NCBI GenBank assembly: GCA_964007475.1
Contig: OZ023273.1
Location: forward strand, 30,491,557-30,555,556
Length of the DNA: 64,000 nucleotides
Source of the DNA: Hybos culiciformis
Lineage: Eukaryota; Arthropoda; Insecta; Diptera; Hybotidae
Direction: 5' to 3'
The notes under the pieces are model-generated. The model did not search any database, had not been told where the DNA came from, and saw nothing but the letters and a program-made list of their open reading frames with translations. This document shows, one piece after another, positions 1-64,000 of the stretch (positions are counted from its first letter, which is position 1; every line of letters starts with the position of its first letter). The translations under genes were made by a program, and so were the position numbers.

Positions 1-358
1 ATAAATATTCTTTAAAAAAATTTATATTCATCAATTATTTCAATAGAAATTTCCTTTGGGTATTTTTCTACCAACCGATTCGCTGAAACTTTTATTTCTT
101 TCTCAGATATAATCTTCAAATAACCAAATAACTTTAATTAAGTTGCAATTTTCATGCAATGATTTAAATTGCCTTGACAATCCAGATATTTCAAAATCAA
201 TAACACAGAATACTAGAACTTTTTTCTGCTATGTGAATAAAAATTAACAGATTTTTTAATAGAAAGCTACAAATTTGCTGATTTTTTATTAAAATGGGGG
301 CCCCAAAAATCGGGGGCTAATGCCATATGGCCCTGCTGACCCCTTCTATCTGGGCCTG
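1..358. other. AT-rich stretch, no gene seen
   Basis: No coding frame of note. A GC-richer segment at about 295-358 (GGGGGCCCC near 296 and CCTGCTGACCCCTTCTATCT near 332) interrupts the decayed array unit that starts at 359 and may be an old insertion end. Confidence 0.5.
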
Positions 359-842
359 GCTGAGACTAGTATAACACCAGGTACTTGATATGTCATATTT
401 GTTGAAAATAAAAGATTTAGCGATCCTTTTTTTCAAGGGAATTAATATTTTCGATGATAGGAATAATAAAAATTCCTTGCTATGTACTAAAATTATACTG
501 ATTTACAAGCTCTGAAATCCGAATTAACTGACATTTTTAAGAAGAAAAGATTTAAATATTTTAATTACTATTATTTTACCCATTAAATTCCAATATAAAA
601 TATCAAATCATTTATTTGAAATTTTAATCTTTCCAAATAGTAACAACTGAACTACTGCATCTGAAGTTACTACGATACCAGAAACGACCACAATAGTTGA
701 AAATACTTTAACACCAGTTACTCGATATATAATTTTTTTGAAAAACTAAAGATTTAGCTCCTCTTTTGTGTCAAAGAAAATAATATAGGAAATTAATATT
801 TTTGAGGATGGAAATAATTTCCTTTGTACAAAAATTATACTT
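359..842 (+). pseudogene. decayed copies of the mucin repeat unit upstream of the gene
   Basis: A partial exon remnant (359-380, ending ACACCAG|GTACTTGAT) is followed by intron-like sequence collinear with the array intron (TTGTTGAAAAT, GGAATTAATATTTTCGA, AATAATAAAAATTCC, ACCCATTAAATT, CATTTATTTGAAAT). A full exon remnant follows at 641-717 after CTTTCCAAATAG. The second remnant is 77 bp rather than 72, so it is out of frame, carries an in-frame TAG and has lost the GT directly after CCAG. A second intron remnant runs to about 842, where a transposon begins. These copies sit before the promoter, so they are relics of a longer array or of a neighbouring paralogue. Confidence 0.75.
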
Positions 843-2058
843 TAGACTGCATATTTTTGCATATTTGCATATTTTGCATATCAACGTATATTTTATTATC
901 GTCCATGAAACAGGAATATGTCCTATCACGAAGTTTTGCCACTTTTTAGGTAATGATGCATTATTATGTACTTTTTGATGACACGTCGATCAGTCGTACT
1001 CAGAAAAATTAGAAAAAATCCATTACATGCTTTTTTAGCACAATTAAAAAATGTACTATCAATTTGACACACATTTTTGTAAGGGAAAAACTACTAAGTA
1101 CCTCCAATTACTTCTGAACGAAGTGTCCGCGTGCGCGCCAAAATTACATTTGGTTTTTTTAGGATATATTCTGAACAAAGTGTCCGCTTGCTCGCCAAAA
1201 TTTGGTTTTTTTAGGATATATTCCTGTTTCATGGACGATATCTTGTTTTCTATCTTGTGAAGTTAAGAAATTAAGTACTATTGTTTCATTAGTAGTAATA
1301 AATATTATAATAGAGTACGACGGCATAGTACTTCCTACCGAATTTTAAAACACACTATCAAAAATAATGCGCGAAATCGACGATAAAAAATGGATTCGCT
1401 GAAAAAAATTTACTAAAATTTGCATTGATTTGTTTTTTAAATTTTGTTGTTGTAGTAGTCAATATTTCGTCGAAAAGGTAACATTTTTTGATGTGTTCTG
1501 GCGATATTTCTTATTAAATTTGTGAAAAGTTTCGTGAAAATGTTAAATGTAACTTAGAAAAATTTGTAGTTCTTTTGTGGTGAAAGTGAATTATTTGGTA
1601 AGTTTTTTCAGTTACCAAAAAATTAATCAAAAAATTTACAAAATTGTTTTTTAATGTTTTTGAATCGGTCTTATTTGTTTTAATAGAAACTAAAACGTTT
1701 TTGGAAACGGTATTACTTTAAAGGAATTGTTGAATTGATGCTGCTACAATTTGAATCGCTTTGAATTATAATTGAATATTTTTATCAATTGAATAACTAA
1801 TTTTAGTGTGAAATAATAATTTTTTTTTCAATAATTGTTTTTTTCTCTAATGAATTTTCTGCATTTTTGCATGTGTTTGCATATATTTGCATATTTTGTG
1901 CATATTTGCTGCATATGCACTTGCATAAATTTTGCATAAAAAAGGCATATTTCGATATGTTAACGAAAATCTCTTTTACTATTTATTAGAAGACGATATT
2001 GAAAGTATATTCCTTTTTTAACCTGAAAACAAAAAATTGCATATAAATCCGCAGTCTA
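843..2058. mobile_element. putative DNA transposon remnant with TAGACTGC ends
   Basis: The ends are TAGACTGC (843-850) and its complement GCAGTCTA (2051-2058), which includes a flanking TA on each side. Both subterminal regions are crowded with TGCATATTT-type motifs (851-880 and 1861-1955). No transposase frame is present. The perfect terminal match is only 8 bp, so the limits and family are uncertain. A smaller inverted-repeat element is nested inside. Confidence 0.4.
898..1239. mobile_element. nested foldback/MITE-like element
   Basis: A 27-bp arm at 898-924 (ATCGTCCATGAAACAGGAAT and onward) is mirrored at 1213-1239 with one mismatch. Between the arms lie two direct repeats of about 50 bp (roughly 1113-1167 and 1171-1220) sharing the AAGTGTCCGC and TTTGGTTTTTTTAGGATATA segments. 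There is no coding capacity. The short frame at 1051-1260 lies across these repeats and is not a gene. Confidence 0.55.
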
Positions 2059-2337
2059 ATAATAATAAAGCGATTTTGTGTCATTCAATAAGTTATTGCG
2101 TACATAAATTTATGAAATAATTATTAAAAAAATTTTTTTTGTGTGTAACCTAACGGAGAGAATTCGGTGTGCTTGGATTATTCGCAAGCTTGGAATAAAT
2201 GTTAATTTTTTTTATTTTTGTTTTCAATTATTCTCAAAAAGAATAAATTATTCTTCGAAACCACAACATGTAGGTTTTGAACACTTTGTTTATTTTGTAT
2301 TCTGAACTATGAATTTTGAAATTTGTTGTAGCAAATC
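2059..2337. other. AT-rich spacer between transposon remnants
   Basis: Low-complexity AT-rich DNA without a coding frame, RNA gene or recognisable repeat. Its last 8 bases (AGCAAATC, 2330-2337) are the left target duplication of the hAT-like element that follows. Confidence 0.45.
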
Positions 2338-3344
2338 CAGTGGTGGGATTCAAAATATTTAACAACCGGTTCGCATCCCGTAAAAAAAAAAATAAAACAA
2401 TTTTTTTTGTGGTTTCGAATCCTCTAAAAAGTTGTTTTAATTTTTTTAATTAGATTCTAAAAACCTTTCCAGAACAAATATATACTTTCTCATTGATAAA
2501 AACTCATAAATTTTTATATTGATGTTTCCAAATCTTGTAATTTCAAAACAAACTTGCTTGTTACACGTTTATTACTTTGTAAAAGCATATTTTTACTCTT
2601 ATTCAGTTCTTTACTCACAGTATTCACATAACATAGTTAAAGAAAAAGGAGATTAATACGTAAAACGCTTGACAAAGTATTTCTTTCCAGTATTTCTTTT
2701 ATAAATTAATAAAAAAGCAAGAAAAAAATCGTTTTATTGTAAATTGTACGCGCATCACCTGTCGAGATACTCATCGTGTGAAAGTAGTTTTTAAATTTTT
2801 AGATAACACCATAAAGGAAGTATAAATAGAGGAATTAGTTCCATACAAAAAATGCTAATAAAAATAGTGAAACAAAAAGTCCATATAACAACCCCATGAG
2901 CTTTTTTTTGTATTTTTTAGACTTCCACTCTCACAAAAGCTTTTAAAACTTTAAAAATTGTATAGAACTGTTGTTATTGTTGAAGTTTTAAGAGCATTTG
3001 TGAGATTGGAATTCTCAAAAAATATAAAAAAAGATTTTTTGTTTCACTATTTTTATTTGCATTTTTTGTATGGGACTAGTTCCTCTATTTCTATTTTATA
3101 CTTCCTTTATGATAACACACAGATCGAAAGACAAACATCATGTTTTTATATAATTGAAATTTTATTTTTAATACAAATTTCAATGTAAATTTAAATTGGG
3201 TAGTTGAGAAATTGACACGGAGGGACTGTTAAAACAGTCAATTTTCGCGAACGTACAAATTTTAGGAAACGGTTCGAGCGAATCTTAAATATTTTAGGAA
3301 ACGGTTCGCGCGAACTGGTGCGAACCGGCTGAATCGCACCACTG
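2338..3344. mobile_element. non-autonomous hAT-like transposon
   Basis: The left end CAGTGGTGGGATTC (2338) is mirrored by GAATCGCACCACTG at the right end (3344), with related GGTTCG sequence further in. The flanks carry 8-bp near-identical duplications, AGCAAATC (2330-2337) and AGCATATC (3345-3352), one mismatch apart. CAG-starting terminal repeats with 8-bp target duplications are typical of the hAT superfamily. It has no transposase and contains the nested palindromic MITE at 2810-3110. Confidence 0.7.
2810..3110. mobile_element. palindromic MITE nested in the hAT-like element, 8-bp target duplication
   Basis: About 300 bp that fold into one long imperfect hairpin: CATAAAGGAAGTATAAATAG (2810) through CACTCTCACAAAAGC (2926) pairs with its mirror ending CTTCCTTTAT (3110). 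The same 8 bp, GATAACAC, flank it on both sides (2802-2809 and 3111-3118), a target-site duplication. The frame at 2958-3188 runs through one arm and is not a gene. Confidence 0.75.
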
Positions 3345-3352
3345 AGCATATC

Positions 3353-3687
3353 CGATCGTCTGTGTAGAAAACCTGCAGTATTAAACATTTGTTTTTTACA
3401 ATACTAGATTGTAATGTTATATTAAGCTGCAATCGTCTTTATTAAATAATTTTTTGGTAAGATAGAAAGATTCTATTTGTTCTTACAAAGAGAATGAACG
3501 AAAATTTTAGTACACATTTATAATAATTAAAATAATGTTTACTTTTCGGCCTAATAATTAAAATTGAAAAAAAAAAACAAAAATAATTGTTATTTATCTA
3601 GTAATAAATAACACATTTTCAAATATTTTCATTCCCAAAATTATTTACTTTAATATTCTAAAGTAAATTTCAACTGGAATGAAAAGA
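3353..3687. other. upstream region of the mucin-like gene
   Basis: AT-rich sequence between the hAT-like element and the TATA box. No frame or RNA gene is seen. Any proximal enhancer or tissue-specific element would most simply lie here, but I recognise no specific binding site. Confidence 0.35.
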
Positions 3688-3695
3688 TATAAAAG
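3688..3695 (+). promoter_or_regulatory. TATA box of the mucin-like gene
   Basis: TATAAAAG lies 79 bp upstream of the chosen ATG. Initiator-like TCA sequences follow about 20-24 bp downstream (near 3708-3712), so transcription probably begins around 3708-3720. A very short upstream reading frame (ATG at 3736, four codons, stop at 3748) would fall in the leader if the start site is there. The position is typical of an insect gene with a short leader; the exact start site cannot be fixed from sequence. Confidence 0.6.
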
Positions 3696-3766
3696 GCTTA
3701 AATTTTCATTCACGAATAACTAGAATTATTTTGCTATGTCTAACAGTTAGAAGAACAATAGACAAA

Positions 3767-3926
3767 ATGCAATTTTTTAAATTTATTTTCCTTTTGTTGT
3801 TTACTGTGCAAAATTCATATCAGCAATCTTCAGAATCAACTACTTCAGAACCAACAACAGCAGCATTGACTACAACTGCTGAAACTACAACAACGCCAGC
3901 AGTTACTACAACATTAGCAGAAACAG
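3767..3926 (+). CDS. exon 1: signal peptide and Ser/Thr-rich start of the mucin-like protein
   Basis: The ATG at 3767 has a good insect context (ACAAAATG) and opens MQFFKFIFLLLFTVQNSYQ, a classic signal peptide: one Lys, a hydrophobic core (FIFLLLFTV) and probable cleavage near residues 17-20. The remaining ~34 residues are rich in Ser, Thr, Glu and Ala. The tail contains AETTTTP followed by Ala-Val-Thr-Thr-Thr, very like the end of one repeat exon joined to the start of the next. The exon ends AACAG|GTATCT in phase 1, matching the phase of all downstream exons. An in-frame upstream start at 3731 (not ATG) was rejected because it would bury the signal peptide. Confidence 0.75.
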
Positions 3927-6900
3927 GTATCTTTTGAATAATTTCTGACTAAATCCTAAATAATAACAAAATTAGTAATTAAACACGTTGTACTTAAAAA
4001 CAATAGGCCTGGTAAGGAAGTGTTCAGGGCGGTTCAAGAACAGATGACCTAGAAAAATATCATCATTGATCTTTTCTGTAGTTCGAAAATAACTAAAAAA
4101 TTCCACTACTCTTTTCGGAAGAAATACTGAACTTAACATACATAATATTATGTACAAAAACACAGTCATAGTTTCAGATTTCAGTATATTTGCCCAGTTT
4201 TCCGTGCGTTCAACGAAGTGACACACTTCTTTCATCACAGCGACAAAGTAATAAAATTATTTACATTCAATCGCCTTTCTAATCGTTCGTATAATCGTTT
4301 TTCTAATCTAGTAAAAATATATATTTATGTTTATAATATAATTAGTTAGTTACTAAAAACAAAAAAATGTGATTGGCAATAAATATTAAACAAACATTAA
4401 CAAAAAATTCGATTTCTTAATTTTTTATAGACAAAAACTTAAAGAAAACTAATTGACTTTTTGTGCTTAAATTAAAATTTGTCAATATTTTAGTGAAGAA
4501 AGCACCTAGATGGCATACCCTCCGCCATATTTTTTCCCTTTTTCCTTGATTCTACTTATTCTGTTTTCTAATAAATTACCCTGAAATACAACAACCACAA
4601 TTGAAATACAACAACCACAATTGAACACTTCGCATCTAAATTTCTTCCTAAGCTCTTCGGTTATATCATAGATTAAGAATACAGAAAGATTGGAAGCTTC
4701 ATACAACATTTTTTCAGTCTGTTTTGGTATTTTTATGTGAAGGTGTTAGTAAAACTAAATAAAATTCTTTTCATATATTGATAATTATCACGTATTTTAT
4801 TTTGTTTTACTAACACATTCACATAAAAATACCAAAAATAATGTCGTATGAAGATTCCCATCTTTCTGTATTCTTAATCTATGGTTATATATAAGTCTCT
4901 AATTTTTCTCCGTGTGACACATATTTCTCTTACTAATAAATTACCTTTCTAATAAATTACCGCGGCTCAACATTTTGTATTTAAATTTCGCAGCTAAATT
5001 TTTTGCTAAGCTGCCTTTGATTATATATTCTCCAATTTTACTCCGTGTACATGTAAAGAACCATCAATTTCTCAAATTTAATACATTTTTCTCCTTGAAT
5101 GCTTTTATTGTATTGTGCTCGTTTAGTAAAATTCTGGAAGATTTCTTGCATTTAATTTCCTACATTAAAAACATCGAAAATTAAACATTTCAGTTTCGTT
5201 TTCCATTTAGGTGAATTGCAATACTACATTTTTAAAGGAAAATTGAATAAAAAATTAATTTTCCTGGACAAGATTTTCTCTATCAAATAAAATAACGCTT
5301 CTATTCAAATTTGACATTGTTTTATTTTTAAGTCTTTTTTAATTTAAATTCAGTTATTATTGTTGTTCCAATGTCTAAATTAAAACATTGAAAACAAAAC
5401 AAGAAAGACAAAAAACAATTATTTCGTTATTTCACAACATTATCGGGCTTACCCGGCATTGAAAAATACAAAAATATTTTCTATTTACCAATAATACAAT
5501 AACATATTTTTAAATATTTTCTTTGCTAAAATTGACTTTAATATTATTCTACATAAAAAACAGACGGTAACAATAGTTATGAAAAATTAAATAATACTTT
5601 TGTATGGATTTGAGGTATAATTTGTTGGGTTAGTTTAGCTCTTAAACTAAACTACAAGTTCAGACATTAAACTGCGCAATTGATTGATGAACACATAGCA
5701 ACGTCAGGAATCAACGCAGAAAAAAATTAAATTAAATGCGTCAAGATATTAATTTCCAATTAAATGAAGGCGCTATTTAAATTTATTTTGAATAATTATT
5801 GTATAAATGTGAACAGAAATTATATTAGAAAATAATATTTGGAAAAATACTGTCTTGAAATAAGCGAAGGAGAGACGGCTAGCAGCGGTTGCAAATTTAC
5901 CGATATCTGACCGTGTTTTAGTTTTGTAAACTTGAAAGTATTTTATCGGCTTCATTTCAATTTTTATTCAACTTTGATCCTGTCACTTGTGACTGGAATA
6001 AATTATGTGTTATATTACTTGGAGGTTAGAGTGGATTTTTTACTATCTTTACTTTAATGTATTAGTGAAATTTTATTATTTTATTCATTTTCAATTTACT
6101 ATCTTCTCTACTGGCAGGATTTCAATCAAGACAGTTGAGAAGATAATTACCTAGATAGCAGCGGCCGACTGGCAGTCGGGCATACCGGCTAAATGCCCGG
6201 TGGGCCGACAGTTTTTTTTTATTATTATATATATGCTTTACATGCTTATGAAAGTAGAATTCAAAGTAATATTTTAATAATTTATCCAAGAAGGAATTCT
6301 CTAAATTAAGCAATTAGGGGAGAGGGCTGGGTTGTGGGTCGGGCTGTGTTGAGGGTCAGGTATTTTTTTCTGTCATGCTAAGTAAATTGGCGGATCTAAC
6401 TACAGTCAAATTTTTGTTTTGATCCAAGGTAGTTTTTAAACGAACACCGAAGTGAATGAACGTATTGTTTTTTTTTTTATTTATTAAAGTTACCAAATTA
6501 CTAGGTGGGATACCTTTTATACTTAAAGAAGTACGGATTTGATAATGGGGACAGGAAATTTAGACGGGATTAAAAAGTGGGACAGTCAGTAGGTAATCAT
6601 TTACACTCTTCTTAAAGCGGCGCAAGTCGTAAATTAAACGTCCGCCAGCTGTAGGGAACAATTTTGAAGGGAGAGCATTCCACATTCTCGAGGTGCGAAT
6701 TGAAAACGAATCTCCAAAGCTCGTTCTATCACATTTGGGAATTTTGACGAAATATGGGTGTGACGTTGAAGCGGTACGTGTTTGGCGTGAGAATACTTGA
6801 AGTTGAGGAACTAGGGCTTTTACTTCCAGGGAACACGTATCCGTTCCAACAAGGTATTTATAGAAAATTGAAAGTGAACCTACATTGCGACGGTGGTTGA

Positions 6901-9900
6901 GGGATGTTAAAGAGCTGGTGGCTTGGTGATCGTTGATCAATCTAATAGCCCTTCTCTGAACTTTGTCCAGGTACTCAAGATGGGTTTTAGGAGCACCAGC
7001 CCATATATGTGAATTATATTTTAATTTCGGTCGTATGTAGGATTTGTAGATGTTTAAGAGATCAGAGGGGGGAAAGTATTGTTTACATCTTTTTAGAAAA
7101 CCTAGACATTTAGCTGCGTTCTTAGTCGTTTCGAAAATATGAATTTTCCAGCTCAAATCGCTGGTTATTTTCGAACCTAAAATGTCAAGGTTTCCAGATT
7201 TTGCAATACTCTCGCCTTGAAAAGAAAGTTGGGGTTCGAACGTTGACAGCTTTCTGGAAATAAGGCAGCTTTGCGTTTTAGAAGCGATAAACTCAACTCT
7301 GTTGAGAAGACCCCATTGTGAAATTTTGGATAGGTCGTGATTTATGCTACTTTGTAGAAAATTTCGTTTCGTAGTAACAGCATTTGAAGATGTTGAGTTC
7401 CTATTAATAAAATCGTAGCATGCCACCAAGTTACTGTCATCGGCGAAGCTGTGGATGTGATTGAGTGTTGATTGCAGAAGGTCATTAATGAAGATTAAAA
7501 AGAGGGTTGGGGAGAGAACACACCTTTGGGATACACCGGAGTTGATATTAAAAATATGTGACTGGTATCCATCCACAACAGCACGAATAGAACGGCCAGA
7601 CAAGAAGTTGCTGATCCAATTGACAAAGGCTGATCCTAGACCCATTGATTTAACTTTAGAAATCAGGACCGAGTGCCACACTCGATCGAAAGCCTTAGCT
7701 ATATCCAAAGCAACAACACAAGCCTCACCGGAGTTGTGAAGACTGGCGTTGAGCTTGTGGGATAAATATGTCATCAGGTCACCAGTCGATCTATTCGTAC
7801 GAAAACCATATTGCTGGTCATTTAGCAATTTGTTGCATTCAAGGTATTTTTTGACTTTATTGTTTATTAGGGATTCCATTACTTTGGAAAGAATAGAAGT
7901 AAGCGCAATGGGCCTGTAGTTAGAGGGATCGCATTTATCGCCTTTTTTTGCAATAGGCTGAACATGCACAACTTTCCACTTGGTGGGGTAAATGCCAAGT
8001 GAATATGAAAGATAGAAAAGGTTGCGCAGAGGTTTAGCTAGAACAGAGGCAGTATGTTTTAGGACAAGATGCATAATCCATGTGTTATACAAGATGCATA
8101 ATCCATGTGTTAAAATCGATAAAAAAGTGATATTAAAATTTCGTATCGGTGAATTGAATGCATTAACATTTAGTTTAAATCTTATATTTTTCGAATTGGT
8201 ATGATATTGTGATGATATACGAGTCAAAAAATTCGAGGTGACCCACAACCAGGGCTGTGGAGTCGGAGTCGTGGAGTCGGAGTCGGAGTCGGTAGTTATT
8301 TTTGCTTGTTAAGAGTCGGAGTCGGAGTCGACAAAATAAAGCCGACTCCGACTCCAAAACTATTAAACTTATTAAATTAAATAACACATTTTTATAATTA
8401 TATTTTTATAATTAAATTTAACAAAGCAACAAAATCCAATAAAAATATATTATCACAATTTTTTGGCTTACTGGGAAAATTACGGGAAATACCCTTTTAT
8501 GTTCATATTAAAATTTATGGCAATTTCGGAAAATACTATTTTTTATAATTGCTGGTGCGGGTACAGAAAGTATAGAACATTGTAGTCCAAGAGCTCGCAA
8601 CGTAAGAAATCACGTGATTTTAGCAAGGCTCATTTTTTAATATAATGTTTCATGCTACGGTGCAGGACGAATAAAGGTAGTCTGGCTGTCAGACGAAGTT
8701 GCGTTTACCCGTGGGAGCAGAACCAAGTAGGTTAAAAAAATGCAAAATTACATGAAAAAAACAGATTGCTTTTAAATGACATAGGTCTGGCATCCATTTA
8801 GCAACGGTATTCCCGTCTGGCAAATTGGATGTAGTCTATATAAGATCCAATCTATAACATATAAAAATTTCAACCTTGCTAAAATGACGTGAAATTGTTG
8901 TTTTTTTTTTGTCATAAATCAAGGTCTGGCACGGTCTTAACAACTCCGAATCCGTCTGGCAATGATGCATTAACATTTCATATAATAAGCACAAACAAAT
9001 GACATAAAAAGAAATCGTGCTATTATCACGTAATTTTGCATTTTTTCTTTGACCCACCTGGATCTGCTCCCACGGGTAAACGCAACGTCATCTGACAGCC
9101 AGACTACCCTTATGGGTCCTGCACCGTAGCATGGAACAATATATTAAAAAATGAGCCTTGCTAAAATCACGTGCCAAAAACGTTGCGAGCTCTTAGACTA
9201 TTGGTATCAGACAGAGAGTCAAAGTAGGAGTCGGAGTCGGAGTCGCCAAAGAAAAAAATGAGGAGTCGGAGTCGGAGTTGGAGTCGGTAATTTTGTTGAC
9301 CGACCCACAGCCCTGCCCACAACCCACCCACTATTTTTTTTCGATATTTTTTCAAGTGCTCACAAAAATGGTCATAAATTTTTTTGAGTTTTTTGAATCA
9401 CTATACTTTCTTCGGAGAAAAGTTGCGTAAGAACATAACCTTTCCAACAAGGTATAACACTACATACTTTATTTTGATAATTTAGGACTTACAACCCAGA
9501 CCTCTCCCCTACATATTTAAATTATTGGTCCGATTTCATAAAATTTATTTCTTTAAATAAGTGTTTGTTTGCTTTTTAATTAAGAAAACCGAGTAATGTG
9601 GGCCGAAAGTTTTTTTTTAATATTATATGTTCTTTACAAGCTTACGAAACTAGAATTCAAAGTAATATATTAATAATTTAATTATCCAAGAAGAAATTCT
9701 CTAAATTAAGCAATTACATATTTGAATTATTGAGGCCGATTTCATAAAATTTATTTCTTTAAATAAGTGTTTGTTTCCATTTTAATTGGCAAAACCGAGT
9801 AGTATATATCTGTCTTGAATATTTACGCTAACCGTATTTGAAAAAACAAAAAAGTGGAATATTTTTTATTTTTATATATAAAGTAAAATTATTTGAATTG

Positions 9901-12900
9901 TTTTTTTTTTTTTTGGAATTTAAATATAGTTTATTATTTACTGTTTTGGGAATTTTTTCATTTAAAAATTTTTCTCTTCTCGCTAGCCTAGTTCCTTTTG
10001 AAATACCCGGGCCGAATTTTGGTGCCATTCCGTCACTGCTGGATAGTCACAGTCAGAAAAAAAACAAATAATTTTTTTTTTACCTTGTTTTTTTTTATCA
10101 CTATTCTCAAAAAAAAAAAATAACAAAAAAATTTAATACAAAAAAAGAATGATAAAAATCTTGATAGAAATCAGGATAGTAAAAAAGACACCCAATCAAC
10201 TATCTTCTTAGAAACACAGATAAGAAAAACACATACAATGATCTATACTATCCGGACAGTTTACTATCCAGTCTAATCTCTGCGTTAGAAAGAATTTTGT
10301 TCCTAAATCTACAAAACTTTAATTTGCTTTCAAAATTTATTGTTATAAAATTAAACTAGTCAATAAGCTGATTCTAAACCCTTTCTCTGGGTACGGATTG
10401 ATGCACAAAACACAATGACACTATGTTGAAACTTATTTTTCTATGGTAGTGTCGGTACATACCGAAAAGCACATTTGTTATAAGTTTTTGGATATTTGTG
10501 CTAATTGAACACAGACGGAAATCAAAATATGAAACGCCTTGAGCTGATTATGCTGATAATCGCCCAGTTGAACTTCTTTCAGTAATACTTTTTGTACTGA
10601 TCAAGATTTCAATTATTTTTATTATTGAAACAATGATTATTGTTCCGTTCGTGAGAAACTGAAGTAGGTGATATTTATTTTTAGGAACTTGGTCAATAAT
10701 ATTTGCCATCTCGGCGGCATATTCTAAATCTAATACGTTAGAAATGAATTTGCATCATTTCCAATCAGAGTTTTACGATTCGATTTTTACTGTTACCATT
10801 ATGTGATTTGTCAGGTAGCTGCTTTTTTCCTTATGTATTGTTTATTTAAAGATACGACTATAATAACTGAATTTTGTATTATTGAAGCTAATTTTGATGC
10901 CAATTTTAGTTTCGCCTGGTAAATATATCCGCGTAACCGAATTGGAAACACTATATTTGAGGCCTAGATAAAATTTAAGATCGTTTCCCTTAGAAAAAGA
11001 AAATAAATAAATATTTCATAGAAAAAGGGATAAATATTAATTTATTACTGACTTTTGTTTTGTGATGGTGGGATGTACAATCTTTCCAATGTCTAAATTT
11101 AAAAAAAAAAAAAACAAAATTCTAATCGTAGGAATAAAAAAAAGAAGAATTTATTCTTCTTAATTTTTTTCGAAATTTTATTCTAAATTTTAAGTTAAAC
11201 GTTTATGTTTATGTTGAGGTTAGGAATTGTGGTTTTCGAATTAAAACAAAAAGAAAGGCAAAATTTTAAATCTTTATTTATGTTTAATTTATAAAATTAA
11301 ATCTATTTAATTTAGTAGTTTTATGGCTCGATCATAGCTAATATCGCAAAGCAATTAAGAGCTACCGTGAAAACCGACTTTCTGCGTTATTTCTTAATTA
11401 ATTTAAATAAAAATTATAAAATACGCAATATATTAATTTTATTGATTTTTTGTAAAAAAAATTTCTTAAAATAATTAATTAGAAAACTCAATTTTTTTTT
11501 TTTTTTGCTCCTGAAAGAATTGACTACATCACAAAATATTTTTTTTGTTTCTTTTTCACTCCGTTCTTTTTGCATCGAAATTTGGTTTTGCGGCATTTTT
11601 CTGTCACAATCATATTATAGAAAAAACAAAAGCAGTTGTTTGCAGTAGATTTTTTTTGCGTTCAGGTAACATTTGCTGTGAACAGGTTTCATTCCTTCAA
11701 AAATTGCTTTGCGTTATTAGCTTTGCGGTATTAAGGCCGGTATTCAACTGAAGATAAAGTACAAGATAAATTTTATCTTGAAAAGGAACATTATTGAGTG
11801 AGATAAAAATTGACACTAAATATATTTTGATAAAAACTACCTCAACAATTTTATTTTTAATTTACTTATCTCCCAACTTTCATCCATTTTATTTAATTAA
11901 TTTTACCAATATTATTTTATTTTATTAAATTAAACAATTATTTTAATTTTAATATTTTTTACCAATTTCAGTTTAGAAATTATTTTAGTTTCTGATTTTT
12001 GTTTGTTTTCGTCAAACAACAAACGTCAAATTCTTTTTACACGACCTAATGTTAAAATTTATCTTGAAAAGAATGTTCAAAACATTCTTTGCAAGATAAA
12101 TTTTTGAAATAAAATTTATTTGAGTGAAAATATTTTCATACAATTTTTACTCAGATAAATTTCCATTTATCTTCAGTTGGGTACCGATAAATTAAATTCA
12201 CTCAACTAAAATTTATCTCAGATAAAATTTTATATGAAAAAGTTGATTTTATCTCCAGTTGAATACCGACCTTTAGCATTAAATTGTTTCTTTAAATTAT
12301 TTTTAAATATTTCAATTAAACGCTTTTAATCGTATGATACATAACTGCGCCTGCCCCGTACAAAAAATCTAATACAACTTAAAAATATTTGTTTGGATTT
12401 TGTTTTTTAACCTTTGTACAAATTTGGATTGTGAACATTTATCTTTTGATTATTGGGATTATGATTTATTTCGATTTTTAACATTTTGATTTTGAGATTT
12501 GGATTATGATCTTTGGATTTTAAGATTTGGATGATGATCTTTGGATTTTGAGATTTTGGTTATGATCTTTGGATTTTGAGATTTGGATTATGTAGCATAT
12601 CCAATTAGGATCACGCCCATAATAAAAAAAATCTTAATGCATCAAAATTCAAATTTTGACAAAAATCCAAATGTTCAAAACCCAAATGTTCACAAAACAA
12701 GTGCTCAGAATCTAAATTTTGAATATCCAAACGTTTAATATCCAAATCAATTAAAATCCTAACAGATGAAAATCCTATTAAAAAAAGAATATTAATCGCT
12801 GCGAAAATTAATAGACAACTATCTGTAAAGACTTTTCACTTAATTAAAAATTCAAATTGGTAAAATTATTTTCCGCTAGCCGCCCGCCGGAAGAAAATTA

Positions 12901-15900
12901 TTTCATTAAGTTGGTTTAGATTTATTTGGATTTTGGACCTTTGGATTTTGAACACTTGGATTGTAAACATTTAGCTTTTGAATTATGATTCATTTGGATA
13001 TTCAACATATGGATATTTAAATTTGGATTATGATCTTTGAATTTTATAATTTGTATTATGGATCATTTCGAATTAGGATCATGGACACAATCCAAAAAAC
13101 AATCCTAAAGCTTCAAAATACAAATTAAATTCAAATGTTTTAATCCAAATGTTCTAAAAAGAAATGTTCAAATTCAAAATATTCAATATCAAAATGTTCA
13201 AAATTCAAATTATAAATATACAAATGTTCAAAATCCAAATCATTTGTATGTATATTGAACATTTGAATTTTGAACATTTGCAAATTGGAAATTTTAATGA
13301 ACCAAATATTAACTGACAAAAAGGGTCAAAACGTTTTATTACCTATTAAATTTCACCATAAAATATCGAATAATTTATTTGAAATCTCTTTCTTTCAAAA
13401 TAGTAACAACAACCACACCTGAAACCACGACAACACCAGAAACAACCACAACTGCTGAAACTACTACAACACCAGGTACTTTATATGAAATTTTTGTTCA
13501 AAATTTAGATATTTAGCATATTTTTTGCTTCAATTAAAAGTATCAAGGAAATTAATATTTTCGAGAATAGAAATAATAAAAATTTCTTTTTATTTTATAA
13601 AATTATAATTAAGGACAAATATTGTAATTTACAAGTTCTAAAATTTTAATTTGTTCAATAAACCAATTTTTTTCTATTAACTGAGTTCTTGGCAAGAAAA
13701 TATCAAAAAAGTTTGTTATTACGAAGATATTACCTATTAAATTTCACCTTAAAATATCCAAAAATTTATTTGAAATCTCTTTCTTTCAAAATAGTAACAA
13801 CAACCACATCTGAAACTACTACGACACCAGAAACAACCACAACTGCTGAAACTACTACAACACCAGGTACTTTATATGAAATTTATGTTCAAAATTTAGA
13901 TTTTTAGCATATTGTTTGCTTCAATTAAAAGTATCAAGGAAATTAATATTTTCGAGAATAGAAATAATAAAAATTTCTTTTTATTTTATAAAATTATAAT
14001 TAAGGACCAATATTGTAATTTACAAGTTCTAAAATTTGAATTTGTTCAATACACCAAATTTTTTCTATTAACTGAGTTCTTGGCAAGAAAATATCAAAAT
14101 AAATTGTTATTACGAAGATTTTACCTATTAAATTTCACCATAAAATATCGAATAATTTATTTGAAATCTCTTTCTTTCAAAATAGTAACAACAACCACAC
14201 CTGAAACTACTACGACACCAGAAACAACCACAACTGCTGAAACTACTACAACACCAGGTACTTTATATGAAATTTTTGTTCAAAATTTAGATATTTAGCA
14301 TATTTTTTGCTTCAATTAAAAGTATCAAGGAAATTAATATTTTCGAGTATAGAAATAATAAAAATTCCTTTTTATTTTATAAAATTATAATTAAGGACCA
14401 ATATTGTAATTTACAAGTTCTAAAATTTTAATTTGTTCAATAAACCAAATTTTTTCTATTAACTGAGTTCTTGGCAAGAAAATATAAAAATAAATTGTTA
14501 TTACGAAAAATACCTATTAAATTTCACCATAAAATATCGAAAAATTTATTTGAAATCTCTTTCTTTCAAAATAGTAACAACAACCACACCTGAAACTACT
14601 ACGACACCAGAAACAACCACAACTGCTGAAACTACTACAACACCAGGTACTTTATATGAAATTTTTGTTCAAAATTTAGATATTTAGCATATTTTTTGCT
14701 TCAATTAAAAGTATCAAGGAAATTAATATTTTCGAGTATAGAAATAATAAAAATTCCTTTTTATTTTATAAAATTATAATTAAGGACCAATATTGTAATT
14801 TACAAGTTCTAAAATTTTAATTTGTTCAATAAACCAAATTTTTTCTATTAACTGAGTTCTTGGCAAGAAAATATAAAAATAAATTGTTATTACGAAAAAT
14901 ACCTATTAAATTTCACCATAAAATATCGAATAATTTATTTGAAATCTCTTTCTTTCAAAATAGTAACAACAACCACACCTGAAACTACTACGACACCAGA
15001 AACAACCACAACTGCTGAAACTACTACAACACCAGGTACTTTATATGAAATTTTTGTTCAAAATTTAGATATTTAGCATATTGTTTGCTTCAATTAAAAC
15101 TATCAAGGAAATTAATATTTTCGAGAATAGAAATAATAAAAATTCCTTTTATTTTATAAAATTATAATTAAGGACCAATATTGTAATTTACAAGTTCTAA
15201 AATTTTAATTTGTTCAATAAACCAAATTTTTTCTAGTAACTGAGTTCTTGACAAGAAAATATCAAAATAAATTGTTATTACGAAGATTTTACCTATTAAA
15301 TTTCACCATAAAATATCGAATAATTTATTTAAAATCTCTTTCTTTCAAAAAAGTAACAACAACCACACCTGAAACTACTACGACACCAGAAACAACCACA
15401 ACTGCTGAAACTACTACAACACCAGGTACTTTATATGAAATTTTTGTTCAAAATTTAGATATTTAGCATATTTTTTGCTTCAATTAAAAGTATCAAGGAA
15501 ATTAATATTTTCGAGAATAGAAATAATAAAAATTTCTTTTTATTTTATAAAATTATAATTAAGGACCAATATTGTAATTTACAAGTTCTAAAATTTTAAT
15601 TTGTTCAATAAACCACATTTTTTCTATTAACTGAGTTCTTGGCAAGAAAATATCAAAATAAATTGTTATTACGAAGATTTTACCTATTAAATTTCACCAT
15701 AAATTAGAAAAAACTTTCTTTCAAAATAGTAACAACAACCACACCTGAAACTACGACAACACCAGAAACAACCACAACTGCTGAAACTACTACAACACCG
15801 GGTACTTTATATGAAATTTTTGTTCAAAATTTAGATATTTAGCATATTTTTTGCTTCAATTAAAAGTATGAAGGAAATTAATAATTTCGAGAATAGAAAT

Positions 15901-18900
15901 AATAAAAATTCCTTTTATTTTATAAAATTAAAATTAAGGACCAATATTGTAATTTACAAGTTCTAAAATTTTAATTTGTTCAATAAACCAAATTTTTTCT
16001 ATTAACTGAGTTCTTGGCAAGAAAATATCAAAATAAATTGTTACTACGAAGATTTTACCTATAAATTTCACCATAAAGTATCGAAAAATTTATTTGAAAT
16101 CTCTTTCTTTCAAAATAGTAACAACAACCACACCTGAAACTACGACGACACCAGAAACAACCACAACTGCTGAAACTACTACAACACCAGGTACTTTATA
16201 TGAAATTTTTGTTCAAAATTTAGATATTTAGCATATTTTTTGCTTCAACTAAAAGTATCAAGGAAATTAATATTTTCGAGACTAGAAATAATAAAAATTC
16301 CTTTTTATTTTATAAAATTATAATTAAGGACCAACATTGTAATTTACAAGTTCTAAAATTTTAATTTGTTCAATAAACCAAATTTTTTCAATTAACTCAG
16401 TTCTTGGCAAGAAAATATCAAAATAAATTGTTATTACGAAGATTTTACCTATTAAATTTCACCATAAAATGTCGAAAAATTTATTTGAAATCTCTTTCTT
16501 TCAAAATAGTAACTACAACCACACCTGAAACTACGACAACACCAGAAACAACCACAACTGCTGAAACTACTACAACACCAGGTACTTTATATGAAATTTT
16601 TGTTCAAAATTTAGAAATTTAACATATTTTTTGCTTCAATTAAAAATTACAAGGAAATTAATATTTTCGAGACTAGAAATAATAAAAATTCCTTTTTATT
16701 TTATAAAATTATAATTAAGGACCAATATTGTAATTTACAAGTTCTAAAATTTTAATTTGTTCAATAAACCAAATTTTTTCAATTAACTCAGTTCTTGGCA
16801 AGAAAATATCAAAATAAATTGTTATTACGAAGATTTTACCTATTAAACTTCACCATAAAATATCGAAAAATTTATTTGAAATCTCTTTCTTTAAAAATAG
16901 TAACAACAACCACACCTGAAACTACTACGACATCAGAAACAACCACAACTGCTGAAACTACTACAACACCAGGTACTTTATATGAAATTTTTGTTCAAAA
17001 TTTAGATATTTAGCATATTTTTGCTTCAATTAAAAGTATCAAGGAAATTAATATTTTTGAGAATTGAAATAATAAAAATTTCTTTTTATTTTATAAAATT
17101 ATAATTAAGGACCAATATTGTAATTTACAAGTTCTAAAATTTTAATTTGTTCAATAAACCAATTTTTTTATATTAACTGAGTTCTTAGCAAGAAAATAAC
17201 AAAAAAATTTGTTATTACGAAGATTTTACCTTTTAAATTTCACCATAAAATATCAAAAAATTTATTTGAAATCTCTTTCTTTCAAAATAGTAACAACAAC
17301 CACACCTGAAACTACTACGACACCAGAAACAACCACAACTGCTGAAACTACTACAACACCAGGTACTTTATATGAAATTTTTGTTCAAAATTTAGATATT
17401 TAGCATATTTTTTGCTGCAATTAAAAGTATCAAGGAAATTAATATTTTCGAGAATAGAAATAATAAAAATTCCTTTTTATTTTATAAAATTATAATTAAG
17501 GACCAATATTGTAATTTACAAGTTCTAAAATTTTAATTTGATCAATAAACCAAATTTTTTCTATTAACTGAGTTCTTAGCAAGAAAATAACAAAAAAATT
17601 TGTTATTACGAAGATTTTACCTTTTAAATTTCACCATAAAATATCGAAAAATTTATTTCAAATCTCTTTCTTTCAAAATAGTAACAACAACCACACCTGA
17701 AACTACGACAACACCAGAAACAACCACAACTGCTGAAACTACTACAACACCAGGTACTTTATATGAAATTTTTGTTCAAAATTTAGATATTTAGCATATT
17801 TTTTGCTTCAATTAAAAGTATCAAGGAAATTAATATTTTCGAGAATAGAAATAATAAAAATTCCTTTTTATTTTATAAAATTATAATTAAGGACCAATAT
17901 TGTAATTTACAAGTTCTAAAATTTTAATTTGTTCAATAAACCAAATTTTTTCTATTAACTGAGTTCTTGGCAAGAAAATATCAAAAAAATTTGGTATTAC
18001 GAAGATTTTACCTATTAATTTTCACCATAAAATATCGAATAATTTATTTGAAATCTCTTTCTTTCAAAATAGTAACAACAACCACACCTGAAACTACTAC
18101 GACACCAGAAACAACCACAACTGCTGAAACTACTACAACACCAGGTACTTTATATGAAATTTTTGTTCAAAATTTAGATATTTAGCATATTTTTTTCTTC
18201 AATTAAAAGTATCAAGGAAATTAATATTTTCGAGAATAGAAATAATAAAAATTCCTTTTCATTTTATAAAATTATAATTTAAGACTAATTTTGTAATTTA
18301 CCAGTTCTAAAATTTGAATTTGTTCAATAAACCAAATTTTTTCGATTAACTCAGTTCTTGGCAAGAAAATATCAAAATAAATTGTTATTACGAAGATTTT
18401 ACCTATTAAATTTCACCATAAAATATCGAATAATTTATTTGAAATCTCTGTCTTTCAAAATAGTAACAACAACCACACCTGAAACTACGACGACACCAGA
18501 AACAACCACAACTGCTGAAACTACTACAACACCAGGTACTTTATATGAAATTTTTGTTCAAAATTTAGATATTTAGCATATTTTTTGTTTCAATTAAAAG
18601 TATCAAGGAAATTAATATTTTCGAGAATAGAAATAATAAAAATTCTTTTTTATTTTATAAAATTATAATTAAAGACCAATATTGTAATTTACAAGTTCTA
18701 AAATTTTAATTAGTTTAATAAACCAAATTTTTTCTATTAACTGAGTTCTTGGCAAGAAAATATCAAAATAAATTGTTATTACGAAGATTTTACCTATTAA
18801 ATTTCAGCATAAAATATCGAAAAATTTATTTGAAATCTCTTTCTTTCAAAATAGTAACAACAACCACACCTGAAACTACTACGACACCAGAAACAACCAC

Positions 18901-21900
18901 AACTGCTGAAACTACTACAACACCAGGTACTTTATATGAAATTTTTGTTCAAAATTTAGATATTTAGCATATTTTTTGCTTCAATTAAAAATATCAAGGA
19001 AATTAATATTTTCGAGAATAGAAATAATAAAAATTCCTTATTATTTTATAAAATTATAATTAACGACCAATATTGTAATTTACAAGTTCTAAAATTTTAA
19101 TTTGTTCAATAAACAAATTTTTTCTATTAACTGAGTTCTTGGCAAGAAAATATGAAAATAAATTGTTATTACGAAGATTTTACGTATTAAATTTCACCAT
19201 AAAATATCGAATAATTTATTTGAAATCTCTTTCTTTCAAAATAGTAACAACAACCACACCTGAAACTACTACGACACCAGAAACAACCACCACTGCTGAA
19301 ACTACTACAACACCAGGTACTTTATATGAAATTTTTGTTCGAAATTTAGATATTTAGCATATTTTTTGCTTCAATTAAAAGTATCAAAGAAATTAATATT
19401 TTCGAGAATAGAAATAATAAAAATTCCTTTTATTTTATAAAATTATAATTAAGGAACAATATTGTAATTTACGAGTTCTAAAATTTTAATTTGTACAATA
19501 AACCAAAGTTTTTCTATTAACTGAGTTCTTGGCCAAAAAAAATCAAAAAAATTTGTTATTACGAAGATTTTACCTATTAAATTTCACCATAAAATATCGA
19601 ATAATTTATTTGAAATCTCTTTATTTCAAAATAGTAACAACAACCACACCTGAAACTACGACGACACCAGAAACAACCACAACTGCTGAAACTACTACAA
19701 CACCAGGTACTTTATATGAAATTTTTGTTCGAAATTTAGATATTTAGCATATTTTTTGCTTGAATTAAAAGTATCAAAGAAATTAATATTTTCGAGAATA
19801 GAAATAATAAAAATTCCTTTTCATGTTATAAAATTATAATTTAAGACTAATTTTGTAATTTACCAGTACAAAAATTTGAATTTGTTCAATAAACCAAATT
19901 TTTTAAATTAACTCAGTTCTTGGCAAGAAAATATCAAAATAAATTGTTATTACGAAGAATTTACCTATTAAATTTCACCATAAAATATCGAAAAATTTAT
20001 TTGAAATCTCTTTCTTTCAAAATAGTAACAACAACCACACCTGAAACTACGACAACACCAGAAACAACCACAACTGCTGAAACTACTACAACACCAGGTA
20101 CTTTATATGAAATTTTTGTTCAAAATTTAGATATTTAGCATATTTTTTGCTTCAATTAAAAGTATCAAGGAAATTAATAATTTCGAGAATAGAAATAATA
20201 AAAATTCCTTTTTATTTTATAAAATTATAATTAAGGACCAATATTGTAATTTACAAGTTCTAAAATTTTAATTTGTTCAATAAACCAAATTTTTTCTATT
20301 AACTGAGTTCTGGGCAAGAAAATATCAAAATACATTGTTATTACGAAAATTTTACCTATTAAATTTCACCATAAAATATCGAATAATTTATTTGAAATCT
20401 CTTTCTTTCAAAATAGTAACAACAACCACACCTGAAACTACGACAACACCAGAAACAACCACAACTGCTGAAACTACTACAACACCAGGTACTTTATATA
20501 AAATTTTTGTTCACAATTAAATCATCTTTTTCTTTCAATTAAAAGTATCGAGAAAATTATTATTTTCGAGAATAGAAATAATAAAAATTCCTTTTCATTT
20601 TATAAAATTATAATTTAAGACTAATTTTGTAATTTACCAGTTCTAAAATTTGAATTTGTTCAATAAACCAAATTTTTTCAATCAACTCAGTTCTTGGCAA
20701 GAAAATATCAAAATAAATTGTTATTACGAAAATTTTACCTATTAAATTTCACCATAAAATATCGAATAATTTATTTGAAATCTCTTTCTTTCAAAATAGT
20801 AACAACAACCACACCTGAAACTACGACAACACCAGAAACAACCACAACTGCTGAAACTACTACAACACCAGGTACTTATATGAAATTTTTGTTCAAAATT
20901 TAGATATTTAGCATATTTTTTGCTTCAATTAAAAGTATCAAGGAAATTAATAATTTCGAGAATAGAAATAATAAAAATTCCTTTTTATTTTATAAAATTA
21001 TAATTAAGGACCAATATTGTAATTTACAAGTTCTAAAATTTTAATTTGTTCAATAAACCAAATTTTTTCTATTAACTGAGTTCTGGGCAAGAAAATATCA
21101 AAATAAATTGTTATTACGAAGATTTTACCTATTAAATTTCACCATAAAATATCGAAAAATTTATTTGAAATCTCTTTCTCTCAAAATAGTAACAACAACT
21201 ACACCTGAAACTACTACGGCACCAGAAACAACCACAACTGCTGAAACTACTACAACACCAGGTACTTTATTAAGGACCAATATTGTAATTTACAAGTTCT
21301 AAAATTTTAATTTGTTCAATAAACCAAATTTTTTCTATTAACTGAGTTCTTGGCAAGAAAATATCAAAATAAATTGTTATTACGAAGATTTAACCTATTA
21401 AATTTCACCATAAAATATCGAAAAATTTATTTCAAATCTCTTTCTTTCAAAATAGTAACAACAACCACACCTGAAACTACGACGACACCAGAAACAACCA
21501 CAACTGCTGAAACTACTACAACACCAGGTACTTTATATGAAATTTTTGTTCAAAATTTAGATATTTAGCATATTTTTTGCTTCAATTAAAAGTATCAAGG
21601 AAATTAATAATTTCGAGAATAGAAATAATAAAAATTTCTTTTTTTTTTATAAAATTATAATTAAGGACCAATATTGTAATTTACAAGTTCTAAAATTTAA
21701 ATTTGTTCAATAAACCAAATTTTTTCTATTAACTGAGTTCTTGGCAAGAAAATATCAAAATAAATTGTTATTACGAAGATTTAACCTATTAAATTTCACC
21801 ATAAAATATCGAAAAATTTATTTCAAATCTCTTTCTTTCAAAATAGTAACAACAACCACACCTGAAACTACGACGACACCAGAAACAACCACAACTGCTG

Positions 21901-24900
21901 AAACTACTACAACACCAGGTACTTTATATGAAATTTTTGTTCAAAATTTAGATATTTAGCATATTTTTTGCTTCAATTAAAAGTATCAAGGGAATTAATA
22001 TTTTCGAGAATAGAAATAATAAAAATTCCTTTTCATGTTATAAAATTATAATTAAGGACCAATATTGTAATTTACAAGTTCTAAAATTTTAATTTGTTCA
22101 ATAAACCAAATTTTTTCTATTAACTGAGTTCTTGGCAAGAAAATATCAAAATAAATTGTTATTACGAAGATTTAACCTATTAAATTTCACCATAAAATAT
22201 CGAAAAGTTTATTTCAAATCTCTTTCTTTCAAAATAGTAACAACAACCACACCTGAAACTACGACGACACCAGAAACAACCACAACTGCTGAAACTACTA
22301 CAACACCAGGTACTTTATATGAAATTTTTGTTCAAAATTTAGATATTTAGCATATTTTTTGCTACAATTAAAAGTATCAAGGGAATTAATATTTTCGAGA
22401 ATAGAAATAATAAAAATTCCTTTTCATGTTATAAAATTATAATTTAAGACTAATTTTGTAATTTACCAGTACAAAAATTTGAATTTGTTCAATAAACCAA
22501 ATTTTTTCAATTAACTCAGTTCTTGGCAAGAAAATATCAAAATAAATTGTTATTACGAAGAATTTACCTATTAAATTTCACCATAAAATATCGAAAAATT
22601 TATTTGAAATCTCTTTCTTTCAAAATAGTAACAACAACCACACCTGAAACTACGACGACACCAGAAACAACCACAACTGCTGAAACTACTACAACACCAG
22701 GTACTTTTTATGAAATTTTTGTTCAAAATTTAGATATTTAGCATATTTTTTGCTTCAATTAAAAGTATCAAGGAAATTAATATTTTCGAGAATAGAAATA
22801 ATAAAAATTCCTTTTCATTTTATAAAATTATAATTTAAGACTAATTTTGTAATTTACCAGTTCTAAAATTTGAATTTGTTCAATAAACCAAATTTTTTCT
22901 ATTAACTGAGTTCTTGGCAAGAAAAAATCAAAAAAATTTGTTATTACGAAGATTTTACCTATTAAATTTCACCATAAAATATCGAATAATTTATTTGAAA
23001 TCTCTTTCTTTCAAAATAGTAACAACAACCACACCTGAAACTACTACGACACCAGAAACAACCACAACTGCTGAAACTACTACAACACCAGGTACTTTAT
23101 ATGAAATTTTTGTTCGAAATTTAGATATTTAGCATATTTTTTGCTTCAATTAAAAGTATCAAGGAAATTAATATTTTCGAGAATAGAAATAATAAAAATT
23201 CCTTTTATTTTATAAAATTATAATTAAGGACCAATATTGTAATTTACAAGTTCTAAAATTTTAATTTGTACAATAAACCAAATTTTTTCTATTAACTGAG
23301 TTCTTGGCAAGAGAAAATCAAAAAAATTTGTTATTCCGAAGATTTTACCTATTAAATTTCACCATAAAATATCGAAAAATTTATTTGAAATCTCTTTCTT
23401 TCAAAATAGTAACAACAACCACACCTGAAACTACTACGACACCAGAAACAACCACAACTGCTGAAACTACTACAACACCAGGTACTTTATATGAAATTTT
23501 TGTTCAAAATTTAGATATTTAGCATATTTTTTGCTTCAATTAAAAGTATCAAGGGAATTAATATTTTCGAGAATAGAAATAATAAAAATTCCTTTTCATG
23601 TTATAAAATTATAATTAAGGACCAATACTGTAATTTACAAGTTCTAAAATTTTAATTTGTTCAATAAACCAAATTTTTTCTATTAACTGAGTTCTTGGCA
23701 AGAAAATATCAAAATAAATTGTTATTACGAAGATTTTACCTATTAAATTTCACCATAAAATATCGAAAAATTTATTTGAAATCTCTTTCTTTCAAAATAG
23801 TAACAACAACCACACCTGAAACTACGACAACACCAGAAACAACCACAACTGCTGAAACTACTACAACACCAGGTACTTTATATGAAATTTTTGTTCAAAA
23901 TTTAGATATTTAGCATATTTTTTGCTTCAATTAAAAGTATCAAGGAAATTAATATTTTCGAGAATAGAAATAATAAAAATTCCTTTTTATTTTATAAAAT
24001 TATAATTAAGGACCAATATTGTAATTTACAAGTTCTAAAATTTTAATTTGTTCAATAAACCAAATTTTTTCTATTAACTGAGTTCTTGGCAAGAAAATAT
24101 CAAAATAAATTGTTACTACGAAGATTTTACCTATTAAATTTCACCATAAAATATCGAAAAATTTATTTGAAATCTCTTTCTTTCAAAATAGTAACAACAA
24201 CCACACCTGAAACTACGACGACACCAGAAACAACCACAACTGCTGAAACTACTACAACACCAGGTACTTTATATGAAATTTTTGTTCACAATTAAAGATA
24301 TATCATCTTTTTCTTTCAATTAAAAGTATCGAGAAAATTATTATTTTCGAGAATAGAAATAATAAAAATTCCTTTTCATTTTATAAAATTATAATTTAAG
24401 ACTAATTTTGTAATTTACCAGTTCTAAAATTTGTTCAATAAACCGAATTTTTTCAATCATTTCAGTTCTTGGCAAGAAAATATCAAAATACATTGTTATT
24501 ACGAAAATTTTACCTATTAAATTTCACCATAAAATATCGAATAATTTATTTGAAATCTCTTTCTTTCAAAATAGTAACAACAACCACACCTGAAACTACG
24601 ACAACACCAGAAACAACCACAACTGCTGAAACTACTACAACACCAGGTACTTTATATGAAATTTTTGTTCAAAATTTAGATATTTAGCATATTTTTTGCT
24701 TCAATTAAAAGTATCAAGGAAATTAATAATTTCGAGAATAGAAATAATAAAAATTCCTTTTTATTTTATAATATTATAATTAAGGACCAATATTGTAATT
24801 TACAAGTTCTAAAATTTTAATTTGTTCAATAAACCAAATTTTTTCTATTAACTGAGTTCTGGGCAAGAAAATATCAAAATACATTGTTATTACGAAAATT

Positions 24901-27900
24901 TTACCTATTAAGTTTCACCATAAAATATCGAATAATTTATTGGAAATGTCTTTCTTTCAAAATAGTAACAACAACCACACCTGAAACTACTACGACACCA
25001 GAAACAACCACAACTGCTGAAACTACTACAACACCAGGTACTTTATATGAAATTTTTGTTCAAAATTTAGATATTTAGCTATTTTTTGCTTCAATTAAAA
25101 GTATCAAGGAAATTAATAATTTCGAGAATAGAAATAATAAAAATTCCTTTTTATTTTATAAAATTATAATTAAGGACCAATATTGTAATTTACAAGTTCT
25201 AAAATTTTAATTTGTTCAATAAACCAAATTTTTTCTATTAACTGAGTTCTGGGCAAGAAAATATCAAAATAAATTGTTATTACGAAGATTTTACCTATTA
25301 AATTTCACCATAAAATATCGAAAAATTTATTTGAAATCTCTTTCTTTCAAAATAGTAACAACAACCACACCTGAAACTACGACAACACCAGAAACAACCA
25401 CAACTGCTGAAACTACTACAACACCAGGTACTTTATATGAAATTTTTGTTCAAAATTTAGATATTTAGCATATTTTTTGCTTCAATTAAAAGTATCAAGG
25501 AAATTAATAATTTCGAGAATAGAAATAATAAAAATTCCTTTTTATTTTATAAAATTATAATTTAAGACTAATTTTGTAATTTACCAGTTCTAAAATTTGA
25601 ATTTGTTCAATAAACCAAATTTTTTCAATTAACTCAGTTCTTGGCAAGAAAATATCAAAATAAATTGTTATTACGAAGATTTTACCTATTAAATTTCACC
25701 ATGAAATATCGAATAATTTATTTGAAATCTCTGTCTTTGAAAATAGTAACAACAACCACACCTGAAACTACGACGACACCAGAAACAACCACAACTGCTG
25801 AAACTACTACAACACCAGGTACTTTATATGAAATTTTTTTTCAAAATTTAGATATTTAGCATATTTTTTGCTTCAATTAAAAGTATCAAGGAAATTAATA
25901 TGTTCGAGAATAGAAATAATAAAAATTCTTTTTTATTTTATAAAATTATAATTAAGGACCAATATTGTAATTTACAAGTTCTAAAATTTTAATTTGTTCA
26001 ATAAACCAAATTTTTTCTATTAACTGAGTTCTTGGCAAGAAAATATCAAAATAAATTGTTATTACGAAGATTTTACCTATTAAATTTCAGCATAAAATAT
26101 CGAAAAATTTATTTGAAATCTCTTTCTTTCAAAATAGTAACAACAACCACACCTGAAACTACGACGACACCAGAAACAACCACAACTGCTGAAACTACTA
26201 CAACACCAGGTACTTTATATGAAATTTTTGTTCACAATTAAAGATATATCATCTTTTTGTTTCAATTAAAAGTATCGAGAAAATTATTATTTTCGAGAAT
26301 AGAAATAATAAAAATTCCTTTTCATTTTATAAAATTATATTTTAAGACTAATTTTGTAATTTACAAGTTCTAAAATTTGAATTTGTTCAATAAACCAAAT
26401 TTTTTCAATTAACTCAGTTCTTGGCAAGAAAATATCAAAATAAATTCTTATTACGAAAATTTTACCTATTAAATTTCACCATAAAATATCGAATAATTTA
26501 TTTGAAATCTCTTTCTTTCAAAATAGTAACAACAACCACACCTGAAACTACTACGACACCAGAAACAACCACAACTGCTGAAACTACTACAACACCAGGT
26601 ACTTTATATGAAATTTTTGTTCAAAATTTAGATATTTAGCATATTTTTTACTTCAATTAAAAGTATCAAGGAAATTAATATTTTCGAGAATAGAAATAAT
26701 AAAAATTCCTTTTTATTTTATAAAATTATAATTAAGGACCAATATTGTAATTTACAAGTTGTAAAATTTGAATTTGTTCAATACACCAAATTTCTTTCTA
26801 TTTACTGAGTTCTTGGCAAGAAAATATCAAAAAACGTTGTTATTACGAAGATTTTACCTATTAAATTTCACCATAAAATATCGAAAAATTTATTTGAAAT
26901 CCCTTTCTTTCAAAATAGTAACAACAACCACACCTGAAACTACTACGACACCAGAAACAACCACAACTGCTGAAACTACTACAACACCAGGTACTTTATA
27001 TGAAATTTTTGTTCAAAATTTAGATATTTAGCATATTTTTTGCTTCAATTAAAAGTATCAAGGAAATTAATATTTTCGAGAATAGAAATAATAAAAATTC
27101 CTTTTATTTCATAAAATTATAATTAAGGACCAATATTGTAATTTACAAGATCTAAAATTTTAATTTGTTCAATAAACCAAATTTTTCTATTAACTGAGTT
27201 CTTGGCAAGAAAATATCAAAATAAATTGTTATTACGAAGATTTTACCTATTAAATTTCATCATAAAATATCGAAAAATTTATTTGAAATCTCTTTCTTTC
27301 AAAATAGTAACAACAACCACACCTGAAACTACTACGACACCAGAAACAACCACAACTGCTGAAACTACTACTATTGTAGTAGTACCAGGTACTTTATATG
27401 AAATTTTTGTTCAAAATTTAGATATTTAGCATATTTTTTGCTTCAAATAAAAGTATCAAGGAAATTAATATTTTCGAGAATAGAAATAATAAAAATTCTT
27501 TTTTATTTTATAAAATTATAATTAAGGACCAATATTGTAATTTACAAGTTCTAAAATTTTAATTTGTTCAATAAACCAAATTTTTTCTATTAACTGAGTT
27601 CTTGGCAAGAAAATATCAAAATAAATTGTTATTACGAAGATTTTAGCTATTAAATTTCACCATAAAATATCGAAAAATTTATTTGAAATCTCTTTCTTTC
27701 AAAATAGTAACAACAACCACACCTGAAACTACTACGACACCAGAAACAACCACAACTGCTGAAACTACTACAACACCAGGTACTTTATATGAAATTTTTG
27801 TTCAAAATTTAGATATTTAGCATATTTTTTGCTTCAATTAAAAGTATCAAGAAAATTAATAATTTCGAGAATAGAAATAATAAAAATTCCTTTTTATTTT

Positions 27901-30900
27901 ATAATATTATAATTAAGGACCAATATTGTAATTTACAAGTTCTAAAATTTTAATTTGTTCAATAAACCAAATTTTTTCTATTAACTGAGTTCTGGGCGAG
28001 AAAATATCAAAATACATTGTTATTACGAAAATTTTACCTATTAAGTTTCACCATAAAATATCGAATAATTTATTTGAAATGTCTTTCTTTCAAAATAGTA
28101 ACAACAACCACACCTGAAACTACTACGACACCAGAAACAACCACAACTGCTGAAACTACTACAACACCAGGTACTTTATATGAAATTTTTGTTCAAAATT
28201 TAGATATTTAGCATATTTTTTGCTTCAATTAAAAGTATCAAGGAAATTAATAATTTCGAGAATAGAAATAATAAAAATTCCTTTTTATTTTATAAAATTA
28301 TAATTAAGGACCAATATTGTAATTTACAAGTTCTAAAATTTTAATTTGTTCAATAAACCAAATTTTTTCTATTAACTGAGTTCTGGGCAAGAAAATATCA
28401 AAATAAATTGTTATTACGAAGATTTTACCTATTAAATTTCACCATAAAATATCGAAAAATTTATTTGAAATCTCTTTCTTTCAAAATAGTAACAACAACC
28501 ACACCTGAAACTACGACAACACCAGAAACAACCACAACTGCTGAAACTACTACAACACCAGGTACTTTATATGAAATTTTTGTTCAAAATTTAGATATTT
28601 AGCATATTTTTTGCTTCAATTAAAAGTATCAAGGAAATTAATAATTTCGAGAATAGAAATAATAAAAATTCCTTTTTATTTTATAAAATTATAATTTAAG
28701 ACTAATTTTGTAATTTACCAGTTCTAAAATTTGAATTTGTTCAATAAACCAAATTTTTTCAATTAACTCAGTTCTTGGCAAGAAAATATCAAAATAAATT
28801 GTTATTACGAAGATTTTACCTATTAAATTTCACCATAAAATATCGAATAATTTATTTGAAATCTCTGTCTTTGAAAATAGTAACAACAACCACACCTGAA
28901 ACTACGACGACACCAGAAACAACCACAACTGCTGAAACTACTACAACACCAGGTACTTTATATGAAATTTTTTTTCAAAATTTAGATATTTAGCATATTT
29001 TTTGCTTCAATTAAAAGTATCAAGGAAATTAATATTTTCGAGAATAGAAATAATAAAAATTCTTTTTTATTTTATAAAATTATAATTAAGGACCAATATT
29101 GTAATTTACAATTTCTAAAATTTTAATTTGTTCAATAAACCAAATTTTTTCTATTAACTGAGTTCTTGGCAAGAAAATATCAAAATAAATTGTTATTACG
29201 AAGATTTTACCTATTAAATTTCAGCATAAAATATCGAAAAATTTATTTGAAATCTCTTTCTTTCAAAATAGTAACAACAACCACACCTGAAACTACGACG
29301 ACACCAGAAACAACCACAACTGCTGAAACTACTACAACACCAGGTACTTTATATGAAATTTTTGTTCACAATTAAAGATATATCATCTTTTTGTTTCAAT
29401 TAAAAGTATCGAGAAAATTATTATTTTCGAGAATAGAAATAATAAAATAGTAGATTACAATACATTTTAAGAAAATTTGTTATTCTTGCGAGTTTTGTAT
29501 ACACACAAACACATAGACACGAGTCATGTTTATATCACGAGACCGAAGGTCGAGTGATATAATATTGACGAGTGTCTATATGTTTGTGTGTATACAAAAC
29601 GAGCTGTATAACAAATTTGATTAACATGTATTGTATACTGCTTTAATGTGCATGTGAGAGGGAGTTGAAAACAATACATTTATAATGAAAAAAATAAACA
29701 AAAAAGTTCAAAATGAAGCAAGGAAATAAAATTTAATAAGGAAGTTTATTTATTTATCGAAATGATTTCAAACCGGAAGATTCCTAAAATATTAAAAAAA
29801 AAATTAGTAATTTTTCCAAAAAAAAATTATTCATTTTCTTTTTTGCAAAAAAAAAAATCGAATAATTTTTTTTTAGAAAAATTACTAATTTTTTTTTTAT
29901 TATTTTAGGAAATAATGGTCTTCTTAAATTTTACTTAATTTTATTTTTAATTATTAAAAAAAATAATAATAATTTTATAATTATTTTTTTTATAATTAAA
30001 AATAAAATCAAATAATAATTATATAATTATAATTTATATTTACAATAAATAATCTCCTTGATGCTGCCATTTTCTTTGTTTGTTGATAGAAGAAAAAAAA
30101 ATTCTTACTTGACATTTGACAATCACAGCAAACTTTATAATGACAACAAATATATTTTCAGGGTTACCATTGTTCTATTTTTATTCATTTTGTTTTTTTG
30201 AATAAAAATAAGTCCAATTTTTGAAGTGTGGTTTAAATTTTTGTACTAAAATCCAACCACACTCGTTTAAAAATTTAGTAGTAGAGGTTCGAAGATCCTT
30301 TAAAAATAGTAGATTGAAACACATGTTAAGAAAATTCATCGACTGATCGACTGGCCGCTTTTTAGAAAAAAAAAAAATAGCCGCGTATTTTTTTATTGGT
30401 TCTTTTTTTTTTTTTTGTTTGCTCAGAGGGAAAATATAGATTAGCTCAGAGGGAAAATTTAGATTTTAGCATTATAAACTAAGCTTTGATTGACATTGAT
30501 ATGATGCATGTGAGAGGTATACATTTGCAATTTTTTTTTTTTTTTGGTATTTGTCTGTATTGAAATATTGTGAGTGTGAGTGATATTATTTTTGTTTATA
30601 GTATTACGCAGTTGAAAATGAAGAATGTAAATACAATATAGAGCAATGTAAATACAATTTACATCACAGGGAAATGTAAATACAATTTACATTCCTCTAT
30701 AATTGCATGTGTATTGATGCATGTAATGGACCATTTACCGAGCTAAATTTGCGAATGTAAATACAACTTACCGAAGACATGCGCATTAAATTCCTTTTCA
30801 TTTTATAAAATTATATTTTAAGACTAATTTTGTAATTTACAAGTTCTAAAATTTGAATTTGTTCAATAAACCAAATTTTTTCAATTAACTCAGTTCTTGG

Positions 30901-33900
30901 CAAGAAAATATCAAAATAAATTCTTATTACGAAACTTTTACCTATTAAATTTCACCATAAAATATCGAATAATTTATTTGAAATCTCTTTCTTTCAAAAT
31001 AGTAACAATAACCACACCTGAAACTACTACGACACCAGAAACAACCACAACTGCTGAAACTACTACAACAACAGGTACTTTATATGAAATTTTTGTTCGA
31101 AATTTAGATATTTAGCATATTTTTTGCTTCAATTAAAAGTATCAAGGAAATTAATATTTTCGAGAATAGAAATAATAAAAATTCCTTTTTATTTTATAAA
31201 ATTATAATTAAGGACCAATATTGTAATTTACAAGTTCTAAAATGTTAATTTGTTTAATAAACCAAATTTTGTCTATTGACTGAGTACTTGGCAAGAAAAT
31301 ATCAAAATAAATTGTTACTACGAAGATTTTACCTATTAAATTTCACCATAAAATATCGAAAAATTTATTTGAAATCTCTTTCTTTCAAAATAGTAACAAC
31401 AACCACACCTGAAACTACGACGACACCACAAACAACCACAACTGCTGAAACTACTACAACACCAGGTACTTTATATGAAATTTTTGTTGACAATTAAAGA
31501 TATATCATCTTTTTCTTTCAATTAAAAGTATCGAGAAAATTATTATTTTCGAGAAAAGAAATAATAAAAATTCCTTTTCATTTTATAAAATTATAATTTA
31601 AGACTAATTTTGTAATTTACCAGTTCTAAAATTTGAATTTGTTCAATAAACCAAATATTTTCAATCAACTCAGTTCTTGGCAAGAAAATATCAAAATACA
31701 TTGTTATTACGAAGATTTTACCTATTAAATTTCACCATAAAATATCGAAAAATTTATTTGAAATCTCTTTCTTTCAAAATAGTAACAACAACCACACCTG
31801 AAACTACGACGACACCAGAAACAACCACAACTGCTGAAACTACTACAACACCAGGTACTTTATATGAAATTTTTGTTCAAAATTTAGATATTTAGCATAT
31901 TTTTTGCTTCAATTAAAAGTATCAAGGAAATTAATATTTTCGAGAATAGAAATAATAAAAATTCCTTTTTATTTTATAAAATTATAATTAAGGACCAATA
32001 TTGTAATTTACAAGTTCTAAAATTTTAATTTGTTCAATAAACCAATTTTTTTCTATTAACTGAGTTCTTGGCAAGAAAATATCAAAAAAATTTGTTATTA
32101 CGAAGATTTTACCTATTAAATTTCATCATAAAATATCGAAAAATTTATTTGAAATCTCTTTCTTTCAAAATAGTAACAACAACCACACCTGAAACTACTA
32201 CCACACCAGAAACAACCACAACTGCTGAAACTACTACAACAACAGGTACTTTATATGAAATTTTTGTTCGAAATTTAGATATTTAGCATATTTTTTGCTT
32301 CAATTAAAAGTATCAAGGAAATTAATATTTTCGAGAATAGAAATAATAAAAATTCCTTTTATTTCATAAAATTATAATTAAGGACCAATATTGTAATTTA
32401 CAAGATCTAAAATTTTAATTTGTTCAATAAACCAAATTTTTTCTATTAACTGAGTTCTTGGCAAGAAAATATCAAAAAAATTTGTTATTACGAAGATTTT
32501 ACCTATTAAATTTCATCATAAAATATCGAAAAATTTATTTGAAATCTCTTTCTTTCAAAATAGTAACAACAACCACACCTGAAACTACTACCACACCAGA
32601 AACAACCACAACTGCTGAAACTACTACAACACCAGGTACTTTATATGAAATTTTTGTTCAAAATTTAGATATTTAGCATATTTTTTGCTTCAATTAAAAG
32701 TATCAAGGAAATTAATATTTTCGAGAATAGAAATAATAAAAATTCCTTTTTATTTTATAAAATTATAATTAAGGACCAATATTGTAATTTACAAGTTCTA
32801 AAATTTTAATTTGTTCAATAAACCAATTTTTTTCTATTAACTGAGTTCTTGGCAAGAAAATATCAAAAAAATTTGTTATTACTAAGATTAAACCTATTAA
32901 ATTTCACCATAAAATATCAAAAATTTATTTGAAATCTGTTTCTTTCAAAATAGTAACAACAACCACACCTGAAACTACTACGACACCAGAAACAACCACA
33001 ACTGCTGAAACTACTACAACACCAGGTACTTTATATGAAATTTTTGTTCGAAATTTAGATATTTATCATATTTTTTGCTTCAATTAAAAGTATCAAGGAA
33101 ATTAATATTTTCGAGAATAGAAATAATAAAAATTCCTTTTATTTCATAAAATTATAATTAAGGACCAATATTGTAATTTACAAGTTCTAAAATTTTAATT
33201 TGTTTAATAAACCAAATTTTTTCTATTAACTGACGATTTTACCTATTAAATTTCACCATAAAATATCGAATAATTTATTTGAAATCTCTTTCTTTCAAAA
33301 TAGTAACAACAACCACACCTGAAACTACGACGACACCAGAAACAACAACAACTGCTGAAACTACTACAACACCAGGTACTTTATATGAAATTTTTGTTCA
33401 AAATTCAGATATTTATCAAATTTTTTGCTGCAATTAAAAGTATCAAGAAATTAATATTTTCGAGAATAGAAATAATAAAAATTCCTTTTTATTTTATATA
33501 AATTATAATTAAGGACCAATATTGTAATTTACAAGATCTAAAATTTTAATTTGTTCAATAAACTAAATTTTTTCTATTAACTGAGTTCTTGGCAAGAAAA
33601 TATCAAAATAAATTGTTATTACGAAGATTTTACCTATTAAATTACACCATAAAATATCGAAAAATTTATTTGAAATCTCTTTCTTTCAAAATAGTAACAA
33701 CAACCACACCTGAAACTACTACGACACCAGAAACAACCACAACTGCTGAAACTACTACAACACCAGGTACTTTATATGAAATTTTTGTTCGAAATTTAGA
33801 TATTTAGCATATTTTTTGCTTCAATTAAAAGTATCAAGGAAATTAATATTTTCGAGAATAGAAATAATAAAAATTCCTTTTTATTTTATAAAATTATAAT

Positions 33901-36900
33901 TAAGGACCAATATTGTAATTTACAAGTTCTAAAATTTTAATTTGTTTAATAAACCAAATTTTGTCTATTGACTGAGTACTTGGCAAGAAAATATCAAAAT
34001 AAATTGTTACTACGAAGATTTTACCTATTAAATTTCACCATAAAATATCGAAAAATTTATTTGAAATCTCTTTCTTTCAAAATAGTAACAACAACCACAC
34101 CTGAAACTACGACGACACCACAAACAACCACAACTGCTGAAACTACTACAACACCAGGTACTTTATATGAAATTTTTGTTGACAATTAAAGATATATCAT
34201 CTTTTTCTTTCAATTAAAAGTATCGAGAAAATTATTATTTTCGAGAAAAGAAATAATAAAAATTCCTTTTCATTTTATAAAATTATAATTTAAGACTAAT
34301 TTTGTAATTTACAAGTTCTAAAATTTTAATTTGTTCAATAAACCAAATTTTTTCTATTAACTGAGTTCTTGGCAAGAAAATATCAAAATAAATTGTTATT
34401 ACGAAGATTTTACCTATTAAATTTCAGCATAAAATATCGAAAAATTTATTTGAAATCTCTTTCTTTCAAAATAGTAACAACAACCACACCTGAAACTACG
34501 ACGACACCAGAAACAACCACAACTGCTGAAACTACTACAACACCAGGTACTTTATATGAAATTTTTGTTCACAATTAAAGATATATCATCTTTTTGTTTC
34601 AATTAAAAGTATCGAGAAAATTATTATTTTCGAGAATAGAAATAATAAAAATTCCTTTTCATTTTATAAAATTATATTTTAAGACTAATTTTGTAATTTA
34701 CAAGTTCTAAAATTTGAATTTGTTCAATAAACCAAATTTTTTCAATTAACTCAGTTCTTGGCAAGAAAATATCAAAATAAATTCTTATTACGAAACTTTT
34801 ACCTATTAAATTTCACCAAAAATATCGAATAATTTATTTGAAATCTCTTTCTTTCAAAATAGTAACAACAACCACACCTGAAACTACTACGACACCAGAA
34901 ACAACCACAACTGCTGAAACTACTACAACAACAGGTACTTTATATGAAATTTTTGTTCGAAATTTAGATATTTAGCATATTTTTTGCTTCAATTAAAAGT
35001 ATCAAGGAAATTAATATTTTCGAGAATAGAAATAATAAAAATTCCTTTTTATTTTATAAAATTATAATTAAGGACCAATATTGTAATTTACAAGTTCTAA
35101 AATTTTAATTTGTTTAATAAACCAAATTTTGTCTATTGACTGAGTACTTGGCAAGAAAATATCAAAATAAATTGTTACTACGAAGATTTTACCTATTAAA
35201 TTTCACCATAAAATATCGAAAAATTTATTTGAAATCTCTTTCTTTCAAAATAGTAACAACAACCACACCTGAAACTACGACGACACCACAAACAACCACA
35301 ACTGCTGAAACTACTACAACACCAGGTACTTTATATGAAATTTTTGTTGACAATTAAAGATATATCATCTTTTTCTTTCAATTAAAAGTATCGAGAAAAT
35401 TATTATTTTCGAGAAAAGAAATAATAAAAATTCCTTTTCATTTTATAAAATTATAATTTAAGACTAATTTTGTAATTTACCAGTTCTAAAATTTGAATTT
35501 GTTCAATAAACCAAATTTTTTCAATCAACTCAGTTCTTGGCAAGAAAATATCAAAATACATTGTTATTACGAAGATTTTACCTATTAAATTTCACCATAA
35601 AATATCGAAAAATTTATTTGAAATCTCTTTCTTTCAAAATAGTAACAACAACCACACCTGAAACTACGACGACACCAGAAACAACCACAACTGCTGAAAC
35701 TACTACAACACCAGGTACTTTATATGAAATTTTTGTTCAAAATTTAGATATTTAGCATATTTTTTGCTTCAATTAAAAGTATCAAGGAAATTAATATTTT
35801 CGAGAATAGAAATAATAAAAATTCCTTTTTATTTTATAAAATTATAATTAAGGACCAATATTGTAATTTACAAGTTCTAAAATTTTAATTTGTTCAATAA
35901 ACCAATTTTTTTCTATTAACTGAGTTCTTGGCAAGAAAATATCAAAAAAATTTGTTATTACGAAGATTTTACCTATTAAATTTCATCATAAAATATCGAA
36001 AAATTTATTTGAAATCTCTTTCTTTCAAAATAGTAACAACAACCACACCTGAAACTACTACCACACCAGAAACAACCACAACTGCTGAAACTACTACAAC
36101 AACAGGTACTTTATATGAAATTTTTGTTCGAAATTTAGATATTTAGCATATTTTTTGCTTCAATTAAAAGTATCAAGGAAATTAATATTTTCGAGAATAG
36201 AAATAATAAAAATTTTATTTCATAAAATTATAATTAAGGACCAATATTGTAATTTACAAGATCTAAAATTTTAATTTGTTCAATAAACCAAATTTTTTCT
36301 ATTAACTGAGTTCTTGGCAAGAAAATATCAAAAAAATTTGTTATTACGAAGATTTTACCTATTAAATTTCATCATAAAATATCGAAAAATTTATTTGAAA
36401 TCTCTTTCTTTCAAAATAGTAACAACAACCACACCTGAAACTACTACCACACCAGAAACAACCACAACTGCTGAAACTACTACAACACCAGGTACTTTAT
36501 ATGAAATTTTTGTTCAAAATTTAGATATTTAGCATATTTTTTGCTTCAATTAAAAGTATCAAGGAAATTAATATTTTCGAGAATAGAAATAATAAAAATT
36601 CCTTTTTATTTTATAAAATTATAATTAAGGACCAATATTGTAATTTACAAGTTCTAAAATTTTAATTTGTTCAATAAACCAATTTTTTTCTATTAACTGA
36701 GTTCTTGGCAAGAAAATATCAAAAAAATTTGTTATTACTAAGATTAAACCTATTAAATTTCACCATAAAATATCAAAAATTTATTTGAAATCTGTTTCTT
36801 TCAAAATAGTAACAACAACCACACCTGAAACTACTACGACACCAGAAACAACCACAACTGCTGAAACTACTACAACACCAGGTACTTTATATGAAATTTT

Positions 36901-39900
36901 TGTTCGAAATTTAGATATTTATCATATTTTTTGCTTCAATTAAAAGTATCAAGGAAATTAATATTTTCGAGAATAGAAATAATAAAAATTCCTTTTATTT
37001 CATAAAATTATAATTAAGGACCAATATTGTAATTTACAAGTTCTAAAATTTTAATTTGTTTAATAAACCAAATTTTTTCTATTAACTGAGGATTTTACCT
37101 ATTAAATTTCACCATAAAATATCGAATAATTTATTTGAAATCTCTTTCTTTCAAAATAGTAACAACAACCACACCTGAAACTACGACGACACCAGAAACA
37201 ACAACAACTGCTGAAACTACTACAACACCAGGTACTTTATATGAAATTTTTGTTCAAAATTCAGATATTTATCATATTTTTTGCTGCAATTAAAAGTATC
37301 AAGAAATTAATATTTTCGAGAATAGAAATAATAAAAATTCCTTTTTATTTTATATAAATTATAATTAAGCACCAATATTGTAATTTACAAGATCTAAAAT
37401 TTTAATTTGTTCAATAAACTAAATTTTTTCTATTAACTGAGTTCTTGGCAAGAAAATATCAAAATAAATTGTTATTACGAAGATTTTACCTATTAAATTA
37501 CACCATAAAATATCGAAAAATTTATTTGAAATCTCTTTCTTTCAAAATAGTAACAACAACCACACCTGAAACTACTACGACACCAGAAACAACCACAACT
37601 GCTGAAACTACTACAACAACAGGTACTTTATATGAAATTTTTGTTCAAAATTTAGATATTTAGCATATTTTTTGCTGCAATTAAAAGTATCAAGGAAATT
37701 AATATTTTCGAGAATAGACATAATAAAAATTCCTTTTTATTTTATAAAATTATAATTAAGGACCAATATTGTAATTTACAAGTTCTAAAATTTTAATTTG
37801 TTCAATAAACCAAATTTTTTCTATTAACTGAGTTCTTGGCAAGAAAATATCAAAAAAATTTGTTATTACGAAGATTTTACCTATTAAATTTCACCATAAA
37901 ATATCGAAAAATTTATTTGAAATCTCTTTCTTTCAAAATAGTAACAACAACCACACCTGAAACTACTACCACACCAGAAACAACCACAACTGCTGAAACT
38001 ACTACAACACCAGGTACTTTATATGCAATTTTTGTTCAAAATTTAGATATTTAGCATATTTTTTCCTTCAATTAAAAGTATCAAGGAAATTAATATTTTC
38101 GAGAATAGAAATAATAAAAATTCCTTTTCATTTTATAAAATTATAATTTAAGACTAATTTTGTAATTTACCAGTTCTAAAATTTGAATTTGTTCAATAAA
38201 CCAAATTTTTTCAATTAACTCAGTTCTTGGCAAGAAAATATCAAAATAAATTGTTATTACGAAGATTTTACCTATTAAATTTCACCATAAAATATCGAAT
38301 AATTTATTTGAAATCTCTGTCTTTCAAAATAGTAACAACAACCACACCTGAAACTACGACGACACCAGAAACAACCACAACTGCTGAAACTACTACAACA
38401 CCAGGTACTTTATATGAAATTTTTGTTCAAAATTTAGATATTTAGCATATTTTTTGCTTCAATTAAAAGTAACAAGGAAATTAATATTTTCGAGAATAGA
38501 AATAATAAAAATTCCTTTTTATTTTATATAAATTATAATTAAGGACCAATATTGTAATTTACAAGATCTAAAATTTTAATTTGTTCAATAAACTAAATTT
38601 TTTCTATTAACTGAGTTCTTGGCAAGAAAATATCAAAATAAATTGTTATTACGAAGATTTTACCTATTAAATTTCACCATAAAATATCGAATAATTTATT
38701 TGAAATCTCTGTCTTTCAAAATAGTAACAACAACCACACCTGAAACTACGACGACACCAGAAACAACCACAACTGCTGAAACTACTACAACACCAGGTAC
38801 TTTATATGAAATTTTTGTTCAAAATTTAGATATTTAGCATATTTTTTGCTGCAATTAAAAGTATCAAGGAAATTAATATTTTCGAGAATAGACATAATAA
38901 AAATTCCTTTTTATTTTATAAAATTATAATTAAGGACCAATATTGTAATTTACAAGTTCTAAAATTTTAATTTGTTCAATAAACCAAATTTTTTCTATTA
39001 ACTGAGTTCTTGGCAAGAAAATATCAAAAAAATTTGTTATTACGAAGATTTTACCTATTAAATTTCACCATAAAATATCGAAAAATTTATTTGAAATCTC
39101 TTTCTTTCAAAATAGTAACAACAACCACACCTGAAACTACTACCACACCAGAAACAACCACAACTGCTGAAACTACTACAACACCAGGTACTTTATATGC
39201 AATTTTTGTTCAAAATTTAGATATTTAGCATATTTTTTGCTTCAATTAAAAGTATCAAGGAAATTAATATTTTCGAGAATAGAAATAATAAAAATTCCTT
39301 TTCATTTCATAAAATTATAATTAAGGACCAATATTGTAATTTACAAGATCTAAAATTTTAATTTGTTCAATAAACCAAATTTTTTCTATTAACTGAGTTC
39401 TTGGCAAGAAAATATCAAAAAAATTTGTTATTACGAAGATTTTACCTATTAAATTTCACCATAAAATATCGAATAATTTATTTGAAATCTCTTTCTTTCA
39501 AAATAGTAACAACAACCACACCTGAAACTACTACCACACCAGAAACAACCACAACTGCTGAAACTACTACAACACCAGGTACTTTATATGAAATTTTTGT
39601 TCAAAATTTAGATATTTAGCATATTTTTTGCTTCAATTAAAAGCATCAAGGAAATTAATATTTTCGAGAATAGAAATAATAAAAATTCCTTTTATTTCAT
39701 AAAATTATAATTAAGGACCAATATTGTAATTTACAAGATCTAAAATTTTAATTTGTTCAATAAACCAAATTTTTTCTATTAACTGAGTTCTTGGCAAGAA
39801 AATATCAAAAAAATTTGTTATTACGAAGATTTTACCTATTAAATTTCATCATAAAATATCGAAAAATTTATTTGAAATCTCTTTCTTTCAAAATAGTAAC

Positions 39901-42900
39901 AACAACCACACCTGAAACTACTACCACACCAGAAACAACCACAACTGCTGAAACTACTACAACACCAGGTACTTTATATGAAACTTTTGTTCAAAATTTA
40001 GATATTTAGCATATTTTTTGCTTCAATTAAAAGTATCAAGGAAATTAATATTTTCGAGAATAGAAATAATAAAAATTCCTTTTTATTTTATAAAATTATA
40101 ATTAAGGACCAATATTGTAATTTACAAGTTCTAAAATTTTAATTTGTTCAATAAACCAATTTTTTTCTATTAACTGAGTTCTTGGCAAGAAAATATCAAA
40201 AAAATTTGTTATTACTAAGATTAAACCTATTAAATTTCACCATAAAATATCAAAAATTTATTTGAAATCTGTTTCTTTCAAAATAGTAACAACAACCACA
40301 CCTGAAACTACTACGACACCAGAAACAACCACAACTGCTGAAACTACTACAACACCAGGTACTTTATATGAAATTTTTGTTCGAAATTTAGATATTTATC
40401 ATATTTTTTGCTTCAATTAAAAGTATCAAGGAAATTAATATTTTCGAGAATAGAAATAATAAAAATTCCTTTTATTTCATAAAATTATAATTAAGGACCA
40501 ATATTGTAATTTACAAGTTCTAAAATTTTAATTTGTTTAATAAACCAAATTTTTTCTATTAACTGAGTTCTTGGCAAGAAAATATCAAAAAAATTTGTTA
40601 TTACGAAGATTTTACCTATTAAATTTCACCATAAAATATCGAGAAATTTATTTGAAATCTCTTTCTTTCAAAATAGTAACAACAACCACACCTGAAACTA
40701 CTACCACACCAGAAACAACCACAACTGCTGAAACTACTACAACACCAGGTACTTTATATGCAATTTTTGTTCAAAATTTAGATATTTAGCATATTTTTTG
40801 CTGCAATTAAAAGTATCAAGGAAATTAATATTTTCGAGAATAGACATAATAAAAATTCCTTTTTATTTTATAAAATTATAATTAAGGACCAATATTGTAA
40901 TTTACAAGTTCTAAAATTTTAATTTGTTCAATAAACCAAATTTTTTCTATTAACTGAGTTCTTGGCAAGAAAATATCAAAATAAATTGTTATTACGAAGA
41001 TTTTACCTATTAAATTTCACCATAAAATATCGAAAAATTTATTTGAAATCTCTTTCTTTCAAAATAGTAACAACAACCACACCTGAAACTACTACCACAC
41101 CAGAAACAACCACAACTGCTGAAACTACTACAACACCAGGTACTTTATATGCAATTTTTGTTCAAAATTTAGATATTTAGCATATTTTTTGCTGCAATTA
41201 AAAGTATCAAGGAAATTAATATTTTCGAGAATAGACATAATAAAAATTCCTTTTTATTTTATAAAATTATAATTAAGGACCAATATTGTAATTTACAAGT
41301 TCTAAAATTTTAATTTGTTCAATAAACCAAATTTTTTCTATTAACTGAGTTCTTGGCAAGAAAATATCAAAATAAATTGTTATTACGAAGATTTTACCTA
41401 TTAAATTTCACCATAAAATATCGAAAAATTTATTTGAAATCTCTTTCTTTCAAAATAGTAACAACAACCACACCTGAAACTACTACCACACCAGAAACAA
41501 CCACAACTGCTGAAACTACTACAACACCAGGTACTTTATATGCAATTTTTGTTCAAAATTCAGATATTTATCATATTTTTTGCTGCAATTAAAAGTATCA
41601 AGAAATTAATATTTTCGAGAATAGAAATAATAAAAATTCCTTTTTATTTTATATAAATTATAATTAAGGACCAATATTGTAATTTACAAGATCTAAAATT
41701 TTAATTTGTTCAATAAACTAGATTTTTTCTATTAACTGAGTTCTTGGCAAGAAAATATCAAAAAAATTTGTTATTACGAAGATTTTACCTATTAAATTTC
41801 ACCATAAAATATCGAAAAATTTATTTGAAATCTCTTTCTTTCAAAATAGTAACAACAACCACACCTGAAACTACTACCACACCAGAAACAACCACAACTG
41901 CTGAAACTACTACAACACCAGGTACTTTATATGCAATTTTTGTTCAAAATTTAGATATTTAGCATATTTTTTGCTGCAATTAAAAGTATCAAGGAAATTA
42001 ATATTTTCGAGAATAGACATAATAAAAATTCCTTTTTATTTTATAAAATTATAATTAAGGACCAATATTGTAATTTACAAGTTCTAAAATTTTAATTTGT
42101 TCAATAAACCAAATTTTTTCTATTAACTGAGTTCTTGGCAAGAAAATATCAAAAAAATTTGTTATTACGAAGATTTTACCTATTAAATTTCACCATAAAA
42201 TATCGAAAAATTTATTTGAAATCTCTTTCTTTCAAAATAGTAACAACAACCACACCTGAAACTACTACCACACCAGAAACAACCACAACTGCTGAAACTA
42301 CTACAACACCAGGTACTTTATATGCAATTTTTGTTCAAAATTTAGATATTTAGCATATTTTTTGCTGCAATTAAAAATATCAAGAAATTAATATTTTCGA
42401 GAATAGAAATAATAAAAATTCCTTTTTATTTTATATAAATTATAATTAAGGACCAATATTGTAATTTACAAGATCTAAAATTTTAATTTGTTCAATAAAC
42501 TAGATTTTTTCTATTAACTGAGTTCTTGGCAAGAAAATATCAAAATAAATTGTTATTACGAAGATTTTACCTATTAAATTACAACATAAAATATCGAAAA
42601 ATTTATTTGAAATCTCTTTCTTTCAAAATAGTAACAACAACCACACCTGAAACTACTACGACACCAGAAACAACCACAACTGCTGAAACTACTACAACAC
42701 CAGGTACTTTATATGAAATTTTTGTTCAAAATTTAGATATTTAGCATATTTTTTGCTGCAATTAAAAGTATCAAGGAAATTAATATTTTCGAGAATAGAC
42801 ATAATAAAAATTCCTTTTTATTTTATAAAATTATAATTAAGGACCAATATTGTAATTTACAAGTTCTAAAATTTTAATTTGTTCAATAAACCAAATTTTT

Positions 42901-45900
42901 TCTATTAACTGAGTTCTTGGCAAGAAAATATCAAAAAAATTTGTTATTACGAAGATTTTACCTATTAAATTTCACCATAAAATATCGAAAAATTTATTTG
43001 AAATCTCTTTCTTTCAAAATAGTAACAACAACCACACCTGAAACTACTACCACACCAGAAACAACCACAACTGCTGAAACTACTACAACACCAGGTACTT
43101 TATATGCAATTTTTGTTCAAAATTTAGATATTTAGCATATTTTTTGCTTCAATTAAAAGTATCAAGGAAATTAATATTTTCGAGAATAGAAATAATAACA
43201 ATTCCTTTTCATTTTATAAAATTATAATTTAAGACTAATTTTGTAATTTACCAGTTCTAAAATTTGAATTTGTTCAATAAACCAAATTTTTTCAATTAAC
43301 TCAGTTCTTGGCAAGAAAATATCAAAATAAATTGTTATTACGAAGATTTTACCTATTAAATTTCACCATAAAATATCGAATAATTTATTTGAAATCTCTG
43401 TCTTTCAAAATAGTAACAACAACCACACCTGAAACTACGACGACACCAGAAACAACCACAACTGCTGAAACTACTACAACACCAGGTACTTTATATGAAA
43501 TTTTTGTTCAAAATTTAGATATTTAGCATATTTTTTGCTTCAATTAAAAGTATCAAGGAAATTAATATTTTCGAGAATAGAAATAATAAAAATTCTCTTT
43601 AATTTTATAAAATTATAATTAAGGACCAATATGGTAATTTACAAGTTCTAAAATTTTAATTTGTTCAATAAACCAAATTTTTTCTATTAACTGAGTTCTT
43701 GGCAAGAAAATATCAAAATAAATTTTTGTTACGAAGATTTTACCTATTAAATTTCACCATAAAATATCGAAAAATTTATTTGAAATCTCTTTCTTTCAAA
43801 ATAGTAACAACAACCACACCTGAAACTACGACGACACCAGAAACAACCACAACTGCTGAAACTACTACAACACCAGGTACTTTATATGAAATTTTTGTTC
43901 AAAATTTAGATATTTAGCATATTTTTTGCTTCAATTAAAAGTATCAAGGAAATTAATATTTTCGAGAATAGAAATAATAAAAATTCTTTTTTATTTTATA
44001 AAATTATAATTAAGGACCAATATTGTAATTTACAAGTTCTAAAATTTTAATTTCTTCAATGAACCAAATTTTTTCTATTAACTGAGTTCTTGGCAAGAAA
44101 ATATCAAAATAAATTGTTATTACGAAGATATTACCTATTAAATTTCACCATAAAATATCGAAAAATTTATTTGAAATCTCTGTCTTTCAAAATAGTAACA
44201 ACAACCACACCTGAAACTACGACGACACCAGAAACAACCACAACTGCTGAAACTACTACAACACCAGGTACTTTATATGAAATTTTTGTTCAAAATTTAG
44301 ATATTTAGCATATTCTTTGCTTCAATTAAAAGTATCAAGGAAATTAATATTTTCGAGAATAGAAATAATAAAAATTCCTTTTTATTTTATAAAATTATAA
44401 TTAACGACCAATATTGTAATTTACAAGTTCTAAAATTTTAATTTGTTCAATAAACCAAATTTTTTCTATTAACTGAGTTCTTGGCAAGAAAATATCAAAA
44501 TAAATTGTTATTACGAAGATTTTACCTATTAAATTTCACCATAAAATATCGAATAATTTATTTGAAATCTCTTTCTACTACTACGACACCAGAAACAACC
44601 GCAACTGCTGAAACTACTACAACACCAGGTACTTTATATGAAATTTTTGTTCAAAATTTAGATATTTAGCATATTTTTTGCTTCAATTAAAAGTATCAAG
44701 GAAATTAATATTTTCGAGAATAGAAATAATAAAAATTCCTTTTTATTTTATAAAATTATAATTAAGTACCAATATTGTAATTTACAAGTTCTAAAATTTT
44801 AATTTGTTCAATAAACAAATTTTTTCTATTAACTGAGTTCTTGGCAAGAAAATATCAAAAAAATTTGTTATTACTAAGATTAAACCTATTAAATTTTACC
44901 ATAAAATATGGGAAAATTTATTTGAAATCTCTTTCTTTCAAAATAGTAACAACAACCACACCTGAAACTACTACGACACCAGAAACAACCACAACTGCTG
45001 AAACTACTACAACACCAGGTACTTTATATGAAATTTTTGTTCAAAATTTAGATATTTAGCATATTTTTTGCTGCAATTAAAAGTATCAAGGAAATTAATA
45101 TTTTCGAGAATAGACATAATAAAAATTCCTTTTTATTTTATAAAATTATAATTAAGGACCAATATTGTAATTTACAAGTTCTAAAATTTTAATTTGTTCA
45201 ATAAACCAAATTTTTTCTATTAACTGAGTTCTTGGCAAGAAAATATCAAAAAAATTTGTTATTACGAAGATTTTACCTATTAAATTTCACCATAAAATAT
45301 CGAAAAATTTATTTGAAATCTCTTTCTTTCAAAATAGTAACAACAACCACACCTGAAACTACGACGACACCAGAAACAACCACAACTGCTGAAACTACTA
45401 CAACACCAGGTACTTTATATGAAATTTTTGTTCAAAATTTAGATATTTAGCATATTTTTTGCTGCAATTAAAAGTATCAAGGAAATTAATATTTTCGAGA
45501 ATAGACATAATAAAAATTCCTTTTTATTTTATAAAATTATAATTAAGGACCAATATTGTAATTTACAAGTTCTAAAATTTTAATTTGTTCAATAAACCAA
45601 ATTTTTTCTATTAACTGAGTTCTTGGCAAGAAAATATCAAAAAAATTTGTTATTACGAAGATTTTACCTATTAAATTTCACCATAAAATATCGAAAAATT
45701 TATTTGAAATCTCTTTCTTTCAAAATAGTAACAACAACCACACCTGAAACTACTACCACACCAGAAACAACCACAACTGCTGAAACTACTACAACACCAG
45801 GTACTTTATATGCAATTTTTGTTCAAAATTTAGATATTTAGCATATTTTTTGCTTCAATTAAAAGTATCAAGGAAATTAATATTTTCGAGAATAGAAATA

Positions 45901-48900
45901 ATAACAATTCCTTTTCATTTTATAAAATTATAATTTAAGACTAATTTTGTAATTTACCAGTTCTAAAATTTGAATTTGTTCAATAAACCAAATTTTTTCA
46001 ATTAACTCAGTTCTTGGCAAGAAAATATCAAAATAAATTGTTATTACGAAGATTTTACCTATTAAATTTCACCATAAAATATCGAATAATTTATTTGAAA
46101 TCTCTGTCTTTCAAAATAGTAACAACAACCACACCTGAAACTACGACGACACCAGAAACAACCACAACTGCTGAAACTACTACAACACCAGGTACTTTAT
46201 ATGAAATTTTTGTTCAAAATTTAGATATTTAGCATATTCTTTGCTTCAATTAAAAGTATCAAGGAAATTAATATTTTCGAGAATAGAAATAATAAAAATT
46301 CCTTTTTATTTTATAAAATTATAATTAACGACCAATATTGTAATTTACAAGTTCTAAAATTTTAATTTGTTCAATAAACCAAATTTTTTCTATTAACTGA
46401 GTTCTTGGCAAGAAAATATCAAAATAAATTGTTATTACGAAGATTTTACCTATTAAATTTCACCATAAAATATCGAATAATTTATTTGAAATCTCTTTCT
46501 ACTACTACGACACCAGAAACAACCGCAACTGCTGAAACTACTACAACACCAGGTACTTTATATGAAATTTTTGTTCAAAATTTAGATATTTAGCATATTT
46601 TTTGCTTCAATTAAAAGTATCAAGGAAATTAATATTTTCGAGAATAGAAATAATAAAAATTCCTTTTTATTTTATAAAATTATAATTAAGTACCAATATT
46701 GTAATTTACAAGTTCTAAAATTTTAATTTGTTCAATAAACAAATTTTTTCTATTAACTGAGTTCTTGGCAAGAAAATATCAAAAAAATTTGTTATTACTA
46801 AGATTAAACCTATTAAATTTTACCATAAAATATGGGAAAATTTATTTGAAATCTCTTTCTTTCAAAATAGTAACAACAACCACACCTGAAACTACTACGA
46901 CACCAGAAACAACCACAACTGCTGAAACTACTACAACACCAGGTACTTTATATGACATTTTTGTTCGAAATTTAGATATTTAGCATATTTTTTGCTTCAA
47001 TTAAAAGTATCAAGGAAATTAATATTTTCGAGAATAGAAATAATAAAAATTCCTTTTATTTTATAAAATTATAATTAAGGACCAATTTTGTAATTTACAA
47101 GTTCTAAAATTTTAATTTGTTCAATAAAACAAATTTTTTCTATTAACTGAGTTCTTGGCAAGAAAATATCAAAATAAATTGTTATTACGAAGATTTTACC
47201 TATTAAATTTCACCATAAAATATCGAATAATTTATTTGAAATCTCTTTCTACTACTACGACACTAGAAACAACCACAACTGCTGAAACTACTACAACACC
47301 AGGTACTTTATATGAAATTTTTGTTCAAAATTTAGATATTTAGTATATTTTTTGCTTCAATTAAAAGTATCAAGGAAATTAATATTTTCGAGAATAGAAA
47401 TAATAAAAATTCCTTTTTATTTTATAAAATTATAATTAAGGACCAATATTGTAATTTACAAGTTCTAAAATTTTAATTTGTTCAATTAACAAATTTTTTC
47501 TATTAACTGAGTTCTTGGCAAGAAAATATCAAAAAAATTTGTTATTACTAAGATTAAACCTATTAAATTTCACCATAAAATATGGGAAAATTTATTTGAA
47601 ATCTCTTTCTTTCAAAATAGTAACAACAACCACACCTGAAACTACTACGACACCAGAAACAACCACAACTGCTGAAACTACTACAACACCAGGTACTTTA
47701 TATGACATTTTTGTTCGAAATTGAGATATTTAGCATATTTTTTGCTTCAATTAAAAGTATCAAGGAAATTAATATTTTCGAGAATAGAAATAATAAAAAT
47801 TCCTTTTATTTTATAAAATTATAATTAAGGACCAATATTGTAATTTACAAGTTCTAAAATTTTAATTTGTTAAATAAACCAAATTTTTGAAGTTTATACT
47901 TCTTTAGCGGCGTTTGATGATTTTTGGTAGAGGGTAAAAGTCCATTTTCATATAGAATTTTTCTCAGAATCGTCATCATTTTTCTCAGAAAAATTAGAAT
48001 AAGAATGCTTATTTTTTTATTATATTTAAGAAACCCAAAATCATATGGACAATATGGCTTAGTGGCTAGAACATCAGACTGTAAGTCTGAAGGTGCCTGG
48101 TTCGATTCCCAATGACAAGATTTTTTAATTTCAAATATATGTATATATAGGGCCCAATATTACAAGCAAAAAAAGCTACGGTTAGGTCGTGCCGGAGCAA
48201 AATATACGAATTTTTTTTTTCTTTTTAAATAGGTAGCTCCGGTGAAATTAATATTATCTGAAAAAAATTTTTTGGGTGGGGAGCTACGGTTAGGTCGTGC
48301 CAAAGCAAAATTTACGAAAATTTTTTTTTTTAAATAGGTAGCTCCGGTGAAATTAATATTAACTGAAAACATTTTTTTTGGTGGGGAGCTACGGTTAGGT
48401 GGTGCAGGAGCAAAATATACGAAAATTTTTTTTTTTTTTCAAAATAGGTAGCTCCGGTGAAATTAATATTACCTGAAAAAAAATTTTTGGGGGGGGAGCT
48501 ACGGTTAGGTCGTGTCGGAGCAAAATATACGAAAATTTTTTTGTTTTCAAAATAGGTAGCTCTGGTGAAATTAATATTACCTGAAAAAATATTTTGGGTG
48601 GGGAGCTACGGTTAGGTCGTGCCGGAGCAAAATATACGAAAATTTATTTTTTTTTTTTCAAAATAGGTAGCTCCGGTGAAATTAATATTATCTGAAAAAA
48701 AAATTTTGGGTGGGGAGCTACGGTTAGGTCGTGCCGGAGCAAAATATACGAAAAATTTTTTTTTTCAAAATAGGTAGCTCCGGTGAAATTAATATTACTT
48801 AAAAAAAAATGTTTGGGTGGGGAGCTACGGTTAGGTCGTGCCGGAGCAAAATATACGAAATTTTTTTGTTTTTCAAAATAGGTAGTTCCGGTGAAATTAA

Positions 48901-51900
48901 TATTACCTGAAAAAAAAATTTTTGGGGATCTACGGTTAGGTCGTGCCGGAGCAAAATATACGAAAAAATTTTTTTTTTTCAAAATAGGTAGCTCCGGTGA
49001 AATTAATATTACCTGAAAAAAAAATTTTGGGTGGGGAGCTACGGTTAGGTCGTGCCGGAGCAAAATATACGAAATTTTTTTTTTTTTTTTAAATAGGTAG
49101 CTCCGTTGAAATTAATATTAACTGAAAAAAATTTTTTTGGTGGGGAGCTACGGTTAGGTCGTGCAGGAGCAAAATATACGAAAAATTTATTTTTTTTTTC
49201 AAAATAGGTAGCTCCGGTGAAATTAATATTACTTGAAAAAAAAATTTTGGGTGGGGAGCTACGGTTAGGTCGTGCCGGAGCAAAATATACGAAAAAAATT
49301 TTTTTTACTTAAAAAAAAATTTTTGGGGGGGGAGCTACGGTTAGGTCGTGCCGGAGCAAAATATACGAACATTTTTTTTTTTTTTTAAATAGGGAGCTCC
49401 GGTGAAATTAATATTAACTGAAAAAAATTTTGGGTGGGGAGCTACGGTTAGGTCGTGCCGGAGCAAAATACACGAAATTTTTTTTGAAGTTTATACTTCT
49501 TTAGCCGCGTTGTGCGTTTTTTTGATAGAGGGTAAAATATTTTAATTTACATTTTGTACTCAGCAGCCTATCATTTATAGCCACTGTTATTTCATATTTT
49601 AAATCTTTAAGTATAAACTTCTGTAGGCAGTTCTATGACTGGTTCGTGTGTTTTTTTATTAACTGAGTTCTTGGCAAGAAAATATCAAAAAAATTTGTTA
49701 TTACGAAGATTTTACCTATTAAATTTCACCATAAAATATCGAAAAATTTATTTGAAATCTCTTTCTTTCAAAATAGTAACAACAACCACACCTGAAACTA
49801 CTACGACACCAGAAACAACCACAACTGCTGAAACTACTACAACACCAGGTACTTTATATGAAATTTTTGTTCAAAATTTAGATATTTAGCATATTTTTTG
49901 CTTCAATTAAAAGTATGAAGGAAATTAATATTTTCGAGAATAGAAATAATAAAAATTCCTTTTTATTTTATAAAATTATAATTAAGAACCAATATTGTAA
50001 TTTACAAGTTCTAAAATTTTAATTTGTTCAATAAACCAAATTTTTTCTATTAACTGAGTTCTTGGCAAGAAAATATCAAAATAAATTGTTATTAAGAAGA
50101 TTTTACCTATTAAATTTCACCATAAAATATCGAAAAATTTATTTGAAATCTCTTTCTTTCAAAATAGTAACAACAACCACACCTGAAACTACGACGACAC
50201 CAGAAACAACCACAACTGCTGAAACTACTACAACACCAGGTACTTTATATGAAATTTTTGTTCAAAATTTAGATATTTAGCATATTTTTTGCTTCAATTA
50301 AAAGTATCAAGGAAATTAATATTTTCGAGAATAGAAATAATAAAAATTCCTTTTTATTTTATAAAATTATAATTTAAGATTAATATTATATTGTATTTAG
50401 CAGTTCTAAAATTTGAATTTGTTCAATAAACCAAATTTTTTCAATTAACTCAGTTCTTGGCAACGAAAATATCAAAATAAATTGTTATTACGAAGATTTT
50501 ACCTATTAAATTTCACCATAAAATATGGAATAATTTATTTGAAATCTCTTTCTTTCAAAATAGTAACAACAACCACACCTGAAACTACTACGACACCAGA
50601 AACAACCACAACTGCTGAAACTACTACAACACCAGGTACTTTATATGAAATTTTTGTTCAAAATTTAGATATTTAGCATATTTTTGCTGCAATTAAAAGT
50701 ATAAAGGAAATTAATATTTTCGAGAATAGAAATAATAAAAATTCCTTTTTATTTTATAAAATTATAATTAAGGACCAATATAGTAATTTACAAGTTCTAA
50801 AATTTTAATTTGTTCAATAAACCAAATTTTTTCTATTAACTGAGTTCCTGGTAAGAAAATATCAAAATAAATTCTTATTACGAAGATTTTACCTATTAAA
50901 TTTCACCATAAAATACCGAAAAATTTATTTGAAATCTCTTTCTTTCAAAATAGTAACAACAACCACACCTGAAACTACTACGACACCAGAAACAACCACA
51001 ACTGCTGAAACTACTACAACACCAGGTACTTTATATGAAATTTTTGTTCAAAATTTAGATATTTAGCATATTTTTTGCTGCAATTAAAAGTATCAAGGAA
51101 ATTAATATTTTCGAGAATAGAAATAATAAAAATTCCTTTTTATTTTATAAAATTATAATTAAGGACCAATATTGTAATTTACAAGTTCTAAAATTTTAAT
51201 TTGTTCAATAAACCAAATTTTTTCTATTAACTGAGTTCTTGGCAAGAAAATATCAAAAAAATTTGTTATTACGAAGATTTTACCTATTAAATTTCACCAT
51301 AAAATATCGAATAATTTATTTGAAATCTCTTTTTTTCAAAATAGTAACAACAACCACACCTGAAACTACTACGACACCAGAAACAACCACAACTGCTGAA
51401 ACTACTACAACACCAGGTACTTTATATGAAATTTTTGTTCAAAATTTAGATATTTCGCATATTTTTTGCTTCAATTAAAAGTATCAAGGAAATTAATATT
51501 TTCGAGAATAGAAATAATAAAAATTCCTTTTTATTTTATTAAATTATAATTCAGGACCAATATTGTAATTTACAAGTTCTAAAATTTTATTTTGTTCAAT
51601 AAACAAATTTTTTCTATTAACTGAGTTCTTGGCAAGAAAATATCAAAAAAATTTGTTATTACGAAGATTTTACCTATTAAATTTCACCATAAAATATCGA
51701 AAAATTTATTTGAAATATCTTTCTTTCAAAATAGTAACAACAACCACGCCTGAAACTACTACGACAGCAGAAACAACCACAACTGCTGAAACTACTACAA
51801 CACCAGGTACTTTATATGAAATTTTTGTTCGAAATTTAGATATTTAGCATATTTTTTGCTTCAATTAAAAGTATCAAGGAAATTAATATTTTCGAGAATA

Positions 51901-54900
51901 GAAATAATAAAAATTCCTTTTTATTTTATAAAATTATTATTAAGGACCAATATTGTAATTTACAAGTTCTAAAATTTTAATTTGTTCAATAAACAAATTT
52001 TTTCTATTAACTGAGTTCTTGGCAAGAAAATATCAAAAAAATTTGTTATTACGAAGATGTCATATTAAATTTCACCATAAAATATCGAAAAATTTATTTG
52101 AAATCTCTTTCTTTCAAAATAGTAACAACAACCACACCTGAAACTACTACGACACCAGAAACAACCACAACTGCTGAAACTACTACAACACCAGGTACTT
52201 TATATGAAATTTTTGTTCGAAATTTAGATATTTAGCATTTTTTTTGCTTCAATTACAAGTATCAACGAAATTAATATTTTCCAGAATATAAATAATAAAA
52301 ATTCCTTTTATTTTATAAAATTATAATTAAGGAACAATATTGTAATTTACAAGTTCTAAAATTTTAATTTGTAATAAACCAAATTTTTTCTATTAACTGA
52401 GTTTTTGGCAAGAAAATATCAAAAAAATTTGTTATTACGAAGATTTTACTTATTAAATTTCACCATAAAATATCGAAAAATTTATTTGAAATCTCTTTCT
52501 TTCAAAATAGTAACAACAACCACACCTGAAACTACTACGACACCAGAAACAACCACAACTGCTGAAACTACTACAACACCAGGTACTTTATATGAAATTT
52601 TTGTTCGAAATTTAGATATTTAGCATTTTTTTTGCTTCAATTACAAGTATCAAGGAAATTAATATTTTCCAGAATATAAATAATAAAAATTCCTTTTATT
52701 TTATAAAATTATAATTAAGGACCAATATTGTAATTTACAAGTTCTAAAATTTTAATTTGTAATAAACCAAATTTTTTCTTTTAACTGAGTTCTTGACAAG
52801 AAAACATCAAAAAAATTTGTTATTACGAAGATTTTACCGATTAAATTTCACCATAAATTATCGAATAATTTATTTGAAATCTCTTTCTTTCAAAATAGTA
52901 ACAACAACCACACCTGAAACTACGACGACACCAGAAACAACCACAACTGCTGAAACTACTACAACACCAGGTACTTTATATGAAATTTTTGTTCAAAATT
53001 TAGATATTTAGCATTTTTTTTGCTTCAATTAAAAGTATCAAGGAAATTAATATTTTCGAGAATAGAAATAATAAAAATTTGTTTTTTTTTTATAAAATTA
53101 TAATTAAGGACCAATATTGTAATTTATAAGTTCTAAAATTTGAATTTGTTCAATACATCAAATTTCTTTCTATTTACTGAGTTCTTGGCAAGAAAATATC
53201 AAAAAATGTTGTTATTACGAAAATTTTACCTATTAAATTTCACCATAAAATATCGAAAAATTTATTTGAAATCTCTTTCTTTCAAAATAGTAACAACAAC
53301 CACACCTGAAACTACTACGACACCAGAAACAACCACAACTGCTGAAACTACTACAACACCAGGTACTTTATATGAAACTTTTGTTTAAAATTTAGATATT
53401 TAGCATATTTTTTGCTTCAATTAAAAGTATCAAGGAAATTAATATTTTCGAGAATAGAAATAATAAAAAATCCTTTTTATTTTATAAAATTATAATTAAG
53501 GACCAATATAGTAATTTACAAGTTCTAAAATTTTAATTTGTTCAATAAACCAAATTTTTTCTATTAACTGAGTTCTTGGTAAGAAAATATCAAAATAAAT
53601 TCTTATTACGAAGATTTTACCTATTAAATTTCACCATAAAATATCGAAAAATTTATTTGAAATCTCTTTCTTTCAAAATAGTAACAACAACCACACCTGA
53701 AACTACTACGACACCAGAAACAACCACAACTGCTGAAACTACTACAACACCAGGTACTTTATATGAAATTTTTGTTCAAAATTTAGATATTTAGCATATT
53801 TTTTTCTGCAATTAAAAGTATCAAGGAAATTAATATTTTCGAGAATAGAAATAATAAAAATTCCTTTTTATTTTATAAAATTATAATTAAGGACCAATAT
53901 TGTAATTTACAAGTTCTAAAATTTTAAATTGTTCAATAAACCAAATTTTTTATATTATTGAGTTCTTGGTAAGAAAATATCAAAATAAATTCTTATTACG
54001 AAGATTTTACCTATTAAATTTTACCATAAAATATCGAAAAATTTATTTGAAATCTCTTTCTTTCAAAATAGTAACAACAACCACACCTGAAACTACTACG
54101 ACACCAGAAACAACCACAACTGCTGAAACTACTACAACACCAGGTACTTTATATGAAATTTTTGTTCAAAATTTAGATATTTAGCATATTTTTTGCTGCA
54201 ATTAAAAGTATCAAGGAAATTAATATTTTCGAGAATAGAAATAATAAAAATTCCTTTTTATTTTATAAAATTATTATTAAGGACCAACATTGTAATTTAC
54301 AAGTTCTAAAATTTTAAATTGTTCAATAAACCAAATTTTTTCTATTAACTGAGTTCTTGGTAAGAAAATATCAAAATAAATTCTTATTACGAAGATTTTA
54401 CCTATTAAATTTCACCATAAAATATCGAAAAATTTATTTCAAATCTCTTTCTTTCAAAATAGTAACAACAACCACACCTGAAACTACTACGACACCAGAA
54501 ACAACCACAACTGCTGAAACTACTACAACACCAGGTACTTTATATGAAATTTTTGTTCAAAATTTAGATATTTAGCATATTTTTTGCTTCAATTAAAAGT
54601 ATCAAGGAAATTAATATTTTCGAGAATAGAAATAATAAAAATTTGTTTTTTTTTTATAAAATTATAATTAAGGACCAATATTGTAATTTACAAGTTCTAA
54701 AATTTGAATTTGTTCGATACACCAAATTTCTTTCTATTTACTGAGTTCTTGGCAAGAAAATATCAAAAAATGTTGTTATTACGAAGATTTTACCTATTAA
54801 ATTTCACCATAAAATATGGAAAAATTTATTTGAAATCTCTTTCTTTCTAAATAGTAACAACAACCACACCTGAAACTACTACGACACCAGAAACAACCAC

Positions 54901-57900
54901 AACTGCTGAAACTACTACAACACCAGGTACTTTATATAAAATTTTTGTTCAAAATTTAGATATTTAGCATATTTTTTGCTTCAATTAAAAGTATCAAGGA
55001 AATTAATATTTTCGAGAATAGAAATAATAAAAAATCCTTTTTATTTTATAAAATTATAATTAAGGACCAATATAGTAATTTACAAGTTCTAAAATTTTAA
55101 TTTGTTCAATAAACCAAATTTTTTCTATTAACTGAGTTCTTGGTAAGAAAATATCAAAATAAATTCTTATTACGAAGATTTTACCTATTAAATTTCACCA
55201 TAAAATATCGAAAAATTTATTTGAAATCTCTTTCTTTCAAAATAGTAACAACAACCACACCTGAAACTACTACGACACCAGAAACAACCACAACTGCTGA
55301 AACTACTACAACACCAGGTACTTTATATGAAATTTTTGTTCAAAATTTAGATATTTAGCATATTTTTTGCTTCAATTAAAAGTATCAAGGAAATTAATAT
55401 TTTCGAGAATAGAAATAATAAAAATTTGTTTTTTTTTTATAAAATTATAATTAAGGACCAATATTGTAATTTTCAAGTTCTAAAATTTGAATTTGTTCAA
55501 TACACCAAATTTCTTTCTATTTACTGAGTTCTTGGCAAGAAAATATCAAAAAATGTTGTTATTACGAAGATTTTACCTATTAAATTTCACTATAAAATAT
55601 GGAAAAATTTATTTGAAATCTCTTTCTTTCTAAATAGTAACAACAACCACACCTGAAACTACTACGACACCAGAAACAACCACAACTGCTGAAACTACTA
55701 CAACACCAGGTACTTTATATAAAATTTTTGTTCAAAATTTAGATATTTAGCATATTTTTTGCTTCAATTAAAAGTATCAAGGAAATTAATATTTTCGAGA
55801 ATAGAAATAATAAAAATTTGTTTTTTTTTTATAAAATTATAATTAAGGACCAATATTGTAATTTACAAGTTCTAAAATTTGAATTTGTTCAATACACCAA
55901 ATTTCTTTCTATTTACTGAGTTCTTGGCAAGAAAATATCAAAAAATGTTGTTATTACGAAGATTTTACCTATTAAATTTCACCATAAAATATGGAAAAAT
56001 TTATTTAAAATCTCTTTCTTTCTAAATAGTAACAACAACCACACCTGAAACTACTACGACACCAGAAACAACCACAACTGCTGAAACTACTACAACACCA
56101 GGTACTTTATATAAAATTTTTGTTCAAAATTTAGATATTTAGCTTATTTTTTGCTTCAATTAAAAGTATCAAGGAAATTAATATTTTCGAGAATAGAAAT
56201 AATAAAAAATCCTTTTTATTTTATAAAATTATAATTAAGGACCAATATAGTAATTTACAAGTTCTAAAATTTTAATTTGTTCAATAAACCAAATTTTTTC
56301 TATTAACTGAGTTCTTGGCAAGAAAATATCAAAAAAATTTGTTATTACGAAGATTTTACCTATTAAATTTCACCATAAAATATCGAAAAATTTATTTGAA
56401 ATCTCTTTCTTTCAAAATAGTAACAACAACCACACCTGAAACTACTACGACACCAGAAACAACTACAACTGCTGAAACTACTACAACACCAGGTACTTTA
56501 TATGAAATGTTTGTTCAAAATTTAGATATTTAGCATATTTTTTGCTGCAATTAAAAGTATCAAGGAAATTAATATTTTCGAGAATAGAAATAATAAAAAT
56601 TCCTTTTTATTTTATAAAATTATAATTAAGGACCAATATTGTAATTTACAAGTTCTAAAATTTTAATTTGTTCAATAAACCAAATTTTTTCTATTAGCTG
56701 AGTTCTTGGCAAGAAAAAATTAAAAAAATTTGTTATTACGAAGATTTTACCTATTAAATTTCACCATAAAATATCGAATAATTTATTTGAAATCTCTTTC
56801 TTTCAAAATAGTAACAACAACCACACCTGAAACTACTACGACACCAGAAACAACCACAACCGCTGAAACTACTACAACACCAGGTACTTTATATGAAATG
56901 TTTGTTCAAAATTTAGATATTTAGCATATTTTTTGCTTCAGTTAAAAGTATCAAGGAAATTAATATTTTCGAGAATAGAAATAATAAACATTCCTTTTTA
57001 TTTTATAAAATTATAATTAAGGACCAATATTGTAATTTACAAGTTCTAAAATTTTAATTTGTTCAATAAACCAAATTTTTTCTATTAACTGAGTTCTTGG
57101 CAAGAAAATATCAAAAAAATTTGTTATTACGAAGATTTTACCTATTAAATTTCACCATAAAATATCGAAAAATTTATTTGAAATCTCTTTCTTTCAAAAT
57201 AGTAACAACAACCACACCTGAAACTACTACGACACCAGAAACAACTACAACTGCTGAAACTACTACAACACCAGGTACTTTATATGAAATGTTTGTTCAA
57301 AATTTAGATATTTAGCATATTTTTTGCTGCAATTAAAAGTATCAAGGAAATTAATATTTTCGAGAATAGAAATAATAAAAATTCCTTTTTATTTTATAAA
57401 ATTATAATTAAGGACCAATATTGTAATTTACAAGTTCTAAAATTTTAATTTGTTCAATAAACCAAATTTTTTCTATTAACTGAGTTCTTGGCAAGAAAAT
57501 ATCAAAAAAATTTGTTATTACGAAGATTTTACCTATTAAATTTCACCATAAAATATCGAAAAATTTATTTGAAATCTCTTTCTTTCAAAATAGTAACAAC
57601 AACCACACCTGAAACTACTACGACACCAGAAACAACTACAACTGCTGAAACTACTACAACACCAGGTACTTTATATGAAATGTTTGTTCAAAATTTAGAT
57701 ATTTAGCATATTTTTTGCTTCAGTTAAAAGTATCAAGGAAATTAATATTTTCGAGAATAGAAATAATAAACATTCCTTTTTATTTTATAAAATTATAATT
57801 AAGGACCAATATTGTAATTTACAAGTTCTAAAATTTTAATTTGTTCAATAAACAAATTTTTTCTATTAACTGAGTTCTTGGCAAGAAAATATCAAAAAAA

Positions 57901-60900
57901 TTTGTTATTACGAATTATTTTATATATATTACCTATTAAATTTCACCATAAAATATCGAAAAATTTATTTGAAATCTCTTTCTTTCAAAATAGTAACAAC
58001 AACAACACCTGAAACTACTACGACACCAGAAACAACCACAACTGCTGAAACTACTACAACACCAGGTACTTTATATGAAACTTTTGTTCAAAATTTAGAT
58101 ATTTAGCATATATTTTGTTTCAATTAAAAGTATCAAGGAAATTAATATTTTCGATAATAGAAATAATAAAAATTCCTTTTTTTTTATAATATTATAATTA
58201 AGGACCAATATTGTAATTTACAAGTTCTAAAATTTTAATTTGTAATAAACCAAATTTTTTCTATTAACTGAGTTCTTGGCAAGAAAATATCAAAAAAATT
58301 TGTTATTACGAAGATTTTACCTATTAAATTTTACCATAAAATATCGAATAATTTATTTGAAATCTCTTTCTTTCAAAATAGTAACAACAACCACACCTGA
58401 AACTACGACGACACCAGAAACAACCACAACTGCTGAAACTACTACAACACCAGGTACTTTATATGAAACTTTTGTTCAAAATTTAGATATTTAGCATATT
58501 TTTTGCTTCAATTAAAAGTATCAAGGAAATTAATATTTTCGAGAATAGAAATAATAAAAAATCCTTTTTATTTTATAAAATTATAATTAAGGACCAATAT
58601 AGTAATTTACAAGTTCTAAAATTTGAATTTGTTCAATACTCCAAATTTGTTTCTATTTACTGAGTTCTTGGCAAGAAAATATCAAAAAAATTTGTTATTA
58701 CGAAGATTTTACCTATTAAATTTCACCATAAAATATCGAAAAATTTATTTGAAATCTCTTTCTTTCAAAATAGTAACAACAACCACACCTGAAACTACTA
58801 CGACACCAGAAACAACCACAACTGCTGAAACTACTACAACACCAGGTACTTTATATGAAATTTTTGTTCAAAATTTAGATATTTAGCATATTTTTTGCGT
58901 CAATTAAAAGTATCAAGGAAATTAATATTTTCGAGAATAGAAATATTAAAAATTTCTTTTTTTTTATAAAATTATAATTGAGGACCAATATTGCAATCTA
59001 CAAGTTCTAAAATCTTAATTTGTTCAATAAACCAAATTTTTTCTATTAACTGAGTTCTTGGCAAGAAAATATCAAAATAAATTGTTATTACGAAGATTTT
59101 ACCTATTAAATTTCACCATAAAATATCGAATAATTTATTCGAAATCTCTGTCTTTCAAAATAGTAACAACAACCACACCTGAAACTACGACGACACCAGA
59201 AACAACCACAACTGCTGAAACTACTACAACACCAGGTACTTTATATGCAATTTTTGTTCAAAATTTAGATATTTAGCATATTTTTTGCTTCAATTAAAAG
59301 AATCATGGGAATTAATATTTTCGAGAATAGAAATAATAAAAATTCCTTTTTATTTTATAAAATTATAATTAAGGACCAATATTGTAATTTACAAGTTCTA
59401 AAATTTTAATTTGTTCAATAAACCAAATTTTTTCTATTAACTGAGTTCTTGGCAAGAAAATATCAAAATAAATTGTTATTACGAAGATTTTACCTATTAA
59501 ATTTCACCATAAAATATCGAATAATTTATTTGAAATCTCTTTCTTTCAAAATAGTAACAACAACCACACCTGAAACTACGACGACACCAGAAACAACCAC
59601 AACTGCTGAAACTACTACAACACCAGGTACTTTATATGAAATTTTTGTTCAAAATTTAGATATTTAGCATATTTTTTGCTTAAATTAAAAGTATCAAGGA
59701 TAATATTTTCGAGAATAGAAATAATAAAAATTTCTTTTTTTTTATAAAATTATAATTAAGGACCAATATTGTAATTTACAAGTTCTAAAATTTGAATTTG
59801 TTCAATAAACAAATGTTTTCTATTAACTGAGTTCTTGGCAAGAAAATATCAAAAAAATTTGTTATTACGAAGATTTTACCTATTAAATTTCACCATAAAA
59901 TATCGAAAAATTTATTTGAAATTTCTTTCTTTCAAAATAGTAACAACAACCGAACCTGAAACTACTACGACACCAGAAACAACCACAACTGCTGAAACTA
60001 CTACAACCCAAGGTACTTTATATGAAATTTTTGTTCAAAATTTAGATATTAAGCATATTTTTTGCGTCAATTAAAAGTATCAAGGAAATTAATATTTTCG
60101 AGAATAGAAATAATAAAAATTCCTTTTTATTTTATAAAATTATAATTAAGGACCAATATTGTAATTTACAAGTTCTAAAATTTTAATTTGTTCAATAAAC
60201 AAATTTTTTCTATTAACTGATTTCTTGGCAAGAAAATATCAAAAAAATTTGTTATTACGAAGATTTTACCTATTAAATTTCACCATAAAATATCGAAAAA
60301 TTTATTTGAAATCTCTTTCTTTCAAAATAGTAACAACAACCACACCTGAAACTACTACGACACCAGAAACAACCACAACTGCTGAAACTACTACAACACC
60401 AGGTACTTTATATGAAATTTTTGTTCGAAATTTAGATATTTAGCATATTTTTTGCTTCAATTAAAAGTATCAAGGAAATTAATATTTTCGAGAATAGAAA
60501 TAATAAAAATTCCTTTTATTTTATAATATTATAATTAAGGACCAATATTGTAATTTACAAGTTCTAAAATTTTAATTTGTAATAAACCAAATTTTTTCTA
60601 TTAACTGAGTTCTTGGCAAGAAAATATCAAAAAAATTTGTTATTACGAAGATTTTACCTATTAAATTTCACCATAAAATATCGAATAATTTATTTGAAAT
60701 ATCTTTCTTTCAAAATAGTAACAACAACCACACCTGAAACTACGACGACACCAGAAACAACCACAACTGCTGAAACTACTACAACACCAGGTACTTTATA
60801 TGAAATTTTTGTTCAAAATTTAGATATTTAGCATATTTTTTGCTGCAATTAAAAGTATCAAGGAAATTAATATTTTCGAGAATAGAAATAATAAAAATTC

Positions 60901-63900
60901 CTTTTTATTTTATAAAATTATAATTAAGGACCAATATTGTAATTTACAAGTTCTAAAATTTGAATTTGTTCAATACACCAAATTTGTTTCTATTTACTGA
61001 GTTCTTGGCAAGAAAATATCAAAAAATTTTGTTATTACGAAAATTTTACGTATTAAATTTCACCATAAAATATCGAAAAATTTATTTGAAATCTCTTTCT
61101 TTCAAAATAGTAACAACAACCACACCTGAAACTACTACGACACCAGAAACAACCACAACTGCTGAAACTACTACAACACCAGGTACTTTATATGAAACTT
61201 TTGTTCAAAATTTAGATATTTAAAATATTTTTGCTTCAACTAAAAGTATCAAGGAAATTAATATTTTCGAGAATAGAAATAATAAAAAATCCTTTTTATT
61301 TTATAAAATTATAATTAAGGACCAATATAGTAATTTACAAGTTCTAAAATTTTAATTTATTCAATAAACCAAATTTTTTCTATTAACTGAGTTCTTGGTA
61401 AGAAAATATTAAAATAAATTCTTATTACGAAGATTTTACCTATTAAATTTCACCATAAAATACCGAAAAATTTATTTGAAATCACTTTCTTTCAAAATAG
61501 TAACAACAACCACACCTGAAACTACTACGACACCAGAAACAACCACAACTGCTGAAACTACTACAACACCAGGTACTTTATATGAAATTTTTGTTCAAAA
61601 TTTAGATATTTAGCATATTTTTTGCTTCAATTAAAAGTATCAAGGATAATATTTTCGAGAATAGAAATAATAAAAATTCCTTTTATTTTATAAAATTATA
61701 ATTAAGGACCAATATTGTAATTTACAAGTTCTAAAATTTTAATTTGTAATAAACCAAATTTTTTCTATTAACTGATTTTTTGGCAAGAAAATATCAAAAA
61801 AATTTGTTATTACGAAGATTTTACCTATTAAATTTCACCATAAAATATCAAAAATTTATTTGAAATCTCTTTCTTTCAAAATAGTAACAACAACCACACC
61901 TGAAACTACTACGACACCAGAAACAACCACAACTGCTGAAACTACTACAACACCAGGTACTTTATATGAAATTTTTGTTCGAAATTTAGATATTTAGCAT
62001 TTTTTTTGCTTCAATTACAAATATCAAGGAAATTAATATTTTCCAGAATATAAATAATAAAAATTCCTTTTATTTTATAAAATTATAATTAAGGACCAAT
62101 ATTGTAATTTACAAGTTCTAAAATTTTAATTTGTAATAAACCAAATTTTTTCTATTAACTGATTTTTTGGCAAGAAAATATAAAAAAAATTTGTTATTAC
62201 GAAGATTTTACCTATTAAATTTCACCATAAAATATCGAAAAATTTATTTGAAATCTCTTTCTTTCAAAATAGTAACAACAACCACACCTGAAACTACTAC
62301 GACACCAGAAACAACCACAACTGCTGAAACTACTACAACACCAGGTACTTTATATGAAATTTTTGTTCGAAATTTAGATATTTAGCATTTTTTTTGCTTC
62401 AATTACAAGTATCAAGGAAATTTATATTTTCCAGAATATAAATAATAAAAATTCCTTTTATTTTATAAAATTATAATTAAGGACCAATATTGTAATTTAC
62501 AAGTTCTAAAATTTTAATTTGTAATAAACCAAATTTTTTCTATTAACTGAGTTCTTGGCAAGAAAATATCAAAAAAATTTGTTATTACGAAGATTTTGCC
62601 TATTAAATTTCACCATAAAATATCGAATAATTTATTTGAAATCTCTTTCTTTCAAAATAGTAACAACAACCACACCTGAAACTACGACGACACCAGAAAC
62701 AACCACAACTGCTGAAACTACTACAACACCAGGTACTTTATATGAAACTTTTGTTCAAAATTTAGATATTTAGCATATTTTTTGCTTCAATTAAAAGTAT
62801 TAAGGAAATTAATATTTTCGAGAATAGAAATAATAAAAATTTGTTTTTTTTTTATAAAATTATAATTAAGGACCAACATTGTAATTTACAAGTTCTAAAA
62901 TTTGAATTTGTTCAATACACCAAATTTCTTTCTATTTACTGAGTTCTTGGCAAGAAAATATCAAAAAATGTTATTACGAAAATTTTATCTATTAAATTTC
63001 ACCATAAAATATCGAAAAATTTATTTGAAATCTCTTTCTTTCAAAATAGTAACAACAACCACACCTGAAACTACTACGACACCAGAAACAACCACAACTG
63101 CTGAAACTACTACAACACCAGGTACTTTATATGAAACTTTTGTTCAAAATTTAGATATTTAGCATATTTTTTGCTGCAATTAAAAGTATCAAGGAAATTA
63201 ATATTTTCGAGAATAGAAATAATAAAAATTCCTTTTTATTTTATAAAATTATAATTAAGGACCAATATTGTAATTTACAAGTTCTAAAATTTTAATTTGT
63301 TCAATAAACCAAATTTTTTCTATTAAATGAGTTCTTGGCAAGAAAAAATTAAAAAAATTTGTTATTACAAAGATTGTACCTATTAAATTTCACCATAAAA
63401 TATCGAATAATTTATTTGAAATCTCTTTCTTTCAAAATAGTAACAACAACCACACCTGAAACTACTACGACACCAGAAACAACTACAACTGCTGAAACTA
63501 CTACAACACCAGGTACTTTATATGAAATTTTTGTTCAAAATTTAGATATTTAGCATATTTTTTGCTGCAATTAAAAGTATCAAGGAAATTAATATTTTCG
63601 AGAATAGAAATAATAAAAATTCCTTTTTATTTTATAAAATTATAATTAAGGACCAATATTGTAATTTACAAGTTCTAAAATTTTAATTTGTTCAATAAAC
63701 CAAATTTTTTCTATTAACTGAGTTCTTGGCAAGAAAAAATTAAAAAAATTTGTTATTACGAAGATTTTACCTATTAAATTTCACCATAAAATATCGAATA
63801 ATTTATTTGAAATCTTTTTCTTACAAAATAGTAACAACAACCACACCTGAAACTACTACGACACCAGAAACAACCACAACTGCTGAAACTACTACAACAC

Positions 63901-64000
63901 CAGGTACTTTATATGAAATTTTTGTTCAAAATTTAGATATTTAGCATATTTTTTGCTTCAATTAAAAGTATCAAGGAAATTAATATTTTCGAGAATAGAA
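3767..64000 (+). CDS. giant secreted Thr-rich mucin-like protein, multi-exon, 3'-incomplete
   Basis: This is the overall gene model: exon 1 (3767-3926) plus 123 repeat exons between 13404 and 63903, interrupted by introns. Exon 1 ends one base into a codon (CAG|GT). Each repeat exon starts with the last two bases of a codon after AAAATAG and again ends one base into a codon, so all junctions read G|TA (Val) and stay in frame. The joined exons give about 2,970 codons with no stop. After the signal peptide the product is nearly all Thr, Pro and Glu, the composition of a heavily O-glycosylated mucin (peritrophic matrix, salivary or cuticular roles are possible in insects). No chitin-binding or other folded domain is visible, and no terminal exon lies in the window. 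Retention of nearly any intron would end translation within about 13 codons. The exon model is inferred from splice signals and phase only. Confidence 0.72.
4667..4883. mobile_element. foldback element with ~90-bp inverted arms
   Basis: The left arm (4667-4764, beginning CATAGATTAAGAATACAGAA) is the imperfect complement of the right arm (4794-4883, ending TTCTGTATTCTTAATCTATG), with a ~30-bp loop. A related segment starting CTAATAAATTACC occurs on both sides (near 4569 and 4948), suggesting the full element spans about 4560-5050. A 20-bp piece (GAAATACAACAACCACAATT) is duplicated in tandem at about 4581-4623. No transposase is encoded. Confidence 0.6.
5051..6201. other. AT-rich intronic DNA, nothing recognised
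   Basis: Only short random frames on either strand. The one notable local feature is a GC-rich palindromic stretch near 6158-6208 (GCCGACTGGCAGTCGG and CGGGCATACCGG) just before the dispersed repeat at 6202. Confidence 0.4.
6202..6316. repeat. dispersed repeat, copy 1 (paired with 9600-9716)
   Basis: About 115 bp from GGGCCGACAG to AAATTAAGCAATTA that recurs in the same orientation at 9600-9716 with scattered substitutions and small indels. Both begin with GGGCCGA followed by a T-run and share TAGAATTCAAAGTAATAT and AATTCTCTAAATTAAGCAAT. The LINE fragment and the hAT-type element lie between them. Confidence 0.7.
6468..8112 (-). mobile_element. 5'-truncated non-LTR retrotransposon (LINE)
   Basis: A LINE fragment read on the minus strand. 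Its 5' limit is near 8064-8112, where a 24-bp segment (ACAAGATGCATAATCCATGT and onward) is present twice in tandem. Its 3' limit is a T-run at about 6468-6479, which is a poly(A) tail on the coding strand. It retains the reverse-transcriptase and C-terminal domains but no endonuclease or ORF1, typical of incomplete reverse transcription. No clear target duplication was found. The chemistry of the RT motifs suggests a jockey-like insect LINE, but the clade is uncertain. Confidence 0.8.
6560..8248 (-). CDS. LINE reverse transcriptase, N-terminally truncated
   Basis: An uninterrupted 562-codon frame. Retrotransposon homology begins near residue 70; the earlier residues are flanking sequence read in frame. 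Visible RT motifs: NYRPIALTSILSKVMESLI (110-128), QYGFRTNRST (146-155), VVALDIAKAFDRVW (178-191, catalytic Asp 182), GVSQRCVLSP (238-247) and SFADD (267-271, catalytic Asp pair). The usual GVPQG-type motif reads GVSQR, so the conserved Gly is changed and activity is doubtful. The C-terminal part has LGSKITSDLSWKIHI and a YIRPKLKYNSHIWAGA segment usual for insect LINEs. No endonuclease domain is present. The open frame suggests a fairly recent insertion. Confidence 0.85.
   Translation of the reverse strand: MWVTSNFLTRISSQYHTNSKNIRFKLNVNAFNSPIRNFNITFLSILTHGLCILYNTWIMHLVLKHTASVLAKPLRNLFYLSYSLGIYPTKWKVVHVQPIAKKGDKCDPSNYRPIALTSILSKVMESLINNKVKKYLECNKLLNDQQYGFRTNRSTGDLMTYLSHKLNASLHNSGEACVVALDIAKAFDRVWHSVLISKVKSMGLGSAFVNWISNFLSGRSIRAVVDGYQSHIFNINSGVSQRCVLSPTLFLIFINDLLQSTLNHIHSFADDSNLVACYDFINRNSTSSNAVTTKRNFLQSSINHDLSKISQWGLLNRVEFIASKTQSCLISRKLSTFEPQLSFQGESIAKSGNLDILGSKITSDLSWKIHIFETTKNAAKCLGFLKRCKQYFPPSDLLNIYKSYIRPKLKYNSHIWAGAPKTHLEYLDKVQRRAIRLINDHQATSSLTSLNHRRNVGSLSIFYKYLVGTDTCSLEVKALVPQLQVFSRQTRTASTSHPYFVKIPKCDRTSFGDSFSIRTSRMWNALPSKLFPTAGGRLIYDLRRFKKSVNDYLLTVPLFNPV
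8250..9315. mobile_element. non-autonomous hAT-type element with perfect 8-bp target duplication
   Basis: The ends are CAGGGCTGTGG (8250) and CCACAGCCCTG (9315), followed inward by runs of GGAGTC/GACTCC repeats (8260-8352 and 9222-9290). CCCACAAC flanks both sides exactly (8242-8249 and 9316-9323). The end sequence and 8-bp duplication fit the hAT superfamily. No transposase frame is present. A second, internal inverted repeat occupies 8584-9199. Confidence 0.88.
8584..9199. repeat. long internal inverted repeat of the hAT-type element
   Basis: Left arm 8584-8735 and right arm about 9055-9199 are complementary. Examples are AGTCCAAGAGCTCGCAACGT against ACGTTGCGAGCTCTTAGACT, GCTACGGTGCAGGA against its mirror near 9117, and TTACCCGTGGGAGCAGA against its mirror near 9065. 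The loop holds two related GGTCTGGCA...CGTCTGGCAA segments in direct orientation (8785 and 8931). This may be a nested foldback element or the element's own subterminal repeats. Confidence 0.65.
9511..9802. repeat. direct repeat pair flanking dispersed repeat copy 2
   Basis: The ~87-bp segment at 9511-9597 (ACATATTTAAATTATTGG through AAAACCGAGTA) recurs at 9716-9802. Between them lies copy 2 of the dispersed repeat (9600-9716). The arrangement looks like a composite insertion flanked by direct repeats. Confidence 0.6.
9803..11730. other. AT-rich intronic DNA, nothing recognised
   Basis: No persuasive gene. Short frames are fragmentary and lysine- or phenylalanine-rich, as expected from AT-rich DNA. 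Long A and T runs occur near 9900, 10120, 11100 and 11490. A small GC-richer patch near 9980-10050 (TACCCGGGCCGAATTTTGG) has no identifiable origin. Confidence 0.4.
11734..12272. mobile_element. PIF/Harbinger-like MITE, TTA target duplication
   Basis: The left end AGGCCGGTATTCAACTGAAG is mirrored by the right end (CAGTTGAATACCGACCT, ending 12272) with few mismatches. TTA flanks both ends (11731-11733 and 12273-12275). Three-bp TTA duplications and GG-rich ends fit PIF/Harbinger MITEs. Internally there are repeated AGATAAATTTTATCT-type segments in both orientations. It is non-coding. Confidence 0.75.
12390..13255. repeat. two inverted TTTGGATT-rich modules
   Basis: Runs built on TTTGGATTTTGA / TTTGGATTATGATC (12390-12600 and 12915-13075) are each followed by their complementary form, AATCCAAATGTTCAAAA-like (12640-12790 and 13110-13255). 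The middle segment AATTAGGATCA occurs at the same relative place in both (12605 and 13071), so the whole module appears duplicated with an offset of about 467 bp. It lies just before the exon array. It is non-coding. Confidence 0.6.
13404..16972 (+). CDS. mucin repeat exons 1-10
   Basis: Each is 72 bp and starts at 13404, 13795, 14186, 14575, 14964, 15354, 15730, 16119, 16510 and 16901. Each encodes four blocks of four Thr separated by Pro-Glu, Pro-Glu and Ala-Glu, opened by a junction Val and closed by Pro. The first exon has a distinct synonymous pattern (GAAACCACGACAACA). Exon 2 changes the first Pro to Ser (ACATCTGAA) and exon 10 the second (ACATCAGAA). Exon 6 uses an AAAAAAG acceptor instead of AAAATAG, still ending in AG. 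The intron before exon 7 has lost part of the ATCGAATAATTTATTTGAAATC stretch. All donors keep GTACTT. Confidence 0.8.
17291..21261 (+). CDS. mucin repeat exons 11-21
   Basis: 72-bp exons starting at 17291, 17682, 18073, 18464, 18855, 19245, 19635, 20026, 20417, 20800 and 21190. All encode the standard 24-residue unit except exon 21, where ACG-GCA gives Thr-Ala in place of Thr-Thr before the second Pro. Exon 20 has a one-base deletion in its donor region (GGTACTTATATG), which leaves the GT intact. Exon 21 is followed by an intron lacking about 125 bp. The diverged intron subtype (TTTAAGACTAATTTTGTAAT) follows exons 13, 17 and 19. Confidence 0.8.
21456..24646 (+). CDS. mucin repeat exons 22-30
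   Basis: 72-bp exons starting at 21456, 21847, 22238, 22629, 23020, 23410, 23801, 24192 and 24575. Exons 22-24 are nearly identical neighbours sharing ATTTAACC and TTTATTTCAAATC in their introns, a sign of recent local duplication. All encode the standard unit. The variable Thr codons in the second Thr block read ACT-ACG-ACG, ACT-ACG-ACA or ACT-ACT-ACG, all synonymous. Exon 29 is followed by the third intron subtype (GTTCACAATTAAAGATATAT). Confidence 0.8.
24966..29343 (+). CDS. mucin repeat exons 31-42, including an 8-unit duplication
   Basis: Exons start at 24966, 25356, 25747, 26138, 26527, 26919, 27308 (81 bp, listed separately), 27708, 28099, 28490, 28881 and 29272. Exons 31-34 recur as 39-42 at an offset of 3,133-3,134 bp with shared private variants (AGTTTCACC before 31 and 39; GAAATTTTTTTTC after 33 and 41; TTTCAGCAT before 34 and 42). 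This is a tandem duplication of eight units. Apart from exon 37 the coding units are standard. Confidence 0.8.
27308..27388 (+). CDS. variant repeat exon 37, 81 bp, with Ile-Val-Val-Val
   Basis: This exon is 9 bp longer than the rest and still in frame. Its end reads ACTACTACTATTGTAGTAGT before ACCAG|GTACTT, so the last Thr block becomes Thr-Thr-Thr-Ile-Val-Val-Val-Pro. The inserted stretch is a near-perfect palindrome (ACTACTA/TAGTAGT), consistent with a template-switch copy of the neighbouring ACTACTAC. Both splice sites are intact. It is the only unit with a hydrophobic run. Confidence 0.75.
29448..30789. mobile_element. 1,342-bp insertion interrupting the array, empty site known
   Basis: It sits in the intron after exon 42. 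Equivalent units at 26138 and 34475 read straight through (AATAATAAAAATTCCTTTTC), which sets the inserted length at 1,342 bp with a 2-bp overlap (AA). The first 190 bp form a long palindrome. ATAGTAGATT with a following AAGAAAATT occurs near 29447 and again near 30306. AATGTAAATACAA recurs at 30624, 30645, 30673 and 30754. No coding frame or transposase is visible and the family is unknown. Confidence 0.75.
29456..29635. repeat. 180-bp palindrome (foldback) in the insertion
   Basis: The left arm with TTTTGTATACACACAAACAC pairs with GTTTGTGTGTATACAAAAC in the right arm. The centre is near 29546 (GACCGAAGGTC) and the outer ends are TACAATACAT and ATGTATTGTA. Arms are about 85 bp with few mismatches. 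Confidence 0.8.
31003..34934 (+). CDS. mucin repeat exons 43-53
   Basis: 72-bp exons starting at 31003, 31394, 31783, 32174, 32564, 32954, 33304, 33695, 34086, 34475 and 34863. Variants: exon 43 has Ile for the second Thr (ACAATAACC). Exons 43, 46 and 53 end ACAACAACAG, changing the final Pro to Thr. Exons 44 and 51 have Gln for the second Glu (CCACAAACA). All acceptors are AAAATAG and all donors GTACTT. The introns after exons 48 and 49 have lost the usual early stop (TTATCA for TTAGCA). Confidence 0.8.
35254..38796 (+). CDS. mucin repeat exons 54-63
   Basis: 72-bp exons starting at 35254, 35643, 36034, 36420, 36810, 37160, 37551, 37942, 38333 and 38725. Exons 54-60 are the second copy of exons 44-50 with the same private changes: Gln in 54, final Thr in 56, the CTAAGATTAAACC intron before 58, the shortened unit before 59, and ATTACACC before 60. 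Exon 60 differs from exon 50 by a final Thr, so change followed duplication. The others encode the standard unit. Confidence 0.8.
39116..43094 (+). CDS. mucin repeat exons 64-74
   Basis: 72-bp exons starting at 39116, 39507, 39897, 40287, 40677, 41068, 41459, 41850, 42241, 42632 and 43023. Most carry ACT-ACT-ACC in the variable Thr site and TTTATATGCAATTTTT after the donor, marking a homogenised local subfamily. The introns after exons 67 and 70 lost the first in-frame stop (TTATCA). All encode the standard 24 residues. Confidence 0.8.
43414..47692 (+). CDS. mucin repeat exons 75-86, with three shortened copies
   Basis: Exons start at 43414, 43805, 44196, 44593 (36 bp), 44947, 45338, 45729, 46120, 46517 (36 bp), 46871, 47267 (36 bp) and 47621. 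The short ones are listed separately. Exons 79, 84 and 86 follow the CTAAGATTAAACC / ATATGGGAAAATTT intron type, always just after a short copy, so the short-long pair was duplicated as a block twice. Exons 84 and 86 share TATGACATTTTTG after the donor. The remaining exons are standard. Confidence 0.78.
44593..44628 (+). CDS. shortened repeat exon 78 using an internal acceptor
   Basis: A deletion joins AAATCTCTTTCT directly to ACTACTACGACACCAG, removing the normal acceptor and the first half of the exon. The next AG is CGACACCAG|AAACAACC. An exon starting there is 36 bp, begins in phase 1 (G|AA gives Glu) and ends at the usual donor. It would add 12 residues including Thr-Thr-Ala-Thr (ACCGCAACT). 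Skipping it would also keep the frame. Which happens cannot be told from sequence. Confidence 0.5.
46517..46552 (+). CDS. shortened repeat exon 83, duplicate of exon 78
   Basis: Same deletion, same CACCAG internal acceptor and same ACCGCAACT variant as exon 78, at a constant offset of 1,924 bp, so this is a block duplicate. The preceding GTTATTACGAAGATTTTACC intron is also shared. Use depends on the internal acceptor. Confidence 0.5.
47267..47302 (+). CDS. shortened repeat exon 85 with CTAG acceptor
   Basis: This carries the same deletion, but the internal acceptor reads GACACTAG|AAACAACC: CCAG changed to CTAG. As coding sequence upstream of the acceptor this would be Pro to Leu, but in the spliced model it is intronic. 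It keeps Thr at the position that is Ala in exons 78 and 83. It is 36 bp and in phase 1. Confidence 0.5.
48048..48118 (+). pseudogene. tRNA-like relic (SINE head or tRNA pseudogene), GTA anticodon position
   Basis: The box A-like TGGCTTAGTGG and a perfect box B GGTTCGATTCC are correctly spaced. The anticodon stem TCAGA/TCTGA pairs fully around a 7-base loop with GTA, which would read Tyr codons. The T stem (CCTGG against CCCAA) and the acceptor stem do not pair, and no tRNA-Tyr-type intron is present. It is better read as a decayed tRNA or the head of a tRNA-derived SINE inside the inserted element. Confidence 0.5.
48160..49480. repeat. minisatellite, 13 copies of a ~108-bp unit
   Basis: AGCTACGGTTAGGTCGTGCC (with variants) recurs at 48174, 48282, 48387, 48497, 48604, 48716, 48823, 48928, 49037, 49146, 49257, 49333 and 49440. 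Spacing is 105-112 bp except one 76-bp unit (49257 to 49333). Each unit continues GGAGCAAAATATACGAAA, a variable T-run, AATAGGTAGCTCCGGTGAAA, TTAATATTACCTGAAAA and an A/T run. Units vary mostly in homopolymer length. The minus-strand frames here (up to 139 codons) are by-products of the periodicity. Confidence 0.95.
49777..53362 (+). CDS. mucin repeat exons 87-96
   Basis: 72-bp exons starting at 49777, 50168, 50564, 50954, 51345, 51735, 52123, 52511, 52899 and 53291. Exon 92 changes the second Pro to Ala (ACAGCAGAA). The introns after exons 93 and 94 share the AGAATATAAATAATAA variant. After exon 91 the usual intron stop TAG is TCG, so read-through would extend further. The others encode the standard unit. 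Confidence 0.8.
53682..58065 (+). CDS. mucin repeat exons 97-108
   Basis: 72-bp exons starting at 53682, 54072, 54463, 54855, 55246, 55638, 56030, 56421, 56812, 57203, 57594 and 57994. Exons 100, 102 and 103 have a CTTTCTAAATAG acceptor region and TATATAAAATTTTTG after the donor, a distinct subfamily. Exons 104-107 share GAAATGTTTGTTC after the donor. Exon 108 follows an intron with a 17-bp-scale TTATTTTATATATATT insertion and reads ACAACAACACCT, a synonymous change. All are in frame and standard. Confidence 0.8.
58382..63903 (+). CDS. mucin repeat exons 109-123 (array continues beyond the window)
   Basis: 72-bp exons starting at 58382, 58774, 59164, 59555, 59941, 60331, 60719, 61111, 61501, 61885, 62273, 62661, 63050, 63441 and 63832. 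Exon 113 is the most changed standard-length copy: the fourth Thr is Glu (ACCGAACCT) and it ends CCCAAG|GTACTT, giving Gln in place of the last Pro; its intron also lost the first stop (TTAAGC). The rest encode the standard unit. No different exon, stop or polyadenylation context appears before the window ends inside the next intron. Confidence 0.8.

Follow-up and report, generated by a model that had tools for sequence, protein, structure and literature searches.

The 64,000-nt stretch analysed here (the window; positions 30,491,557-30,555,556 of a 152-Mb contig, of which the next 200 kb were also read) very probably carries the first (5') quarter of a single giant gene for a secreted mucin, with about 599 exons, which we consider the best explanation of the sequence as a whole. 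In the model, 590 array exons and seven variant exons lie between exon 1 and a terminal exon; these 599 exons span about 257 kb (83% intron), and their joined CDS of 44,526 nt (44.5 kb) contains one stop, at its end. The predicted protein would comprise 14,841 aa (64.8% Thr, 12% Glu, 12% Pro; about 1.53 MDa before glycosylation), the array exons alone making up 95% of the model. We infer from the sequence that exon 1, array, variant and terminal exons form one transcript, the exon-exon junction implied by the model being CCAG joined to TAACAACAACC. The initial annotation had already proposed a single secreted mucin, about two-thirds Thr, with one repeat per exon, a proposal that now appears strongly supported by selection, exon borders, in-frame lengths, the phases at both ends and the terminal exon; its count of more than 120 exons was right as far as it went but an underestimate, the array holding about 590.

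The exon array in the window

Copies of the repeat exon were sought over the 64,000-nt window with nhmmer, using the exon and its flanks as query. All 126 matches lie on the + strand, 123 of them inside the array and three elsewhere (358-402, 616-737 and one within exon 1). A copy was called complete when it retained an AG before and a GT after the exon, which applies to 120 of the 123 array copies, 119 of 72 bp and one of 81 bp. All 120 also have an open frame and phase 1-1, neither of which was part of the definition. These results bear out two earlier claims, namely that the exon-like segments number 123 and that 119 have a length of 72 bp (of the other four, one is the 81-bp exon and three lack an acceptor), and that all exons are in phase 1-1 and match the signal-peptide exon, as exon 1 ends in phase 1. 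The claim that every segment has the same borders is correct for the donor GTACTT (+1 to +6), invariant in 120 of 120 complete exons, but "each" is slightly too strong for the acceptor, since exactly CAAAATAG precedes 113 of the 120.

For the alignment of window units, 113 units between complete neighbours with lengths of 330-410 were admitted, while units that adjoin a broken copy or an insertion, and a single 266-bp unit, were omitted. A unit of about 391 bp had been claimed, and 58 of the 113 have exactly this length (range 350-400). Two introns contain insertions (Table 1). The one at 47888-49650 carries a direct repeat of about 100 bp at both ends (79% alike), and its stretch near 48.1 kb, which seems tRNA-like by its motifs, had no match with ARAGORN or Rfam; the Rfam scan of the window as a whole also gave no match.

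Table 1. Features of the locus and their positions (window coordinates unless indicated otherwise)
Feature	Position	Strand	Remarks
Decayed array units upstream of exon 1	358..843	+	more such units in adjoining piece L032
Likely TATA box of exon 1, TATAAAAG	3688..3695	+	79 bp before ATG; presumed promoter
Exon 1, coding part, 160 nt	3767..3926	+	ATG, hydrophobic leader MQFFKFIFLLLFTVQNSYQ, then Thr-rich; phase-1 end GAAACAG/GTATCT
Intron 1, 9.5 kb	3927..13403	+
Reverse-transcriptase ORF inside intron 1	6560-8308	-	RVT_1, E 6.8e-30
Exon array, 123 copies (120 complete, phase 1-1), introns of ~319 bp	13404..63903	+	nhmmer, border check, unit alignment
81-bp exon, 9-bp in-frame insertion	27308..27388	+	sole exon indel among 113 aligned window units
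Unrelated AT-rich insert within one intron	29448..30787		edges approximate
Broken exon copy 78	44577..44628	+	acceptor and first 20 exon bases deleted
Broken exon copy 83	46501..46552	+	acceptor and first 20 exon bases deleted
Broken exon copy 85	47251..47302	+	acceptor and first 20 exon bases deleted
Insertion inside one intron, presumed tRNA-like stretch and ~107-bp tandem repeats	47888..49650		edges approximate
Seven variant exons, 54, 108, 72, 108, 216, 60 and 72 bp	253,156-256,749 (extended)		picked from overlapping candidates
Terminal exon, 1,250 coding nt	258,995-260,244 (extended; L028:4995-6244)		entered in phase 1
Neighbour gene, isocitrate dehydrogenase [NAD] subunit	L028:8819-9697	-	best match beta subunit

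The array beyond the window

The 342-Mb assembly (509 contigs) was searched with a 19-base word across acceptor and exon, the reversed word serving as control. The word occurs 570 times exactly in forward and 0 times in reverse orientation in the whole genome, where the reversed control likewise had 0 matches, and all 570 occurrences fall inside the 264 kb formed by the window and the next 200 kb, which contain no N. An exact 25-base exon pattern had no match in viral contigs. In extended window coordinates, the array comprises 602 copies from 13,404 to 248,719 (235 kb), and its 3' end, which the initial annotation had proposed to map in flanking sequence, has thereby been located. The lengths of the 590 complete copies are all multiples of 3 (584 exons of 72 bp, three of 54 bp and one each of 81, 69 and 66 bp) and none has a stop; 544 of the 584 72-bp exons encode the identical 24-residue peptide VTTTTPETTTTPETTTTAETTTTP. 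Over the whole array, 29 of 590 donors deviate from GTACTT, 18 of these being GTCTTT.

The remaining 12 of 602 copies are broken, the acceptor or donor half being gone, and several of them have one break in common and were thus amplified once broken. Six exon copies at 138507-147590 (extended; L016-L017) show a common deletion of the donor half across 9 kb, apparently one break amplified with the array. What is left of the exon carries an amino-acid change (scored by eye) in 9 of the 12 broken copies compared to 40 of the 584 intact 72-bp exons, which, as these copies are clonal, is no more than suggestive of relaxed constraint in the twelve.

Over up to 3000 sampled pairs, unit identity averages 0.927 (92.7%) and is 0.767 at the lowest, and 438 of 589 units are distinct. 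As 27 consecutive units recur exactly at lag 30, a block that may be an assembly fault, and as only these 438 differ, the copy number depends on the assembly and is uncertain by tens or more. The gene could accordingly be real but shorter or longer than modelled, its copy number having been inflated or scrambled during assembly. We judge this improbable, since 56 of the first 60 units are unique within the array, the 264 kb are free of N and even one count per distinct unit still leaves 438.

Selection on the repeat exon

Whether the repeat exon is translated was assessed from its variants, the expected variant types per base change being estimated from the introns and then applied to the exon. 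In the whole-array test (564 aligned units; units of odd length or beside broken copies or insertions omitted), silent types are nearly as numerous as expected (26 vs 30.1), whereas replacement types are far too few (26 vs 91.7; Poisson 5e-16) and stops are missing (0 vs 2.4). The window gives a similar result, with 14 silent types vs 16.2 expected (119 exons; expectation from 113 units) and 10 replacement types vs 55.9 expected for replacement and stop together (Poisson 5e-14). Diversity at the three codon positions of the whole array is 0.0041, 0.0022 and 0.0441 as compared to 0.0697 in introns, and third positions in the window vary like introns (0.0458 vs 0.0462). The coding frame is also exceptional against intronic controls: among 502 intronic positions (window strand), the lowest ratio is 0.56 vs 0.24 in the coding frame, which 0 of 502 reach, and among 251 intronic windows from the whole array it is 0.71 vs 0.32, reached by 0 of 251. 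The exon's paucity of indels or variants is not due to chance either, being matched by 0 of 248 windows of 72 bp that lie wholly within introns.

Indels follow the same pattern, a single one (+9) falling in the exons of the 113 window units as compared to 93 occurrences in their introns, where 5 of 30 distinct indels are multiples of 3. Each of the 578 introns that separate complete neighbours contains an in-frame stop, reached after 13 codons in 97 of the 116 window introns, so that splicing is required for translation across the array. A minus-strand frame that shares the wobble positions reaches a similarly low ratio (0.28 vs 0.24), but coding on this strand was rejected because the exon borders there offer neither AG nor GT; the coding strand is hence fixed by the splice borders and exon 1 and not by the variant bias.

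Taken as sequence evidence, this variation fits translation, and purifying selection in the coding frame appears strongly supported. Homogenisation alone makes exons alike, however, and variant types are not fully independent. Furthermore, third positions over the whole array vary less than introns (0.0441 vs 0.0697), which counts against the model, and the replacement/silent bias is weak in the window array's middle third (3 and 3). By thirds, this array has 7, 3 and 6 silent and 3, 3 and 4 replacement types (small counts), the neutral expectation being about 3.4 replacement types per silent type.

A satellite without coding role was rejected on the codon-position and indel tests. A milder version, according to which the array is mostly dead satellite DNA derived from one or a few real exons, with splicing confined to the first or last copies or absent altogether, draws on the facts that tandem arrays expand without selection and that 12 of 602 copies are broken, some of these breaks having been amplified. 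It is nevertheless highly improbable in our view, given that variation agrees approximately with the intron-based prediction at silent but not at amino-acid sites, that complete exons are invariably multiples of 3 in length, that replacement types stay below the neutral expectation in the thirds of the window array, and that a unit upstream, outside the gene model, has decayed.

The 5' end

Among 39 ATG ORFs of at least 45 aa on both strands, four have a hydrophobic leader, and exon 1 has the highest S+T share of these four; its leader is hydrophobic by hydropathy alone. The 9.5-kb length of intron 1 and the donor GTACTT, which lacks the +5 G of the usual donor consensus, count against the model, as do the 29 deviating donors and the 12 broken copies. 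The reverse transcriptase inside intron 1 is, by impression, of the non-LTR type.

A second copy of exon 1 is located 9.9 kb upstream, at window position -6101 (L032:3899). The copies show five differences in 53 codons, four silent and one replacement in the last codon, so that 52 of 53 residues are alike; the upstream copy has three extra codons before its donor. An aligned 491-bp stretch including exon 1 is 85.5% alike between the copies, and the upstream one keeps the TATAAAA core with its surroundings as well as a phase-1 donor. A + strand ORF scan from window position -40,000 to 4,000 revealed no Lys/Arg-rich terminal exon between the two copies. Its sole match, a 76-codon stretch, lies before the upstream exon 1 and thus cannot end that exon's gene. 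With a second exon 1 upstream and no such terminal exon in between, transcription may start at either copy, which also weighs against the model.

The upstream copy might serve this transcript unit as an alternative first exon or promoter, which we consider somewhat less likely than not. The near-identity of the encoded residues with mostly silent differences, in surroundings that are just 85.5% alike, speaks for this reading, as do the retained TATA-like site and phase-1 donor and the position of the only Lys/Arg-rich stretch 5' of the copy; decayed units between both first exons speak against it, and gene conversion could equally maintain the likeness of two exon 1 copies. Among the outside units, the one at 641-717 has an exon copy of 77 nt with two in-frame stops and no GT donor. 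Not every such unit is plainly broken, as a 75-bp copy between the exon 1 copies (L032:9199-9273) is open, in phase 1-1 and followed by a GT donor. A run of 18 C (within L032:9169-9273) is found shortly 5' of this copy.

The 3' end and the neighbouring gene

The array's 3' edge is diverged, and past it a gap of 4.4 kb is followed by exons of the same type and phase. A 42-bp candidate exon (255366-255407) was excluded from the model as doubtful. Intron-loss fossils among the longer 3' exons were considered and dropped, as their internal CCAGTAACAACC is more readily explained by a single-base change in the internal 36-nt repeat. The terminal exon would encode about 56 Thr-rich residues followed by about 360 Lys/Arg-rich residues and a stop, the tail containing 184 K+R and 9 D+E among 363 residues, and an AATAAA is found 65 bases past the stop. 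Its frame is open over 416 codons, as are 0 of 1000 dinucleotide shuffles, which contain 27.9 stops on average; the two alternative frames have 42 and 41 stops. Pfam (E 0.001) returned 0 families in the terminal exon and 0 in exon 1 plus four repeats. Beyond lies a gene for an isocitrate dehydrogenase [NAD] subunit, so that the locus presumably sits on an ordinary eukaryotic nuclear chromosome.

A possible mechanism and the order of splicing

In the mechanism we propose, exon 1 would provide a signal-peptide-like leader, the approximately 590 tandem exons would mostly encode the 24-residue repeat, and seven divergent exons would lead to a terminal exon with a basic tail. The pre-mRNA would be spliced exon by exon, probably during transcription, with each GC-richer exon (43% vs 19% for the intron, consensus) being defined as one unit whose acceptor is joined to the closest donor upstream. 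Pairing across 72-bp exons separated by 319-bp introns may permit this recognition, and co-transcriptional joining of nearest neighbours could keep the order without any code. Owing to the symmetry of every exon (phase 1-1), the frame survives skipping, loss or duplication, and broken copies, which would simply be skipped, can presumably persist and spread since omission of any number of exons leaves the frame intact. The array itself may grow and be homogenised by unequal crossing-over, mostly inside introns; such exchange is suggested by the recurrence of the 27-unit block at lag 30 and by the diverged 3' edge. The product would be a bottlebrush of about 1.5 MDa, rich in Thr, Pro and Glu, that carries O-glycans and has a basic anchor end, conceivably for use in secreted slime, glue, silk or gut lining. 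Automatic annotation might well mistake such a gene for a satellite.

The same gene might also be spliced without strict order, any donor joining any later acceptor. The spliceosome would then draw a run of exons per transcript from about 590 interchangeable ones, which would result in a wide spread of mucin lengths, with the copy number setting the maximum only. Complete exons are indeed all symmetric with near-identical borders, the consensus intron lacks a special ordering fold (z -0.14), and for the mucin SmPoMuc of Schistosoma mansoni the available part of the report describes transcripts with 1-100 repeats from genes with at most about 20 repeat exons (PMC2576457). We still regard this loose mode as rather unlikely, because nearest-neighbour co-transcriptional splicing would give order without a special code and because the first and last thirds of the window array have few replacement as compared to silent types (3 vs 7 and 4 vs 6; middle 3 vs 3), as if many exons were used. 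If exons were nonetheless joined in no fixed order, exon circles, should any form, would represent endless open frames. An intron fold that orders splicing was rejected, as 100 shuffled sequences fold just as well as the consensus intron; a single intron was inspected for inverted repeats, which proved short and AT-rich.

Provided the model is true, this locus would be a severe test of in-order RNA splicing by cells and a natural experiment on splicing order, in which skipping, exon repetition and out-of-order joining are countable in one transcript type because silent variants mark groups of exons.

Comparison with known repeat-exon genes

The initial annotation had contrasted the repeat-per-exon architecture with insect mucins and glue proteins, in which such repeats usually lie within a single exon. 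The architecture has precedents, SmPoMuc on the one hand and the MaSp2 and flagelliform silk genes of Argiope on the other. The spider MaSp2 and flagelliform genes have far fewer exons than the present model. Davis et al. (1988) reportedly found Schistosoma genes in which tandemly repeated exons encode 81-base repeats, the likeness, compared by title only as cited in PMC10526429, being that of tandem exons with one protein repeat each. The principle is known, and new to us are the scale, with 590 near-equivalent exons, and the basic-tailed mucin. The design suggested here, in which intron-separated, phase-symmetric repeats let the gene of a repetitive protein expand and shed damage with its frame intact, parallels that of flatworm mucins and spider silks.

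According to the accessible part of its description, SmPoMuc is a 15-exon gene with small 3' exons and an intronic hammerhead ribozyme, in which a 27-bp exon 2 lies in repeats of about 1 kb with at most about 20 copies; the genomic repeats are more than 93% alike and show concerted evolution, with exon differences kept by selection (PMC2576457). The present gene model shares with it the mucin character, a short exon of its own for each protein repeat within a homogenised genomic repeat (the exon status here being deduced from sequence), concerted evolution and selection on exon differences. They differ, as far as that description goes, in that the present gene model has 72-bp exons in repeats of about 391 bp, 590 complete copies and one basic terminal exon, and in that seven variant exons and a single terminal exon of 1,250 coding nt take the place of the small 3' exons in a 15-exon plan. 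For an intronic hammerhead as in SmPoMuc, the Rfam scan of the 64,000-nt window gave no match. In Argiope MaSp2 and flagelliform silk, the portion of the paper at hand describes repetitive exon-intron pairs with homogenised introns (97.6% mean; PMC9779670). Iterated introns homogenised together with exons and an exon-bounded repeat are shared with the present array (92.7% mean unit identity), but the composition is that of silk there and of a mucin here. By Pfam the product is not a spidroin, as 0 families, and hence none of the conserved N- and C-terminal spidroin domains, were found in exon 1 plus four repeats and in the terminal exon.

Among the matches listed from open-licence papers (titles and abstract beginnings), we saw neither an insect mucin whose repeats each occupy an exon of their own nor a gene whose exon number exceeds 363. 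The latter number belongs to human titin (283 kb), termed in the excerpt available as the gene with the largest exon number (PMC12198301). Titin resembles the present gene as a giant with many exons and differs in that 590 of the 599 exons modelled here are copies of one exon; if the model is true, the exon number exceeds that of titin, with about 590 exons having nearly the same borders.

The accessible text on Drosophila mucins describes proteins of 300-23,000 aa that consist to a large part of PTS tandem repeats, several of them without other domain (PMC2515642), and such repeats over much of the length are also the likeness to the protein predicted here, the comparison being at the protein level only, since that paper nowhere uses the word exon. 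The criteria of Syed et al., as given there, comprise Ser+Thr above 25% with at least four 10-residue repeats, and proline-bearing PTS repeats over more than one third of the length (PMC2515642). With 65% Thr and 590 repeats, nearly all of 24 aa, and with array exons that constitute 95% of the model at 12% Pro, the predicted protein is a mucin by these published fly criteria.
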